This document shows positions 1-63,630 of a stretch of 63,630 nt of DNA, piece by piece. The translations under genes and the position numbers were made by a program. The first letter of the stretch is position 1. Every line of letters starts with the position of its first letter. The notes beneath the pieces are model-generated. The model was given only the letters and a program-made list of their open reading frames with translations. It was not told the DNA's origin and searched no databases. Source of the DNA: Thauera propionica (lineage in GTDB: Bacteria; Pseudomonadota; Gammaproteobacteria; Burkholderiales; Rhodocyclaceae); the NCBI RefSeq assembly GCF_002245655.1, contig NZ_NOIH01000030.1, forward strand, positions 1 through 63,630, read 5' to 3'.

Positions 1-261
<261 letters not shown>

Positions 262-278
262 TCCGAAAACAGCACATC

Positions 279-352
279 TGGAGCGGGTGAAGGGAATCGA
301 ACCCTCGTCGTAAGCTTGGAAGGCTTCTGCTCTACCATTGAGCTACACCCGC
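279..352 (-). tRNA. tRNA-Gly (anticodon TCC)
   Basis: Complete tRNA on the minus strand. The acceptor stem GCGGGTG pairs with CACCCGC, the anticodon loop is CTTCCAA (anticodon TCC), the T loop contains GTTCGATTC, and CCA is encoded. It is the middle tRNA of the three and decodes GGA/GGG glycine codons. Confidence 0.96.
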
Positions 353-439
353 GCCTGCCACTGCAAAACAGACCGCAGTCGATTCACTACAACCGCCACG
401 CCGACTGCGCCATGGACGCCAACCGACGTTGAGTATTAC

Positions 440-524
440 TGGTGGAGGGAGAAGGATTCGAACCTTCGAAGGCTGAGCCGTCAGATTTACAGTCTGATCC
501 CGTTGACCGCTTGGGTATCCCTCC
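440..524 (-). tRNA. tRNA-Tyr (anticodon GTA)
   Basis: Class II tRNA with a long variable arm on the minus strand. The acceptor stem GGAGGGA pairs with TCCCTCC, the anticodon loop is CTGTAAA (anticodon GTA), and CCA is encoded. The 85-nt length fits a tyrosine tRNA with its variable arm. It is the first gene after the promoter at 541-569. Confidence 0.96.
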
Positions 525-540
525 ACGCGGGAAGCCCCGC

Positions 541-569
541 ACTATAGGGGACACCCTTTCCACTGTCAA
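541..569 (-). promoter_or_regulatory. Sigma-70 promoter for tRNA-Tyr/Gly/Thr-tuf
   Basis: On the minus strand a perfect -35 box TTGACA (564-569) and -10 box TATAGT (541-546) are separated by 17 bp. They are followed by a GC-rich discriminator (GCGGGG), the hallmark of stable-RNA promoters that respond to ppGpp. The predicted transcript starts a few bases before tRNA-Tyr. Confidence 0.85.
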
Positions 570-777
570 ATACTTTTTGCTTCGGACACCCAAAAAGTAC
601 GGAAGCCCGGCCATTCGCGCTGGCGTTCAGGGTTTGCCGCCATTGAGCGGGCCACCGCTCCGCCCTAGGCTGGACACGGCAAACAGGCAAATGCGACCCG
701 CCTCTGGGCCGTCGCAGCAAACGGCCGGTTGCACGAAGCCCGTTCCACGAAGCCCCATCCTGGAAGGAGACGGCATC

Positions 778-3700
778 ATGGCCCAACGTACACCTCAGCC
801 TGCGCCCGGCAGAGCCACCTTGGACGACAAGTACACGCTCGCCTCCGGCCGTGTCTATCTGACCGGTTACCAGGCACTCGTCCGACTGTTGCTGATCCAG
901 AAGGCGCGCGATGAGGCGGCCGGACTCGATACGGCGGGCTTCGTGTCGGGCTACCGCGGCTCACCACTTGGGGGGCTCGACCAGACGCTGTGGAAGGCCC
1001 GGGCGCACCTCGAACGGCACGCCATCGTGTTCCAGCCCGGCGTCAATGAAGACCTCGCGGCCACCGCCGTGTGGGGCACACAACAGCTGCAGTTGTCACC
1101 CGGCGCGCGTCACGCCGGCGTGTTCGCACTGTGGTATGGCAAGGGCCCCGGCGTTGACCGCTGCGGCGACGTGTTCCGCCATGCGAATGCTGCCGGCAGC
1201 GCCCGCTTCGGCGGGGTGTTGGTCGTAGCGGGTGACGACCACGCAGCCAAGTCCTCCACGTTGCCACACCAGACCGATCACTTCTTCAAGTCGATGATGA
1301 TGCCGGTGCTGACACCAGCCGGCGTGCAGGAGTACATCGACTTCGGCGTGCACGGCTACGCCTTGTCGCGCTATTCGGGCTGCTGGGTCGCGTTCAAGGC
1401 ACTGGCGGATACGGTCGAGACCTCCGCTTCGGTCGACATCGACCCACAGCGGGTCAAGATTTCCACGCCGACCGATTTCGCCCTGCCACCGGACGGGCTC
1501 AACCTGCGGTGGCCCGACCCGCCGCTGGTGCAGGAGAAGCGTCTGCTGCACTACAAGCTCTACGCCGCGCTCGCCTATGCGCGGGCGAACGCGCTCAATC
1601 GCGTTGTGATCGATTCGCCGAATCCGCGGCTGGGCATCATCACCAGCGGCAAAAGTTACCTGGACGTTCGCCAGGCGCTCGACGACCTCGGCATCGACGA
1701 CGCGCTCGCCGCCGAGATCGGCCTGCGGCTTTACAAGGTCGGGATGGTGTGGCCGCTCGAGGCCGACGGCGTACGCGCCTTCGCCGAAGGTCTGGACGAG
1801 ATCCTCGTCGTCGAGGAGAAACGCCAGTTGCTCGAGTACCAGTTGAAGGAGGAACTCTACAACTGGCGCGAGGATGTGCGCCCGCGCGTGGTCGGCAAGT
1901 TCGACGAGAAGGGCGAATGGGCGCACGTGCTGCGCCCGGATGGCACGATCGACCACGGCGACTGGCTATTGCCCGCCGCCGGCGAGCTGACCCCGGCGAT
2001 GATCGCCCGCGCCATCGCCAGCCGCATCGGGCGTTTCTTTACCTCCGAGCGCATCGAGGCCCGCCTCGCCTTCCTGCAGGCCAAGGAAGCATCGCTGGCG
2101 CGCCGCGCATTCCAGGCCGACCGCGTGCCGACCTTCTGCTCCGGCTGCCCGCACAATACCTCCACCCACGTGCCCGAGGGCAGCCGCGCGCTGGCCGGCA
2201 TCGGCTGCCACTACATGGTCACCTGGATGCCGGAACGCCGCACCGGCACCTTCACCCACATGGGCGGCGAAGGCGTGCCGTGGGTCGGCGTCGCCCCTTT
2301 CACCGACGAAAAGCACATCTTCGCCAACCTCGGCGACGGCACCTATTTCCACTCCGGGCTGATGGCGATCCGTCAGGCGGTGGCGGCGAAGGTCAGCATC
2401 ACCTACAAGATCCTGTACAACGACGCGGTGGCGATGACTGGCGGCCAGCCGCACGATGGCCCGCTCGACGTGCCGACCATCGTGCGCCAGCTGCAGGCCG
2501 AGGGCGTGCACAATATCGTGGTCGTGATCGACGGCACCGAACGCGCCTACGGTCCGTCCGACCTGCCCCACGTGCCTATCCGCCACCGCGACGAACTCGA
2601 CGCGATCCAGCGCGAGCTGCGCGAGTCGGGCGGCGTCACCGCGCTGATCTACGACCAGACCTGCGCTGCCGAAAAGCGTCGCCGCCGCAAGCGCGGCACC
2701 TACCCCGACCCGGCACGTCGGGTGTTCATCAACGAGGCGGTATGCGAGGGCTGCGGCGACTGCGGCGAGCAGTCGAACTGCATGTCCATCCTGCCGGTCG
2801 AGACAGCCCTCGGGCGCAAGCGCCGCATCGACCAGTCGTCCTGCAACAAGGACTACTCGTGCCTCAAGGGCTTCTGCCCGAGCTTCGTCACCATCGAAGG
2901 CGGACGCCTGCGCAAGGGCCAGGCGCTACAGACCGACGCAACCGAATTCGACGCGCTGCCGCCCCCGCGACTGCCGTCAAGCGCACGCCCCTTCGGCATC
3001 CTCGTCACCGGGGTCGGCGGCACCGGCGTGATCACCATCGGCGCGCTGATCGGCATGGCCGCCCACCTCGACGGCAAGGGTGTGACCGTGCTCGACATGA
3101 CCGGTCTGGCACAGAAGGGCGGCTCGGTCTTCAGCCACATCCGCATCGCCGACCATCCCGACGCGCTGCACGCCGTGCGCATCGCCGCCGGCGAAGCCGA
3201 CGCGGTGATCGGCGGCGACCTCATCGTCAGTGCCAGCACCGAGGCCCTTGCCAAGATGGCGGCCGGCCGCACCCGGGCCATCATCAACGTCGCCGAGATC
3301 CCGACCTCGGAATTCGCCCACAACCCGGGTTGGAAGTTTCCGCAGGCCGAGATGGTCGCAACGCTGCGCGAAGCCATGGCGGACGGTGCCGACTTCATCG
3401 ACGCCCAGCGCCTCGCCACCGCATTGCTCGGCGACAGCATTGCCACCAACCTCTTCCTGCTCGGCTTCGCCTGGCAACGCGGACTGGTACCGGTTTCGGA
3501 GGGCTCGCTGATGAAGGCCATCGAACTCAACGGTGTCGCCGTCGACCTGAACCGCGGCGCCTTTCTGTGGGGGCGGCGGGCAGCCCATGATCTGGCCGCC
3601 GTCGAGCGCCATGCGGCGCCGCCAGTGCCGACCGAGTCCATCCCGGACGGTCTCGACGCAGTAGTCGCGCACCGTGTGGCGCTGCTCACGGATTATCAGG

Positions 3701-4308
3701 ACGCCGCCTACGCCGAGCGTTTCCGGCTGCTGGTCCACCGCGTACGCGACGTGGAGGCTCAGCGCGTCGGCGCGGACAGCACGCGCCTCGCCGAAGCGGT
3801 CGCCCGCAGCTACGCGAAGCTGCTGGCGTACAAGGATGAATACGAGGTCGCCCGGCTCTACACCGAACCGGCCTTCCTGCAGGCGCTGGCGGCGACCTTC
3901 GACGGCGATTACACGGTCCGCTTCCACCTCGCCGCGCCCCTGCTGGCGAAGCCCGATCCGAATACCGGCCTCATCGCCAAGCACAGCTTCGGCCCCGGCA
4001 TGATGAAGATCTTCCGCCTGCTGGCGAAGCTGAAACGGCTGCGCGGCTCGCGCTGGGACCTGTTCGGCCACACGGCCGAGCGCCGCGCCGAACGCGCCTT
4101 GATCGAGCAGTTCGAGACCGACATCGACGAGCTGCTGTGCACGCTGAGCTTTGCGCGCCTGCCACTGGCCGTGCAGATCGCCTCGCTGCCCCAACGCATC
4201 GGCGGCTTCGGTCATGTCAAGGCGCGGGCGATGGCACGTGCCGCCGAGCGCCGCACCGAGCTGCTCGCCGAATGGCGCGCCCTCCCCCCGCGGCAGCCAA
4301 GCCCATGA
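778..4308 (+). CDS. Fused indolepyruvate (2-oxoacid) ferredoxin oxidoreductase, 1176 aa
   Basis: Predicted to oxidatively decarboxylate an aryl 2-oxoacid such as indolepyruvate or phenylpyruvate to the acyl-CoA with thiamine diphosphate, passing electrons to ferredoxin, in the cytoplasm. In order it shows: an alpha-type pyrimidine-binding region; a TPP-binding region with CSGCPHNT near residue 453 and a downstream GDG motif (NLGDGTYFHSG); a cysteine-rich iron-sulphur segment (CEGCGDCGEQSNC, then further cysteines, near residues 655-700); and a gamma-type domain beginning GILVTGVGGTGV near residue 740. Separate IorA and IorB subunits are thus joined, as is common in betaproteobacteria. The ATG at 778 is chosen because AAGGAGA precedes it and homology begins soon after; the open frame extends further upstream without a plausible start. 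Such enzymes act in anaerobic catabolism of aromatic amino acids in this group. The substrate is inferred, not shown. Confidence 0.93.
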   Translation: MAQRTPQPAPGRATLDDKYTLASGRVYLTGYQALVRLLLIQKARDEAAGLDTAGFVSGYRGSPLGGLDQTLWKARAHLERHAIVFQPGVNEDLAATAVWGTQQLQLSPGARHAGVFALWYGKGPGVDRCGDVFRHANAAGSARFGGVLVVAGDDHAAKSSTLPHQTDHFFKSMMMPVLTPAGVQEYIDFGVHGYALSRYSGCWVAFKALADTVETSASVDIDPQRVKISTPTDFALPPDGLNLRWPDPPLVQEKRLLHYKLYAALAYARANALNRVVIDSPNPRLGIITSGKSYLDVRQALDDLGIDDALAAEIGLRLYKVGMVWPLEADGVRAFAEGLDEILVVEEKRQLLEYQLKEELYNWREDVRPRVVGKFDEKGEWAHVLRPDGTIDHGDWLLPAAGELTPAMIARAIASRIGRFFTSERIEARLAFLQAKEASLARRAFQADRVPTFCSGCPHNTSTHVPEGSRALAGIGCHYMVTWMPERRTGTFTHMGGEGVPWVGVAPFTDEKHIFANLGDGTYFHSGLMAIRQAVAAKVSITYKILYNDAVAMTGGQPHDGPLDVPTIVRQLQAEGVHNIVVVIDGTERAYGPSDLPHVPIRHRDELDAIQRELRESGGVTALIYDQTCAAEKRRRRKRGTYPDPARRVFINEAVCEGCGDCGEQSNCMSILPVETALGRKRRIDQSSCNKDYSCLKGFCPSFVTIEGGRLRKGQALQTDATEFDALPPPRLPSSARPFGILVTGVGGTGVITIGALIGMAAHLDGKGVTVLDMTGLAQKGGSVFSHIRIADHPDALHAVRIAAGEADAVIGGDLIVSASTEALAKMAAGRTRAIINVAEIPTSEFAHNPGWKFPQAEMVATLREAMADGADFIDAQRLATALLGDSIATNLFLLGFAWQRGLVPVSEGSLMKAIELNGVAVDLNRGAFLWGRRAAHDLAAVERHAAPPVPTESIPDGLDAVVAHRVALLTDYQDAAYAERFRLLVHRVRDVEAQRVGADSTRLAEAVARSYAKLLAYKDEYEVARLYTEPAFLQALAATFDGDYTVRFHLAAPLLAKPDPNTGLIAKHSFGPGMMKIFRLLAKLKRLRGSRWDLFGHTAERRAERALIEQFETDIDELLCTLSFARLPLAVQIASLPQRIGGFGHVKARAMARAAERRTELLAEWRALPPRQPSP

Positions 4309-4339
4309 GCCCGGCCGCCGGGACGTGCAGCGGAAAGCT

Positions 4340-5125
4340 ATGATCACGCTCTCCCACCTGACCCGCGCCCGCATGCCCCCCGCCCTCAAAGCCCTCCTGG
4401 CCCAGTTCGCCGGCGCTGCTGGCGCCTTCGTCCTTGCCCGCAACGGCTGGCTGACCGGACTCTGGCCACTGGTCGGGGCTCAGGCGGGGCTGGCCGCCGC
4501 CGCGGCGCTCGCCCTGCGTAGCGCGCGCTGGTGGCTGCCGATCCATCTGGCGTTCCTGCCGCTCGCCGTCGCCGCCCTGCAGCTGGGCATCGCCCCGGTG
4601 TGGTACCTCGCGGCCTTCGTGCTGTTGCTGCTGGTCTACTGGACCAGTTTCCGCACCCAGGTTCCGCTCTACCTCAGCAACCGTCGCACCGCTGCGGCGG
4701 TCGCCGGGCTCCTTCCGGCCGGTCGACTGCGCCTGCTCGACATCGGGGCCGGCACCGGCTCACTGCTCCGTCCGCTGGCGCGCGCGCGCCCCGAAGGCCG
4801 CTTCACTGGCGTCGAGCTCGCCCCTGCGCCCTGGCTGATCGGGCGCCTGTTGTGCGCCCCCCTGCCCAACATCGACTGGCAGCGCGCCGACCTGTTCGCG
4901 CTGCCCTGGGCAGACTACGATGCAGTCTATGCCTTCCTCTCCCCGGTGCCGATGCCGACCGTGTGGGCCAAGGCCGTTGCGGAAATGCGGCCGGACAGCG
5001 TGCTGATCAGCAACAGCTTCGCCGTGCCGGGCGTACAGCCCGAAAGCATCGCGGACGTGGGGGACCGGCGCGGCACGCAACTGTACGTCTATCGCCTTCC
5101 GGGCCCGCCCAACGCCGGTCGATAG
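4340..5125 (+). CDS. Membrane-anchored class I SAM-dependent methyltransferase, 261 aa
   Basis: The N-terminal ~105 residues are very hydrophobic, with about three or four predicted transmembrane segments (for example WLPIHLAFLPLAVAAL and AAFVLLLLVYW). A Rossmann-type methyltransferase domain follows, with the SAM-binding motif LLDIGAGTGSLL near residue 135. Substrate is unknown; the anchor suggests a lipid, quinone or envelope target. The ATG at 4340 lies 32 bp after the oxidoreductase stop, with GGAAAG just upstream, so the genes may be co-transcribed. The frame is open further upstream, so an earlier start overlapping the oxidoreductase cannot be excluded. Confidence 0.8.
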   Translation: MITLSHLTRARMPPALKALLAQFAGAAGAFVLARNGWLTGLWPLVGAQAGLAAAAALALRSARWWLPIHLAFLPLAVAALQLGIAPVWYLAAFVLLLLVYWTSFRTQVPLYLSNRRTAAAVAGLLPAGRLRLLDIGAGTGSLLRPLARARPEGRFTGVELAPAPWLIGRLLCAPLPNIDWQRADLFALPWADYDAVYAFLSPVPMPTVWAKAVAEMRPDSVLISNSFAVPGVQPESIADVGDRRGTQLYVYRLPGPPNAGR

Positions 5126-5237
5126 ACCGAAATGGCGCCACGAAGCATCGCTTTTCAAGCGCTTGCCGAACGTGCCGGCTCGCGATAATCCAGATCGTGC
5201 GGCCACTGGCGGTCGCAAGCAAAGGACGAAGGGATCC

Positions 5238-5945
5238 ATGGCTGAGATCATCTGCGTGATCGGCAACAAGGGCGGCACCGGCAAGACCACGCTGTCGCAC
5301 ATGCTGTGCCAGGGGCTGGGACTGCTGGGGCAGCGCGCCGCCTGCGTGCTCACCGACACCTCACGCGAACCGTTGTTGCCCGGAGGGCGGCGCTACGTGA
5401 CCGCCGACGCGCGCACCCGCGACGCCCTGACCAAGGTCGTCGACAAGCTGCGCAGCCTCGACGACTGGATCGGCGTCATCGACGGCGGCGGCAACCGCAC
5501 CGAGATGGACCGCAAGCTCTATGCGTTGTCCGACATCGTGCTGCTGCCCTTCCGCGAGTCGCACGAGGACATCCGCACGGTCGTGCGCGACCTCGAGATG
5601 TTCCCGCGTGCCTACGCAGTACCGACGCAATGGCCGACCAACGCATGGCAGCGCGATGCGGCCGACCGCAACGTCGCGCAGTTGATGAGCGCCTATCGCC
5701 ACCGCATCCTGCGGCCGGTCAACGCCTTGTCATCGACCAAGCTGCTGTTGCAGAAGCAGGTGCCGGAGCAGATGCCCACCCCGCTGGCCAATGCATGCAG
5801 GGCCATCGCGCGCCAGGTCCTGCAGGTGCTGGAGATCGATTTCTCGGAAACCACGGTGGACGAAGAGCTGATTGACGAGGTCGAGCCGCTACCGGCCGCG
5901 GAGATGCCACTGCGGCTGGCCAACGCTGCGCGCCGCTCGCACTGA
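5238..5945 (+). CDS. Orphan ParA/MinD-family ATPase, 235 aa
   Basis: The N-terminus carries a deviant Walker A motif, KGGTGKTT (residues 13-20), typical of ParA/MinD/VirC1-type ATPases that move or position cargo such as plasmids, chromosomes or protein clusters. A second motif, VIDGGGN, sits where the Walker B/switch region lies. There is no ParB-like partner or parS-type repeat next to it, so a role in plasmid partition is not supported. It is short for a chromosomal ParA and lacks an N-terminal helix-turn-helix. The ATG at 5238 has GAAGGGA upstream. It ends 15 bp from the convergent regulator gene at 5961. Confidence 0.8.
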   Translation: MAEIICVIGNKGGTGKTTLSHMLCQGLGLLGQRAACVLTDTSREPLLPGGRRYVTADARTRDALTKVVDKLRSLDDWIGVIDGGGNRTEMDRKLYALSDIVLLPFRESHEDIRTVVRDLEMFPRAYAVPTQWPTNAWQRDAADRNVAQLMSAYRHRILRPVNALSSTKLLLQKQVPEQMPTPLANACRAIARQVLQVLEIDFSETTVDEELIDEVEPLPAAEMPLRLANAARRSH

Positions 5946-5960
5946 AAGGGGCAGCCGGCC

Positions 5961-6590
5961 TCAGAGGCGCGTGCCGCTGCGAGACATGACGACAAGCGCC
6001 TGGGCGCGGTTGGACACGCCCAGCGCACGGAAGATCGCGGTGACGTGAACCTTGACAGTGCCTTCGGACAGGCCGAGCAGGTCCGCAATCTCGCGATTGG
6101 TCTTGCCGCTGGCAAGCAGATCGAGCACGCGGGCCTGCGCCGTCGTGAGGCCAAAGCGCTCGCTGGGGGGCACGCCGCGACCGCCGGGTGCCGACGCGGA
6201 ACGTGCGGCCGGCGTATGCACACCGCCTGCGAGTACGACGCGCACGGCCTCGAGCAGCACATCGCCCGAACTCGACTTCGACACGTAACCCGAGGCGCCC
6301 GCCTTGATCGCACGCCGCACCGACGCCTCGTCGTCGATCGCCGACACAACGATCGCGGGGACATCGGGAAAGCGCTTGGCAAGCACCCCAAGCAGCGAGA
6401 AACCGTTCATGTCGGGCAGCATCAGGTCGATGATCGCGAGGTCGATGTCCGCATCGGCTTCAAGCCGGGCAATCGCCTCATCGGCACCACTGGCCTCGAT
6501 GCACGCCAGCCCTGCCTGCAGGCGCGCGAGGCTCTGCGCCATGGCTTCCCGCACCAGCGCGTGATCTTCGACGATGAGAATCCTGCTCAA
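5961..6590 (-). CDS. NarL/FixJ-type (LuxR C-terminal) response regulator, 209 aa
   Basis: A receiver domain (RILIVEDHALVREAM at the N-terminus, phospho-acceptor Asp55 in IIDLMLPD, conserved Lys in the VSKSSSGD stretch) is followed by a LuxR-type helix-turn-helix (TTAQARVLDLLASGKTNREI). It is a transcription factor, probably phosphorylated by the hybrid kinase encoded divergently at 7720-9642, since it is the only stand-alone regulator here. I place the start at a TTG (6588-6590) that gives the standard MSRILIVED beginning and has GGAG six bases upstream. An ATG at 6644 would add 18 unconserved residues. Confidence 0.9.
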   Translation of the reverse strand: MSRILIVEDHALVREAMAQSLARLQAGLACIEASGADEAIARLEADADIDLAIIDLMLPDMNGFSLLGVLAKRFPDVPAIVVSAIDDEASVRRAIKAGASGYVSKSSSGDVLLEAVRVVLAGGVHTPAARSASAPGGRGVPPSERFGLTTAQARVLDLLASGKTNREIADLLGLSEGTVKVHVTAIFRALGVSNRAQALVVMSRSGTRL

Positions 6591-6727
6591 GAATGGCTCC
6601 AGGCGCTGAGGAGAGTAGGCGTGCGGATGCGTGAAGCATAGCACGCGCCCGACACCCTCCCTCTACCGGCAAGCCGCGAAAGCACGCACAATCCCGCTAC
6701 CGCGCCACCCGATCGAGATATTCCAGT

Positions 6728-7723
6728 TTGCTCCCGTTTCGCCTTTCGGCCCATGCCACTCCGCAGGAGCGCGATCGGGCAAGCCCGTACCCAAGGAACT
6801 GGAGCGGAACCTTCGGCCGCTGGCTGCTCCTGCTGTTGATCGTGCTCGGGTCGCTGGCACCGGTGCAGGCGGGCCAACGCATCCTGGTCGTCACAAGCGC
6901 CGAAACGCCCGCGCAGACCGAAGCTGTCGACGCCCTGCAGGCCAGGCTGCGCGAGGGGGAACGCGGTCGCGCAGTCGAGATCCGCCCCTGGGACCAGACC
7001 TCCGCCGACCAGACGGGAGTTGCCGACATCGTCGTCACGGTGGGCACGCCGGCAGCGCGCACCGTTGCCAGCCACGCCAACCCGGCGCCAGTGCTGCACA
7101 TCCTGCTGTCGGCACACAACTACGCATCTCTGCCCGCCCGCGCCAACGGGCGGCAGTCGGCCATCGTACTCGACCAGCCGCCAAGCCGCCTGATCGCACT
7201 CGTGCAACTCGCGCTGCCGACGCTGCAGCGCATTGCCCTGATCGGCGGCTCGCAGAGCGAGGAAATCGTCCCCCCGCTCGCGCGGGCGGCGAGTGACGCG
7301 CGCCTCGGCGTCGCCCAGGCCTCCATCACCCGCGAGAACGAACTGTTCGGCGCGTTGCAGAGCGTGCTGTCGGAGCCCGCGGTGCTGATCGCCACGCCAG
7401 ACCCGACGGTGTTCAACCGCTTTACCGTGCAGAACATCCTGCTCACCGCCTTCCGCCATCGCTCGCCAGTCCTCGGTTTCTCGGCCGCCTACGCCAAGGC
7501 GGGGGCCCTGCTGAGCCTCTATTCGACACCGGCGCAGATCGGCGCCGATGCCGCACAGGTCGTCGAGTCCGTCCTGCGTGGCGGCAATCTGCCTACGGTT
7601 TCGGGGCCGCGCAGCTTCGAGGTGCAGACCAACCCCACGGTGGCACGCTCGCTGGGTATCGAACTGCCACCCGCCGAGACGCTGGCTGCACGGCTGCGCA
7701 GCCTGGAGGAGGCGACGCCATGA
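6728..7723 (+). CDS. Periplasmic binding-protein-like sensor partner (ABC substrate-binding family), 331 aa
   Basis: A hydrophobic signal segment (WLLLLLIVLGSLAPVQA, near residues 32-48) precedes a fold resembling the ABC-type substrate-binding family often found beside sensor kinases (TrpX-like, with repeated VVTVGTPAA and IALIGGS strands). No ABC ATPase or permease is adjacent. Instead its TGA overlaps the ATG of the hybrid kinase by 4 bp, so the two are translationally coupled. The likely role is to bind a ligand in the periplasm and report it to the kinase. The start is uncertain: the only early initiation codon seen is a TTG at 6728 without a clear ribosome binding site. Confidence 0.75.
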   Translation: MLPFRLSAHATPQERDRASPYPRNWSGTFGRWLLLLLIVLGSLAPVQAGQRILVVTSAETPAQTEAVDALQARLREGERGRAVEIRPWDQTSADQTGVADIVVTVGTPAARTVASHANPAPVLHILLSAHNYASLPARANGRQSAIVLDQPPSRLIALVQLALPTLQRIALIGGSQSEEIVPPLARAASDARLGVAQASITRENELFGALQSVLSEPAVLIATPDPTVFNRFTVQNILLTAFRHRSPVLGFSAAYAKAGALLSLYSTPAQIGADAAQVVESVLRGGNLPTVSGPRSFEVQTNPTVARSLGIELPPAETLAARLRSLEEATP

Positions 7724-9642
7724 TGAGCAACTGGGGGGTCCGCGCCCGGGTGATGTTCGTCACCATCGTGCCGATGCTGGTCCTGGCCGCGCTGATGACG
7801 GTCATCTTCACCAGTGTGCGGCTGTCCGACCTGGATGACGCGCTCGGCGCGCGCGGCCAGGCCTTCGCCCGCCAGATCGCCGCCGCGAGCGAGTACAACG
7901 TCTTCGCCGGCAACCGCGACGCCCTGCGCCTGCTCGCCCTCGCCGCAACCGGCGAGGAGGATGTGCTCGCCGTACGGATCCTCGGCGTCGACGGCGAGAC
8001 CCTTGCGGCTGTCGGCGCAATCGCCGACGACGCACTGCCTGCGGCGTTATCCGCCTCCATGCCGCCTCGCACGGTTGCAGAAGGTGCGCGCCTGCGGGTC
8101 ATCGAGCCGATCCGCGCGAGCCCGATCGACATCGACGACGGCTTCGCCCTCGACGCGTCACCGATGCCGCGCCGGGAAGCCGTCGCGCAGGGCACCATCG
8201 TCCTCGAGCTGTCACTCGAGCGCATTCACCAGCACCGGCTGCAGCTGCTGCTGGCGAGCATTGGCGCCATGCTTGCGGTGCTCGTGGGCAGTGTCATGCT
8301 GGCGGCACGCATGAGCCGCGGCGTCAGCGGCCCGATCCGCGCCGTGGCCGACGCCGTACTGCGCATCGGTCACGGCGCGCTTCACGAGCGTCTGGCTGTG
8401 CGCGGCGGCGGCAGCCTGCGCAGGCTTGCGGTCGGCGTCAATGACATGGCGGCGCGCCTCGAGCACGCCCACGACGACATGCGGCGCCAGGTGACCGACG
8501 CCACGGCTGAACTGCGCGCCCGCACGCTCGAGGCGGAGCAGGCCAACGTCGCCAAGTCGCGCTTCCTGGCCGCGGCCAGCCACGACCTGCGCCAACCGAT
8601 GCATGCGCTCGGCCTCTTCATCTCCGAACTTGCACAGCAGTCGCTCGACGCCCGCAGCCGGCAGATCGTGGATCGCATCGCCGCCTCGGCCAACGCCATG
8701 GATCAGCTGCTCGACAGCCTGCTCGACATCTCGCGGCTCGATGCCGGCGTGATGACACCGGTCGTGCGCGCCTTCGATCCGCGGCCCGTGCTCGAGCGCA
8801 TCGTCGCCGAGCAGGCCTCCGCCGCGCGCAGTCGCGGCCTGCAGCTGCGACTGCGCGCGAGCGCGGGCTGGGTGCGCAGCGACCCGATGCTGTTCGAGCG
8901 CATCGTCGGCAACCTGGTCAGCAACGCGGTACGCCACACGCATGACGGCACGATCCTCGTCGCCTGCCGCCGCCGCGGCGCACACCTGCGCGTCGAGGTG
9001 CGCGACAACGGCCCAGGCATTGCCCCCGAATCGCAGGAGGTCATCTTCCAGGAGTTCGTCCAGCTCGGAAATCCCGAGCGCGCCCGCGACAAGGGTCTGG
9101 GGCTGGGACTGGCGATCGTGCGCCGCCTCGTCGACCTGCTGGCGCACCGGCTCGAGCTGCGCTCCGCCCCGGGGCGCGGCTCGACCTTCGCCGTCGAGTT
9201 GCCCCTGACCGCCCCCGAGGTCGAGGGCCGTCCCCCCGAGGATGCACGCGCGCTGGGCAGCCTCGACGGACTTCGAGTCGCGATCGTCGAGGATGACCCG
9301 CTGGTACGCGACGCAATGGCGGGGCTGCTGTCGTCGTGGGATTGCGCGTTGACCATCGCCGACAGCGCCGAAGCCCTGCTGGGGCAGCAGGCGGCATCAC
9401 CACAGCGCTTCGACGTGGTCATCACCGACCTCCGCTTGTCCGGGCCCATGGATGGTATCGACCTCGTTGCGGCGCTGCGCACCGCCGGCGACGGCGCGGG
9501 ACCGCAGGCGATCCTCATCAGCGGCGACACCGCGCCCGAAGTCCTCGCCCGCGCCCGTACCGCCGGCTTGCCGCTGCTGTACAAACCGGTGCGTCCGGCG
9601 AAGTTGCGCGCCCTGCTCCAGCGCATGCTGGGCGACACCTGA
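7720..9642 (+). CDS. Membrane hybrid sensor histidine kinase, 640 aa
   Basis: The order of domains is: transmembrane segment near residues 12-30; a periplasmic domain of about 145 residues; a second transmembrane segment (LLLASIGAMLAVLVGSVML); a HAMP linker; a dimerisation/phosphoacceptor domain with His288 in SHDLRQP; a HATPase domain (DNGPGIAP, then GLGLGLAIV); and a C-terminal receiver with Asp570 in VITDLRLSG. It should autophosphorylate in response to a periplasmic signal, probably via the upstream binding protein, and relay phosphate to the LuxR-type regulator at 5961-6590. The cognate ligand is not evident. Confidence 0.92.
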   Translation: MMSNWGVRARVMFVTIVPMLVLAALMTVIFTSVRLSDLDDALGARGQAFARQIAAASEYNVFAGNRDALRLLALAATGEEDVLAVRILGVDGETLAAVGAIADDALPAALSASMPPRTVAEGARLRVIEPIRASPIDIDDGFALDASPMPRREAVAQGTIVLELSLERIHQHRLQLLLASIGAMLAVLVGSVMLAARMSRGVSGPIRAVADAVLRIGHGALHERLAVRGGGSLRRLAVGVNDMAARLEHAHDDMRRQVTDATAELRARTLEAEQANVAKSRFLAAASHDLRQPMHALGLFISELAQQSLDARSRQIVDRIAASANAMDQLLDSLLDISRLDAGVMTPVVRAFDPRPVLERIVAEQASAARSRGLQLRLRASAGWVRSDPMLFERIVGNLVSNAVRHTHDGTILVACRRRGAHLRVEVRDNGPGIAPESQEVIFQEFVQLGNPERARDKGLGLGLAIVRRLVDLLAHRLELRSAPGRGSTFAVELPLTAPEVEGRPPEDARALGSLDGLRVAIVEDDPLVRDAMAGLLSSWDCALTIADSAEALLGQQAASPQRFDVVITDLRLSGPMDGIDLVAALRTAGDGAGPQAILISGDTAPEVLARARTAGLPLLYKPVRPAKLRALLQRMLGDT

Positions 9643-9715
9643 CACGCGCCACCACAGCGGCGCATCGCTTCGGTTACTATTGGTCCATTCTCAAGACACT
9701 GCCGGGAGAACGCCG

Positions 9716-10138
9716 ATGTCGCAGGATCAGAACGCTCAGGACCCGCTCGAATTCGTCCGCGGCATGTGGAACAGCATGGGCTTCTCCCTGCCCGGCATGG
9801 TGACGCCGACCCTCGATGTCGACGAGCTCGACAAGCGCATCGCTGACATGAAGGCGGTGGAAGGCTGGCTCAAGATGAACCTGAACATGCTGCAGATGAG
9901 CATCCAGGGCCTGGAGATGCAGCGTGCCGCGATCGCCGCCGTCAAGGCCATGAGCCAGCACGCCAAGGGCGAGGACGGTCAGGCCGAGTCCGGCGCCAAC
10001 CCGTTTGCCGCCGCTGCGGCGATGTGGCCGTGGAATTTCATGAATGGCGAACAGGGCGCCACGACCGAGGCGCCGCCCTCGGCGGCCGAACCCAAGGCGA
10101 CGCGCGGTACGCGCCGAAAACCGTCAGACGACAAGTAA
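9716..10138 (+). CDS. phaM: PhaM-family polyhydroxyalkanoate granule protein, 140 aa
   Basis: The protein starts with PLEFVRGMWNSMGFSLPGMV and a helical middle region (DELDKRIADMKAVEGWLKMN) and ends in an Ala/Pro/Lys/Arg-rich tail (RGTRRKPSDDK). This is the pattern of PhaM, which in betaproteobacteria activates PHB synthase and tethers granules to the nucleoid through its basic C-terminus. No phaC or phasin gene is nearby, so it stands alone. GGGAGAA precedes the ATG at 9716, and a strong terminator follows at 10161-10190. Confidence 0.85.
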   Translation: MSQDQNAQDPLEFVRGMWNSMGFSLPGMVTPTLDVDELDKRIADMKAVEGWLKMNLNMLQMSIQGLEMQRAAIAAVKAMSQHAKGEDGQAESGANPFAAAAAMWPWNFMNGEQGATTEAPPSAAEPKATRGTRRKPSDDK

Positions 10139-10160
10139 GCGTTCGCCCTCGGCCCGCCAC

Positions 10161-10190
10161 ACGGCCCATCCTGCGGATGGGCCGTTTTGC
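10161..10190 (+). terminator. Rho-independent terminator of phaM
   Basis: A perfect 11-bp inverted repeat (ACGGCCCATCC / GGATGGGCCGT) with a 3-nt loop is followed by TTTTGCTTT on the plus strand. The opposite strand lacks a U-tract, so it serves phaM and not the convergent CoA-transferase gene. Confidence 0.9.
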
Positions 10191-10192
10191 TT

Positions 10193-11383
10193 TCAGATCG
10201 CGCCGGTCGCCCGCAAGCGTTCGATGTCGGCCGGCGAAAAGCCCGCCTCCATCAGCACCGCATCGCTGTCCGCTCCCGCGACGGCAGGCGCGGGACGTGC
10301 CGGCACCGACGGCATCGCCGAGAGGCGCACCGGCCGGCCGAACTGCCGTACCCCGCCCACCTCGGTGACCATGCCACGCGCGCGCAGCTGCGGGTTCTCG
10401 AGGCTTTCCTCCATGGTCAGCACCGGCGTCACGCAGCAATCCACTGCATCGAAGACTTCAATCCATTCCGCCTGCGTGCGTGCGCCGAAGATGGCGGCCA
10501 CTTCCGCCCGCGCCACCGCACCCGCCGCGCCGCTCGCCAGATGCGCCGGCTTCAGGTCGGGCCGGCCCAGCGTATCGCACACCTGGTGCCAGAACTTCTC
10601 CTCCAGCGCGCCCACCGCCATGTAGCGCCCGTCTGCCGTGCGATACACACCGTAGCACGGCACCTCGCCGGTCAGCAGGTCCTCGCCGCGCGGCTTCACG
10701 CGGCCATTGGCCAGCACCTCGGTGAGCGGGAAGATCGCATGCGCCATCACGCCGTCGGTCATCGAGACATCGACAAGACGCCCCTTGCCGCTCGCACGCG
10801 CATCCACCAGTGCGACGAGCACACCGAACAGTGCGGTCATTGTCCCACCGAGCAGGTCGCCCAGTTGCAGGTTGGAGATCGCCGGCGCGCCGCCCGCGGT
10901 GCCGATCTGGTCGAGCACGCCGGCGTAGCCGATGTAGTTAATGTCATGCCCGGCGCGCAGCGCATACGGTCCGGTCTGGCCGTAACCGGAAATGCTGCAG
11001 AACACCAGCCGCGGATTGATGCGCGCCAACGCCTCGTAGCCGAGGCCCAGCTTGTCCATCACGCCGGGGCGGAAGCCCTCGACCAGGATGTCGGCGGTCT
11101 CCACCAGTTTCTCGAACGCAGCCTTGCCGTCCGGGTGCTTGAGATCGAGGCGCAGGCTGCGCTTGTTGCGGTTCACCACCTGGTACAGGTAGCTGGTGTC
11201 GCCCCCCATCGCACCGAGCGTGCGGGCGTAGTCGCCCGCGCCGGTGTCCTCGATCTTGACGACATCGGCACCATAGTCGGCGAGATGCTGGGTGGCGAGC
11301 GGGCCGGGCAGCAGGCGAGTCAGATCAAGCACGCGGACACCCGTCAGCGGCAGGCGTGCGGAGGCATTCGGGTTATCGGTCAT
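10193..11383 (-). CDS. CaiB/BaiF-family CoA-transferase, 396 aa
   Basis: Class III CoA-transferase or alpha-methylacyl-CoA racemase relative. The N-terminus (LTGVRVLDLTRLLPGPLATQ) and the following YGADVVKIED and NRNKRSLRLDLK motifs are family-typical. The segment NLQLGDLLGG carries the Asp expected to form the acyl-aspartyl intermediate in transferases. Members either move CoA between acids or epimerise 2-methylacyl-CoA; motifs alone do not decide which. It is the last gene of the eight-gene leftward cluster, 53 bp after the PaaK-like ligase. The ATG at 11383 fits the family start; the ribosome binding site is weak. Confidence 0.88.
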   Translation of the reverse strand: MTDNPNASARLPLTGVRVLDLTRLLPGPLATQHLADYGADVVKIEDTGAGDYARTLGAMGGDTSYLYQVVNRNKRSLRLDLKHPDGKAAFEKLVETADILVEGFRPGVMDKLGLGYEALARINPRLVFCSISGYGQTGPYALRAGHDINYIGYAGVLDQIGTAGGAPAISNLQLGDLLGGTMTALFGVLVALVDARASGKGRLVDVSMTDGVMAHAIFPLTEVLANGRVKPRGEDLLTGEVPCYGVYRTADGRYMAVGALEEKFWHQVCDTLGRPDLKPAHLASGAAGAVARAEVAAIFGARTQAEWIEVFDAVDCCVTPVLTMEESLENPQLRARGMVTEVGGVRQFGRPVRLSAMPSVPARPAPAVAGADSDAVLMEAGFSPADIERLRATGAI

Positions 11384-11436
11384 GAGCGTGAAGGCGGCGC
11401 CCGCAGGCGCCGCGCAGAATGAAGACGGAACCGAGC

Positions 11437-12672
11437 TTACGCGTAGGTGCGCACGTCGTCGATCACCTTGCCGTCGTTGGCCAGCGCGCCGTTCGGCAGG
11501 AACGCGACCTCGCCTCGCAGCTTTGTCACTTCGCGGATGCTGGCCGCGACCGCGGTCGCCAAGTCCTCGCTGCCGCCGCCGGCCACCTCGCACATCAGGG
11601 TCATGCGGTCGTTCAGAGCCGGGTTATCCACCACCAGCCGGGCCCGCACGATCTCGGGGTGGCGGCGCACCACCTGGGCGATCTGGCCCGGATGCACGAA
11701 CATGCCCTTGATCTTCGTCGTCTGGTCGGCGCGTCCCATCCAGCCCTTGATGCGCAGGTTGGTGCGACCGCAGGGCGAGGCGCCCGCCAACAGCGCCGAA
11801 AGGTCACCGGTGCCGAAGCGCACCAGCGGATAGTCGGGATTGAAGGTCGTGACGACCACCTCACCGACCTCGCCCGGCGCCACCGGATCGCCCGTGCCCG
11901 GACGAACGATCTCGAGCACGATGTCCTCGTCCACCACCAGCCCTTCGCGAGCCTCGGTCTCGTAGGCGATGAGGCCGATATCCGCCGTCGCATAGGCCTG
12001 GTAGGCCGCAATGCCACGCGCCGCGAAGGCATCGCGCAGGCTGGGCGGAAAGGCCTCGCCGGACACGAAGGCCTTGGTGAAGGACAGCTTCACGCCCAGT
12101 TCATCGGCCTTATCCAGCAGGATGCGCAGGAAGGACGGCGTGCCAACGTAGGCATTGGGCTGCAGGTCGGCGATGGCGGCCAACTGCTGCTCGGTCTGGC
12201 CGACCCCGGCCGGGAAGACCGTGCAGCCCAGCGCATGGGCCGCGGTTTCCATCATCGAACCGGCCGGAGTGAAGTGATAGGAGAAGGCGTTGTGCACCAG
12301 ATCGCCGGCGCGGAAACCTGCGGCAAACAGCGCCCGCGCCAGGCGGTAGTAGTCGGGACGCGCCCCTTCGGGTTCGTACAGCGGCCCGGGCGAAGCAAAG
12401 ACGCGACGGCAGGCACTGCCCCAGCCGACGGCGGCAAAGCCGCCGAACGGGCGCGCCGCCTTCTGCATCTCCAGCAGCTCCGACTTTCGTGTCACCGGCA
12501 AGGTGGCGAGCGCCGACCGACTCGTCACCGAATCGGGTTCGACGTCTGCCAGCAGGCGGCCGAAGGCCGGCGCACCGGCACGGGCGTGGGCGATCTGCGC
12601 CGGCAGTCGCTCCATCAACTCGCGCTCGCGCGCTTCGGGGGGGCGGGTTTCCCGCGTGTCGTAGAAGTTCAT
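11437..12672 (-). CDS. PaaK-like phenylacetate-CoA ligase family protein, 411 aa
   Basis: AMP-forming acid:CoA ligase of the phenylacetate-CoA ligase family, which makes an acyl-adenylate and then the thioester in the cytoplasm. Visible features are the central AFSYHFTPAG segment, AYATADIGLIAYE in the position of the adenylate-binding motif, RFGTGDLSALL, and RIKGWMGRADQTTKIKGMFV near the C-terminus (hinge region). At 411 aa it is a little shorter than typical PaaK (about 430-440). No paa ring-epoxidase genes are near, so phenylacetate itself is uncertain. It lies between livF and the CaiB-type gene in one operon. Confidence 0.88.
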   Translation of the reverse strand: MNFYDTRETRPPEARERELMERLPAQIAHARAGAPAFGRLLADVEPDSVTSRSALATLPVTRKSELLEMQKAARPFGGFAAVGWGSACRRVFASPGPLYEPEGARPDYYRLARALFAAGFRAGDLVHNAFSYHFTPAGSMMETAAHALGCTVFPAGVGQTEQQLAAIADLQPNAYVGTPSFLRILLDKADELGVKLSFTKAFVSGEAFPPSLRDAFAARGIAAYQAYATADIGLIAYETEAREGLVVDEDIVLEIVRPGTGDPVAPGEVGEVVVTTFNPDYPLVRFGTGDLSALLAGASPCGRTNLRIKGWMGRADQTTKIKGMFVHPGQIAQVVRRHPEIVRARLVVDNPALNDRMTLMCEVAGGGSEDLATAVAASIREVTKLRGEVAFLPNGALANDGKVIDDVRTYA

Positions 12673-12733
12673 GTCGGCATCCCTGCTCGATGCAATGTGG
12701 TGTTCCGTCTTGCCTGCCGCCCTTTCGGCCGGT

Positions 12734-13543
12734 TCAGCTCAGCCAGCGCTTGCGCCGGCGGTAGTGCTTGATCTCGCGGAAGCTCTTGCGCCCTTCGCCC
12801 GACAGGCCGAGGTAGAACTCCTTCACGTCCTCGTTGTTCGACAGTTCGCTGGCTGCGCCTTCCATCACGATGCGGCCGTTCTCGACGATGTAGCCGAAGT
12901 CGGCGTAGCGCAGAGCGACCATGGTGTTCTGCTCGGCGAGCAGGAAGCTCACCTTTTCCTTGGCATTCAGGTCCTTGACGATCTCGAACACCTCTTCGAC
13001 GATCTGCGGCGCGAGGCCCATCGACGGTTCGTCGAGCAGCACCATGTTCGGGTTCGACATCAAGGCGCGACCGATCGCGCACATCTGCTGCTCACCGCCC
13101 GAGGTGTAGGCGGCCTGGCTGGTGCGACGCGTCTTGAGACGCGGGAAGTAGGTGTAGACCTTGTCGAGGTTGGCCGCGATCTCGCCCTTGTTGCTGCGCG
13201 TGTAGGCGCCGGCAAGCAGGTTCTCCTCGATCGTCAGGTGGGCGAAGCAATGTCGCCCTTCCATGACCTGCACCACGCCACGGCGCACGAGATCGGACGG
13301 CGACAGCGCCTCGACACGCTCGCCGCGGTACTCGATCAGACCCTTGGTGACCTCGCCGCGCTCACCCTTGAGCAGGTTGGAGATCGCCCTCAGCGTGGTG
13401 GTCTTGCCCGCACCGTTGCCACCCAGAATGGCGACGATGCCGCCCTCGGGCACCTGCAGGGAGACCCCCTTCAGCACCAGGGCGACGTGGTTGTAGATCA
13501 CCTCGATGCCATTCACATTGAGAAGAAGATTCGGTGCGCTCAT
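12734..13543 (-). CDS. livF: Branched-chain-amino-acid-type ABC transporter ATPase (LivF-like), 269 aa
   Basis: ATP-hydrolysing subunit of a HAAT-family importer. Walker A is ILGGNGAGKTTT, the signature region is SGGEQQMCAIGRAL, Walker B is MVLLDEPSMGLAP, and the switch His is replaced by the AEQN element usual in LivF. The tail after EFYLGL is unusually long and basic (HYRRRKRW). Of two adjacent ATGs, the second (13541-13543) has the better spacing to GGA. It probably pairs with LivG as the heterodimeric motor for LivH/LivM. Confidence 0.93.
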   Translation of the reverse strand: MSAPNLLLNVNGIEVIYNHVALVLKGVSLQVPEGGIVAILGGNGAGKTTTLRAISNLLKGERGEVTKGLIEYRGERVEALSPSDLVRRGVVQVMEGRHCFAHLTIEENLLAGAYTRSNKGEIAANLDKVYTYFPRLKTRRTSQAAYTSGGEQQMCAIGRALMSNPNMVLLDEPSMGLAPQIVEEVFEIVKDLNAKEKVSFLLAEQNTMVALRYADFGYIVENGRIVMEGAASELSNNEDVKEFYLGLSGEGRKSFREIKHYRRRKRWLS

Positions 13544-13562
13544 CATTTCATCCGCTGAATGC

Positions 13563-13640
13563 GGCCCCGCCACGCGTTGCGCGACGGGGTCCGGATCGGT
13601 TCAGGCTGCCCGGCCACCCGCCTCGGGCGAGGCGGCCGGG
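13563..13640 (-). other. Two intercistronic hairpins between the substrate-binding-protein gene and livF
   Basis: In the 111-bp gap, two GC-rich stem-loops follow each other on the minus-strand transcript. The first pairs CCGGG with CCCGG, with a nested GCCTC/GAGGC (13609-13640). The second pairs GGCCCCG with CGGGGTCC (13563-13592). Neither has a U-tract. Hairpins after the binding-protein gene commonly protect its mRNA 3' end so that it is expressed above the downstream genes; that role is inferred here. Confidence 0.5.
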
Positions 13641-13654
13641 ATGCTGGAGACAGC

Positions 13655-14971
13655 TCAGGCGTTGCAGTCGCTCGCGTCGCGACGCTTGATCTGCTTCTCG
13701 GCGGCGTAACGGTCGGCCGCTTCCTTGACCATCGGGTCGAGCACGCTCTTGTCCGCCTGGTACCAGTCGGCGCCCATCACCCACTTGCTGCCGTCCCAGG
13801 TGTGGATACGCGCCCACGACGAGCCCATGTGGTCTTCGCACGTGGTCTTGATCGGGCGGATGACACCCTTTACGCCCAGTTCCTCGAGGCGCTTGTCGTC
13901 GATGTTGAGGTTCTCGAAGCCCCAGCGGACTTGCTCGCCCGTCATCACCTTGCCCTTGCCGAACTTCTCCTGGGCCGTGCGGATGGCTTCGACGCTGAGC
14001 ATCGAGATCAGCATACCGCGGGTGTAGAGCACCGAGCCGACTTCGTCACGCGGACCCGAGCCCTGGTTGGCGTCGTGCACCTTCTTCAGGATGTCCTGGA
14101 TCAGGGGGTACTCGGTTCCGTTCGGGTTCAGTGCCAGCGCGCTGTAGCCCTTGGCATTGGCGCCCACGTCCTTCACGTCAGGCTCGGCACCCGCCCACCA
14201 CACGCCGAACAGCTTCTCGCGCGGGAAGCCGGTCGCGATCGCCTCCTTCAGCGCGGTGGAGTTCATCACACCCCAGCCCCACAGCAGCACGTAGTCGGGA
14301 CGGTCGCGACGCACCTGCAGCCAGGTCGCCTTCTGCTCCACGCCCGGCGCGGTCACCGGCAGCAGCTGCAGATCGAAGCCGTGCATCTCGGCACGCTTCT
14401 TCAGCGCCGGAATCGGCTCCTTGCCGAACGGCGAGTCGTGGTAGACCAGCGCGATCTTCTTGCCCTTGAGCTTGTCGAGACCGCCTTCCTTGGTGCCGAG
14501 GTGCTGGACCAGGATGTCGGCCGCGGTCCAGTAGCTGCCCATCAGCGGGAAGTTCCACTTGAACACGCCACCGTCCTGCGAAGCGGCGAGGCCATAGCCC
14601 AGGGTGATCAGCGGGATCTTGTCGACCGGCGCCTTGTCGGTCAGCGCGAAGGTGATGCCGGTGGCCTGCGGGTCGAAGACCGCCGCGCCCTTGCCCTTCA
14701 GGCGCTCGTAGCACTCAACGCCCTTGTCGGTCGCGTAGCCCGTCTCGCACTCTTCGAACGCGATTTTCACGCCGTTGATGCCACCGTTGGCATTGATGTA
14801 CTTCACGTAGTCCTGCTTGCCGTTGGCCCAGGGAATGCCGTTCGGCGCATAGGCGCCGGTGCGATACGACAGCAGTGGAATGAACTGTTCCTGGGCGACG
14901 GCCGGGGTGGCCACGCTGGTGGCACCGATGGCGGCGAGCGTTGCGGCAAGCGCGAAAGACTTGAATTTCAT
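13655..14971 (-). CDS. ABC transporter periplasmic substrate-binding protein (LivK-like family), 438 aa
   Basis: Begins with a clear Sec signal peptide (MKFKSFALAATLAAIGATSV, predicted cleavage after AVA-Q near residue 26). The rest is a type I periplasmic binding fold of the Leu/Ile/Val family (EQFIPLLSYRTGAYAPNG near the mature N-terminus, NANGGINGVKI, ALVYHDSPFGKE). It is longer than classical LivK (about 345 aa mature), as in the subgroup that binds aromatic or other carboxylates. The ATG at 14971 has AGGAGA at good spacing. It captures the ligand for LivHM/LivGF; the clustered CoA ligases suggest a carboxylic acid, which is inference. Confidence 0.92.
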   Translation of the reverse strand: MKFKSFALAATLAAIGATSVATPAVAQEQFIPLLSYRTGAYAPNGIPWANGKQDYVKYINANGGINGVKIAFEECETGYATDKGVECYERLKGKGAAVFDPQATGITFALTDKAPVDKIPLITLGYGLAASQDGGVFKWNFPLMGSYWTAADILVQHLGTKEGGLDKLKGKKIALVYHDSPFGKEPIPALKKRAEMHGFDLQLLPVTAPGVEQKATWLQVRRDRPDYVLLWGWGVMNSTALKEAIATGFPREKLFGVWWAGAEPDVKDVGANAKGYSALALNPNGTEYPLIQDILKKVHDANQGSGPRDEVGSVLYTRGMLISMLSVEAIRTAQEKFGKGKVMTGEQVRWGFENLNIDDKRLEELGVKGVIRPIKTTCEDHMGSSWARIHTWDGSKWVMGADWYQADKSVLDPMVKEAADRYAAEKQIKRRDASDCNA

Positions 14972-15074
14972 TGGAAGGTCTCCTCTCATTGTGTCGTTGG
15001 CATGTTGTCCATGCCGGTTGGTGCATCCCTGTGACTACCGTTTGCCCGGCCCCCTTTGCCCGGGCATCTGCTGA

Positions 15075-16139
15075 TCAATGGGGGAAGGGCCACAGCCGCA
15101 GCTTCTGCTTGCCCACGCTCCACAGCTTCGCCAGGCCGTGCGGCTCGACGATCAGGAAGAAGACGATCAGGGCGCCGAAGATCATGTGCACCAGGTGCGT
15201 GATCGTCGCCGTGGAGAGCGGGATGCCGAGCAGATGCGGCACCTGATCGAGCGCAAGCGGCAGCAGCACGATGAAGGCCGCGCCCAGGAAGGCGCCCGAG
15301 ATCGAGCCCAGCCCGCCGATGATCACCATGAACAGCAACTGGAAAGAACGGTCGATCGAGAACGCCGCCGGCTCCCAGGCGCCGAGGTGGATGAATGCCC
15401 ACAGCACGCCGGCCACGCCGACGATGAAGGAGCTCACCGCGAATGCACTCAGCTTGGCGTACATCGGGCGGATGCCGATCACCGCCGCGGCCACGTCCAT
15501 GTCGCGGATCGCCATCCACTGCCGGCCGACGGCGCTGCGCACGAGGTTCTTGGCCATCAGCGCGAACACGCACACCACCGTCAGCACGAACAGGTACTTG
15601 GTGACCGGCGACTCGATCGGCAGTCCGAACACATCGAGGCGGGCCATGCTGACCGAACCGGACGACGAGTTGTTGGTGAACCAGCCGATGCGCAGGAAGG
15701 CCCAGTCGGTGAAGAACTGCGCCGCCAGCGTCGCCACCGCAAGGTACAGGCCCTTGATGCGCAGCGACGGAATGCCGAACAGCACGCCGATCACGGTCGC
15801 CGACAGGCCGCCGAGCAGCATCGCCACGATCAGCGGCATGCCGTCGATGCGGACCATGAAGTTGTAGGCGGCATATGCGCCCACCGCCATGAAGGCACCG
15901 GTGCCGAGCGAGATCTGGCCGCAGTAGCCGACCAGGATGTTCAGACCCAGCGCCGCCAGCGACAGGATCAGGAAGGGAATCAGGATGGCGCGGAACCAGT
16001 ATTCCGAGCCGACCAGCGGCAGCACCACGAAGGCGACCAGCAGCAGCAGGGCCATCGCCCAGCGCTCCTGGAAGATCGGGAAGATTTGTTGATCGGCCGC
16101 GTAGCTCGTCTTGAACTGGCCATTTTCTCTGTACAGCAT
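15075..16139 (-). CDS. livM: ABC transporter permease (LivM-like), 354 aa
   Basis: Inner-membrane permease with about eight to ten hydrophobic segments and the conserved LivM-type sequence ALGLNILVGYCGQISLGTGA near residue 75, plus the cytoplasmic loop IRDMDVAAAVIGIRP that contacts the ATPases. It forms the channel together with LivH. It starts at an ATG 30 bp after livH. A 103-bp gap before the substrate-binding gene contains a small GC-rich inverted repeat (GCCCGG/CCGGGC) that could modulate readthrough. Confidence 0.93.
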   Translation of the reverse strand: MLYRENGQFKTSYAADQQIFPIFQERWAMALLLLVAFVVLPLVGSEYWFRAILIPFLILSLAALGLNILVGYCGQISLGTGAFMAVGAYAAYNFMVRIDGMPLIVAMLLGGLSATVIGVLFGIPSLRIKGLYLAVATLAAQFFTDWAFLRIGWFTNNSSSGSVSMARLDVFGLPIESPVTKYLFVLTVVCVFALMAKNLVRSAVGRQWMAIRDMDVAAAVIGIRPMYAKLSAFAVSSFIVGVAGVLWAFIHLGAWEPAAFSIDRSFQLLFMVIIGGLGSISGAFLGAAFIVLLPLALDQVPHLLGIPLSTATITHLVHMIFGALIVFFLIVEPHGLAKLWSVGKQKLRLWPFPH

Positions 16140-16169
16140 TCGGATGTTCTCCCGGAGTCGGTAGCCGCG

Positions 16170-17099
16170 TCAGACGCGATCGATGATCTTCTCGCCGAAC
16201 AGCCCCTGCGGACGGACCAGCAGGAAACCGAGCGCGAGCACGTAGGCGAACCAGATTTCGATGCCGCCACCCAGCATCGGCCCGATGTAGATCTCCGAGA
16301 GCTTCTCGCCGACGCCGATGATGAGGCCACCGATGATGGCGCCCGGCACCGAGGTCAGGCCGCCGAGGATCACCACCGGCAGGGCCTTGAGCGCCACCAG
16401 CGACAGCGTGAATTGCACGCCGAGCTTGGAGCCCCAGATGATGCCGGCGACCAGCGCGGCAAAGCCCGCCACCGACCACACGATGACCCAGATCTTGTTG
16501 AGCGGGATGCCGATCGACTGGGCCGCCTGGTGGTCGTCCGCCACCGCACGCAGGGCGCGGCCGGTCTTGGTCTTCTGGAAGAACAGCGCTAGCACGACCA
16601 CCAGCAGCGCGGCGATCACCGCGGCCACCAGATCCTCCTTGCTGATCATGACACCGCCCTCGAACATGCCCTCGAGGATGAAGGCCGGATCCTTGGGCAT
16701 GCCGACGTTGATGTTGTAGATGTCGCTGCCGAAGAGCGTCTGGCCGAAGCCGTCGAGGAAGTAGGCGATGCCGAGGGTGGCCATCAGCAAGGTGATGCCT
16801 TCCTGGTTGACCAGCTTCGACAGGCACAGGCGTTCGATCGCCCACGCCAGCACCACCATCAGCGCCATCGCCGCGATGAAGGCGAGCAGATTGGCGAGCA
16901 GCAGGCTTTCGAAGCCCAGCCACTGCGGAATCCACTCCGCGAAGCGCGACATCGCCAGCGCCGCGAACAGCACCATCGCGCCCTGGGCAAAGTTGAACAC
17001 GCCCGAGGCCTTGTAGATCAGCACGAAGCCCAGTGCGATCAACGAGTACAACATGCCGGCCATCAAGCCGCCGAACAATGTTTCAAGAAAGAATCCCAT
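16170..17099 (-). CDS. livH: ABC transporter permease (LivH-like), 309 aa
   Basis: Inner-membrane permease. The N-terminus ETLFGGLMAGMLYSLIALGF and the following GVFNFAQGAM are hallmarks of LivH, and GLTSVPGAIIGGLIIGVGE near the C-terminus is the conserved cytoplasmic/periplasmic loop region. About eight transmembrane segments are predicted. It begins 12 bp after livG, consistent with translational coupling, and pairs with LivM. Confidence 0.94.
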   Translation of the reverse strand: MGFFLETLFGGLMAGMLYSLIALGFVLIYKASGVFNFAQGAMVLFAALAMSRFAEWIPQWLGFESLLLANLLAFIAAMALMVVLAWAIERLCLSKLVNQEGITLLMATLGIAYFLDGFGQTLFGSDIYNINVGMPKDPAFILEGMFEGGVMISKEDLVAAVIAALLVVVLALFFQKTKTGRALRAVADDHQAAQSIGIPLNKIWVIVWSVAGFAALVAGIIWGSKLGVQFTLSLVALKALPVVILGGLTSVPGAIIGGLIIGVGEKLSEIYIGPMLGGGIEIWFAYVLALGFLLVRPQGLFGEKIIDRV

Positions 17100-17111
17100 G
17101 GTGTTCCCCGC

Positions 17112-17930
17112 TCAGTGCGACGTGCCGAGATAGGCACTGATGACGTCTTCGTTGTTGCGCACCTCGTCAGGCGCGCCGTCGCCGATCTTCTTGCCGTAGT
17201 CGAGCACCACGACGCGATCGGAGATGTCCATCACCACGCCCATGTCGTGCTCGATCAGCACGATCGTGGTGCCGAACTGGTCATTCACATCGAGGATGAA
17301 GCGGCACATGTCCTGCTTTTCCTCCACGTTCATGCCCGCCATCGGCTCGTCCAGCAGCAGCAGCGAGGGCTCGGCCGCCAGCGCGCGCCCGAGTTCGACG
17401 CGCTTCTGCAGGCCGTAGGGCAACTGGCCGACGGGGGTCTTGCGCACGTTCTGGATCTCGAGGAAATCGATCACTTCCTCCACCTTCTCGCGGTGCGCGA
17501 TCTCTTCCTGCTGCGCCGCGCCCCAGTACAGGGCCTGCTGGAAGATGTTGGATTTCATCTTCAGGTTGCGGCCGGTCATGATGTTGTCCAGCACGCTCAT
17601 GCCCTTGAACAGCGCGATGTTCTGGAAGGTGCGGGCGATGCCCTGCCGCGCCGCCATGTAGGGCTCGAGCCGCCTGCGCTCCTCGCCGCGATAGAGGATT
17701 CGGCCTTCCTGCGGGTGGTAGACGCCATTGATCACGTTCAGCATCGAGCTCTTGCCGGCGCCGTTGGGGCCGATGATCGAGCGGATCTCGTGCTCTCGGA
17801 TGTTGAAGCTGATGTCGGTCAGCGCCTTCACGCCGCCGAAGCGCAGTGAGATGTTCTGCAGGTCGAGGATCACCTCGCCCTGGCGGCGTCCCGAAGGCGT
17901 GGCGGCCGCGGCGGAATTCATGTCGGTCAT
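17112..17930 (-). CDS. livG: Branched-chain-amino-acid-type ABC transporter ATPase (LivG-like), 272 aa
   Basis: ATPase subunit with Walker A IIGPNGAGKSS, a signature region LPYGLQKRVELGRAL, Walker B LLLLDEPMAGM, and switch His in IEHDMGVVM. The LivG-type order of motifs and the GGVKALTDISF start are clear. I chose the ATG at 17930 because GAGGA lies six bases upstream of it; the ATG at 17936 abuts that site and is unlikely to be used. It lies 17 bp downstream of the acyl-CoA synthetase gene. Confidence 0.94.
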   Translation of the reverse strand: MTDMNSAAAATPSGRRQGEVILDLQNISLRFGGVKALTDISFNIREHEIRSIIGPNGAGKSSMLNVINGVYHPQEGRILYRGEERRRLEPYMAARQGIARTFQNIALFKGMSVLDNIMTGRNLKMKSNIFQQALYWGAAQQEEIAHREKVEEVIDFLEIQNVRKTPVGQLPYGLQKRVELGRALAAEPSLLLLDEPMAGMNVEEKQDMCRFILDVNDQFGTTIVLIEHDMGVVMDISDRVVVLDYGKKIGDGAPDEVRNNEDVISAYLGTSH

Positions 17931-17947
17931 GTTCATTCCTCGTTTCC

Positions 17948-19927
17948 TCAGGCCGCGCGCTGGCCGGCCTCCGGCGCAAAGGTCTTCACTTCCTCGATGC
18001 GCAGGTCGGCGGAGACCTTGCCGGTGCGGCCGTCCTCGTACTTGACCTGGGTCTCGATGAACTGGCTCTTCCTGCCCTCGAACATCGCGTCGATCAGCGC
18101 GCCGTACTTCTCGGCGATGAAGTTGCGACGCACCTTGCGCGTGCGGGTCAGCTCGCCGTCGTCGGCATCGAGTTCCTTGTGCAGCACCAGGAAGCGCTTG
18201 ATCTGCGCACCGCTCATCTTCGGATCGGTCGCGAGGTCGGCATTGACCTTCTCGACGCAGTCACGGATGAGCTCATACACCGCCGACTGCTGGGCCAGAT
18301 CGGCATAGCCGGAGTAGGCCATGCCCTTCTTCTCCGCCCAGTTGCCCACCGCCTCGAGGTCGATGTTGATGAAGGCGGTGACGAAGTCCTTGCCGTTGCC
18401 GAAGGTCACCGCTTCCTTGATGTGCTGGAAGAACTTGAGCTTGTTCTCGATGTAGTTGGGCGCGAACATCGAGCCGTTCGACATCTTGCCGACGTCCTTG
18501 GCGCGGTCGATGATCTTCAGGTGGCCGTCCTCGTCGAAGTAGCCCGCGTCGCCGGTCATGAAGTAGCCCTCGGCGTTGATCGACTCGGCGGTGGCATCCG
18601 GGCGCTTGTAGTAGGCCTTCAGCAGCATCGGCCCCTTGACCAGGATCTCGCCGTTGTCGGCGAGCTTGACCTCGACGAAGGGCGCGGGCTTGCCCACCGA
18701 ATCCAGCTTGATCTGGCCATCGGGCTGCAGGCACACGTAGGCGCAGGTTTCGGTCTGGCCATAGAGCTGCTTGAGGTTGATGCCGATCGAGCGGTAGAAG
18801 CGGAACAGGTCCGGCCCGATCGCCGCGCCGGCGGTGTAGGCCACGCGGATGCGGCTCATGCCGAGCACGTTCTTGAGCGGGCCATATACCAGCAGGTTGC
18901 CCAGCCAGTACTGGAAGCGGTCGCCACCCGACACCGGCTTGCCGTCGAGGATGTCGGCGCCGCAGCGTCGGGCGACGTCCATGAAGTGATGGAAGACCTT
19001 GCGCTTGAGGCTGCCGGCGTCCTCCATGCGGATCATGACCTGGGTCAGCAGGTTCTCGAACACGCGCGGCGGGGCGAAGTAGTAGGTGGGGCCGATCTCG
19101 CGCAGGTCGGTCATCACCGTTTCGCCGGATTCCGGGCAGTTGATGGTGAAACCGGCCACGGTCGCCTGGGCGAAGGAGAACAGGTGGTCGCCCACCCAGG
19201 CCATCGGCAGGTACGAGAGGATGTCCTCCTGGTCGGTGAGCCTGTCGAACTGCATGCCACCGCGCGCCGCCGAGATGAAGGCCTCGTGCGTCTGGCACAC
19301 GCCCTTGGGCTTGCCGGTGGTACCCGAGGTGTACAGCATCACCGAGATGTCGTCGGGCGAACCCTTGGCGATCTCGCCGTCGAGAAAGTCCGGCTGGTTG
19401 CGGTCGTGGATGCGCCCCATCTCCTGCAACTCGTCCAGCCCCATCAGCAGGGTCTGGGTGTAGTGGCGCATGCCGCGGGCGTCGTCGTAGATCACATGCT
19501 CGAGCAACGGCGCCTCGCCGGCGATCTCGAGCAGCTTGTCCACCTGCTCCTGGTCCTCGACGATGGCGAACTTGATCTCGGCGTCCTGCAGCACGTAGAC
19601 CATTTCCTGGGCCACGGCGTCCTGGTACATCATCACCGGAATGCCGCCGAGGCACTGGCAGGCGGCCACCGACCAATACAGCCGCGGCCGGTTGTCGCCG
19701 ACGATGGCGATGCGGTCGCCGCGCTTGAAGCCCAGTTGCGCCAGCCCGCAGGCGATCGCCCGCACGTTCTCGGCCACCTGCGCCCAGCTATAGGTCTGCC
19801 AGATGCCGTATTTCTTCTCGCGCATGGCGGGCCGCTGCGGCCGCACCTGCGCATGGTGCATCAGGTAACGCGGAAAGGTATCCAGCCCCCCTTCCTGCCC
19901 TGCATTCCGCCCTTGGTTGTCGGACAT
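17948..19927 (-). CDS. Long-chain-type acyl-CoA synthetase (AMP-binding), 659 aa
   Basis: AMP-forming acid:CoA ligase. The P-loop LYTSGTTGKPKGVCQTHE, the adenylate motif LYGQTETCAYV, and TGDAGYFDEDGHLKIIDRAKD are all intact. The large insert and the C-terminal RTRKVRRNFI place it with the long-chain (FACL-like) branch rather than with acetyl-CoA synthetase, but the substrate may be another hydrophobic acid. It is the first gene of the leftward operon that also encodes the LivGHM/LivF transporter, a PaaK-like ligase and a CaiB-type transferase. The ATG at 19927 has GGAGAAA upstream. Confidence 0.92.
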   Translation of the reverse strand: MSDNQGRNAGQEGGLDTFPRYLMHHAQVRPQRPAMREKKYGIWQTYSWAQVAENVRAIACGLAQLGFKRGDRIAIVGDNRPRLYWSVAACQCLGGIPVMMYQDAVAQEMVYVLQDAEIKFAIVEDQEQVDKLLEIAGEAPLLEHVIYDDARGMRHYTQTLLMGLDELQEMGRIHDRNQPDFLDGEIAKGSPDDISVMLYTSGTTGKPKGVCQTHEAFISAARGGMQFDRLTDQEDILSYLPMAWVGDHLFSFAQATVAGFTINCPESGETVMTDLREIGPTYYFAPPRVFENLLTQVMIRMEDAGSLKRKVFHHFMDVARRCGADILDGKPVSGGDRFQYWLGNLLVYGPLKNVLGMSRIRVAYTAGAAIGPDLFRFYRSIGINLKQLYGQTETCAYVCLQPDGQIKLDSVGKPAPFVEVKLADNGEILVKGPMLLKAYYKRPDATAESINAEGYFMTGDAGYFDEDGHLKIIDRAKDVGKMSNGSMFAPNYIENKLKFFQHIKEAVTFGNGKDFVTAFINIDLEAVGNWAEKKGMAYSGYADLAQQSAVYELIRDCVEKVNADLATDPKMSGAQIKRFLVLHKELDADDGELTRTRKVRRNFIAEKYGALIDAMFEGRKSQFIETQVKYEDGRTGKVSADLRIEEVKTFAPEAGQRAA

Positions 19928-20081
19928 GCCCCTTTCTCCTCCGGTGTCGTGCTGCCTGTCTCCTCACCCGGTCCCCCTCGGCTTGTTCTGCGGGGCCGGA
20001 CGCGACACGGCGTGCTGCCCGTGTCGATTCAGGCTGCAGTCTCGCAAGGCATGTTTGCGCAACTGTTTGTGGAATGTACTG

Positions 20082-20094
20082 AATTGTTGCAATT
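20082..20094. promoter_or_regulatory. Small palindrome between acyl-CoA synthetase and the MotA-like gene
   Basis: The 262-bp divergent gap holds AATTG-TTG-CAATT, a perfect 5-bp inverted repeat in a locally AT-rich patch. It may be an operator for either divergent gene. I could not find a convincing -35/-10 pair. Confidence 0.3.
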
Positions 20095-20189
20095 GCCGGG
20101 CCGACCCGGCGCAGCGCCGGGCGAAGGCGTCCGGCGCTCGAATCGCGCTAGACTGCGGGTCACGCCGAACCCTGCGCAAGAGGTCGCCG

Positions 20190-21257
20190 ATGGAACACAA
20201 GGTCTTCACCAAACCGGTCCATGTCACCACCTGGATGGGCGTCTTCCTGGCCCTGGTCGCGGTGCTCGCCGCAGTGCTGGTGCCACAGCTCAAGCACGCC
20301 TTCCTGGCCAATGCCGCCTTCAATGGCCTGATCGTGTTCGTGCTGGCGATCGGCATCGCGGTGAACCTGCGCCAGGTCTGGCGCCTGCAGCGCGAGGTGC
20401 TGTGGATCGAGGCTTTCCAGCAGCATCCGGATGCCGCCGCCGAAACGCTGCAGCCCACGCTTCTGGCGCCGATGGCAAGGCTGCTGTCGAGCCGCAAGCG
20501 AGGTCAGTTCCACCTGTCGCCGGCCTCGATGCGCACCCTGCTCGACAGCGTGCAGATCCGCCTGGAGGAACAGCGTGACCTGTCACGCTACCTGATCGGC
20601 CTGCTGATCTTCCTCGGGCTGCTCGGCACTTTCTGGGGACTGCTGGTCACGATCCGCTCCATCGGCGAGATCATCGGCAACATGAGCGTCGGCACCGACC
20701 CGGTGGCGATGTTCGAGGCGCTGAAGACCAAGCTCGACGAACCGCTCGGCGGCATGGCGACCAGCTTCTCGACTTCGCTGTTCGGCCTCGCCGGCTCGCT
20801 GATCGTCGGTTTCCTCGACCTGCAGTCGGGCCACGCGCAGAACCGCTTCTACAACGAGCTCGAGGAATGGCTGTCGCACATCACCCGCCTGCCTTCCGGC
20901 GCCGGCGTCGAGGGCGAGGCCAGCGTGCCCGCCTACGTGCAGGCCCTGCTCGAGCAGACCGCCGAGGGGCTCGACCGCATGCAGCGCTCCGCGGCCGAAT
21001 CCGAGCGCGAGCGCCGCACCACCGCCGAACACCTCGCCGAGCTCAACACCCAGATCGGGCGTCTGTCCGAACTCATCGGCCGCGAGTCGCGCGACCTGTC
21101 CGCGCTATCGACCTCGCAGGAAGACCTGCGCGGCCTGATTCGCCAGCTCGCCCAGCAGCCGGCACAGGGGGCGCAGTTCTCCGAGGACCTGCGCGCCGAA
21201 CTACGCCTGCTGTCGCGCACCATCGCCGCCGCGCTGGGCGGCCAGAAGACGGAGTAA
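20190..21257 (+). CDS. MotA/TolQ/ExbB-family proton-channel protein, not flagellar-linked, 355 aa
   Basis: Two N-terminal hydrophobic segments (TTWMGVFLALVAVLAAVLVP; FNGLIVFVLAIGIAV) and two more around residues 130-200 (LLIFLGLLGTFWGLLVTIRS; SLFGLAGSLIVGFLDL) match the MotA/ExbB proton-channel domain. The last ~100 residues form a charged helical tail (ERERRTTAEHLAELNTQIGR). No flagellar genes are near. It is followed after 3 bp by a MotB-like partner, so the pair probably forms a proton-driven stator-like complex in the inner membrane. What it drives is unknown. The ATG at 20190 has AGAGG upstream. Confidence 0.83.
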   Translation: MEHKVFTKPVHVTTWMGVFLALVAVLAAVLVPQLKHAFLANAAFNGLIVFVLAIGIAVNLRQVWRLQREVLWIEAFQQHPDAAAETLQPTLLAPMARLLSSRKRGQFHLSPASMRTLLDSVQIRLEEQRDLSRYLIGLLIFLGLLGTFWGLLVTIRSIGEIIGNMSVGTDPVAMFEALKTKLDEPLGGMATSFSTSLFGLAGSLIVGFLDLQSGHAQNRFYNELEEWLSHITRLPSGAGVEGEASVPAYVQALLEQTAEGLDRMQRSAAESERERRTTAEHLAELNTQIGRLSELIGRESRDLSALSTSQEDLRGLIRQLAQQPAQGAQFSEDLRAELRLLSRTIAAALGGQKTE

Positions 21258-21260
21258 GCG

Positions 21261-22385
21261 ATGGCCCGCCTGTCCCGCCGCCGGGCGCTGGACTTCTGGC
21301 CCGGCTTCGTAGACGCCCTTGCCTCACTGCTGATGGTGATGGTGTTCGTGATCCTGATCTTCGTCATCGGCCAGTTCGTGCTCGCCGACGCGGTGAGCGG
21401 ACGCGACCGCGCGCTGGCGCAGCTCAACGCCGAACTCGCGGCCCTGGCGAAGACGCTCAGCCTGGAACAGTCCGCCCGCGAGACGGCCGACGCGCGCATC
21501 GGTGAGCTCAGCGCCTCGCTAGCGAGTTCAGAGCGCGAACGCGAGGCGCTGTCGACCGAGCTCCTCTCGGCCCGCGGCGAACTCCACGCCGCGCAGGACG
21601 AGGCCAAGGCGCAGCGCGAGGAAGCCGCCCGCCTGTCCGCCGACATCGCGGCACTGGCGCGTCTCAAGAGCGAACTCGAGGCCGAGGTCGCGCGCCTCGC
21701 CAGCGCCCTCGACACCTCGGAACGTGGCCTCAAGGAGCAGACGGCCATGTCCGAGCAGGCCCTCGCGCAGGTCGAACTGCTCAACCGCCAGCTGGCCGCG
21801 GTGCGAACGCAGCTCGAGCAGCTCAACGCCGCGCTGGCGGTCGCCGAGGCCGCAGCCCGCGACAAGGACCTGAAGATCGAGGAGCTGGGGCGCGAGCTCA
21901 ACCTGGCGCTGGCCGCCCGGGTGAAGGAACTGGCGCGCTACCGCTCGGAGTTCTTCGGCCGCCTGCAGGCCGTGCTCGGCAACCGCAAGGACGTCCAGAT
22001 CGTCGGCGACCGCTTCGTGTTCTCCAGCGAGGTGCTGTTCCCGACCGCGTCCGACGAGGTCAGCCCGGAGGGCATGATCCAGCTCACGCGGCTGGCCGAG
22101 ACGCTGAAGACGCTGTCGGCCGAGATCCCGGCCGACCTGCCGTGGGTGCTGCAGGTCGACGGCCACACCGACCGCCGGCCGATCGCCACCGCCCGCTTCC
22201 CGTCGAACTGGGAACTCTCCACCGCGCGCGCACTGGCCATCGTCAAGTTCCTGCGCAGCCAGGGCATCCCGCCGCAACGCCTTGCCGCGACAGGCTATGG
22301 CGAGTTCCACCCACTGGATTCGCGCAACGCCGAGGATGCCTACGCCCGCAACCGCCGCATCGAACTGAAACTGACGAGCCGCTGA
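21261..22385 (+). CDS. MotB/OmpA-family peptidoglycan-binding partner, 374 aa
   Basis: A short cytoplasmic N-terminus leads into one transmembrane helix with an acidic residue at its start (FWPGFVDALASLLMVMVFVI; Asp18), matching the proton-binding Asp of MotB. A coiled coil of about 180 residues follows (repeated Leu/Ala/Glu/Arg heptads). The C-terminal OmpA/MotB domain has VDGHTDRRPI, SARA-like STARALAIVKFL and NRRIELKL for peptidoglycan binding. It is translationally coupled to the MotA-like gene. The very long coiled coil distinguishes it from flagellar MotB. Confidence 0.85.
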   Translation: MARLSRRRALDFWPGFVDALASLLMVMVFVILIFVIGQFVLADAVSGRDRALAQLNAELAALAKTLSLEQSARETADARIGELSASLASSEREREALSTELLSARGELHAAQDEAKAQREEAARLSADIAALARLKSELEAEVARLASALDTSERGLKEQTAMSEQALAQVELLNRQLAAVRTQLEQLNAALAVAEAAARDKDLKIEELGRELNLALAARVKELARYRSEFFGRLQAVLGNRKDVQIVGDRFVFSSEVLFPTASDEVSPEGMIQLTRLAETLKTLSAEIPADLPWVLQVDGHTDRRPIATARFPSNWELSTARALAIVKFLRSQGIPPQRLAATGYGEFHPLDSRNAEDAYARNRRIELKLTSR

Positions 22386-22404
22386 GGCGCTGCCGCCGCG
22401 CCGC

Positions 22405-22809
22405 TCAGGCCTGCGGCGGGCGGCGGGCATCCTCGAGGTCCTGCACCACCACCGATAGCGCCTCGGTCGAGATCAGCACCTCGACCAGCGACAGCACCAG
22501 CGACAGCGCCAGGGTGAGGATGCTGGCGCCGAACAGCAGCTTGCCGGCCGCCTGGGCCTCGAGGAACAAGGCGAACATCGACAGCGCGCACAGCAGGAAG
22601 CTGAGCACACCGAAGCCCTGCATGTACTGCGTCAGCGCGATACGTCGCTTCAGGCCCGGCAACTGGCGCTGCACCAGGTCGGCACCACGGTCGGTCGACG
22701 CATTCAGCTGGCGGATCACCTGCGCCAGCGTCAGGAAACGGTTGGTATAGGCGAGCAGCAGCAGCGAGATGGCCGGGAACAGCAGTGCGGGCGTCGTCAG
22801 ATTCATCAT
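22405..22809 (-). CDS. DUF2721-family membrane protein, 134 aa
   Basis: A small protein with three predicted transmembrane helices (near residues 7-25, 62-84 and 92-113) and a cytoplasmic loop RQLNASTDRGADLVQRQLPG. The sequence pattern matches the uncharacterised DUF2721 family; no function is known. It is convergent with the MotB-like gene, 19 bp away. Two adjacent ATGs (22809, 22806) make the exact start uncertain. Confidence 0.75.
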   Translation of the reverse strand: MMNLTTPALLFPAISLLLLAYTNRFLTLAQVIRQLNASTDRGADLVQRQLPGLKRRIALTQYMQGFGVLSFLLCALSMFALFLEAQAAGKLLFGASILTLALSLVLSLVEVLISTEALSVVVQDLEDARRPPQA

Positions 22810-22867
22810 GCGGCGAGTGTAACCCGAGCCCGACTTACCCGTTCCGCCATAGGGCCCTGCGCCCGAA

Positions 22868-24241
22868 CTAGACCTTGGCCTGCCCCGAGACCACCCGATG
22901 GACGGCGGACAACTGCTGCATCTTGGTCGCCAGTTCGTCGGCGATCAGCTTGATCGATTCGATCGACTCGGTTGCCTTGGCCGAGCTCTCTCTTGACGCG
23001 GTCGCCAGAGCCAGGCACTCGGCCAATCCCTCGCGCGACTCCTGTGCGGTCGTCTGCGCCGCCTTGATCATGTCGCCGATCTGGCCGGCCTGAGTGGCGG
23101 TACGCTCGGCCAGCTTGCGCACCTCGTCCGCCACCACGGCGAATCCACGCCCCGACTCGCCGGCGCGCGCCGCCTCGATCGCGGCGTTCAGCGCGAGAAG
23201 GTTGGTCTGCTTAGCGATCTCGCTGATGGCGGTGCTGATGTCGCCAATGCGCACCGAGATCTCGCCGAGCCGCTCGGCTTCGGTAGTGGAGTGCTCCACT
23301 GCCCCGGCGAGTTGGGTCATCTTCGATTCGGTGTCGCGCGCCGTGTCCTGCGCCGAGGTCGCCCCCTCGCGCGAGCGCTGCGCGAGCTGGATGGATTCGG
23401 CAGCGATGCGCTCGTCCTCGATCAGCCCCCTTTGCTGGGCCGACACGTCCCGCGCCAGCTTGACCACGCGTTCGACCTTGCCGTCCTCACCCAGCACCGG
23501 GTTGTAGGTCGCCTCGAGCCAGATCGGACGTCCCGTGCCCGTCCTGCGCTCGAACGTGCCGCCGATGTGCTCGCCGCGTCCGAGGCGCGCCCAGAAGTCC
23601 GCATACTCGGCAGTACGCGCATACTCGGGATCGCAGAACACGCGGTGGTGCTGGCCGACCGCCTTGTCGGCCCGGACTTCCATCAATCGCAGGAAGTTGG
23701 CGTTCGCCGAAAGAACTGTCCCGTCGGGCGTGAACTCGATGATGCCCATCGACTCGCTCGCCGCAGTCAGGGTCGCCTTGGCGAGCATGTCTTCCTTCAC
23801 GCGCGCGGTGACGTCCTGGGCGATCTTGATCACGGACACCACCCTGCCGGCATCGTCGATGAGGGGATTGTACGAAGCGGAGAGCCACACCTCCTCGCCC
23901 GTCCGCCTGTAACGCTTGAAGCGACCGGAGACGAACTGCCCGGCAGCGAGCTTCTGCCAGAATTGCGCGTACTCGCGGCTGCTTGCATAGGCTTCGTCGC
24001 AGAACATGCGATGGTGCTTGCCGACAATATCGCCCTGTGCGTACCCCACAACGCGGCAGAAGTTGTCGTTCGCCGACAGCACGACACCCTGCGGCGAAAA
24101 CTCGATGATCCCCGCCGAGCGGTCAATCGCCTTGTACAGCATCAGGGCCTTGTCGCATGCAGCCTGCCTGCCCGACGCCCCACCTTCTCCAGCCGTCAGC
24201 GACGTATTGGCGCCTGATTTGAAACGGGCGAGAAAACCCAT
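22868..24241 (-). CDS. Soluble PAS-PAS methyl-accepting chemotaxis-type protein (BdlA-like), 457 aa
   Basis: Two PAS domains in tandem (residues ~35-145 and ~155-270, with similar motifs [13 protein letters not shown] and [13 protein letters not shown]) precede a chemoreceptor signalling domain with the hairpin tip [20 protein letters not shown]. There is no transmembrane segment, so it is cytoplasmic. This is the architecture of BdlA, the Pseudomonas biofilm-dispersion sensor, although simple energy or aerotaxis sensing is an alternative. It is transcribed leftward after the Aer-like receptor but is separated from it by 180 bp of AT-rich DNA, so it may have its own promoter. Confidence 0.87.
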
Positions 24242-24421
24242 GATGTCGAACCCTATCGTGTGATGTTGAGCGGCGTGAAGTGCCGGGGGACTTGCTCTGG
24301 CATTCAGTCAATCCACATTAAATCATCACGATCAACGCGAGAATAAATATCTTAGTTTTTTTGTTGATTTCGTCACTTATTTAAGCGGTGCGGCAGTCCG
24401 ACACCGAGGTCGCAGGCAGCT

Positions 24422-26056
24422 TCAGACTTTTACCCGCGCCAGAGCTGCATCTAAGGCCTTGGACACCTCCGCCAGCCCGCGCGACGTCTCCGCAATCCCG
24501 GTCACTGCCATCGCGGAATCCTCGGCCCGCCGGGCGATGTCCTCGACGCTGCCGGCGATCGCCGCGGCAGCTGTCGACTGTTCCCGCGTCGCCAGCTCTA
24601 TGCCATCGCTCAGGCGCAGGCTGTTCTCGGCAGACTCGCGAATGGCCGTCAGCGCAGACAGCGTTTCCTGGATCAGGCCGACGCTGAGCTCGACGCGAGT
24701 GCTCCCTGACTCGGCACTGCGGACCGCCGCGCGGGTTTCAGAGTGCAACGACGCGATGATGGCGCCGATCTCCACCGTTGCGCTGGTGGTGCGCTCGGCC
24801 AGCTTGCGCACTTCGTCGGCCACCACCGCGAAGCCGCGCCCCTGTTCACCAGCCCGTGCGGCTTCGATGGCGGCGTTCAGGGCGAGCAGGTTGGTCTGGT
24901 CGGCGATCTCCTTGATCACGGAGGCAATCTTGCCGATCTGCTCCGACGACAGACGGAGCTTGTCCATGGTGGCCGTCGTTTCAGTTACGGCCTGCGCCAG
25001 TTGTCCGATCTCGTTCGCGGCATGCCCCGCCTGCTCCATGCCTTCGGCCGCCATGCGTCGCGTCACTCGCGCGGCCTCGGCCGACGCGACGGCATTCTCG
25101 GCCACCTCACCGACCGCCACCGTCACCTGCTCGACGGCCGCCGCGGTATTGGAAGCCGAATCGCTTGTCCCCGCCGCGCTGTCGGAGACATGGCCACTCG
25201 ATTGCTGCAACGCGTCCGACTGCGCCACGATCCGAGCTGCCGCTTCGCGCACATTGATCATGATCGCCTGCAGGTTGGCCATCATGGCGTTGTAGGCGTC
25301 GCCAATGGCCTGCAGTTCCCCGCCCCCCGCGAGGCATGCGACACGCCGCAGGTCGCCATCGCGCTGGGTCGCGGACATCGTCTCACGCAGGCGCGACAGG
25401 TCTGCGGAAATGCCACGCACCACCCCGAACTGCAACCACCCGCCAGCAAGCAGGGCCAGTATCAACGCGCCCCACAGCCAGGCGTTGGGCAGCGCAGCGC
25501 CACCCAACGCCGCTACAGCCAGAACGGCGACGGCCGCGGCCATAACGCCAAGCCCCCAACCGAAGCACGCCACCAGCGACCAGTTCGTCAAGCGCCCAAG
25601 CACTCCCGCACGGATCACGCGGCCATCACGAACATCAAACTTGCCTGGACTCGCGCGCATGCGGCGGTAGGCCGCATCGACACGTTCGATCACGGCACGC
25701 TCCGGTCGGCGACGAACCGATTCGTACCCGACCACCTCGCCGTTCTCCCGCACCGGCGAAGCGAAGGCGTGCACCCAGTAATACCCACCGTCCCTGCGTC
25801 GGTTCTTGACGTAGCCGCTCCACGGCCTGCCAGCCTTCAGTGCCCGCCACAAGTCGCCAAAGGCCTCGGGCGGCATGTCGGGGTGGCGGACGATGTTGTG
25901 CGGCTGCCCGACCAGCTCGCTGCGGTCGAACCCGGACAGCGCGACGAACAGGTCGTTTGCCGCCTCGATCCGCCCGGTCCGGTCCGTCCGGCTATAGATG
26001 AACTCCCCGTCGGGGACGATGGTTTCGTCCGAGCTAACAGGTTGGTTGATGCGCAT
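24422..26056 (-). CDS. Aer-like aerotaxis/redox chemoreceptor, 544 aa
   Basis: The N-terminal PAS domain contains [18 protein letters not shown], the FAD-binding signature of Aer-type sensors. Two transmembrane stretches follow near residues 145-195 with no sizeable periplasmic domain. A HAMP-like segment and a methyl-accepting signalling domain ([20 protein letters not shown]) complete it. It should sense redox or electron-transport state and signal to CheA/CheW. The ATG at 26056 is chosen for its strong GGAGGG site; an upstream ATG would add an unrelated 27 residues. The leader carries repeated GGATGC elements. Confidence 0.9.
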
Positions 26057-26077
26057 TTTTCCCTCCCTCAGGCACTT

Positions 26078-26120
26078 GCATCCTTCACATACGGTGCATC
26101 CTCGTAACCCGGGAGCATCC
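26078..26120 (-). repeat. Three spaced GGATGC direct repeats in the aer-like gene leader
   Basis: On the minus strand GGATGC occurs at 26115-26120, 26096-26101 and 26078-26083, spaced by 19 and 18 bp, shortly before the GGAGGG ribosome binding site. The first sits in CAAGGATG, which matches the CANGGANG core bound by CsrA/RsmA. This could be a translational control leader, which is inference. Confidence 0.4.
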
Positions 26121-26199
26121 TTGATGCGGACACGCACATATATTTTTTAATTTTGTGCCATATCAAGGAAACGCCAAGCGCACCATGCCACGCGCAGGC

Positions 26200-26225
26200 A
26201 AAAAAAAACGGCGCCGAAGCGCCGT
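26200..26225 (-). terminator. Rho-independent terminator of icmF
   Basis: On the minus strand ACGGCGC-TTCG-GCGCCGT (a 7-bp stem with a stable TTCG tetraloop) runs directly into a run of nine Ts. It lies 40 bp after the icmF stop. Confidence 0.93.
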
Positions 26226-26264
26226 GTCCCATTAGGGAGAGGGGAAGTCGGGAGAGACTGTCCG

Positions 26265-29200
26265 TTACATGCTGCGGCGGTACTGACCGCCGACCTTGTA
26301 GAGTGCGTCGGTGATCTGGCCGAGCGAGCAGTAGCGCACGGCGTCGACCAGCACCTCGAACACGTTGGCGTTGTCGATGACGGCCTGCTGCAGCTTGGCC
26401 TGCCATTTGGGCGCCTCGGCCTTGTTGCGGGCATGGAAGTCGGCCAGGCGCTTGAGCTGCGACTGCTTTTCTTCCTCGGTGGAACGGGCCAGCTCGATCT
26501 CCTGCTGGGCCTGGCCCTTCGGGTTGAGGAAGGTATTCACGCCGATGATCGGGTAGGAGCCGTCGTGCTTCTTGTGCTCGTAGTAGAGCGACTCCTCCTG
26601 GATCTTGCCGCGCTGGTAGCCGGTTTCCATCGCGCCGAGCACGCCGCCACGCGACGCGATGGCCTCGAACTCCTTGAGCACCGCTTCTTCGACGAGGTCG
26701 GTGAGTTCCTCGATGATGAAGGCGCCCTGGTTCGGGTTCTCGTTCTTGGCCAGGCCCCACTCGCGGTTGATGATGAGCTGGATCGCCATCGCACGGCGCA
26801 CGGACTCTTCGGTCGGCGTGGTGATCGCCTCGTCGTAGGCGTTGGTGTGCAGCGAGTTGCAGTTGTCGTAGATCGCGATCAGCGCCTGCAGCGTGGTGCG
26901 GATGTCGTTGAAGTCCATCTCCTGGGCGTGCAGCGAGCGGCCCGAGGTCTGCACGTGGTACTTCAGCTTCTGGCTGCGCTCATTGGCACCGTACTTGTTC
27001 TTCATCGCCACCGCCCAGATGCGGCGGGCGACGCGGCCGATCACCGAGTATTCCGGGTCCATGCCGTTACTGAAGAAGAAGGACAGGTTGGGCGCGAAGT
27101 CGTCGATGTGCATGCCGCGCGCGAGGTACGACTCGACGTAGGTGAAGCCGTTCGACAGCGTGAAGGCGAGCTGGCTGATCGGGTTCGCGCCGGCCTCGGC
27201 GATGTGGTAGCCGGAGATCGACACCGAATAGAAGTTCTGCACCTTGTTATGGACGAAGTACTCCTGGATGTCGCCCATCATCTTCAGCGCGAACTCGGTG
27301 CTGAAGATGCAGGTGTTCTGGCCCTGGTCTTCCTTCAGGATGTCGGCCTGCACCGTGCCGCGCACGGTCGACAGCGTCCAGGCCTTGATCTTGGCGTACT
27401 CGTCTTCGGTCGGGTCGCGGCCGTTGTCGGCCTTGAACTTGGCGATCTGCTGGTCGAGCGCGGTGTTGAAGAAGAAGGCCAGGATGATCGGCGCCGGGCC
27501 GTTGATCGTCATCGACACCGAGGTGGTCGGCGCGCACAGGTCGAAGCCGTCGTAGAGCACCTTCATGTCATCCAGCGTGGCGATCGACACGCCGGAGTTA
27601 CCGATCTTGCCGTAGATGTCCGGACGCAGGTCGGGGTCGCAGCCGTACAGGGTGACCGAGTCGAAGGCGGTCGACAGGCGGTGCGCCGGCATGCCCTCGG
27701 ACACCTTCTTGAAGCGGCGGTTGGTGCGGAAGGCGTCGCCCTCGCCCGCGAACATGCGGGTCGGGTCCTCGCCTTCGCGCTTGAACGCGAACACGCCGGC
27801 GGTGTAGGGGAAGGAGCCGGGGACGTTTTCCTTCATCAGGAACTTGAGCGTCTCGCCCTCGTCCTCGAAGCTTGGCAGCGCCACCTTGCGGATCTTGCTG
27901 CCGGCCAGCGAGGTGTGGGTGAGCTGGGTGCGGATCTCCTTGTCGCGGATCTTCACCACGTATTCGTCGGCGGCGTACAGCGCCTTCTCGGTCGGCCACT
28001 GCTCGAGCAGCTTCTTGGCCTGCGGGGTGAGTTCGCCGTCCTTCCAGTTGATCAGCTCGTCGAACGAACCGGCATCCTTTCCGCACTGCTCGAACAGGCA
28101 CTTGGCGATCTTCAGCGACTGGCGCTCGCGCGCCACGCGGGCTTGCTGCTCGACGTGCTTGTGGTAGCCGCGGACGGTGTCGGCGATCTCGGCCAGGTAG
28201 CGGGTACGGTCGGCCGGGACGATGGCGCGGCCTTCGGAGGAGGCCTTCACGCTCACCGCGGGCAGCTTGCTCTTGGCAACCTTGAGTCCCTTGCCCACCA
28301 GCGCCGGCAGCATGGCCTGGTACAGCGCGGTGACGCCGTCGTCGTTGAAGCGCGCCGCCATGGTGCCGAACACCGGCATCTCATCCGGGCGCTGACTGAA
28401 CAGCTCGCGGTTGCGCTGGTACTGCTTGGCGACGTCGCGCAGCGCGTCCTGCGCGCCCTTGCGGTCGAACTTGTTGATGGCCACGAAGTCCGCGAAGTCG
28501 AGCATGTCGATCTTCTCGAGCTGGCTGGCGGCGCCGAACTCGGGGGTCATGACGTACAGCGACAGATCGACGAAGGGCACGATCGCGGCGTTGCCCTGGC
28601 CGATGCCCGAGGTCTCGACCACCACCAGGTCGAAGCCCGCCAGCTTGCATGCGGCGATGACTTCGGGCAGCGCGGCGGATACTTCCGAGCCGGTGTCGCG
28701 GGTGGCGAGCGAGCGCATGTAGATGTTGTCGTGCTCGATCGCGTTCATGCGGATGCGGTCGCCCAGCAGCGCGCCGCCGGTGCGCTTGCGCGAGGGGTCG
28801 ATCGACACGATGGCGAGCTTGAGCTTGTCGTCCTGGTCGAGACGGAAGCGGCGCACCAACTCGTCGGTCAGCGAGGACTTGCCCGCGCCGCCGGTGCCGG
28901 TGATGCCCAGCGTCGGCACCTTGGTCTTGGCCGCGGCGTCGATCAGCGCCTTCTTGACGTCGTCGCCGTAGCCGCCGTTCTCGAGCGCGGTGATGATGCG
29001 CGACAGCGCACGGCGATCGCCGGCGGCCAGCGCCTTCAGCACCGCGTCGGCCTTCTGCGGCGCAGCCTTGGTGATGTCGGTGTCGCAGCGCTCGACCACG
29101 CTGTTGATCATGCCCTGCAGGCCCATCTTGGCGCCGTCTTCGGGCGAGAAGATGTGGGTGACACCGTACTCGTGCAACTCCTTGATCTCGGCCGGCACGA

Positions 29201-29531
29201 TCACGCCGCCGCCGCCGCCGAAGACCTTGATGTGCTCGCCGCCGTTGGCCTTGAGCAGATCGATCATGTACTTGAAGAACTCGACGTGGCCACCCTGGTA
29301 ACTCGTGATGGCGATGCCCTGCACGTCTTCCTGCAGCGCGGCATTGACGATCTCGCCCACCGAACGGTTGTGGCCGAGGTGGATGACCTCGGAGCCGGTC
29401 GACTGCAGGATGCGGCGCATGATGTTGATCGAGGCATCGTGGCCGTCGAACAGCGCCGCGGCGGTAACGAAACGCACCTTGTTCTTCGGCTTGTAGGGCT
29501 GCAGCTTGTGCGCAACGCTCAGGTCGGTCAT
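26265..29531 (-). CDS. icmF: Fused isobutyryl-CoA mutase (IcmF), 1088 aa
   Basis: Adenosylcobalamin-dependent mutase interconverting isobutyryl-CoA and n-butyryl-CoA (or related branched acyl-CoAs) with its own G-protein chaperone. An N-terminal B12-binding domain has [13 protein letters not shown] (His31 as expected cobalt ligand). A MeaI-type GTPase domain follows ([12 protein letters not shown] Walker A near residue 210; [24 protein letters not shown]). A long linker leads to the mutase barrel. The order B12-GTPase-mutase distinguishes IcmF from ordinary methylmalonyl-CoA mutase, which is encoded separately at 48178-50343. It has its own terminator and a divergent AraC-type regulator. Confidence 0.95.
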
Positions 29532-29691
29532 GTCGGTCTTCCCCCGGACGTGTTGATGATGGTGGTGCTGCTGTTATGGCCTGAATGGTAGAAGGCGCCC
29601 GGCGCCTTTGCCATTGCGCTTGCCGACGGCAATCATGCAAAATCCGCCAATCTTCGATGCAGCACGGCGCCTACCCGTCCCCTCCGACACC

Positions 29692-30798
29692 ATGCTCCCG
29701 AACAAGCGCGAACGACAGCGCGGTCATCGCCAGGCAGCCCGAAATCAAGCCACTGTGGCGATGGGCTTCGTCGACGGCATGCTGTCGGGCCTGCGCCGCC
29801 GGGGTCACGACCCCACCCCGCTACTGACCGCGACCGGCATCAGCCTTGCAGATGTCGCCAGCCGCGTCCCGGTCGACCGCTATGCCGCGCTCTACAACCT
29901 GATCATCGCCGAACTCGACGACGAGGCCTTCGCCCTGTTCTCGCGACCGATGCCCACCGGCAGCTTCGAGTTCCTGTGTCGCGGCATGCTGGGCGCGGCG
30001 ACGCTCGACGACGCCCTGGCGCGGGCCTGCCGCTTCCTGCGCATCGTGCTGCCCGACCTGCGGGTGAGCGTCCGCCGTGACGGCACGCGCGCCGAGCTCG
30101 AGATCGCGGAGGCGCAGCCCGTGTTCGCCGGGCGCGAAGACCCGGCCCGCGTCTTCGCCTTCGAATGGCTGCTGCGACTGGTGCATGGCGTGGCCTGCTG
30201 GTTCGTCGGCCGCGGCCTCGCGCTCGACAGCGTGCGCTTTCCCTACGCCCGGCCGGCGCATGCCGACGACTACGCGCTTGTCTATACCGAACGCTCGAGC
30301 TTCGAAGGCGACACCCTGCTGGCCCGCTTCCACGACAACCTGCTCGACCTCCCCATCCGGCGCGACGACGCCGCGCTCGGCCGCTTCCTGGAAGGCGCAC
30401 CGGGCCGCATCTCGATGCTCTATCGCCGCGACCGCGAGATGGTGCTGCGGGTGCGCGACCTGCTGCGCGCCGCGCTGCCGGAGAACCTGTCGATCGAACA
30501 GGTCGCACAGCAGTTGCACCTGTCGACCCGCACCCTGCACCGCAGGCTGGAGGACGAAGGCTCGAGCTTCCGCCTGATCAAGGAGGCCACCCGGCGCGAC
30601 ATCGCCTATGCACGCCTCACGAAGACTGCGCAGCCGATCGCGCAGCTGGCGGCGGACCTGGGCTACGCCGACACCTCCACCTTCTATCGCGCCTTCGTTG
30701 CCTGGTCGGGCCAGTCACCCGAGCAGTTCCGCAGCCAGCTGGCCGCCCGGCAGGGCGCCATGACAGGTGGGAAACCCGCAAAACGCGACAATCAATAA
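29692..30798 (+). CDS. AraC-family transcriptional regulator, 368 aa
   Basis: An N-terminal arabinose-binding-like (AraC_binding_2 type) domain with YRLC-like segments (PMPTGSFEFLCRGML) is joined to a C-terminal pair of helix-turn-helix motifs (SIEQVAQQLHLSTRTLHRRL; PIAQLAADLGYADTSTFYRA). It is divergent from icmF and is the obvious candidate to regulate it, perhaps in response to a short branched acid. Start is uncertain: ATGs at 29635 and 29692 are both possible, neither with a strong ribosome binding site. I report the later one, which still includes all conserved sequence. Confidence 0.88.
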   Translation: MLPNKRERQRGHRQAARNQATVAMGFVDGMLSGLRRRGHDPTPLLTATGISLADVASRVPVDRYAALYNLIIAELDDEAFALFSRPMPTGSFEFLCRGMLGAATLDDALARACRFLRIVLPDLRVSVRRDGTRAELEIAEAQPVFAGREDPARVFAFEWLLRLVHGVACWFVGRGLALDSVRFPYARPAHADDYALVYTERSSFEGDTLLARFHDNLLDLPIRRDDAALGRFLEGAPGRISMLYRRDREMVLRVRDLLRAALPENLSIEQVAQQLHLSTRTLHRRLEDEGSSFRLIKEATRRDIAYARLTKTAQPIAQLAADLGYADTSTFYRAFVAWSGQSPEQFRSQLAARQGAMTGGKPAKRDNQ

Positions 30799-30800
30799 CG

Positions 30801-30816
30801 TTGACGTAAACGTAAC
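30801..30816. promoter_or_regulatory. LiuR-like operator motif upstream of the PAS hybrid kinase
   Basis: TTGACGTAAACGTAAC contains two ACGT half-sites separated by AA. It resembles the MerR-family LiuR-type operator of branched-chain amino acid catabolism in proteobacteria. It lies 127 bp before the kinase start. No MerR-type gene is in the window, so a regulator would be elsewhere. This is a pattern match only. Confidence 0.35.
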
Positions 30817-30942
30817 CACTTCGTCAGGATGACGGGTTCACGCGGCCTGCCATGGATGTGACGCCTGCCCTGCCCGGCAGCGACGAACTGTGCAACCATT
30901 GGCCGGAAGACACTCGAAAGACTCAGGAGACACGCCCGGATC

Positions 30943-33003
30943 ATGGCGAAGGCAGTCGAGGAAGAACTTCAGTTGAGCACGTCGTCGCCGGAGCAGCGCC
31001 GCCGCTACGACCTGCTGATGGCTGGCCTCGACCTGCTCGACCAGGCCATCGCCGTGTTCGACGCGTCGCCGAAGCTTGTCACCTGGAACAAGGCACTGCT
31101 GCGCCTGCTCGACTTCCCCGAATCGCTGGTCCGCGTCGGCACGCCGTTCGAAGCCTTCGTGCGCTTCAACGCCGAGCGCGGCGAGTATGGAGAAGGCGAC
31201 ATCGAGAAGCTGGTTGCCGCGCGCATGGCTTCGGCCCGTGCCTTCGAGCCGCACTACGTCGAACGCGTGCGCCCCAACGGTCAGGTGCTCGCGGTGCGCG
31301 GGGTGCCGATCCCCAACCTCGGCTTCGTGTCCTTGTGGACCGACGTCACCGAGCAGCGCCGCGCCGAAGCCGTCATCCAGGAACAGAACGCACGCCTCGA
31401 GGCGCGGGTGCGTGAGCGCACGGCCGAACTGGAACAGGCCAACCGCGAGATCGACCAGATCGCCGAGGCGCTGCGCCTGTCCGAAGGCCGGATGCGGCTG
31501 ATCCTCGACGCCATCCCGGCGATGATTGCCCACGTGGACGCAGGCCGCCGCTACCGCTTCGCCAACCGCGCCTACGCCGAGTGGTTCGGCCTGACCAAGG
31601 AGAACATCGTCGGCCGGTCGATCGCCGAGGTCTTCGGCGACGACGCCTACACCACGATCAAGCCCTTTCTCGAGGACGCGGAGCACGGTGAGCGGGTCAA
31701 CTACGAGTACGCGCGCAAGAACGCCGACGGCCGGCTGGTCCATGCACGCAGTGCGGTGGTCCCGGACGTATCGGTCGAAGGCGGATTCCGCGGTTACTTC
31801 GTGATGTCGATCGACATCACCGAGCAGAAGGCCAGCCAGGCCGCACTGGTGCAGGCGCAGAAGATGGAGGCGGTCGGCCAGCTCACCGGCGGGCTGGCAC
31901 ACGATTTCAACAACCTGCTCACCATCATCATCGGCAACCTGTCGGCCTTGCAGGGCAAGCTGGCCGGCGGTGAGGGCAGCGACTACGTCGACCCGTCGCT
32001 GCAGGCGGCACGGCGCGGCGCAGAGCTGATCCGCCGCCTGCTCACCTTCTCCCGCCGCCAGATGCTGGAGCCCACCGCGGTCGAGGTCGGCGAACTCGTG
32101 CGCAACATGACGCAGTTGCTGGTGCGCACCCTGGGCGAAACCATTGCCGTGCATCTGCAGTTGCCCGACATGCCGATCTACGCGCTGGCCGATCCCCACC
32201 AGCTCGAGAACGCGATCCTCAACCTTGCCATCAACGCGCGCGACGCAATGCCCGAGGGCGGCGAACTCACGATCGCCGTGCAGTTGCGTCGGGTCGATGG
32301 CGCGCTGGCGAAGATCGGCGAGGTCGTGCCTGGCGACTACGTGCAGTTCGACGTCAGCGATACCGGCAAGGGCATCGAGCCGGCGGTGCTGGCGCGCGTG
32401 TTCGAGCCTTTCTTCACCACCAAGCCCTTCGGCGGCGGCAGCGGCCTGGGCCTGTCGATGGTGTATGGCTTCGTGCGCCAGTCCGGCGGCAACATCCGCA
32501 TCCTCAGCACCCCGGGCAAGGGCACGAATGTGCGCTTCGTGCTGCCCGAGACGCGACCGCTCGAGCAGGCCCCGCTTACCGCCAGCCGCCAGGATGCACC
32601 TGCCGCAGCCCTGCAGGGTCCCATCCTGCTGGTGGAAGACGAACCCGAGGTGCGCAAGGTGGTCCGAATGCAGCTCACCGCGCTAGGCCACGCGGTGATC
32701 GAAGCCGGCGATGGCGTCGAAGCCCTGGCGCTGCTCGAGAGCATCGACGACATCGCGGTGCTGATCAGCGACACCGTGATGCCGGGCGGACTGAACGGCC
32801 GCGAACTGGCGCAGCGCGCCCGCGCCCTGCGTCCTGCGCTGCCCATCCTGCTGGTCACCGGCTACGCCAGCGAGCAGCCCGTCAGCGACGACGCAGTCGC
32901 CGATGTCCCGGTATTGCGCAAGCCTTTCGACCCGCCGGCGCTCGCTGCCGCGCTGGCCAGCCTGACCCTGACGGACCCGACCACGGAGCCTTCCGCCCCA
33001 TGA
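30943..33003 (+). CDS. PAS-domain hybrid sensor histidine kinase, 686 aa
   Basis: A cytoplasmic kinase without transmembrane segments. A PAS-like domain (residues ~25-140), a coiled-coil linker (ARLEARVRERTAELEQANRE) and a second PAS domain (~180-295) precede the phosphoacceptor helix GLAHDFNNLLT (His near 317), an ATPase domain (DTGKGIEPAVLARVFEPFFT; GSGLGLSMVYG) and a C-terminal receiver (LLVEDEPEVRKVV; Asp near 608 in ISDTVMPGG). Its TGA overlaps the ATG of the OmpR-type regulator by 4 bp, so the two form one signalling unit. The signal is unknown; a diffusible cytoplasmic cue is likely. Confidence 0.93.
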   Translation: MAKAVEEELQLSTSSPEQRRRYDLLMAGLDLLDQAIAVFDASPKLVTWNKALLRLLDFPESLVRVGTPFEAFVRFNAERGEYGEGDIEKLVAARMASARAFEPHYVERVRPNGQVLAVRGVPIPNLGFVSLWTDVTEQRRAEAVIQEQNARLEARVRERTAELEQANREIDQIAEALRLSEGRMRLILDAIPAMIAHVDAGRRYRFANRAYAEWFGLTKENIVGRSIAEVFGDDAYTTIKPFLEDAEHGERVNYEYARKNADGRLVHARSAVVPDVSVEGGFRGYFVMSIDITEQKASQAALVQAQKMEAVGQLTGGLAHDFNNLLTIIIGNLSALQGKLAGGEGSDYVDPSLQAARRGAELIRRLLTFSRRQMLEPTAVEVGELVRNMTQLLVRTLGETIAVHLQLPDMPIYALADPHQLENAILNLAINARDAMPEGGELTIAVQLRRVDGALAKIGEVVPGDYVQFDVSDTGKGIEPAVLARVFEPFFTTKPFGGGSGLGLSMVYGFVRQSGGNIRILSTPGKGTNVRFVLPETRPLEQAPLTASRQDAPAAALQGPILLVEDEPEVRKVVRMQLTALGHAVIEAGDGVEALALLESIDDIAVLISDTVMPGGLNGRELAQRARALRPALPILLVTGYASEQPVSDDAVADVPVLRKPFDPPALAAALASLTLTDPTTEPSAP

Positions 33004-33728
33004 CGATGAACGCAACGGATACCGGTAGCCCGGTCATCTTCGTCCTCGAGGATGAGCCGGACATCGCCCGCCTGATCTGCAGCAACCTCGCCGAATACGG
33101 GTTCCGCTGCGAGCACCTGCGCACCGGGCGCGACCTGCTGGTGCGCGCGCGCGCCACGACGCCCGACCTGTGCATCGTCGACCTGGGCCTGCCCGACATG
33201 GATGGCATGCAGGTCGTACGCCAGTTGCAGGAGGGCACGCCGTGCGCGGTGCTCATCCTGACCGGCCGCAACGACGTCACCGACCGCGTGCTCGGCCTCG
33301 AACTCGGTGCCGACGACTACATCGTGAAGCCCTTCGAACCGCGCGAGCTGGTCGCCCGCGTGCGTTCCATCCTGCGTCGCTACCAGCGCTCGGCGACTGC
33401 CGAAGTAACCACCGAACGCAATATCGCCAGCTTTTCCGGCTGGACTTTCGACGGCAACCGCCACACCCTCACCGCACCCGACGGCCGCGAGATCGGCCTG
33501 TCCGCAGCAGAAGCCGGCCTGCTCGCCACCCTGCTGCGCCGACCGAACAAGATCCTGTCGCGCGAACAACTGCTGGGCGAGCGCGACGTCGATCCCTTCG
33601 ACCGAAGCATCGACGTGCGCATTTCGCGCCTGCGACGCAAGCTCGACGACGATCCGCAGAACCCGAAGCTGATCAAGACCGTGTACGGCGCGGGCTACCT
33701 GTTCGCGGCCCAGGTGAGCTGGCAGTGA
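33000..33728 (+). CDS. OmpR/PhoB-family response regulator, 242 aa
   Basis: A receiver domain with the acidic pocket VLEDEPD, phospho-acceptor Asp61 in IVDLGLPD, and KPF near residue 111 is followed by a winged-helix DNA-binding domain (EAGLLATLLRRPNKILSREQL; SIDVRISRLRRKLDDD; TVYGAGYLF). It is translationally coupled to the preceding hybrid kinase, which is presumably its phosphodonor. Target genes are not evident from the sequence. Confidence 0.94.
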   Translation: MTMNATDTGSPVIFVLEDEPDIARLICSNLAEYGFRCEHLRTGRDLLVRARATTPDLCIVDLGLPDMDGMQVVRQLQEGTPCAVLILTGRNDVTDRVLGLELGADDYIVKPFEPRELVARVRSILRRYQRSATAEVTTERNIASFSGWTFDGNRHTLTAPDGREIGLSAAEAGLLATLLRRPNKILSREQLLGERDVDPFDRSIDVRISRLRRKLDDDPQNPKLIKTVYGAGYLFAAQVSWQ

Positions 33729-33754
33729 ATGCCGCCATCCGTCCGCGTGGGAGG

Positions 33755-33788
33755 TTTTCAAGTTCGCCGTCGACGTTCATAATTATGA
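33755..33788 (+). promoter_or_regulatory. Putative promoter and operator for the VOC/epimerase-like gene
   Basis: TTTTCA (33755-33760) and CATAAT (33778-33783), spaced by 17 bp, could act as -35 and -10. The -10 lies in the perfect palindrome TCATAATTATGA (33777-33788). The 14-mer CGTTCATAATTATG at 33774-33787 recurs, inverted, at 50616-50629 in the mcm/gntR promoter region, which argues for a shared repressor or activator. Confidence 0.6.
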
Positions 33789-33817
33789 GTTATTGATTAG
33801 CCACCATCGGAGTTCCC

Positions 33818-34300
33818 ATGTCGTCCCAGCGCCCGTTCAAGATCCTCGGCATCCAGCAGATCGCCATCGGCGGCCCGAGCAAGGAGAAGCTCAAGACCCT
33901 GTGGGTCGACATGCTCGGCCTGGAAGTCACCGGCAACTTCGTCTCCGAGCGCGAGAACGTCGACGAGGACATCTGCGCGATGGGCGCCGGCCCGTTCAAG
34001 GTCGAGGTCGACCTGATGCAGCCGCTCGACCCCGAGAAGAAGCCCGCCGTACACGCCACGCCGCTGAACCACGTCGGCCTGTGGGTGGACGATCTGCCGA
34101 AGGCGGTGGAATGGCTGAGCGCCAACGGCGTGCGTTTTGCGCCTGGCGGCATCCGCCGCGGCGCAGCGGGCTTCGACATCACCTTCCTGCATCCGAAGGG
34201 CAACGAGGAATTCCCGATCGGCGGCGAAGGCGTGCTGGTCGAACTGGTGCAGGCACCGGCCGAAGTCGTCGAGGCTTTCGCCAAACTCGCCACAAGCTGA
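33818..34300 (+). CDS. VOC-superfamily protein, candidate methylmalonyl-CoA epimerase, 160 aa
   Basis: Two betaalphabetabetabeta repeats typical of the vicinal-oxygen-chelate superfamily. The second half, [15 protein letters not shown] and FLHPKG...[10 protein letters not shown], closely follows the methylmalonyl-CoA epimerase pattern (LHHMAWRVDD; FMHPKS..GVLIEL). Epimerase converts (2S)- to (2R)-methylmalonyl-CoA between propionyl-CoA carboxylase and mutase. By that alignment the metal positions here would be Gln14, Asp65, His85 and Glu142, against His, Gln, His and Glu in the classical enzyme, so activity is not certain. No other epimerase is in the window, and an operator-like site is shared with the mcm operon. 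The ATG at 33818 has GGAG upstream. Generic glyoxalase-family naming is the safe alternative. Confidence 0.7.
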
Positions 34301-34318
34301 GCACGGCAACAACGACAA

Positions 34319-34349
34319 AAGGGGCACGGCCTTTGGGGGCGTGCCCCTT
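34319..34349. terminator. Bidirectional terminator between the VOC and zinc-peptidase genes
   Basis: AAGGGGCACG (34319-34328) and CGTGCCCCTT (34340-34349) form a perfect 10-bp stem with an 11-nt loop between convergent genes. On the minus strand it is followed by TTTTGTCG, on the plus strand only by a weak TT-rich tail, so it should work best for the peptidase gene. Confidence 0.8.
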
Positions 34350-34376
34350 ATCTATTCCGGCCCCGCTGCGCGACGA

Positions 34377-35243
34377 CTAAAGCGCCGCAACCGAGAAGGT
34401 GTCGCACGCACGCAGGTCGCCCTGCTCCAGGCCGACACGGAACCAGCGCACCCGTTGCGCCGCACTGCCGTGGGTGAAGCTGTCGGGCACGGCGTAGCCC
34501 TGCGCCTGCTTCTGGATGCGGTCGTCGCCAATCGCGCTTGCAGCGCGCAAGGCTTCCTCCACATCACCCTGCTCGAGAACCTGCCGCGTACGGTCGGCAT
34601 GATGCGCCCACACCCCGGCCAGGCAGTCGGCCTGCAGCTCGAGGCGGACGGATAGCAGGTTCGCCTCCCGCTCGGACAGGCGCTGGCGCGCCTGCTGCAC
34701 CTTGTCCGAAATGCCGAGCAGGTTCTGAACGTGGTGTCCGACCTCGTGCGCGATCACGTAAGCCTGGGCGAAATCGCCCGGCGCACCGAAGCGACGGTGA
34801 AGATCGTCAAAGAAGGACAGGTCGAGATACACCTTGCCATCGGCCGGGCAGTAGAACGGCCCCATCTGCGCCTGCCCGACGCCGCACGCGCTGCGCGTGG
34901 CGCCGGTGTAGAGCACCAGCTTTGGTTCCTGGTAATTGCGGCCGCCCGACTGGAAGATCGGTCCCCAGGTGTCCTCGGTGTCGGCCAGCACCATCGACGT
35001 GAAACGCGCCAGCTCATCCTCGGCCGCCGAGCGTGGTGCGCCCGGCTGTGAGGACTCGATTGCGGGTGGCTGCACCATGGTCGCCGTGTCGAGCACCACG
35101 CCCGGATCGATGCCGAAGTACATCGCCACCAGGACCAGCACGATGGTGCCGATGCCGATCTTGCCGCGCCCGCCGAGGTGATGCCCACCCTGGCCGCGCC
35201 GATCCTCGACGTTGCGGCTCTCCCTGCCGTTGCGAAAGTCCAT
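34377..35243 (-). CDS. YpfJ/KPN_02809-family neutral zinc metallopeptidase, 288 aa
   Basis: A Gly/Arg/His-rich N-terminus (RRGQGGHHLGGRGK) precedes one transmembrane helix (IGIGTIVLVLVAMYFGI, residues ~29-45). The C-terminal domain carries the zincin motif HEVGHH (two zinc-ligand His and the catalytic Glu) and a further acidic segment SVRLELQADCLAG that supplies the third ligand. The domain should face the periplasm. Physiological substrates of this family are not established. The ATG at 35243 is followed by family-typical sequence (MDFRNGRESRNVEDRRG). Confidence 0.9.
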   Translation of the reverse strand: MDFRNGRESRNVEDRRGQGGHHLGGRGKIGIGTIVLVLVAMYFGIDPGVVLDTATMVQPPAIESSQPGAPRSAAEDELARFTSMVLADTEDTWGPIFQSGGRNYQEPKLVLYTGATRSACGVGQAQMGPFYCPADGKVYLDLSFFDDLHRRFGAPGDFAQAYVIAHEVGHHVQNLLGISDKVQQARQRLSEREANLLSVRLELQADCLAGVWAHHADRTRQVLEQGDVEEALRAASAIGDDRIQKQAQGYAVPDSFTHGSAAQRVRWFRVGLEQGDLRACDTFSVAAL

Positions 35244-35314
35244 GATCCTCTCCCGCCAGTTCCTGTTGGCATGCTACTCCGCCAGCCGCGGCGGCGGGAG
35301 AGGATGTCTGGCGC

Positions 35315-36721
35315 TCAGGCGGTCTGGGCAGCCGCGGCGAGCTTGTCCTCGCGGATCGCCTCGTACTCGTCTTCCCAGAACCACTTCGCTTCGCCGAAGG
35401 CCGGCTTCAGGTGGTGCAGCCAGGTGGCCTGGTCGTCGTATTGGGCGAAGAACGGGCGCTGCACCCAGTCCGGGTTGCGGCCCTGGATGAAGCGCAGCAC
35501 GAAGACTTTCTCGCCGGCGATCTCGGCCACGCCCTGGATCTCGACCTTGCCGGGGCTGGCGCTCATGCTCGGGCCGCGCGCGGTACGGGCCAGACCGGAC
35601 ACCTGCTGCATCGCCTCGCGGTAGATCTGCCACGCACGCGCCAGCGGCACCTCGAAGTAGGCGCGCGCGCCGGTGTCGCGCTCGGCGAACATGTAGTAGG
35701 GCACGATGCCGAGCTTGACCTGCAACTTCCACATCCTGGCCCACACCGCCGGATCGTCGTTGATGTGCGCCAGCAGCGGCCCTTGCGCGCGAATCACGGC
35801 GCCAGTGCTGCGGATGCGACGGATCGCGGCCTGGGCGACCTCGGTGTCGAGTTCCTTCCAGTGGTTGTAGTGCGCCATCAGCGCAACGTGCTTGCCGGCT
35901 TCCACTAGTTGCGTCAGCAGGCGGATCAGGTCGTCGGCGTCCTCTGCTCCGAGGAAGCGGTGCGGCCAGAAGGTCAGTGCCTTGGAGCCGATGCGGATGG
36001 TCTGGATGTGGTCGAACTCGGGCTGCAGCAGCGGCTCCAGATAGTCGCGCAGGTGGCGCGTCTTCATCACCATCGGGTCGCCGCCGGTGAACAGCAGGTC
36101 GGTCACTTCGGTATTGCGGCGCAGGTAGTCGTGCAGCGTCTTCGCTTCGGAAGCGGCGATGCGCAGCTCCTTGTCGCCGACGAACTGCGCCCAGCGGAAG
36201 CAGAAGGTGCAATAGCTGTGGCAGGTCTGGCCCTGGCTGGGGAAGAACAGCACGGTTTCGCGGTACTTGTGCTGGATGCCGTCGAGACGGTTGCCGTGCT
36301 CGTCGCGCGGCATGTTCATCTCCATCTGGTCAGCCGGGTGCGGGTTGAGCTCGTGGCGCACCTCGGCAACGGCCTGCTCCAGCGCGGCCTTGTCCGCACC
36401 CTCGCGCAACAGGTCGGCGATGCGGTCGAAGTGCTCGGGCGCGAGCATGCCGCGCTGCGGGAAGGTGAGCTGGAAGATGGGATCGGCCGGGATGTTGTTC
36501 CAGTCGATCAGCTCGTCGATGACGTACTGGTTCACACGGAACGGCAGCACGGAGGACACCACCTTCATCTCGAAGCGCTGCGCGTCCGACAGCTTGTCGA
36601 GTTGCGGGATGCGGTCGAGGTCACGCTGCGTGTAAACCTTGAACGGCACCGGCTCGAAAGCGGCCTGAGCGGCCTCCTCGATGCGCCAACGGGGCTTGAG
36701 GGCCTGCACTTGAGCACTCAT
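35315..36721 (-). CDS. KamA-family radical SAM protein (lysine 2,3-aminomutase-like), 468 aa
   Basis: Contains the radical SAM cluster motif C-x3-C-x2-C in CHSYCTFCFRW, followed by LLFTGGDPMVMKT (SAM-binding GGDP). The fold resembles lysine 2,3-aminomutase and EpmB, which shift an amino group using PLP and a 5'-deoxyadenosyl radical. The N-terminal 120 residues and the C-terminus (GRNPDWVQRPFFAQYDDQ) differ from both, so the substrate may not be lysine. I chose the ATG at 36721 because GGAGA precedes it; the frame stays open upstream. A promoter at 36920-36948 implies a leader of about 190 nt. Confidence 0.83.
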   Translation of the reverse strand: MSAQVQALKPRWRIEEAAQAAFEPVPFKVYTQRDLDRIPQLDKLSDAQRFEMKVVSSVLPFRVNQYVIDELIDWNNIPADPIFQLTFPQRGMLAPEHFDRIADLLREGADKAALEQAVAEVRHELNPHPADQMEMNMPRDEHGNRLDGIQHKYRETVLFFPSQGQTCHSYCTFCFRWAQFVGDKELRIAASEAKTLHDYLRRNTEVTDLLFTGGDPMVMKTRHLRDYLEPLLQPEFDHIQTIRIGSKALTFWPHRFLGAEDADDLIRLLTQLVEAGKHVALMAHYNHWKELDTEVAQAAIRRIRSTGAVIRAQGPLLAHINDDPAVWARMWKLQVKLGIVPYYMFAERDTGARAYFEVPLARAWQIYREAMQQVSGLARTARGPSMSASPGKVEIQGVAEIAGEKVFVLRFIQGRNPDWVQRPFFAQYDDQATWLHHLKPAFGEAKWFWEDEYEAIREDKLAAAAQTA

Positions 36722-36881
36722 CTGTCGTCTCCTTGCGGTCTGGTCTTGCAATTTGCGTCGGCGCCACGGAGGCGGCGCCCACAGCCCTGCGACCGGATGC
36801 ACGTGGATCGGTCGGACGGTCGTCAGGGAATCAGGAAAAGCGTCCGGCGGCGCAGAGGGATGGCGCCCGGGCCCGGATCGG

Positions 36882-36922
36882 CATGCGCCCGCTTCCGCGG
36901 GCTCGATGGAAGTGGGCGCATG
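36882..36922. repeat. Long inverted repeat upstream of the radical SAM gene
   Basis: Two 15-nt arms (36882-36896 and 36908-36922) pair at 14 of 15 positions with one G-T wobble and an 11-nt loop; the arms begin and end with CATGCGCCC/GGGCGCATG. The right arm overlaps the -10 box of the leftward promoter, so it may be an operator rather than an RNA hairpin. Confidence 0.6.
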
Positions 36923-36948
36923 TTATTTCACAAAGTAAATTTGTGCAA
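36920..36948 (-). promoter_or_regulatory. Sigma-70-like promoter with internal palindrome for the radical SAM gene
   Basis: On the minus strand TTGCAC (36943-36948) and TAACAT (36920-36925) are spaced by 17 bp. Between them lies CACAAA-GTAAA-TTTGTG (36929-36945), a perfect 6-bp inverted repeat that a repressor could occupy. Confidence 0.6.
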
Positions 36949-37221
36949 ATATGATTCAGCGACCTGCAATTTAGTTCCCGACGGGATCGCCTGCCGCCTT
37001 CGCGCGCGGCATCTCGGCCCGCTGGCGCCCATCGGCATCGCCATCCGGCACGCGCAAAGTCCGCCTGAAATGGAGGGAACCCCGGGCGAAAAAATGCATC
37101 CCTCCACCATTGGCATCAAAGTTGCTTTGTTACCTTTAACCTCACTCCGGCCATCCCTCAGGGACCCTGCCGGATCGCGCTGCGCCCGGTCGCCACTCGA
37201 TTCGCCGCCTGATCACGTTCA

Positions 37222-40131
37222 ATGCTGCTCGCCTCACTCATCCTCATCCCGTTCCTCGGCAGTGCCCTTGCCGCACTGATGCCGCAGGACGCGCGCAACC
37301 GCGAATCCTGGCTGGCGATCGCGGTTGCGGTTTGCGGCCTGCTAATCGCGCTCGCCCTGTTCCCGCAGATTGCGAGCGGCGAAGTGCTGCGCGAGGAGTT
37401 CGCCTGGCTGCCTGCGCAGGGCCTCTTCTTCGTGCTGCGGGTCGACGGGCTGGCCTGGGTGTTCGCCGTTCTGGTGCTCGCCATCGGCCTGCTGGTGGTG
37501 CTCTACGCGCGCTACTACATGTCGCCCGACGATCCGGTGCCGCGCTTCTTCTCCTTCCTGCTCGCCTTCATGGGCTCGATGCTGGGCGTGGTGCTGTCGG
37601 GCAATCTGGTTCAACTGGTGGTGTTCTGGGAGCTCACCAGCCTCACCTCCTTCCTGCTGATCGGCTACTGGCACCACCGGGCCGACGCCCGTCGCGGCGC
37701 GCGCATGGCCTTCACCGTGACTGCCACCGGCGGACTGTGCCTGCTCGCCGGCGTGCTGGTGCTCGGTCATATCGTCGGCAGCTACGACCTCGACAATGTG
37801 CTTGCAGCCGGCGACCAGATCCGCGGCCACGACCTGTATCTGGCCGCACTCGCCCTGATCGCGCTCGGCGCGCTGACCAAGAGCGCGCAGTTCCCGTTCC
37901 ATTTCTGGCTGCCGCACGCAATGGCAGCGCCCACCCCGGTGTCGTCCTACCTGCACTCGGCGACGATGGTGAAGGCCGGCGTCTTCCTGCTGGTGCGGCT
38001 GTGGCCGGCACTGGCGGGCACGCCGGAGTGGACCTGGGTCGTCGGCGGCGCCGGCGTCTGTACCCTGCTGCTCGGCGCCTTCATCGCCATCTTCCAGCAC
38101 GACCTCAAGGGCCTGCTGGCGTACTCGACCATCAGCCATCTCGGCCTGATCACGCTGCTGATCGGCATTGGCACGCCGCTGGCAATGGTCGCGGCGATCT
38201 TCCACATCCTCAACCACGCGACGTTCAAGGCATCGCTGTTCATGGCCGCCGGCATCATCGACCATGAGTCTGGAACGCGTGACCTGCGCCTGCTGCGCGG
38301 ACTGCGCCACAAGCTGCCGGTCACCGCCACGCTGGCCATCGTCGCCAGCGCGGCGATGGCGGGCGTGCCGCTGCTGAACGGCTTCCTGTCGAAGGAGATG
38401 TTCTTCGCCGAGACACTGCACGTCGGCGGCGACCGCAACTGGTGGATGTCCTTCGCCGCGGTGGCGATGGGGATGTTCAGCGTCGCCTACTCGCTGCGCT
38501 TCATCTCGATCTTCTTCGGCACGCCGGCGCAGGACCTGCCGCGCGATCCGCACGAACCGCCGCGCTGGATGCGCTTTCCGGTCGAGCTGCTGGTGCTCAC
38601 CTGCCTCATCGTCGGCATCGCACCCGGCATCAGCATCGAACCGATCCTGAACATCGCGGTGCATTCGGTGCTCGGCAGCGCTGCCCCGGACTATGACCTC
38701 GCGGTGTGGCACGGTCTGAACCTGCCGCTCTTCATGAGCGTGCTCGCGCTCGCGGGCGGCGTGTTGCTGTACATCGTCCTGCGGCGCCACTTCGATCTGC
38801 AGCAGCGCGAGCAGGTGCCGCTGATCCACCGCTTCAACGGCGCGCAGGCCTACGAGACGACGATGCTGCAGCTGACACGCTCGGCAGGCTGGCTACTCAG
38901 GCGCATCGGCACCACCCGGCTGCAATCCCAGTTGGTGCTGCTGATGCTCATGCTGCTGGTGGTGCCGCCGATCCTCGCCGGCGCGCCGCCCGCGTGGACG
39001 CGCATCCCGCTGCAGGACTTCGACCCGCTGTTCGCTGCGATCTGGGCCATCGGCGGTGCCTGCGCCGTCGCCGGCGCCTGGATGGCGAAGTATCACCGCC
39101 TGGCCGCGCTGGCCCTCATCGGCGGCACCGGCATCGTCACCGCAGCGACCTTCCTGTGGCTGTCCGCGCCCGACCTGGCGCTGACCCAGCTGATGGTGGA
39201 GACCGTCACCACCGTGCTGATCCTGCTCGGCTTGCGCTGGCTGCCGCCACGGCTCGAGTCGGTCGACACCCCCGCGCAATCGCCCACCCGCGTGTGGCTG
39301 AGGCGTTCGCGCGACCTGCTGATCGCGGTCGGTGGCGGCCTCGCGCTGGCCGCGCTCACGTATGCGGTGCTGGTGCATCCGGCCTCGGACACGATCGCCG
39401 ACTTCTTCCTGCTCAACGCACTGGGCGGCGGGGGCGGCAGCAACGTGGTCAACGTCCTGCTGGTGGACTTCCGCAGCTTCGACACCCTGGGCGAGATCAC
39501 TGTGCTGGCGATCGTCGCCCTCACGGTGTATGCCCTGCTGCGTCGCTTCCGCCCGGCCCCGGAAAGTGCAGGCGTCCCGCCGCAGCAGCGCTTCGAGGCG
39601 GACCCCGCCAGCAGGCAAACCCCTGCGCAACAGGCGGACAGCGGCTACCTGCTGGTCGCCGGCATCTACATGCGCCTGCTGCTGCCCTTCATGGGCGTGA
39701 TCGCAGTCTATTTCTTCATGCGCGGCCACAACCTGCCGGGAGGAGGCTTCGTCGCCGGCCTCATCTTCGCCGTCGCCATCCTGGTGCAGTACATGCTTGC
39801 GGGCACGGTCTGGGTCGAGAGCCACATCAACCTGCGCCCGCATCGCTGGCTGGGCTTCGGCCTGGTGCTGGCCTGCGCCACCGGCCTGGGTGCATGGCTG
39901 TTCGGCCACCCCTTCCTCACGACCCACACCGCGCACGTGGACTGGCCGCTGGTCGGCGAGCTGCACCTGCCGAGCGCCTTCGTGTTCGACCTTGGGGTGT
40001 TCACGGTCGTGGTCGGCACCACCATGCTGATGCTGGTCGCGCTGGCCCACCAGTCGCTGCGGGCACACCGCCTGCCGGGCGAGGAGGCCCAGGCCGTCGA
40101 ACAAGGCAACGCCGACGGGAGGGCGAACTGA
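37222..40131 (+). CDS. mrpA: Mrp Na+/H+ antiporter subunit A fused to subunit B (MrpAB), 969 aa
   Basis: Largest subunit of the multisubunit cation/proton antiporter in the inner membrane. The first ~500 residues match the ND5-like proton-pump fold (GNLVQLVVFWELTSLTSFLL; the Lys/His-rich TKSAQFPFHFWLPHAMAAPT). DUF4040/MrpB-N segments follow, and the last ~150 residues are an MnhB domain (LLLPFMGVIAVYFFMRGHNL; GGGFVAGLIFA). MrpB is a separate gene in Bacillus, so this is the fused proteobacterial form. The ATG at 37222 begins MLLASLILIPFLGS. Its TGA overlaps the mrpC ATG by one base. Confidence 0.94.
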   Translation: MLLASLILIPFLGSALAALMPQDARNRESWLAIAVAVCGLLIALALFPQIASGEVLREEFAWLPAQGLFFVLRVDGLAWVFAVLVLAIGLLVVLYARYYMSPDDPVPRFFSFLLAFMGSMLGVVLSGNLVQLVVFWELTSLTSFLLIGYWHHRADARRGARMAFTVTATGGLCLLAGVLVLGHIVGSYDLDNVLAAGDQIRGHDLYLAALALIALGALTKSAQFPFHFWLPHAMAAPTPVSSYLHSATMVKAGVFLLVRLWPALAGTPEWTWVVGGAGVCTLLLGAFIAIFQHDLKGLLAYSTISHLGLITLLIGIGTPLAMVAAIFHILNHATFKASLFMAAGIIDHESGTRDLRLLRGLRHKLPVTATLAIVASAAMAGVPLLNGFLSKEMFFAETLHVGGDRNWWMSFAAVAMGMFSVAYSLRFISIFFGTPAQDLPRDPHEPPRWMRFPVELLVLTCLIVGIAPGISIEPILNIAVHSVLGSAAPDYDLAVWHGLNLPLFMSVLALAGGVLLYIVLRRHFDLQQREQVPLIHRFNGAQAYETTMLQLTRSAGWLLRRIGTTRLQSQLVLLMLMLLVVPPILAGAPPAWTRIPLQDFDPLFAAIWAIGGACAVAGAWMAKYHRLAALALIGGTGIVTAATFLWLSAPDLALTQLMVETVTTVLILLGLRWLPPRLESVDTPAQSPTRVWLRRSRDLLIAVGGGLALAALTYAVLVHPASDTIADFFLLNALGGGGGSNVVNVLLVDFRSFDTLGEITVLAIVALTVYALLRRFRPAPESAGVPPQQRFEADPASRQTPAQQADSGYLLVAGIYMRLLLPFMGVIAVYFFMRGHNLPGGGFVAGLIFAVAILVQYMLAGTVWVESHINLRPHRWLGFGLVLACATGLGAWLFGHPFLTTHTAHVDWPLVGELHLPSAFVFDLGVFTVVVGTTMLMLVALAHQSLRAHRLPGEEAQAVEQGNADGRAN

Positions 40132-40472
40132 TGGAACTGGTACTGGCGATCGCCGTCGGGGTGGTGTTCGGCTCGGGCATCTGGCTGATCCTGCGCCCGC
40201 GGACCTTCCAGCTCATCACCGGCCTGCTGCTGATGTCCTATGCGGTGAACCTGTTCATCTTCGCGATGGGCCGCCTGTGGGTGGACAAGCCCCCGATCAC
40301 GCCCACCGCCGGTGTCGATCCCGCCCAGTTCGCCGATCCGCTGCCGCAGGGCCTGGTGCTGACCGCCATCGTGATCGGCTTCGCCACCACCGCGCTCTAC
40401 CTGGTGATGATGATCGGCGCGCGCGGCCTGAGCGGCAGCGACCACGTCGATGGCGAGGAGCCGCGCGAATGA
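40131..40472 (+). CDS. mrpC: Mrp antiporter subunit C, 113 aa
   Basis: NuoK-like subunit with three transmembrane helices (MELVLAIAVGVVFGSGIWLI; LITGLLLMSYAVNLFIFAMG; GLVLTAIVIGFATTALYLVM). The SYAVNL and TAIVIG motifs are MrpC-typical. Start is the ATG at 40131 with GGGAGGG upstream, coupled to mrpA. It needs the other Mrp subunits for antiport. Confidence 0.94.
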   Translation: MELVLAIAVGVVFGSGIWLILRPRTFQLITGLLLMSYAVNLFIFAMGRLWVDKPPITPTAGVDPAQFADPLPQGLVLTAIVIGFATTALYLVMMIGARGLSGSDHVDGEEPRE

Positions 40473-40551
40473 GCGCGCCCGCACGGCCGCCCGAAGGGAA
40501 GCGCTCTCCTCCCCCGGGGAGGATGTCGCGCAGCGACAGGAGGGTAGTCCA

Positions 40552-42186
40552 ATGAACCCGCTGCCCTGGATGCACCACCTGATCATTGTCCCCGTGCTGC
40601 TGCCGCTGCTGGTCGGCGCGCTGCTGATCCCCGTCAACCAGAAGCGCCACGCGCGGAAGTTCGCCTTCAGCGTCGCCAGCGGCGCGCTGCTGTGGGGGGT
40701 GGCGATCGCCCTGCTGGTGCTGGTGGACCAGGAACACTGGCCGGATGGCATTGGCGTGTATCTCGCCTCGAACTGGACGGCGCCGTTCGGCATCGTGCTG
40801 ATGGTCGACCGCCTTGCCGCGCTGATGCTGGTGCTGACCTCGACCATCGCACTGGCCGTGCTGGTGTTCTCGGCACGGCGCTGGGACCGGGTCGGCGTGC
40901 ATTTCCACTCGCTGTTCCAGTTCCTGCTGATGGGGCTCAATGGCGCCTTCCTGACCAACGATCTGTTCAACCTCTTCGTGTTCTTCGAGGTGATGCTGGC
41001 GGCGTCCTACGGTCTGGTACTGCACGGCTACAACCTGCGCCGCATCCAGGCCGGCATGCAGTACATCGCGATCAACCTGGCCGCTTCGCTGCTGTTCCTG
41101 ATCGGCGTGTCGCTGATCTATGCGGCCTCGGGCACGCTCAACATCGCCGACCTCGCGACGCGCGTGAGCGGCCTCGGTGCCCAGGACACCTGGCTGTTGC
41201 AGATCGGCGCCACCGTGCTGGCGCTCGCCTTCCTGACCAAGGGCGCGATGTGGCCGCTCGGGTTCTGGCTCCCCACCACCTATGCGTCCGCCTCCGCACC
41301 GGTCGGCGCGATGCTGGTGCTGATGACCAAGGTGGGGGTGTATGCGGTACTGCGGGTGTGGCTGGCGGTGTTCGGCGAGGGCAGCGGCGAAGGAGCGAGC
41401 GCGCTCGCCGGCTTCGGCCTCGCGGCGCTGACCGTCGGCGGGCTCGCGACCCTGCTGTTCGGGGCCGTCGGCATGCTGTCCAGCGAGGACGGCGGGCGCA
41501 TGGCGGGCTACGGTGCGATCATCTCGTCCGGCACGCTGCTCGTGGTGATCGGCCATTCCGGCAGCGCGGTGCTGGCCTCGGGGCTGTACTACCTGCTCGG
41601 CTCCACGCTGGCAATGGCGGCCTTCATGCTGCTGATCGAACTCACCGAGCGCATCCGCCCGCCGGGCGCGGCGCTCCTCGCCATCACCATGGAAGCCTTC
41701 GCCATCGAGGACAAGCCGGAAGACCCGGTGGGCGTCGGCATGCCGGGAACCCTCACCTTTCTCGGGCTGAGCTTCGCTGCATGTGCGCTGGTGATCAGCG
41801 GCATGCCGCCGCTGTCGGGCTTCGTCGCCAAGTTCAGCCTCTTCCACGCGATGCTGGGCGCGACGCAGGGCGAGGTGCCGGCCACCACCTGGCTGATCAT
41901 CGCGCTGATGGTGCTGGGCGGACTGGCGGCGATCATTGCCCTGATGCGGCTGGGTGTGCGCACCTTCTGGGCGTCGGGCGCCGTGACCGCGCCGCGGCTG
42001 CAGTTCTCCGAGGCCGTGCCCGTCGGCGCACTGGTGTTGGCGTGCGTGCTGCTGACGGTGCAGGCGGGGGCGGTGTTCGACTACCTCGGGCGCACCGCCA
42101 ACGGCCTGCTGCGCAGCACCGATTACAGCGCGCGCGTGCTGGGCGAACCGCCCGTGCAGCGGGCACCGGCAGGAGGCGCGCAATGA
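40552..42186 (+). CDS. mrpD: Mrp antiporter subunit D, 544 aa
   Basis: ND4/ND2-like proton-pumping subunit with about 14 transmembrane helices. Conserved stretches include NLFVFFEVMLAASYGLVLHG, FLTKGAMWPLGFWLPTTYAS and MPPLSGFVAKFSLF. The ATG at 40552 follows ACAGGAGGG, the strongest ribosome binding site in the operon, after an 79-bp spacer that follows mrpC. Its TGA overlaps the mrpE ATG by 4 bp. Confidence 0.94.
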   Translation: MNPLPWMHHLIIVPVLLPLLVGALLIPVNQKRHARKFAFSVASGALLWGVAIALLVLVDQEHWPDGIGVYLASNWTAPFGIVLMVDRLAALMLVLTSTIALAVLVFSARRWDRVGVHFHSLFQFLLMGLNGAFLTNDLFNLFVFFEVMLAASYGLVLHGYNLRRIQAGMQYIAINLAASLLFLIGVSLIYAASGTLNIADLATRVSGLGAQDTWLLQIGATVLALAFLTKGAMWPLGFWLPTTYASASAPVGAMLVLMTKVGVYAVLRVWLAVFGEGSGEGASALAGFGLAALTVGGLATLLFGAVGMLSSEDGGRMAGYGAIISSGTLLVVIGHSGSAVLASGLYYLLGSTLAMAAFMLLIELTERIRPPGAALLAITMEAFAIEDKPEDPVGVGMPGTLTFLGLSFAACALVISGMPPLSGFVAKFSLFHAMLGATQGEVPATTWLIIALMVLGGLAAIIALMRLGVRTFWASGAVTAPRLQFSEAVPVGALVLACVLLTVQAGAVFDYLGRTANGLLRSTDYSARVLGEPPVQRAPAGGAQ

Positions 42187-42707
42187 GACGCTGGCTACCC
42201 GCACCGCTGTTGTCGGTCTGCCTGTTGCTGACGTGGCTGCTGCTCAACCAGAGCGTCGATGCCGCACACTGGCTGCTGGGCGGCGTGCTCGGCATCATTG
42301 CGCCACTGCTGGCGCGTCCGCTGCAGCCCCACGGCCATGCCCGGCTCCGCCGCCCGCTGGCGCTGTTGCGGCTGCTGTGGTTCTCGGCGATCGAGATCGT
42401 CCGCTCATGCTTCAACGTCAGTCAGATCATCCTGCTGCGCCGCTCGGCCGACGTGAACTCGCAGTTCATCCGGATCCCGCTCGACCTGCGCAGCCCGCAC
42501 GGCCTGGCCCTGCTGTCCTGCCTCATCAACTCCACGCCGGGTACGGTGTGGGTGGAACTCCTGCCCGACAGCCACGACCTGCTGCTGCACGTGTTCGACC
42601 TGCACGATGCACAGTGGTGGGTGGAGACGATCAAGACGCGCTACGAGCAGCCGATCATCGAGGTCTTCGAGTCGGCCGGCGCAAGAAGCCCGGGAGAACC
42701 TGCATGA
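42183..42707 (+). CDS. mrpE: Mrp antiporter subunit E, 174 aa
   Basis: Two N-terminal transmembrane helices (LLSVCLLLTWLLLNQSVDAA; WLLGGVLGIIAPLLARPL) and a cytoplasmic domain with SCFNVSQIIL and LLSCLINSTPGTVWVEL, the MrpE hallmark. It overlaps mrpD and mrpF by 4 bp on each side, which implies coupled translation. Confidence 0.93.
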   Translation: MRRWLPAPLLSVCLLLTWLLLNQSVDAAHWLLGGVLGIIAPLLARPLQPHGHARLRRPLALLRLLWFSAIEIVRSCFNVSQIILLRRSADVNSQFIRIPLDLRSPHGLALLSCLINSTPGTVWVELLPDSHDLLLHVFDLHDAQWWVETIKTRYEQPIIEVFESAGARSPGEPA

Positions 42708-42988
42708 CGGCCGTGACGCTGCTTTCGGCGGCAATCCTCTTCGCGCTGGCCTGCGTGATCCTTGCCATGATCCTGTGCACCCTGCGCCTGCTGATCGGGC
42801 CTTCGGCCCAGGACCGCGTGCTGGCGCTCGACACGCTGTGGATGTGCACGATGGTGCTCGCCCTGATGCTGGGCATCCGTCACGGCAGCCAGATCTATTT
42901 CGAGGCGGCGCTGATCATCGCCCTGCTCGGCTTCGTGTCGACGATCGCGCTGGCCAAGTTCCTGATGCGCGGGGAGGTGATCGAATGA
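42704..42988 (+). CDS. mrpF: Mrp antiporter subunit F, 94 aa
   Basis: Three transmembrane helices and the MrpF signature LRLLIGPSAQDRVLALDTL. It overlaps mrpE by 4 bp at its ATG and mrpG by 4 bp at its end. A small essential subunit of the antiporter in characterised systems. Confidence 0.93.
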   Translation: MTAVTLLSAAILFALACVILAMILCTLRLLIGPSAQDRVLALDTLWMCTMVLALMLGIRHGSQIYFEAALIIALLGFVSTIALAKFLMRGEVIE

Positions 42989-43347
42989 GCACGGTTGCAT
43001 CCCTGCCCTGGTGGGCCGCGGTGCCGGTGGCCGTCCTGCTCGTACTGGGCGGACTGATCACGCTGCTCGGCACGCTCGGCCTCCTGCGCCTGCAGACCTT
43101 CTATCAGCGCATCCACGGTCCCGCCATCACGACCACCCTCGGCGCGGGCTGCATCCTCGTCGCCTCGATGGTGTATTTCACCGTGGGGCAGTCACGCCTC
43201 GTGATCCACGAATTGCTGATCAGCGTCTTCGTGCTGATGACGGCGCCGGTCGTGGCCATGCTGATCATGCGCGCCGCCGTCTACCGGGACCTTCGCAACC
43301 ACCGCGACCCGGTCGCAACCGGCGATCAGCCGCCAGAGCCGGACTGA
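42985..43347 (+). CDS. mrpG: Mrp antiporter subunit G, 120 aa
   Basis: Three transmembrane helices with the MrpG motif LGTLGLLRLQTFYQRIHGPA and TLGAGCILVAS. It is the last gene of the mrpA(B)CDEFG operon, which should exchange cytoplasmic Na+ (or K+/Li+) for external protons and so serve salt and pH tolerance. The downstream hairpin at 43374-43403 has its U-tract on the other strand, so the mrp operon end may rely on another mechanism. Confidence 0.93.
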   Translation: MSTVASLPWWAAVPVAVLLVLGGLITLLGTLGLLRLQTFYQRIHGPAITTTLGAGCILVASMVYFTVGQSRLVIHELLISVFVLMTAPVVAMLIMRAAVYRDLRNHRDPVATGDQPPEPD

Positions 43348-43373
43348 TCCGTAGCCGCGAGCGCTTCGTGCAG

Positions 43374-43403
43374 AAAAAAAACGGGCCTGCTCGCGCAGGC
43401 CCG
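43374..43403 (-). terminator. Rho-independent terminator of the mcm-meaB-pccB-pccA operon
   Basis: On the minus strand CGGGCCTGC-GCGA-GCAGGCCCG (a 9-bp perfect stem with a 4-nt loop) is followed by a run of eight Ts (43374-43381). It lies about 75 bp after the pccA stop codon. Confidence 0.92.
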
Positions 43404-43476
43404 CCGATTCGACAGGCACCCGGACACAAGGCCCGGATCTCCCTCCCCATCGATCAAAAACGTCTCATGGGTTCGA

Positions 43477-45468
43477 TCACTCGAACTCGATGATGACCTC
43501 GTCCACCGAGAGGCTGGCGCCCGGCTTGGCGACGATCTTCTTGACCTTGCCGTCCTGCTCGGCCCGGAGCAGGTTCTCCATCTTCATCGCCTCGATGACG
43601 GCGAGCTTCTCGCCCGCCTTCACTTCCTGACCTTCGGCCACGGCAATCTCGCGCAGCAGGCCCGGCATCGGCGACAGCAGGAACTTCGACATGTCGGGCG
43701 GCAGCTTCTCGGGCATCAGCGACAGCAGGTGCGCGGCACGCACCGTCATCACCATCGGCTCGACCTGCAGGCCGAAGTGCGAGATGCGGTAGCGCAGGCC
43801 GCGACGCTCGATCTGCAGGCCGATCGGTGCGCCGTTGACGGTGCCGCTGAACAGCAGATCGCCGAAGACCCAGTCAGACACGATGTTGTAGGTCTTGCCC
43901 TCGTGGGTGACGGCGAGACCACCCTCGATCGCGCGGGTCGTCATCGGGTACTGCTTGCCGCCCATGACCACCACCCACTCGCTGGCGACCTTGCGGCCGT
44001 GGCCGGCAAGCTGGCCCTCGATCTGCACCGCGCGCTCGATGTAGCGCATGCGGGCGAAGGTGGCGACGGCGGCGAGCAGCGCCGGATCGTCGTGCGGCAC
44101 CATCGAGGCGTCGAAGCCCTGCGGATACTCCTCGGCGATGAAGCCGGTGTTGAAGTTGCCCGAGCAGAAGCGCGGGTGCTGCAGCAGCGCGGCCTGGAAG
44201 GGAATGTTGGAGCTGATGCCGCGGATCACGAAGTGGTTCAGCGCGTCGCGCATGCGCTCGATGGCCTGCTGGCGGTCCTTGCCGTGCACGATGAGCTTGG
44301 CGATCATCGAGTCGTAGTACATCGAGATCTCGCCGCCTTCATACACGCCGGTGTCGACGCGCACCTGGCCCGGCACCTCCTGCGGCGCCTGGAACTTCAC
44401 CAGACGACCGGTGGACGGCAGGAAGCCGCGGAACGGGTCTTCGGCGTTGATGCGGCATTCCATCGACCAGCCGTCGATCTTCACGTCGGCCTGGGCCAGC
44501 GGCAGCTTCTCGCCGTAGGCGACGCGGATCATCTGCTCGACCAGGTCGAGGCCGGTGATCAGCTCGGTAACCGGGTGCTCGACCTGCAGGCGGGTGTTCA
44601 TCTCCAGGAAGTAGAATTCCTTGGTCGCGCCGCTGACCACGAACTCGACCGTACCGGCCGACTCGTAGTTGACCGCGCGTGCCAGCGCCACGGCCTGCTC
44701 GCCCATCGCCTTGCGCATCGCCGGATCGACGAAGGGGCTCGGCGCCTCCTCGATGACCTTCTGGTGACGGCGCTGGATCGAGCAGTCGCGCTCGTTCAGA
44801 TAGACGTAGTTGCCATGCGAGTCGCCCAGCACCTGGATCTCGATGTGGCGCGGCTCGAGCACGTACTTCTCGATGAAGACGCGGTCGTCGCCGAAGGCGT
44901 TCTTCGCTTCATTGACGCAGGAGGCGAAGCCCTCGTGCGCCTCCTTGTCGTTGAAGGCCACGCGCAGGCCCTTGCCGCCACCGCCGGCGGAGGCCTTGAT
45001 CATCACCGGATAGCCGATCTTCTTCGCGATCTCGACGGCCTCGTCGGGCCCCGCGATCGCGTCGTTGTAGCCGGGGATGGTGTTCACGCCCGCTTCGATC
45101 GCCAGCTTCTTGGACTCGATCTTGTCGCCCATCTTGGCGACCGAGTAGTGCTTCGGGCCGATGAACTTGATGCCTTCCTCTTCCAGGCGGCGCGAGAACT
45201 CGGCGTTCTCCGACAGGAAACCGTAGCCCGGGTGCACCGCTTCGGCGCCGGTCTGCTTGCAGGCGGCGATGATCTTGTCCATCACCAGGTAGGACTCTTT
45301 GGACGGCGCCGGGCCGATGCACACAGCCTCGTCGGCCAGTTCGACGAACAGCGCGTCCTTGTCCGCTTCCGAGTGCACGGCGACGGTCTGGATACCCATC
45401 TTGCGGGCGGTCTTGATGACGCGGCAGGCAATCTCGCCGCGGTTTGCAATCAGGATCTTCTTGAACAT
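43477..45468 (-). CDS. pccA: Propionyl-CoA carboxylase alpha (biotin carboxylase/BCCP) subunit, 663 aa
   Basis: Carboxylates biotin with ATP and bicarbonate for transfer to propionyl-CoA. It has the biotin carboxylase N-domain (MFKKILIANRGEIACRVI), the ATP-grasp glycine-rich loop KASAGGGGKGLR, the catalytic segment EMNTRLQVEHPVTE, and a C-terminal biotinyl domain with EAMKMEN (Lys near residue 629). A ~100-residue BT-like linker between them is typical of PccA. It is the last gene of the operon, 22 bp after pccB. Acetyl- or methylcrotonyl-CoA carboxylase is less likely given mcm and meaB upstream. Confidence 0.93.
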   Translation of the reverse strand: MFKKILIANRGEIACRVIKTARKMGIQTVAVHSEADKDALFVELADEAVCIGPAPSKESYLVMDKIIAACKQTGAEAVHPGYGFLSENAEFSRRLEEEGIKFIGPKHYSVAKMGDKIESKKLAIEAGVNTIPGYNDAIAGPDEAVEIAKKIGYPVMIKASAGGGGKGLRVAFNDKEAHEGFASCVNEAKNAFGDDRVFIEKYVLEPRHIEIQVLGDSHGNYVYLNERDCSIQRRHQKVIEEAPSPFVDPAMRKAMGEQAVALARAVNYESAGTVEFVVSGATKEFYFLEMNTRLQVEHPVTELITGLDLVEQMIRVAYGEKLPLAQADVKIDGWSMECRINAEDPFRGFLPSTGRLVKFQAPQEVPGQVRVDTGVYEGGEISMYYDSMIAKLIVHGKDRQQAIERMRDALNHFVIRGISSNIPFQAALLQHPRFCSGNFNTGFIAEEYPQGFDASMVPHDDPALLAAVATFARMRYIERAVQIEGQLAGHGRKVASEWVVVMGGKQYPMTTRAIEGGLAVTHEGKTYNIVSDWVFGDLLFSGTVNGAPIGLQIERRGLRYRISHFGLQVEPMVMTVRAAHLLSLMPEKLPPDMSKFLLSPMPGLLREIAVAEGQEVKAGEKLAVIEAMKMENLLRAEQDGKVKKIVAKPGASLSVDEVIIEFE

Positions 45469-45490
45469 GTATGTATTCCTCGTGCGCGGA

Positions 45491-47023
45491 TCAGAGCGGG
45501 ATGTTGCCGTGCTTGCGCCACGGGTTTTCCAGTTCCTTGTCCTTCAGCATCGCCAGCGAACGGCACACGCGCTTGCGGGTCTCGTGCGGCATGATCACGT
45601 CGTCGATGAAGCCACGCGCGCCGGCCACGAAGGGGTTGGCGAAGCGACGCTTGTACTCGGCCTCGCGCTCGGCGATCTTGGCCGGGTCGTTCTTTTCCTC
45701 GCGGAAGATGATCTCCACCGCGCCCTTCGGCCCCATCACCGCGATCTCGGCGCTCGGCCAGGCGAAGTTGACGTCGCCGCGCAGATGCTTGGACGACATC
45801 ACGTCGTAGGCGCCGCCGTAGGCCTTGCGGGTGATGAGGGTGACCTTCGGCACGGTGCATTCGGCGTAGGCGTACAGCAGCTTGGCGCCATGCTTGATGA
45901 TGCCGCCGTATTCCTGCGCGGTGCCGGGCATGAAGCCGGGGACGTCGACCAGCGTGACGACCGGGATGTTGAAGGCGTCGCAGAAGCGCACGAAGCGCGC
46001 GGCCTTGATCGAGCTCTTGATGTCCAGGCAGCCGGCCAGCACCAGCGGCTGGTTGGCGACGATACCCACCGGGGCGCCTTCCATGCGCGCGAAACCGATG
46101 ATGATGTTCTTGGCGTAGTCCGGCTGCAGTTCGAAGAAGTCGCCGTCATCGACCATCTTGATGATCAGCTCCTTCATGTCGTACGGCTGGTTGGGGTTGT
46201 CCGGCACCAGGGTATCGAGCGAGTAATCCAGACGGTCGGCCGGATCGACGCAGGGCACGACCGGCGGTTTCTCGCGGTTGCTGGCGGGGATGAAGCCGAC
46301 CAGGCGGCGGGTCATCATCAGCGCCTCGACGTCGTTCTCGAACGCGAGGTCGGCCACGCCCGACTTGCTCGTGTGGGTGACGGCACCGCCCAGTTCCTCG
46401 GCGGTCACTTCCTCGTGGGTCACGGTCTTCACCACTTCCGGACCGGTCACGAACATGTAGGACGAGTCCTTGACCATGAAGATGAAGTCGGTCATCGACG
46501 GCGAATACACCGCACCGCCGGCGCAGGGGCCCATGATCAGCGAGATCTGCGGCACCACGCCCGAGGCCAGCACGTTGCGCTGGAACACGTCGGCGTAGCC
46601 GCCCAGCGAGTCCACGCCTTCCTGGATGCGCGCGCCGCCCGAGTCGTTGAGGCCGATCACCGGCGCGCCGACCTTCATCGCGTGGTCCATGACCTTGCAG
46701 ATCTTCTCGGCGTGGGTCTCGGACAGCGAGCCGCCGAACACGGTGAAGTCCTGCGAGAACACGAACACCAGACGGCCGTTGATCGTGCCGTAACCCACCA
46801 CCACGCCGTCACCCGGAATGTGGTCGGCGTTCATGCCGAATTCGTTGCAGCGGTGCTCCTTGAACATGTCCCATTCTTCGAAGCTGTCGTCGTCGAGCAG
46901 CAACTGGATACGTTCGCGCGCGGTGAGCTTGCCCTTGGCGTGCTGGGCGTCGATGCGCTTCTGGCCACCACCGAGGCGGGCCTTCTCGCGCTTCTCCTCC
47001 AGCTGACGAATGATGTCGTGCAT
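45491..47023 (-). CDS. pccB: Propionyl-CoA carboxylase beta (carboxyltransferase) subunit, 510 aa
   Basis: Moves the carboxyl group from biotin to propionyl-CoA, giving methylmalonyl-CoA. The acyl-CoA carboxylase beta fold is clear: [17 protein letters not shown] near the start, [34 protein letters not shown] (first oxyanion hole), [16 protein letters not shown], and second-half motifs [29 protein letters not shown] (given here in part: DVPGFMPG and [14 protein letters not shown]). It lies 64 bp after meaB in the propionate operon. Confidence 0.94.
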
Positions 47024-47087
47024 TGATGATCTCCTGTCAGATCCTAGGGATTGTCGGGCCGCGACCTTGGCAAGCCCTTGATGTACT

Positions 47088-48095
47088 TCAAAGATGGCCG
47101 AGCAGGCGCAGCGCGGCGATCGAGGGCGTGGTGCTGCCCTCCTCCACCGCCCGCGCCAGCGCCGGCAGTTCCTGTTTCACCTGCGGGTGGCTGCGGAAAC
47201 GGCTGCGCAGCCCGGAATCGATCAGTTCCCACATCCACGCCAGCGCCTGGTGGCGACGCTTGGCATCGAACTCGCCGGAGGCGGTCAGCGCCTTGCGATA
47301 GTCCGTCACCGTGTTCCAGAACTCGGCGACGCCTCCCTTCTTCAGCGCCGACAGCGTCAGCACCGGCACCGTCCAGTTCGGGCTGGCCGGACGCAGCATG
47401 TGCAATGCGGTCTTGATCTGCGACTTGGCGCGCATCGCCGCCGAGGGGTCGATGTCGGCCTTGTTGATGACGATCAGGTCGGCGATCTCCATGATCCCCT
47501 TCTTGATCGCCTGCAGGTCGTCGCCGGCGTTGGGCAGTTGCAGCAGGCAGAAGATGTCGGCCATGCCTGCGACCGCCGTCTCGCTCTGCCCGACGCCGAC
47601 GGTCTCGATGATGATGACGTCGAAGCCGGCGGCCTCGCACACCAGCATGGACTCGCGCGTCTTTTCGGCCACGCCACCCAGGCTGCAAGCCGAGGGGCTG
47701 GGGCGGATGAAGGCGGCCGGGTTCTGCGAGAGCAGCTCCATGCGCGTCTTGTCGCCGAGGATGGAGCCGCCCGTCACCGACGAGGACGGATCCACCGCCA
47801 GCACCGCGACACGCAGGCCTTGCTCGATCAGGTAAAGCCCGAGCGCCTCGATGAAGGTCGATTTGCCCACGCCGGGCACGCCGGAGATGCCCACCCGCAT
47901 CGCCCCGCCGGTATGCGGCAGCAAGGCCTCGAGCACGCGCTGGGCGCGCTGCTTGTGGTCCTCGCGCTGCGACTCGATCAGCGTGATGGTCTTGGCCAGC
48001 GGCCGCAGTTGACGCGCCAGCACGCCGTCGACCAGATTGCGGTCGGCGGCGTCGAGCTCGGGCTGCATGGCGGACAGGAATTCAGGCATGTTCAT
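47088..48095 (-). CDS. meaB: Methylmalonyl-CoA mutase-associated GTPase MeaB, 335 aa
   Basis: G3E-type GTPase that loads and protects the cobalamin cofactor of methylmalonyl-CoA mutase. The P-loop is [14 protein letters not shown], followed by [31 protein letters not shown] and INKAD. The ATG at 48095 gives [10 protein letters not shown] and the standard family length; the frame is open upstream but runs into mcm. It lies 82 bp after mcm, its client enzyme. Confidence 0.94.
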
Positions 48096-48177
48096 CGGCT
48101 TCGGGGCACGGATTGCGCGGTGTTGCGCGCGGCCCCGAACGGCGGACGAACCGCGCGGGGCCGGGAATCGCGCGAAC

Positions 48178-50343
48178 TCAGGCGGCCTTGCGCGCAGCGC
48201 GGATCTGCTTGAGCACTTCGCGCGCGGCGGTCGGGATCGGCGTACCGGGGCCAAAGATGCCCTTGGCGCCAGCCGCGTACAGCGTGTCGTAGTCCTGCGC
48301 GGGAATCACGCCGCCGACGAAGGTGATGATGTCGTCCGCGCCGAGCCGCTTCAGCTCATTGACGATCTGCGGCACCAGCGTCTTGTGGCCGGCGGCGAGG
48401 CTGGAGCAACCGACCGCATGGACGTCGTTCTCGACCGCGTGGCGGGCGGCCTCTTCCGGAGTCTGGAAGAGCGGGCCGATGTCGATGTCGAAGCCGAGAT
48501 CGGCGAAGGCCGAGGCCACCACCTTGGCGCCGCGGTCGTGACCGTCCTGGCCGAGCTTGGCGATCATCACACGCGGGCGGCGACCCTCCTCTGCGATGAA
48601 GGCCTCGATGTCGGCCTTCAGGGCCTTCCAGTCTTCCTGTTCTTCCACGACGGCTCCATACACGCCGGACACGGCTTGCGGGTTGGCACGGTAGCGGCCG
48701 AAGACGACCTCAAGCGCATCGGAAACCTCACCGACGGTGGCGCGCAGGCGGATGGCCTTGACGGTCAAGTCCAGCAGGTTGCCCTGGCCGGTCTTCGCAC
48801 ATTCGGTCAGCGCGGCGAGCGCGGCGTCGACAGCAGCCTGGTCGCGCATCTTGCGCACGCGCGCCAAGCGCTCGATCTGCGCCTCACGCACCGCATGGTT
48901 GTCGATGTCCAGGATCTCGATCGGATCTTCCTTGGCCAGCTTGTACTTGTTGACGCCGACGATGACGTCCTTGCCCGAGTCGATGCGCGCCTGCTTGTCA
49001 GCGGCACACTCCTCGACCTTCATCTTGGCCCAGCCGGACTCGACCGCCTTGGTCATGCCGCCCATGGACTCGATCTCTTCGATCAGCGCCCAGGCCTTGT
49101 CGGCCATGTCCTGGGTGAGCTTTTCCATCATGTAGGAGCCGGCCCAGGGGTCGACGACGTTACAGATGTGGGTCTCTTCCTGGATGATGATCTGGGTGTT
49201 GCGCGCGATGCGGGCGGAGAACTCGGTCGGCAGCGCGATGGCTTCGTCAAGCGCGTTGGTGTGCAGCGACTGCGTGCCGCCGAACACCGCAGCCATGGCC
49301 TCGATGGTGGTGCGCACGACGTTGTTGTACGGGTCCTGCTCGGTGAGCGACCAGCCCGAGGTCTGCGAGTGCGTGCGCAGCATCATCGACTTTTGGCTCT
49401 TCGGGTTGAACTGCTTCATGATGCGCCACCACAGCAGACGCGCGGCGCGCATCTTGGCGATCTCGAGATAGAAGTTCATGCCCACTGCCCAGAAGAAGGA
49501 CAGGCGGCCGGCGAAGGTGTCGACGTCCATGCCGCTGGCGATACCGGTGCGCACATATTCCAGACCGTCGGCCAGCGTGAACGCCAGTTCGATGGCCTGG
49601 TTCGCGCCCGCTTCCTGGATGTGGTAGCCGGAGATCGAGATGCTGTTGAACTTCGGCATGTGCTGCGCGGTGTAGCCGAAGATGTCGGCGATGATCTTCA
49701 TCGACGGTGCGGGCGGATAGATATAGGTGTTCCGCACCATGAATTCTTTCAGGATGTCGTTCTGGATCGTGCCCGAGAGCTTGTCCTGACTGACGCCCTG
49801 CTCCTCGGCGGCGACGATGTAGCCGGCGAGGATGGGCAGCACCGCGCCGTTCATGGTCATCGACACCGAGATCTTGTCGAGCGGAATGCCGTCGAACAGG
49901 ATCTTCATGTCCTCCACCGAGTCGATCGCCACGCCGGCCTTGCCGACGTCGCCGGTGACGCGCGGATGATCGGAGTCGTAGCCGCGGTGCGTGGCGAGAT
50001 CGAAGGCGACCGACACACCCTGGCCACCGGCGGCGAGCGCCTTGCGGTAGAAGGCGTTGGACGCCTCGGCAGTCGAGAAGCCGGCGTACTGACGGATCGT
50101 CCACGGCTTGACCGCGTACATCGTCGGCTGCGGCCCGCGCAGGAAGGGCTCGAAGCCGGGCAGCGTATCGGCGTGCTTGAGGCCTTCGGTGTCGGCCTTG
50201 GTGTACAGCGGCTTGACCGTCAGGCCTTCCGGCGTGATCCAGTTGAGCTTCTCGACATCACCCCCGGGGGAATGCTTGGCGGCGGCATTGTTCCAGGCCT
50301 CGAGATCGGGCTGGGGATAGGTCGGCTCGTTGGCGTTCGACAT
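48178..50343 (-). CDS. mcm: Methylmalonyl-CoA mutase, single-chain, 721 aa
   Basis: Adenosylcobalamin enzyme that turns (2R)-methylmalonyl-CoA into succinyl-CoA. The N-terminal barrel has [20 protein letters not shown] and [19 protein letters not shown] (His and Tyr near the substrate). The C-terminal B12 domain has the DxHxxG motif in [11 protein letters not shown] near residue 600, followed by SSLAAGH and GGVIP. It is the single-polypeptide homodimeric type. AGAGG precedes the ATG at 50343. It is first in the operon and is divergent from a GntR regulator. Confidence 0.96.
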
Positions 50344-50705
50344 GGAAACCTCTTGGAATCAGGCGCCGCTGTCGCGGCAGTTCAATTTCAGGTAACGACT
50401 ACATTCTCGGGCGAGGCCGGCCATCTTGCACAAACGGCTCCACCCCACGCCCGGACGGCGACGAAACCGCCCGTGGCTTGCTGCCACGAGCGGTCGTCGA
50501 CGCTCCGTCACACCGCGCGGCCCCTCTCCTGTTCGCCGGGCTGTCGCCCGGCGCCTCCCACGCCGCGCAGCGCGAAGGAAGTTGACTTGTTGCATCGACG
50601 AAATAATACTTTATCCATAATTATGAACGCAATCCTTACCGACAGTGTGGAAATGACCGCACCCGGCTTCGGGCAAGCGTGCCCTGTACACACCACACCT
50701 CGCTC
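50344..50705. other. 362-bp divergent regulatory region between mcm and gntR
   Basis: No gene is seen. The right-hand 120 bp hold overlapping divergent promoters and a palindrome shared with the VOC locus (50582-50632). The remainder (50344-50580) is GC-rich mcm leader sequence without clear motifs; a long leader of about 240 nt is implied if the proposed mcm promoter is right. Confidence 0.6.
50582..50632. promoter_or_regulatory. Overlapping divergent promoters and operator of mcm and gntR
   Basis: For gntR (plus): TTGACT (50582-50587), 16 bp, TAATAC (50604-50609). For mcm (minus): TTGCGT (50627-50632), 18 bp, TATTAT (50603-50608). The palindrome CATAATTATG (50616-50625) lies just past the gntR -10 and inside the mcm spacer. 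The 14-mer at 50616-50629 reads CGTTCATAATTATG on the minus strand and is identical to 33774-33787. Confidence 0.65.
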
Positions 50706-51371
50706 ATGAACGCATCCCGCATCGCTCCACTCGCCCTGTACCAGGAAGTCGCCGAACGCCTGCGCGAAAGGATCTTTTCGCACGAACTCCCCCCAGGCAC
50801 CTGGGTGGATGAGCAGGCGCTGGCCGAGCAGTACGGGATCTCGCGCACGCCGCTGCGCGAGGCGCTGAAGGTGTTGGCTTCGGAAGGACTGGTGACGCTC
50901 AAGCCACGACGCGGCTGCTACGTGACCGAGATCTCCGAACGCGACCTCGACGAGGTGTTCAGCGTGATGTCGATGCTCGAAGGCGAGTGCGCACGCGCAA
51001 GCACCCAGCACGCCAGCAAGGCCGACCTGGAGCGGCTGCAGGCCATCCACGTCGATCTGGAGAAGGCTGCCGCGGCAAACGACATCAATGGCTTCTTCGA
51101 GGCCAACCAGGCCTTCCACCACGCGATCCAGGAGATCGCCGACAACCGCTGGCTGCTGCACGTCATCGAGGACCTGCGCAAGGTCATCAAGCTGTCGCGC
51201 CACCATTCGCTGTTCTCGGAGGGGCGGCTGGAACAGTCGCTGGCGGAACATCGCGGCATCCTCGACGCCCTGCTCGCCCGCGACGCCACGGCAGCTGAGA
51301 CGCGCATGCGCGAGCACATCCGCAGCGGTCGCCAGGCACTGGCACGCATCGCCCGGACGCGCGCAGCCTGA
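50706..51371 (+). CDS. GntR-family regulator with FCD ligand domain, 221 aa
   Basis: Winged-helix N-terminus (PLALYQEVAERLRERIFSHE; GISRTPLREALKVLASEGLV) followed by an all-helical FCD domain with metal-site residues in the pattern Asp/His (HHAIQEIA; SLAEHRGILDAL). Such proteins usually repress an adjacent catabolic operon and release DNA on binding a pathway acid or acyl-CoA. It is divergent from mcm and is the best candidate to bind the palindrome at 50616-50625. The ATG at 50706 gives the expected family length; its ribosome binding site is weak. Confidence 0.92.
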   Translation: MNASRIAPLALYQEVAERLRERIFSHELPPGTWVDEQALAEQYGISRTPLREALKVLASEGLVTLKPRRGCYVTEISERDLDEVFSVMSMLEGECARASTQHASKADLERLQAIHVDLEKAAAANDINGFFEANQAFHHAIQEIADNRWLLHVIEDLRKVIKLSRHHSLFSEGRLEQSLAEHRGILDALLARDATAAETRMREHIRSGRQALARIARTRAA

Positions 51372-51377
51372 TTCCCC

Positions 51378-51395
51378 GGCGGCCGCATGGCCGCC
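51378..51395. terminator. Hairpin between convergent gntR and the CNNM-type gene
   Basis: GGCGGCC-GCAT-GGCCGCC is a perfect 7-bp stem with a 4-nt loop, 7 bp after the gntR stop. There is no T-run on either side, so it is at best a weak or Rho-assisted terminator. Confidence 0.4.
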
Positions 51396-51419
51396 CTTGC
51401 GACACCTTGCCCTTGGCGC

Positions 51420-52736
51420 TCAGGCGGGCAAGGCGGCGGCCTTCACGTCAGTCGTTCCTTCGCGCGTCACCAGCACCTGGTCGATGCGGTAGTTATCGAT
51501 ATCGACGACCTCGAACTTGTAGCCCTCATAGACCACGAAATCGGTACGCTTGGGCACCTTGCGCAGGCGGTACATCAGGAAGCCGGCCACCGTCTCGTAG
51601 TTCTGGAAGCCCTCGAACACCTCGATATCTAGCGCCTGCATGACGTCCTCGATCGGCGTCACGCCGTCGATCAGCCATGAGTTCTCGTCGCGCTGCACGA
51701 TAAGCTCTTCCTGGAACGGACTGACGAGATCGCCCATCACCGTGCTCATCACGTCCTGCAGCGACAGCAGACCCACCACCAGCGCGTACTCGTTGATGAC
51801 GAGGGCGAAGTCCTCCTTCGCGTCGCGGAAGCGTTCCAGCGCCTCGAACAGCGACAGCGAATCGGGCAGCATCAGGATCTTGCGCACGATGGGCTGGGTG
51901 CGCAGCGACAGGTCCTGCCCCTGCACGATGCGCGGCAGGATGTCCTTCGAATCCACATAGCCGATCACGCTGTCGATGCCGTCCTCGCACACCGGGAACT
52001 TGCCGTGCGGATGATCGGCGATCTTGCGCCGGATACTCTCCTCCGACTCCGACAGGGTCAGGAAAACGATGCTCTCGCGCGAGGTCATCGCCGAGGGCAC
52101 GATGCGCGAATCCAGTTCGAACACATTGCTGATCAGGTGCTGCTCCTGGCGCAGCAGTGCCCCCGCCTGCGCGCCCGCGTCGGCCATGGCGACGATGTCG
52201 TCCGCGGTGATGTCCTCGGTGCGCTTGCTCGGGACCTTGAACCATCGGAACAGCAGGTCCGCCAGCCCGTTGAACACCCACACCAGCGGCGCAAAGGCCC
52301 ACATGCACAGCTGCATCGGTCGCACCACGCTGACGGCGATGCGCTCGGGCTGCACCATCGCCAGGCGCTTGGGCATCAGGTCGGCAAAGAGCACGAACAG
52401 CGAGGTCACGAACACGAAGGACAGCACGAAGCTCAGCGTACCGAGCAAGGGACCGTCGTAAACCGGTCGCAGAAGGTCGGCGACATGTGGCGACAAGGCC
52501 TGCTCGCCGACGATACCGCCGAGGATGGCCACGGCGTTGAGTCCGATCTGCACCACGGTGAAGAAGTTGCCGGGACTGTCCTGCAGCGCAAGCACGCGCT
52601 GGGCATTGGTATGACCACCCTCGGCCATCAGGCGCAGCTTGATCTTGCGCGAGGCGGCGAGCGAAATCTCGGACATGGAAAAGAACGCGCTGACGGCAAT
52701 CAGCAGCAGGATGAGGAACAACTGATCGAGCAACAC
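51420..52736 (-). CDS. CNNM/CorC-family (hemolysin-like) membrane protein with CBS domains, 438 aa
   Basis: An N-terminal CNNM transmembrane domain of about four helices (LFLILLLIAVSAFFSMSEISLA at the start) is followed by two CBS domains (MTSRESIVFLTLSESEESIR region and PIVRKILMLPDSLSLFEALE) and a C-terminal CorC/HlyC domain. Such proteins are linked to divalent-cation (Mg2+/Co2+) efflux or homeostasis; the old hemolysin label is not functional evidence. I place the start at a GTG (52736), which has AAAGGAG five bases upstream; no ATG fits. Confidence 0.9.
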   Translation of the reverse strand: MLLDQLFLILLLIAVSAFFSMSEISLAASRKIKLRLMAEGGHTNAQRVLALQDSPGNFFTVVQIGLNAVAILGGIVGEQALSPHVADLLRPVYDGPLLGTLSFVLSFVFVTSLFVLFADLMPKRLAMVQPERIAVSVVRPMQLCMWAFAPLVWVFNGLADLLFRWFKVPSKRTEDITADDIVAMADAGAQAGALLRQEQHLISNVFELDSRIVPSAMTSRESIVFLTLSESEESIRRKIADHPHGKFPVCEDGIDSVIGYVDSKDILPRIVQGQDLSLRTQPIVRKILMLPDSLSLFEALERFRDAKEDFALVINEYALVVGLLSLQDVMSTVMGDLVSPFQEELIVQRDENSWLIDGVTPIEDVMQALDIEVFEGFQNYETVAGFLMYRLRKVPKRTDFVVYEGYKFEVVDIDNYRIDQVLVTREGTTDVKAAALPA

Positions 52737-52867
52737 GAAGACTCCTTTGGGACGGGCCCCGCCGGAAGGCAAAACCGCAAGACAACGCCCGGAAGTCTAT
52801 CACCTCGCCATTTCAGTCCCGCGCAGGCCCCGTGCCCGGGTCATGGATGACGGTCGCGACGCAAAGA

Positions 52868-52903
52868 AGAACCCCGCCGGACATCGCTGTCGGGCGGGGT
52901 TCT
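52868..52903 (-). terminator. Terminator downstream of the actP-like gene
   Basis: An 11-bp perfect inverted repeat (AGAACCCCGCC, 52868-52878; GGCGGGGTTCT, 52893-52903) follows the symporter stop by about 50 bp. On the minus strand it is followed by a T-rich tail (TCTTTG). Confidence 0.75.
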
Positions 52904-52950
52904 CGGGCGACGCCGCGGGGTGGCAAGCCACCGCGCGGCGGAACAGCGGT

Positions 52951-54630
52951 TTAGTGCGAAGCCGCGGTGGCCGCACCGACGCCCGTCTGGGCGCGCACGT
53001 ACTGATCTTCGAAGGCCTCGATCTCGGCCTTCGCCTCGGCGCTGTTGTCCATCTTCGACACCAGGATGGTGGCGAGGAAGGCGAGCGGCATCGAGAACAG
53101 CGCGGGCTGGGTGTAGGGGAAGATCGGCGAGGCGAAGCCCAGCACGTCGACCCACACCGACTTCGACAGCACGACGAAGGTCACGGCACTGAACAGACCC
53201 AGGTAGCCACCGGCCATCGCGCCCTTGGTGGTCAGGCCCTTCCAGTACATCGACAGGATCAGCACCGGGAAGTTGGCCGAAGCCGCCACGCCGAAGGCCA
53301 GCGCGACCATGAACGCGATGTTCATCTTCTCGAAGGCCATGCCGAGCAGGATGGCGACGACGCCCAGGCCGATGGTGGCGAACTTCGACACGCGCAGCTC
53401 CTTCGCCTCGTCCGCCTTGCCCTTCATGATCACGCGCGAGTAGATGTCGTGCGAGATCGCCGAGGCACCCGCCAGCGCCAGGCCGGCCACCACCGCGAGG
53501 ATGGTCGCGAAGGCCACGGCAGACAAGAAGCCGAGCAGCAGGTTGCCACCGACCGCGTTGGCCAGGTGCATGGCGATCATGTTGCCGCCGCCGATGACCT
53601 TACCGCCAATCTCGCCACCTTCGAAGAACTCGGGGTTCTGCCCGACGATGAGGATCGCACACAGACCCATGATGGCGATGACGTTGAAGAAGTAGGCCAC
53701 GATACCCGAAGCGTAGAGCACCGACTTGCGTGCTTCCTTGGCGTCCGTCACGGTGAAGAAGCGCATCAGGATGTGCGGCAGGCCGGCGGTGCCGAACATC
53801 AGGCCGAGGCCGAGCGAGATCGCGGTGATCGGGTCGGCGAGCAGGCTGCCGGGGTTGAGCAGCTTCTGGCCCAGCTTGTGCACTTCCATCGCACGGCTCG
53901 TCAGCTCGTCGAACGAGAAACCGAACTGGCTGAACGCAAGCACGCCCACCGCAGTGCCACCGATCAGCAGCATGCAGGCCTTGATGATCTGCACCCAGGT
54001 GGTGGCGACCATGCCGCCGAAGGTGACGTAGACCATCATCAGCGCGCCGACCACGACCAGCGCGATGTTGTAGTCCAGACCGAACAGCAGCTTGATGAGC
54101 TGGCCGGCACCGACCATCTGCGCCACGAGATAGAAGCACACCACGGTCAGCGAGCTGACCGCCGCCATGGTGCGCACCTTGCCCTGGTTGAGGCGGTAGG
54201 CGGTGATGTCGGCGAAGGTGAACTTGCCCAGGTTGCGCAGGCGTTCGGCCATCAGGAACAGGATGATCGGCCAGCCGACGAAGAAGGACAGCATGTAGAT
54301 GTAGGCATCGACGCCCTGCATGTACATCATCGCCGTCAGACCCAGCAGCGTGGCGGCCGACATGTAGTCACCCGCGATCGCCAGGCCGTTCTGGAAGCCG
54401 GTGATGCCGCCGCCGGCGGTGTAGAAGTCCGACGCCGACTTGGTGCGGCTGGCCGCCCAGTAGGTGATGCCCAGGGTCAGCAGCACGAACACGAAGAACA
54501 TCGCGATCGCGTGCAGGTTGAGCGGCTGCTTCTGCGTCGCGTCCATCGCGGGACCGGCGGCAAGCACGGGAGCCGAGACGGCGAGCGACAACAGACCCGC
54601 GCCGAAGCGGGATACGAATTTGCTGTTCAT
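52951..54630 (-). CDS. actP: ActP-like cation/acetate symporter (SSS family), 559 aa
   Basis: Inner-membrane sodium:solute symporter with about 13 helices. A signal-like N-terminus ([20 protein letters not shown]) is followed by SSS hallmarks: [28 protein letters not shown] (in part), [18 protein letters not shown], and [15 protein letters not shown]. It resembles acetate/glycolate permease ActP, so a short-chain carboxylate such as acetate or propionate is the likely cargo. The second of two ATGs (54630) is chosen for spacing to GGAG. It overlaps the DUF485 gene, its usual partner. Confidence 0.9.
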
Positions 54631-54950
54631 CATTTCTCCGCCTTCCATGCAGCCTGGACGAGTTCCTTGTTGATGTCGTCGAATTCGCCATTGGCGCGAC
54701 GCACATACACCAGAGTCAGAACCCAGAAGAAGATGAACTGCAGCAGGCCGGCCAGGATGCCGAAGGTCAGGTTGCTGCCCTCGAACAGGCGCTTGCCGAT
54801 CAGCTCGGGCGCGAAGGCCACGAGCAGCACGAAGCCATAGAAGATCACCAGCACGGTGACCGCAAGCAAGCCCGCAAAGCGGGTGCGCTTGGCCACCAGT
54901 TCCGCAAAGCGCGGATTGCGCCTGATGTGCGCATAGACAGAGCTAGACAC
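54630..54950 (-). CDS. DUF485-family (YjcH-like) membrane protein, 106 aa
   Basis: Two transmembrane helices ([40 protein letters not shown]) and the DUF485 motif [15 protein letters not shown]. It nearly always precedes actP, and its TGA overlaps the actP start. The start is assigned to a GTG at 54950 preceded by GGAGGGAGAAA; an upstream ATG would add unrelated residues. Function unknown, probably assisting the symporter. Confidence 0.88.
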
Positions 54951-55044
54951 TTTCTCCCTCCTCAAGGAAAAGCAACGTTGGAAACGCCACTCCTCCACCC
55001 TCCTTGAGCCGACCAGCCGTCTGACGCAGCGGTTCGGATCAATG

Positions 55045-55058
55045 GATGATATATCATC
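55045..55058. promoter_or_regulatory. 14-bp perfect palindrome between DUF485-actP and the enoyl-CoA hydratase gene
   Basis: GATGATATATCATC is fully palindromic and AT-rich in a GC-rich background, about midway in the 165-bp divergent gap. It probably binds a dimeric regulator (GntR or TetR type) controlling one or both genes. Confidence 0.6.
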
Positions 55059-55115
55059 GATAAGACTCCATACATGTCCGTATGGAAATTTTTTATCTTT
55101 TTATCCAGACACCCA

Positions 55116-55898
55116 ATGGAATCGAAGATTTCGTTCGACCTCGCCGACGGCATCGCCACCGTCACCCTGCACAATCCGGGCAAACTCAACGCGGTCAACG
55201 CCGCGATGTGGCGCGGGCTCTCTTCCGCGCTCAAGCGGGTCGCCGACACCCCCGAAGTGCGCTGCGTGATCCTGCGCGGCGCCGGCGACGACGCCTTCGC
55301 TGCCGGCGGCGACATCGAGGAATTCCTGACCGTGCGCGCCACGGTGGACGACGCGCTGCACTACCACGAGGAACTCGTCGCCAATGCCCTGGACGCGATC
55401 CGCAACTGCGCAGTGCCGACCGTCGCGGCGATCCGCGGTGCCTGCATCGGCGGCGGACTGGAGATCGCCGGCTGCTGCGACATCCGCATCGCCGGCGAAT
55501 CATCGCGCTTCGGCGCACCGATCAACCGCCTGGGCTTCTCGATGTATCCGGGCGAGATGGCCGGCCTGCTTGCGCTGGTCGGGCCGGCCGTGGTGCTGGA
55601 GATCCTGCTGGAAGGGCGCATCCTGACCGCGCGCGAGGCGCTGCAGAAGGGCCTGCTTTCACGCGTGGTGGACGACGAGAAGGTCTTCGACGAGGCCGCA
55701 ACCTGTGCCGCACGCATCTGTGCCGGGGCGCCGCTGGTCGCGCGCTGGCACAAGCAGTGGGTCCGGCGCCTGATGACGGGCGCGCCGCTCACCGACACCG
55801 AGAAGCGCCAGGCCTTCGACTTCCTCGCGACCGAGGATTACCGCGAAGGACTCGACGCATTCCTCAACAAGCGCGCGCCCCGTTTCACGGGGCGCTGA
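55116..55898 (+). CDS. Enoyl-CoA hydratase/isomerase family protein, 260 aa
   Basis: Crotonase fold: NPGKLNAVNAAMWRGL near the start, the oxyanion-hole pair AAGGDIEEF and RGACIGGGLEIAGCCDIRIA, and a C-terminal helical region. The position of the first catalytic Glu of hydratases is occupied by Gly/Leu (GGGLEIA retains Glu), so hydratase, isomerase or hydrolase activity cannot be told apart. The ATG at 55116 gives the family start MESKISFDLADGIATVTL; an ATG at 55074 would add 14 residues. It is divergent from the actP pair. A stem-loop overlaps its stop codon. Confidence 0.88.
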   Translation: MESKISFDLADGIATVTLHNPGKLNAVNAAMWRGLSSALKRVADTPEVRCVILRGAGDDAFAAGGDIEEFLTVRATVDDALHYHEELVANALDAIRNCAVPTVAAIRGACIGGGLEIAGCCDIRIAGESSRFGAPINRLGFSMYPGEMAGLLALVGPAVVLEILLEGRILTAREALQKGLLSRVVDDEKVFDEAATCAARICAGAPLVARWHKQWVRRLMTGAPLTDTEKRQAFDFLATEDYREGLDAFLNKRAPRFTGR

Positions 55899-55927
55899 AT
55901 GGCGCTGCCGGACGAACGCCCGGCAGC
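55875..55927. terminator. Two hairpins between convergent enoyl-CoA hydratase and TolC-like genes
   Basis: GCGCCCCG-TTTCA-CGGGGCGC (55875-55895) overlaps the hydratase stop codon. GCTGCCGG/CCGGCAGC (55904-55911 and 55920-55927) lies directly after the TolC-like stop on the minus strand. Neither has a U-tract. Confidence 0.45.
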
Positions 55928-55931
55928 CGGT

Positions 55932-57404
55932 TTACTGGGCGGCTGCCGGCGTTGCGGCGGGGGCAGCCCCCGCTTCGCGCAGCGCGGCCTCGAGCAGGGC
56001 AGCCTTGTCTATCTGCAGCGGCATCGGTGCGTCGGGCGGGCAGATCGATGCCGGATCGATCCCGGTGCGCTCCTGGCCCAACTCCACCGCCGTCGGCATG
56101 TTCTCGCGCGCCACATCCAGCGCCGGCATCAGGCGGCCGATCGCAGCAAGCGTGCGCGCCTTGGCCGTCAGCAGGTCGTAACTGGCATTGACGTAGGCCC
56201 TGCGTGCCTAGAAGTACTCGTTCTCGGTATCCAGCAGGTCCAGCAGCGTGCGCTGGCCGATGTCGAACTGGTTGCGGTAGGCCTGGCGTGCCTTCTCGAT
56301 CGACAGCTGGTGCTGGTCCAGGTAGCGCAGTTGCTCGACCAGGCGCTGGCTGTCGTTGTAGGCGATCGACAGCGTCTGACGCAGGTCGCGGCAGGCCTTC
56401 TCGCGCTGGTCGCGGGCGACGTTGAGCGTCTCTGCCGCCTCGCGGATGCGCGCCTGGTCCGCACCGCCGCGATACAGGTTGTAGCTCAGCACCAGTTCGA
56501 CCACTTGTTCGCGCGAATTGCCGTCGTAGCCATCCAGGTTGTGGTCGAGGGCCTGACGCGCGCGCAGATCCACGCGCGGGCGGTTGGCGGCGCGGCGCAT
56601 GTCCACCAGGCGCTGACCGGCATCGACGTTCTCGACCGCGGCATACAGCATCGGGCTGCCGGCGAACGCCTCGCGCAGCGCGTCATTCACGGACGGGGGC
56701 AGGTCGACAGGCGGCAGCACGCCCTCCATCGACGCCAGCTGCTCGGGCGGCACCTCCCCGATCAGGCGCAGGTAGCGCGCGCTGACGTCGTGCAGGTTGG
56801 ATACTTCGGTCAGCAGGTTCGACTCGGCCAGCGCGAGGCGGCCAGTGGCCTGCTCGAGGTCCACGCGACGCCCGACTCCGGATTGCGTGCGCTCGCCGAT
56901 CTGGTCATACACCTGCTTGTGCTGGACATAGTTTTCCTGCGCCAGCCGCACCAGCTCGCGATAGCGCGACACGTCGCCGTAAGCGCGCAAGGCTTCCAGC
57001 GCCGCGCCTTCCGACGCATCCATCAGCTCGTAGTAGCGCACCAGCCTGGCGTGGCCGAGCCGAGCGACGTCGTTGCGGGTGTAGAAACCGTCGTACACCA
57101 TCTGGTTGAGCGAAAGCGTGGCGTTGCGGTGCGTGTAGCGCTCCGTGCCCTGGCCTTCAAAGTACTGGCGCTCGCGGCCGATGCCGGCCGTCAGGTCGAC
57201 ACGCGGCCGATAGCCACCGCGCGCCGCATCCTGCTCGGCCTCCGAGGCGAGGAAGGCGTGCCACCGGGCCTGGACTTCCGGATTGGCGACTACCGCCTTG
57301 CGCGCAGCGTCACGCAGCATGTCGGGCGCCCCGGCCTGGACCGCAGCACCGGGGAAAGCCGCCACCAGGGCAGCGAAGAGTAGAGCGCGCATTGGTTTTT
57401 TCAT
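55932..57404 (-). pseudogene. TolC-family outer-membrane channel gene (LapE/AggA-like) interrupted by an in-frame TAG
   Basis: Outer-membrane efflux protein of a type I secretion system. A signal peptide (MKKPMRALLFAALVAAFPGA) precedes TolC-type repeats (ARWHAFLASEAEQDAARGGY; RVDLTAGIGRERQYFEGQG; QNYVQHKQVY-like and FDIGQRTLLDLLDTENEYF). Codon 399 (56208-56210 on the plus strand, CTA) reads TAG. Reading resumes in the same frame with ARRAYVNASYDLLTAKARTL and ends at TAA (55932-55934). The family normally has Gln after ENEYF, so a single CAG to TAG change explains it. The truncated 398-aa protein would lack the last long helix and C-terminus. AAGGTG precedes the ATG at 57404. It is divergent from lapG, in the adhesin locus. 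A sequencing error or amber suppression is the alternative. Confidence 0.88.
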
Positions 57405-57423
57405 GATGTTCACCTTATTGAGA

Positions 57424-57461
57424 GCCGCTGCGAACACCGGTCCTGCCAGGTTCGCAGCGGC
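57424..57461 (-). repeat. Perfect 12-bp inverted repeat in the leader of the TolC-like gene
   Basis: GCCGCTGCGAAC (57424-57435) and GTTCGCAGCGGC (57450-57461) flank a 14-nt loop, 20 bp upstream of the start codon and just before its ribosome binding site. As RNA this makes a stable hairpin that could limit translation; as DNA it could be an operator. Confidence 0.6.
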
Positions 57462-57618
57462 ATTGCTGCGTTACGGAAATTATTTCACCCCTCGCCGGAT
57501 CGGCCTGAGAACTACTAGACGCTATTCCGCGAATTCCCATCCCGTGTGACACTAGGCGCCCCCGTGGCGGCGTCTACGTGCGCCGTGCCCGCTTCCAACG
57601 CCTCATCGCCATCGAGCC

Positions 57619-58344
57619 CTGGAGACGGCCGTCAGACTCCTTCACCAGCTCCGCCTGCTGCTCATCCCGGTCGGGCACGGACGCCGCGCACTTACCCTGA
57701 TCGTCTGCGCGCTGCTGTGCTCGACGTTCGCGCGCGCCGATCTGGAGCGCATCGGCGCCGAAGCCGCACAGCGCTATGGTGCGAAAACGGTGGCGGCGGT
57801 GGACGCCTGGCGGCAGATGATGGAAGCGGCGGCAACACGCTCGGAGCAGGACCGCCTCGCCCTGGTGAACAATTTCTTCAACCGTCACCTGCGTTTCGAG
57901 GACGACCGCCAGGTGTGGAACACGCCCGACTACTGGGCTACACCGCTCGAAGCCCTGTCGCGCAGCGCGGGCGACTGCGAGGACTTCGCCATCGCCAAGT
58001 TCGCCAGCCTGCGCATGCTCGGTGTCCCGCCGGAGCGACTGCGGCTGATCTACGTCCGTGCCAACATCGGTGCCGCGGACAGCGGCATCTCGCAGGCACA
58101 CATGGTGCTGGGCTATTACCCCACGCCGGACGCCGAACCGCTGGTGCTCGACAACCTGATCAACGACATCCGCCCGGCAGGCCGAAGACCCGACCTGTTC
58201 CCGGTCTTCAGCTTCAGCGACGCCGGCCTGTGGGTGGCCGGCGCCAGCCAGTCATCCGCCGATCCAACCACGCGCCTGTCACGCTGGCGCGATGTGCTCG
58301 ACCGCATGAGCCGCGAAGGCATCCGGCTCGTCGGCAGCCCATGA
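57619..58344 (+). CDS. lapG: LapG-like periplasmic cysteine protease (transglutaminase-like BTLCP), about 241 aa
   Basis: The catalytic Cys-His-Asp triad of bacterial transglutaminase-like cysteine proteases is intact: Cys in SAGDCEDFAIAKFASLRML, His in SQAHMVLGYY and Asp in PLVLDNLIND. LapG cleaves the N-terminal region of a LapA-type surface adhesin and so releases the cell from biofilm; LapD holds it inactive at high c-di-GMP. A signal-peptide-like stretch (GRRALTLIVCALLCSTFARA) precedes the mature part. The frame, open from 57556, has no ATG, GTG or TTG before 57790, which would cut off the signal peptide. The CTG at 57619 is given only as a placeholder. It is followed 25 bp later by lapD. 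Confidence 0.85.
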   Translation: METAVRLLHQLRLLLIPVGHGRRALTLIVCALLCSTFARADLERIGAEAAQRYGAKTVAAVDAWRQMMEAAATRSEQDRLALVNNFFNRHLRFEDDRQVWNTPDYWATPLEALSRSAGDCEDFAIAKFASLRMLGVPPERLRLIYVRANIGAADSGISQAHMVLGYYPTPDAEPLVLDNLINDIRPAGRRPDLFPVFSFSDAGLWVAGASQSSADPTTRLSRWRDVLDRMSREGIRLVGSP

Positions 58345-58369
58345 AACCCTAGTCCGGAGCAACAGACAC

Positions 58370-60271
58370 ATGTCCCTGATCAAGCAGCTTTGGCTCGCGA
58401 TCATCCTCGTCACCGCCATTGCGCTCGGCGGCAGCGTGCTGGTCAGCACGCTTTCGGCACGCCACTACCTCGAGCAGCAGCTCGCGGTGAAGAACATCGA
58501 CAACGCCACCTCGCTGGCGCTGGTCCTGTCGCAACTGCCCAAGGACCCGGTGACCATCGAACTGCAGGTGACCGCACAGTTCGACACCGGCCACTACCGC
58601 CGCATCCGCCTCGCGGACCCCAGCGGCCAGACGATCGTGGAGCGCCACTTCGACGGCAGCGTCACCGAGGCACCGCCCTGGTTCATGGAACTCGTGACCA
58701 TCGGGGTCCAGCCCGGCATCGCGCAGGTGCAGGACGGCTGGAAGCAGTTCGGCACCCTGACCGTCGAGAGCCACAGCCGCTACGCCTACGCCTCGCTGTG
58801 GCAGGCCGCGCGCCAGTTGCTGGCCTGGTTTCTGGCGGCCGCGGTGCTGTGCGGCATCGTCGGCACCCTGGTGCTGAAGTGGATCACCCGGCCGCTGAAC
58901 CGCATGGTGGAGCAGGCCGAAGCCATCGGCGATCGCCGCTTCATCACCACTCCCGAGCCGAACACGCAGGAGTTCCGCAGTGTGGTGCGCGCGATGAACG
59001 CCCTTTCGGAGCGCGTTCGGGCGATGCTGGCCGAGGAGTCGCGCCGGCTGGAAACGCTGCGCCATCAGGTGCAGCACGACGAGCTGACCGGGCTCTTCAA
59101 TCGCGAGCAGTTCATGCGCCATCTGTCCGCCGCGCTGGCACGCGACGACAGCCAGGCCGGCGGCGTGCTCGTGATCGCGCGCGTGCCGGGGCTGATCGAG
59201 CTCAACCAGCGCCTGGGCCGCCTCAACACCAACCGCTATCTGTGCGCCGTAGCCGAAGCGCTGCAGGCTGCCACTGCGGACAATGGCGGCTGGCTGTGCG
59301 CACGCCTCGGCGGCAGCGACTTCGGTTTGCTCGCCCCGGCGGCGGACACGGCGGAGGCAGTCGCCATGGCCGTTCACGCGCATCTCGCCGCCGCTAAGGG
59401 CGCGCACCCGGACATTGCCCCCGTGCTGGTCGCGGCGGGCGAGTACGCGCCGGGCGAGGAACGTCCGGTCGTGCTGTCCCGCATCGATGGCGCGCTGGCC
59501 GCGTCGGAGGAGACCGGCGAGCCCAACCCTGCGCTGGTGGGTGCGTCGGGCAAGCCCCTGCTCCGCGACAGCCAGGAAGGCTGGCAGCAGGCCATTGCGA
59601 CCGCCCTGGCGGGTGACGGCCTGGAACTGATGCGCTACCCGGTCCGCACGACCGGCGGCGAGCTGCTGCACCACGAGGCGCCGCTGCGCATGCAGGTTGA
59701 CGGTGAATGGCAGCGCGCAGGGCTGGTGCTGCCCTGGGCGGCCAGGCTCGGGCTGATGGCCGACGTCGATCTCCATGTGCTGCAGCTTGCGCTGAAGCAG
59801 CTGGCGGCCTACCCCGGACTCGAGCTGGCGATCAACGTCTCGGCCGACGCCCTGCGCGACGGCGCGGCACGCGACCGGCTCTACGCCAGCATCGCGGCCG
59901 CGCGCGAACTGGCGCCGCGGCTGTGGATCGAGGTGCAGGAGCACAGCGCATTGCAGCACCAGCCCGAGTTCCGCGCGCTGTGCCTGATGCTGCAGCCGCT
60001 GGGCTGCCGCCTCGGCCTCAAGCATGCGGGGGCGGAACTGCACGGCATCGAGGACCTGCACGAACTGGGTTTGCACCACATCAAGATCGATCCGACCTTC
60101 ATCACCGACATCGACGCTTCGCCGGGCAACCAGGCCTTCGTCCGCGGCCTCAGCACCATCGCGCATTCGATCGGCCTGTTGTCGATCGCCGAAGGCGTGG
60201 GACGGGCAGAAGAGCTGGCGACCCTCGAACGTCTTGGCGTCGACGGCATGACCGGCCCAGCCGTGCGCTGA
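58370..60271 (+). CDS. lapD: LapD-like c-di-GMP receptor (HAMP, degenerate GGDEF-EAL), 633 aa
   Basis: Inner-membrane sensor that binds c-di-GMP inside and sequesters LapG outside. A first transmembrane helix (LWLAIILVTAIALGGSVLVS), a periplasmic LapD_MoxY-type domain (~25-150, with RRIRLADPSGQTIVERHF-like strands) and a second helix (LAWFLAAAVLCGIVGTLVLK) lead to HAMP. The GGDEF motif is degraded to GGSDF (near residue 314) and the EAL motif to EAP (near 435), so it should be catalytically dead but may still bind the nucleotide, as LapD does. KIDPTF is retained. It is 25 bp after lapG, presumably co-transcribed. Confidence 0.9.
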   Translation: MSLIKQLWLAIILVTAIALGGSVLVSTLSARHYLEQQLAVKNIDNATSLALVLSQLPKDPVTIELQVTAQFDTGHYRRIRLADPSGQTIVERHFDGSVTEAPPWFMELVTIGVQPGIAQVQDGWKQFGTLTVESHSRYAYASLWQAARQLLAWFLAAAVLCGIVGTLVLKWITRPLNRMVEQAEAIGDRRFITTPEPNTQEFRSVVRAMNALSERVRAMLAEESRRLETLRHQVQHDELTGLFNREQFMRHLSAALARDDSQAGGVLVIARVPGLIELNQRLGRLNTNRYLCAVAEALQAATADNGGWLCARLGGSDFGLLAPAADTAEAVAMAVHAHLAAAKGAHPDIAPVLVAAGEYAPGEERPVVLSRIDGALAASEETGEPNPALVGASGKPLLRDSQEGWQQAIATALAGDGLELMRYPVRTTGGELLHHEAPLRMQVDGEWQRAGLVLPWAARLGLMADVDLHVLQLALKQLAAYPGLELAINVSADALRDGAARDRLYASIAAARELAPRLWIEVQEHSALQHQPEFRALCLMLQPLGCRLGLKHAGAELHGIEDLHELGLHHIKIDPTFITDIDASPGNQAFVRGLSTIAHSIGLLSIAEGVGRAEELATLERLGVDGMTGPAVR

Positions 60272-60281
60272 CGCCGGCAGA

Positions 60282-61826
60282 TCAGCCCGCGGTCAGATCC
60301 CACACCCGCAGTTCGGTACCGCCGCCGTCCTGCAGAACGAAGGCCGGCGGCGGCAGCGAGAACGGCGGCGCGCACAGGTCCTGTGCGCGCCAGCCGCCGG
60401 GCTCGACCTCGGCGTTGGCCGCGCCACGGTGCGAGGTGGCGATGAGGTAGCGCGCACCGCTGCGGCGGATGTTCTCCAGCGCGGCCTGGACCTGCGCGTT
60501 GGGCAGGTGCGTCAGCACGTGCCGGCACAACACGGCATCCGCGCTGGGCAAGGCGTCGGAGACGACGTCGGCGACGTTGAAGAACACGCCTCGCCGCCCC
60601 CGATGGAGCCCCAGCACATAGTCGATGACTTCCGGCGACACGTCGATGCCCAGATACAGGTCAAGCGTGTCGAGCGCAGGACCGAACCAGTTCAGGTCGC
60701 CGCAACCGGCATCGAGCAGGCTGCGCACGTTCAGGCGCTGCAGCAGCTTGAGCAGGGATTTGCGCATCGCGGCAGTGGCCGCCAGCGTGGAACCGGGACC
60801 GCTGCGGGTTTCGACGCAGCCCCAGGTGCGCTCGTTGAAGATGCGGGAAAAGGCGCGGGCGCGGCGGACCTCGCCATCGTCCAGCGGTGAGCCGAAGCGC
60901 CCGTCCGCCGCGCGCGGGCCGATCGTGCGCCGGCGAAAGTCGAGATCGGCAAAGCGCTCGTACTCCTCCAGCGTGCGCCGCGTGCCCAGCCCGTAGCGCG
61001 CGATGTCCCGCATCGCCTCGGGGTCGGCCGGCAGTTCGCGCGCCAGCAGGCAGCGCAGCCGGGCGTGGGCGCGCGCGCTCAGCGTCGCCCAGTCACGGTT
61101 GTCGCTCCAGTGGCGCGGGCGGCCGCGCTCGTTCGAATAGTCGTGATACAGCAGCACGTCGTCGGGCGTGAACAGGTCCCAGCCATGGGTCCACAGGCGC
61201 ACCGCGAGGGTGATTTCCTCACCCTGGAAGTACAGCAGCGGGTCGTAGGGCACCTCGTCGAACGCCGCCGCCGGCGCGAAGATGCAGCCAGCGCCGACGA
61301 AGGCCGAGGGGAGCGGCGCTTGTGGCCGGCATTCGTAGGGCAACGCCCGCGAGTGCAGCAGCAGCCCGCCCTGGTCGCTGAACTGCTTTGCGATCTGCAC
61401 CGGAATGCGCCGCTCGCCGAGGCGATCGGGCAACTGGTAAGGCACGGGATAGGAACTGAGCACCGGCCGCGGCGACGGGCAGCGCTGCAGCATGGCGATG
61501 AATGCCTCGTCCCAGCCGGGCTCGAAGCGCATGTGGCTGTCGATCTGCAGCACGTAATCCTCGTCGCGCCGCAGTTCGGTCAGGATGCGGTGCCGCGCCC
61601 AGCACGCTCCCAGGCTTTCGGAGGCATGCACGGTCAGGCTGCGGACGTGGCTGGCCGGCGCTTCCCCGCCGATGCAGTCGTCGTCGTCGCCCGGAATCAC
61701 CTGCCACAGCACGCCGGCGAAAACCCGCTCGGGATGCGCGGCGCGGGCGAACAGGTCGGTGACCGTGGCCGGTCCTTCGCTGTCGCGGTAGCTGGCGATG
61801 GAAACGAAGATCCGTGGCAGTTCCAT
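60282..61826 (-). CDS. Glycosyltransferase (GlcNAc-type, GT60-like) fused to a class I methyltransferase, 514 aa
   Basis: The N-terminal ~260 residues resemble the GlcNAc-transferase family known from Skp1 glycosylation (IFVSIASYRDSEGPATVTDL; acidic metal-binding DSHMRFEPGWDEAF; GAGCIFAPAAAFDEVPYDP; QGEEITLAVRLWTHGWDLFT). A linker of about 90 residues follows. The C-terminal ~170 residues are a Rossmann-type methyltransferase (SLLDAGCGDLNWFGPAL; GIDVSPEVIDYVLG). It lies directly after the adhesin gene on the same strand, which suggests that it modifies the adhesin or a related surface glycan. The ATG at 61826 gives the conserved MELPRIFVSIASY. No signal peptide is seen, so it acts in the cytoplasm. 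Confidence 0.8.
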   Translation of the reverse strand: MELPRIFVSIASYRDSEGPATVTDLFARAAHPERVFAGVLWQVIPGDDDDCIGGEAPASHVRSLTVHASESLGACWARHRILTELRRDEDYVLQIDSHMRFEPGWDEAFIAMLQRCPSPRPVLSSYPVPYQLPDRLGERRIPVQIAKQFSDQGGLLLHSRALPYECRPQAPLPSAFVGAGCIFAPAAAFDEVPYDPLLYFQGEEITLAVRLWTHGWDLFTPDDVLLYHDYSNERGRPRHWSDNRDWATLSARAHARLRCLLARELPADPEAMRDIARYGLGTRRTLEEYERFADLDFRRRTIGPRAADGRFGSPLDDGEVRRARAFSRIFNERTWGCVETRSGPGSTLAATAAMRKSLLKLLQRLNVRSLLDAGCGDLNWFGPALDTLDLYLGIDVSPEVIDYVLGLHRGRRGVFFNVADVVSDALPSADAVLCRHVLTHLPNAQVQAALENIRRSGARYLIATSHRGAANAEVEPGGWRAQDLCAPPFSLPPPAFVLQDGGGTELRVWDLTAG

Positions 61827-61847
61827 GCTTGTCTTTCTGAAGCGGCG

Positions 61848-61875
61848 AGCCCCCGCGCCAAGCGGCACGGGGGCT
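61848..61875 (-). terminator. Hairpin between the adhesin and glycosyltransferase genes
   Basis: AGCCCCCG (61848-61855) and CGGGGGCT (61868-61875) form an 8-bp stem, 15 bp after the adhesin stop. No U-tract follows, so it may only attenuate transcription into the glycosyltransferase gene. Confidence 0.4.
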
Positions 61876-61889
61876 GCCGGTGATGCGCC

Positions 61890-63630
61890 TCAATCGGTGA
61901 TCAGCTTGCCCTTGTTGATCAGGTCCTGAATGATCAACTGGTCGCTGCCGAGGCCGGAGGTGAGATCGACATTCTCGACGACGATGACCTGGTCGGCCGC
62001 GTCGTAGCCGCCCTCACCGAAAGCCCCCGTGCTGCTGACCATCACCGTCGTGTCGCCCGAATCCGGGTCGAACTCGAAGTGCAGGTAGCTGTCGAGCGTT
62101 CCCGCCGATTCGTCCTGCAGCAGGTCGCGCAGATCGAGCGCATCGCCATCGGACAGCGAGAAGTCCTTGATGACGTCCCGCGCCGGATCGTCCGCGCTGC
62201 CCTGGTCGCCGAGGTGCCATTCGAACACGTCGGCACCCAGCCCGCCGTACAGCACGTCGTCGCCCGCACCGCTGCCCGACAATGCGCCGTCATCCTCCAG
62301 GACCCTTGCGGCGAGCGTGGTGATCACCTCGCCGTAGGGCGTCAGCGTCAGCGTCGCGCTGTCGGTGCTGCCGTCGATGTCGATCGCCACGTACTCGAAC
62401 ACGTCGGGCGCGTAGTTCACATCGATGTCGCTGACCACGAAGCCGGCGTTGCTGGTGCTGCCCGACTCGAAGGACAGGTTGAGGTAACTGAAGCTGTCGG
62501 GCGGATCAATCAGGACGGAGTACACCCCACCATTGTCATTCACGCCGCCACCGAGCGACCCTGACCCGACGACGTTGCCCTCGAGGTCGTAGGCGGTCCA
62601 GAACCCCTGCTCGGATTGAGCGGCATTGAACTGACCGAGCGATACCAGCACGCTGTCAGCCTCACCCTGCAGCGCGATGACCAGATGTTCGTCATGGTCG
62701 ATCGCGGAGCTCTGCAGCAGCATGACGCCCACGCCTGCCTTGCCGGAGCCACCGCCGCCCTTGAAGCCGACGTCCTGCGAAGCAGCAGTCGTCAGCTTGT
62801 CGATGTCGAAGGTCCAGTCGCTGCCATCCGGATTGTCGCGGAAGCCATACAGCCCGACCACGCCGTTCTCGGCCACCCACATGTTCAGGTTCGGATCCTT
62901 GTAGCTCACCGGGGGCTGCATCTGGCTCGTATAGCTGTAGGAGCCATCCGAGCGGATCACGAGCAGTCCGTTGGGCGTGTCGAAGCTGACCTCACCCCCC
63001 TCGGCGATCTGCTTGGTCTCGCCCTGGAAGCTGACCTGGTCCACGCGCAGCGGCTGGTCGTTGCCGGTGTCGTTGCCGAGCACGTTCCCGGTCACCGTGG
63101 TGCCTTGCGCGACGAACTGATGGTCGTCGATCGCATCGACATCGGTATCGGTCACGTTCACCTTCACCGTCGTCCACGAGGACTCGTCGGTGCCATCGGT
63201 CACCCGGTACTCGAACGTGTCATGGTTCGGCACCTCATCGTCATGGTCGAGGATCGGCGCGACGTAGCTGAAGGTACCGTCCGGTTGGAGCGTGACCGTG
63301 CCCCCCAGCGGGGTGGTGAAGCCTTCGCTGACGATGTACTCGGTGCCATTCACGCGCACGGCCGAGACCTGGATCGGATCGCCATCCAGATCAGTATCGT
63401 TGTCGAGCAGCGAACCCAGTTCGGCGGTCGTACCCTCGACGATGTCGTACTCGTCACCCTCGGCTTCCGGCCCGTTGTTCGGCGGTTCGGTCGTCGGCGG
63501 TTCGGTCGTCGGCGGTTCAGTCGTCGGCGGTTCAGTCGTCGGCGGTTCAGTCGTCGGCGGATCATTCGTCGGCGGTTCAGTCGTCGGCGGTTCAGTCGTC
63601 GGCGGTTCAGTCGTCGGCGGTTCAGTCGTC
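61890..63630 (-). CDS. Large type I secreted adhesin (LapA-like, VCBS/RTX), C-terminal part; continues right of the window
   Basis: The visible ~580 residues start inside a Pro/Thr/Glu pentapeptide tract (see 63481-63630). Next come two cadherin/VCBS-like domains (VTLQPDGTFSYVAPILDHDD; VRVNGTEYIVSEGF), a region rich in Gly and Asp (GFKGGGGSGKAGVGVMLLQS), and a terminal RTX-type block (GSGAGDDVLYGGLGADVFEW; DVIKDFSLSDGDALDLRDLL) that is the type I secretion signal region of the VC_A0849 subclass. This is the architecture of LapA-type biofilm adhesins; the N-terminal retention module and LapG site would lie outside the window. TolC-like, lapG and lapD genes lie close by; the ABC and membrane-fusion genes are not in view. 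Confidence 0.9.
   Translation of the reverse strand, partial: TTEPPTTEPPTTEPPTTEPPTNDPPTTEPPTTEPPTTEPPTTEPPTTEPPNNGPEAEGDEYDIVEGTTAELGSLLDNDTDLDGDPIQVSAVRVNGTEYIVSEGFTTPLGGTVTLQPDGTFSYVAPILDHDDEVPNHDTFEYRVTDGTDESSWTTVKVNVTDTDVDAIDDHQFVAQGTTVTGNVLGNDTGNDQPLRVDQVSFQGETKQIAEGGEVSFDTPNGLLVIRSDGSYSYTSQMQPPVSYKDPNLNMWVAENGVVGLYGFRDNPDGSDWTFDIDKLTTAASQDVGFKGGGGSGKAGVGVMLLQSSAIDHDEHLVIALQGEADSVLVSLGQFNAAQSEQGFWTAYDLEGNVVGSGSLGGGVNDNGGVYSVLIDPPDSFSYLNLSFESGSTSNAGFVVSDIDVNYAPDVFEYVAIDIDGSTDSATLTLTPYGEVITTLAARVLEDDGALSGSGAGDDVLYGGLGADVFEWHLGDQGSADDPARDVIKDFSLSDGDALDLRDLLQDESAGTLDSYLHFEFDPDSGDTTVMVSSTGAFGEGGYDAADQVIVVENVDLTSGLGSDQLIIQDLINKGKLITD
63481..63630 (-). repeat. 15-bp tandem repeat, at least 10 copies, encoding (Thr-Thr-Glu-Pro-Pro)n
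   Basis: The unit GGCGGTTCAGTCGTC (plus strand) repeats ten times without a gap up to the window edge, so the array may be longer. In the adhesin frame it encodes TTEPP. Two units at the left have a silent GAA-codon neighbour change (TTCGG for TTCAG), and one unit (63556-63570) is altered to encode TNDPP. It forms an extended, acidic, proline-rich linker. Such short in-frame repeats are prone to copy-number change. Confidence 0.93.

Follow-up and report, generated by a model that had tools for sequence, protein, structure and literature searches.

A predicted operator of an FCD-type GntR protein shared by a candidate epimerase gene and the mcm/gntR region of Thauera propionica

The palindrome CATAATTATG is found upstream of a VOC-family gene of T. 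propionica and again in the intergenic region from which mcm and gntR diverge. We predict from sequence comparison that the FCD-type GntR protein encoded at 50706 very probably uses this palindrome as its operator. To the explanation as a whole, in which this GntR protein would own the operator, act on the targets described below and repress them until released by a metabolite, we assign a probability of roughly 85%. It is built on the positions of the sites, their conservation, their dependence on gntR and the identities of the neighboring genes, which were assigned by family models or homology. The window is the whole 63,630-nucleotide stretch that was analyzed, contig NZ_NOIH01000030.1.

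The shared site and its surroundings

A search of the window located the 14-mer CGTTCATAATTATG at 33774-33787 on the plus strand and at 50616-50629 on the minus strand, with no third match at up to two mismatches in the window, confirming both positions given in an earlier note on this DNA. Two matches were reached by none of 100 dinucleotide shuffles. The 14-mer, which had been described as a palindrome, is itself non-palindromic; the palindrome is its 10-bp core, CATAATTATG, present at 33778-33787 (putative operator 1, upstream of the VOC gene) and 50616-50625 (putative operator 2, between mcm and gntR), neither assigned to a strand. Across the whole genome (57 contigs, 3,929,604 bases) the exact core occurs twice, both times in the window, compared to 0.27 copies expected from the base composition of the window (66.5% GC), and a mirrored control pattern gave no exact copy in the same search. 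Chance as the source of the shared 14-mer, which the earlier note had considered very unlikely, was rejected on these whole-genome counts and controls, and the many copies at unrelated positions that were to count against a common operator did not appear, the two exact copies being those already reported.

Operator 1 precedes the VOC gene (33818-34300, plus strand), with 30 bp between the end of the core and the ATG. Operator 2 lies 80 bp from the ATG of gntR (50706-51371, plus strand) and 272 bp from that of mcm (48178-50343, minus strand), the methylmalonyl-CoA mutase gene (NF006944, 1297.9 bits, cut-off 876), so that a distance of 60-90 bp to a gene start, as proposed earlier, holds for gntR but not for the VOC gene or mcm. 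The minus strand also carries meaB, encoding the mutase-associated GTPase (47088-48254; NF006958, 496.7 bits, cut-off 329), whose real start is probably near 48050, because the family match starts at residue 70. A carboxyltransferase subunit resembling propionyl-CoA carboxylase beta (45491-47023, minus strand; PF01039, with TIGR01117 below its cut-off) and a biotin carboxylase subunit with PCC_BT (PF18140) and biotinyl (PF00364) domains, resembling the alpha subunit (43477-45468, minus strand), are encoded there as well.

Both sites had been thought to overlap candidate promoters. Operator 1 does overlap a promoter-like pair, TTTTCA-17-CATAAT, at 33755-33783 (plus strand), while the pair TTGACT-17-AATACT directed towards gntR (50582-50610, plus strand) stops 5 bp short of the core of operator 2; both pairs were recognized by consensus match. 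Around operator 2, an alignment of 64 named genomes, which were selected for an exact core, revealed a 30-bp conserved block, ATAATACTTTATCCATAATTATGAACGCAA (50603-50632, no strand assigned), in which 17 of the 20 columns outside the core carry 1.9-2.0 bits. A minus-strand promoter for mcm may be located within this block.

Dependence of the site on gntR across the family

Orthologs of gntR were present in 114 of 150 family genomes, and at least one exact core was found in 111 of these compared to 8 of the 36 genomes without gntR (Fisher p = 6e-20). The gntR genomes hold 187 exact sites against 14 for the mirrored control, and the gntR-less genomes 8 against 5. In 103 of the 114 genomes an exact site lies upstream of gntR at a distance of no more than 300 bp, a count in which one genome (G009) was entered from a separate strand-aware tabulation, and 6 of the other 11 have a one-mismatch site near gntR, leaving 5 of 114 with none there at up to one mismatch; an exact site is lacking altogether in three gntR genomes. 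Among 68 named loci, 64 have the site within 260 bp of gntR. Upstream of mcm, no site at up to two mismatches was found in any of the 15 gntR-less genomes that were read, out of 20 with mcm. The co-occurrence with gntR, the position upstream of gntR and the lack of a site before mcm in the gntR-less genomes read, together with further sites that fit the pathway, support the earlier proposal of one operator read by the protein of 50706. A different regulator, such as a GntR paralog, might own the palindrome with gntR only one of its targets, and six genomes do encode a second GntR homolog of 50-54% identity; however, the presence of the site is predicted by the presence of a 50706-type ortholog and the site keeps close to gntR as described, which makes ownership by another protein highly improbable.

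Upstream of the VOC gene, 36 of the 111 gntR genomes and 2 of the 23 others showed a site that deviates from YATAATTATG at one position at most, and composition shuffles yielded about 0.2 per 111. The tabulation comprised 135 rows from 134 genomes, of which a short one (G131) was left out, and the 36 sites used for the profile differ by one from the 36 counted (G035 in, G050 out). Many of these VOC sites start with TATAAT and could partly represent a -10 element. Operator 1, which scanned as promoter-like together with its upstream sequence, might accordingly be merely the -10 box of the VOC promoter, reading CATAATTATG by accident and unconnected to GntR. Conservation, however, extends beyond the hexamer through ATTATGAATT, the VOC site is essentially limited to gntR genomes, and the only other exact copy of the core in the T. 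propionica genome is the one at mcm/gntR. We consider an accidental resemblance quite unlikely, and a lone -10 box was rejected on the site profile. The VOC gene is thus supported as a predicted member of the GntR regulon in a limited clade: the proposed tie between this gene and the carboxylase-mutase operon is upheld, but the site is absent from 75 of the 111 gntR genomes, and the mcm/gntR block is conserved more strongly than the VOC site.

Further targets and the place of biotin

At up to one mismatch, the T. propionica genome contains 8 sites, 6 of which are located at mcm/gntR, the VOC gene, the carbonic anhydrase gene, bioA, sucC and pckG/maeB, as identified by NCBIfam models; maeB gave a strong subfamily match that falls below the cut-off because the gene is cut by the locus edge. 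The sites at bioA, the carbonic anhydrase gene (can), sucC and pckG/maeB each carry one mismatch. Base composition by itself would produce about 12 one-mismatch sites, and the mirrored control gave 4 at up to one mismatch, so the evidence lies in the placement of the sites and not in their number. Three positions were set aside as chance occurrences, the third extra match to the 16-mer, inside an aminopeptidase-like reading frame (C2:65133, locus L095), one inside an asnB-like frame (C12:78456, locus L426), both named by eye, and one near miaA with no fit to the pathway (C2:18171, locus L424).

In the relatives, exact sites checked by tblastn were found before sucC or DUF2889-sucC in 21 genomes, before bioB in 7, carbonic anhydrase in 7, pckG in 6 (with a divergent maeB in 5) and prpE in 3, in addition to those at gntR (103), the VOC gene (12) and, in 3 cases, one ABC-type binding protein. 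The sucC count omits one locus lacking sucC (L197, G042) and includes one added locus (L421, G056), and the bioB count omits a locus flanked like a bioB locus (L368) on a contig that ends before bioB (L369, G085). In this way 162 of the 187 exact sites were placed; the 25 unplaced ones, of which three were unread (G128 C69, G021 C70, G099 C2), exceed the 14 of the mirrored control. IS-like stretches bearing the palindrome (L064, L216 and L233, with L382 and L388 clustering with L233) were excluded from the targets. These stretches are ~99% identical across genera. For carbonic anhydrase, read at the best 30 loci of the 124 genomes with a match, 14 of the 24 genomes that have gntR showed a site with at most one mismatch, as did 1 of the 6 that lack it.

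The sites at bioA in T. propionica and at bioB in 7 genomes raise the possibility that the regulator serves primarily biotin, as a beta-proteobacterial counterpart of BioR, and includes the propionyl-CoA genes by way of the biotin-dependent carboxylase. BioR is likewise a GntR-family protein with an atypical, AT-rich palindrome, TTATMKATAA, and it is described as unique to alphaproteobacteria, with biotin synthesis and transport genes as its named targets (PMC4494728, PMC5343134). The beta-proteobacterial BirA is reported to have lost the DNA-binding domain (PMC5343134), so that a biotin regulator is wanting. On the other hand, mcm, sucC, pckG/maeB and prpE have no need of biotin, gntR adjoins mcm, where the block is better conserved than the VOC site, and the half-sites of TTATMKATAA face the opposite way to those of CATAATTATG. 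A regulator devoted mainly to biotin is therefore unlikely, and membership in the BioR group was rejected, as the sites read CATAATTATG rather than TTATMKATAA and bioA and bioB form only part of the targets.

The regulator, the candidate epimerase and the proposed regulon

The protein of 50706 has the architecture of the FadR subfamily of GntR regulators, with an N-terminal GntR winged helix (PF00392, 77.0 bits) and a C-terminal FCD domain (PF07729, 104.7 bits), both above cut-off. Three FCD histidines are unchanged in 24 of 24 aligned sequences. Of five distant GntR loci (L169-L173), four were entered, in one alignment (A2) only. The consensus operator of the subfamily is described as GT...AC, with BioR among the named exceptions (PMC4494728). 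The CATAATTATG core has CA...TG instead and, given such exceptions, this lowers typicality but not membership.

The best PDB matches of the structure model (pLDDT 90.7) are GntR-family regulators, metal-binding FCD proteins among them. The second-best PDB relative by sequence is 7xp0, or PmiR (E = 1.4e-24; 31% identity in the fold alignment), which we take to be the same protein as PA0797. PrpR/PmiR of Pseudomonas aeruginosa is the nearest characterized relative of the 50706 protein, also an FCD-type GntR protein linked to propionate. PA0797, reported to act as a repressor, of the methylcitrate operon, controls propionate use; its motif is also present in front of its own gene, and its predicted operator is ATTGTCGACAAT (PMC9765439). 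A response to 2-methylcitrate or 2-methylisocitrate is a further criterion for the PrpR/PmiR group. The operator here, CATAATTATG, differs from this, and whereas PrpR/PmiR targets methylcitrate genes, the targets predicted here belong to the methylmalonyl-CoA route and further include genes for carbonic anhydrase, biotin synthesis and gluconeogenesis, with prpE at 3 sites in relatives.

The VOC protein (Glyoxalase_4) scores 44.8 bits against TIGR03081, below the curated equivalog cut-off of 114.95, and is the best of three matches in the genome, none of which exceeds the cut-off. Its structure model is middling (pLDDT 73.5, the other four models at 49-52) and shows an epimerase fold, with methylmalonyl-CoA epimerases (1jc4, 3rmu, 6xbq) as the best fold matches. 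Q14 replaces the histidine of LNHVAI in human MCEE and D65 aligns with the second glutamine of QIQLM in 6bu2, positions that are presumably metal ligands in known epimerases; both residues are unchanged in 12 of 12 VOC orthologs. The VOC gene and mcm co-occur, with both in 126 of 150 genomes, the VOC gene alone in 8, mcm alone in 6 and neither in 10 (Fisher p = 2e-7). The shared site lends regulatory support to the divergent VOC protein as the candidate epimerase of the pathway.

In the proposed mechanism, GntR, presumably as a dimer, would bind a fuller operator of about AATTCATAATTATGAATT between mcm and gntR and at the VOC gene and, in the T. propionica genome, also before the beta-carbonic anhydrase gene, bioA and sucC and in the interval separating pckG from maeB. 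The placement of the operators on top of or next to promoter-like elements suggests that it would act as a repressor, which might be released once the FCD pocket is occupied by a carboxylate or a CoA metabolite arising from the breakdown of propionate. Propionyl-CoA carboxylase, epimerase and mutase would then be induced together, along with succinyl-CoA synthetase, a gluconeogenic exit and the bicarbonate and biotin needed by the carboxylase. The regulon thus looks wider than first proposed, reaching from propionyl-CoA to succinyl-CoA, the gluconeogenic exit and the supply of bicarbonate and biotin. In openly accessible literature we found no published account of such a regulon or operator; an earlier prediction in subscription papers is possible.

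We lean, with some reserve, towards the broader view that in the Rhodocyclaceae/Zoogloeaceae one FCD-type GntR protein with a non-canonical operator would run the full circuit of propionyl-CoA supply and use, comprising carboxylase, epimerase and mutase, bicarbonate, biotin (bioA/bioB) and the onward route to succinate and PEP. The supply of biotin and bicarbonate would then be tied to substrate load and not to the level of biotin, filling the gap left in beta-proteobacteria by a BirA without regulatory function. The predicted operator and regulon of propionyl-CoA use can be put to the test in a family that includes, among the members named here, Thauera, Azoarcus, Aromatoleum and Zoogloea. 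They also point to a possible regulator of biotin genes in bacteria whose BirA is unable to take that role.

Two copies of a palindromic site in the window

A search of the window found CGTTCATAATTATG twice, where the earlier note had placed it, and nowhere else at up to two mismatches; none of 100 shuffles of the window gave a two-copy outcome. Across the 3.93-Mb genome there are exactly two copies of the 10-bp palindromic core, CATAATTATG, and both lie at these sites. One copy (33778-33787) ends 30 bp before the VOC gene; the other (50616-50625) ends 80 bp before gntR (50706-51371), the gene for an FCD-type GntR protein, and is separated by 272 bp from the start of the divergent methylmalonyl-CoA mutase gene, mcm. 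The products of the carboxylase-mutase cluster (43477-50343, minus strand) are a PCC_BT-containing biotin carboxylase, a carboxyltransferase, MeaB and methylmalonyl-CoA mutase. The top NCBIfam match of the VOC protein (33818-34300) is methylmalonyl-CoA epimerase, under the cut-off; of the three proteins in the genome that match this family, it is the strongest. A Mrp-type Na+/H+ antiporter gene set (37222-43347; Proton_antipo_M, MnhB and MnhG-type domains) separates VOC from the carboxylase genes. The matched names, Thauera, Azoarcus, Zoogloea and Aromatoleum, place the window in the Rhodocyclaceae/Zoogloeaceae.

The palindrome and gntR across the family

A gntR ortholog was present in 114 of 150 sampled family genomes, and the exact palindrome was found in 111 of these versus 8 of the 36 genomes without gntR (Fisher p = 6e-20). 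Exact copies numbered 187 against 14 mirrored controls in gntR genomes, and 8 against 5 in genomes without the gene, showing the dependence of the sites on gntR presence. In 103 of the 114, the 300 bp preceding gntR contain an exact copy, with a median distance of 48 bp to the aligned start; in the other 11, the site near gntR has one mismatch in six and two mismatches in two, and is absent in three. At named loci, the palindrome lies within 260 bp of gntR in 64 of 68. In the 15 gntR-less mcm genomes read, out of 20, no site at up to two mismatches was present in the 300 bp upstream of mcm. The earlier note was right about the shared operator and, in naming the GntR protein encoded at 50706, about its likely owner.

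At the 64 named gntR loci, a conserved 30-bp block, ATAATACTtTATCCATAATTATGaAtGCAA, encloses the palindrome. The loci were chosen for an exact core and conservation was judged on the 20 columns outside it, 17 of which reach 1.9-2.0 bits. The minus strand of the block reads TTGC.T-18-TATTAT, from its sequence a possible mcm promoter that would hold the operator inside its spacer; this element was not among the reports of a promoter scan of the mcm/gntR region.

VOC orthologs were found in 134 of the 150 genomes. The 200 bp preceding them hold YATAATTATG (at most one mismatch) in 36 of 111 genomes with gntR and 2 of 23 without, the chance level from composition shuffles being about 0.2 of 111. 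The two gntR-less genomes are G035, an assembly 82% complete with a perfect site, and G146, with the site TAAAATTATG. The 36-site profile, tc(Y)ATAATTATGaATT.ttaat, reaches past a -10 box. Because 75 of the 111 gntR genomes have no VOC site, the VOC link is clade-limited.

Further sites in the genome and its relatives

At up to one mismatch, the T. propionica genome holds 8 palindrome sites versus 4 mirrored controls. Six of the eight are at VOC, mcm/gntR, bioA (16 bp upstream; contig C2, 91739), a carbonic anhydrase gene (31 bp upstream), sucC (about 180 bp upstream, between a DUF2889 gene and sucC) and between maeB and pckG. Family models identify the target genes, the maeB match falling under the cut-off because the locus end cuts the gene. 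The chance of four of six one-mismatch sites lying at qualifying promoters was estimated after the fact at p = 8e-7, assuming a generous 200 such promoters of 300 bp each. A second carbonic anhydrase gene (contig C23, 345367) has no palindrome at up to one mismatch.

Among the relatives, the exact palindrome stands upstream of sucC in 21 genomes (directly in 6, and in 15 before a DUF2889 gene that stands between the two), of bioB in 7, of carbonic anhydrase in 7, of pckG in 6 (with divergent maeB in 5), of prpE in 3 and of an ABC-type binding protein gene in 3 genomes of one genus. In the last case the palindrome stands 48-49 bp ahead of the gene, whose product was read as a periplasmic binding protein of the branched-chain amino acid ABC type. 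Together with the 103 sites at gntR and the 12 exact ones at VOC in genomes that have gntR, 162 of the 187 exact sites were placed, leaving 25 versus 14 mirrored controls. Among the best 30 carbonic anhydrase loci, 15 have a site at up to one mismatch, 14 of 24 with gntR and 1 of 6 without. Single exact palindromes adjoin aceK, whose divergent neighbor is icd-like by eye (G003), and precede an acetoacetyl-CoA reductase-type gene by 31 bp (G082); these are either further targets or chance. An IS-like stretch containing CATAATTATG at five loci, with about 99% identity across genera where measured, is probably a mobile element that carries the palindrome by chance.

The regulator and a predicted propionyl-CoA regulon

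His138, His182 and His204 of the regulator are conserved in all 24 aligned sequences, with Asn at position 134 in 21; the three histidines fit the metal site of the FCD domain. The second-best PDB sequence match is PmiR (7xp0; E = 1.4e-24), which senses 2-methylisocitrate according to the title of a reference in PMC13086498. In P. aeruginosa, the GntR protein PrpR (PA0797) is a reported repressor of the methylcitrate operon with the predicted operator ATTGTCGACAAT (PMC9765439). The operator described here departs from the FadR-subfamily consensus as given in PMC4494728. The BioR motif is TTATMKATAA and BioR is alphaproteobacterial (PMC4494728, PMC5343134); BirA of beta-proteobacteria reportedly lacks its DNA-binding domain (PMC5343134). 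Biotin genes carry the palindrome here (bioA) and in 7 relatives (bioB), and the parts of the literature examined describe no biotin regulator for the host group. No description of the regulon was found in the open literature searched, a search that did not extend to a 2012 comparative study of propionate regulators.

In the circuit we propose, a dimeric FCD repressor would occupy the palindrome until a metabolite from the breakdown of propionate releases it. Release would induce propionyl-CoA carboxylase together with its bicarbonate and biotin, the epimerase and the mutase, followed by succinyl-CoA synthetase, malic enzyme and PEP carboxykinase. The larger finding is a predicted, coherent propionyl-CoA regulon that would include the supply of bicarbonate and biotin.
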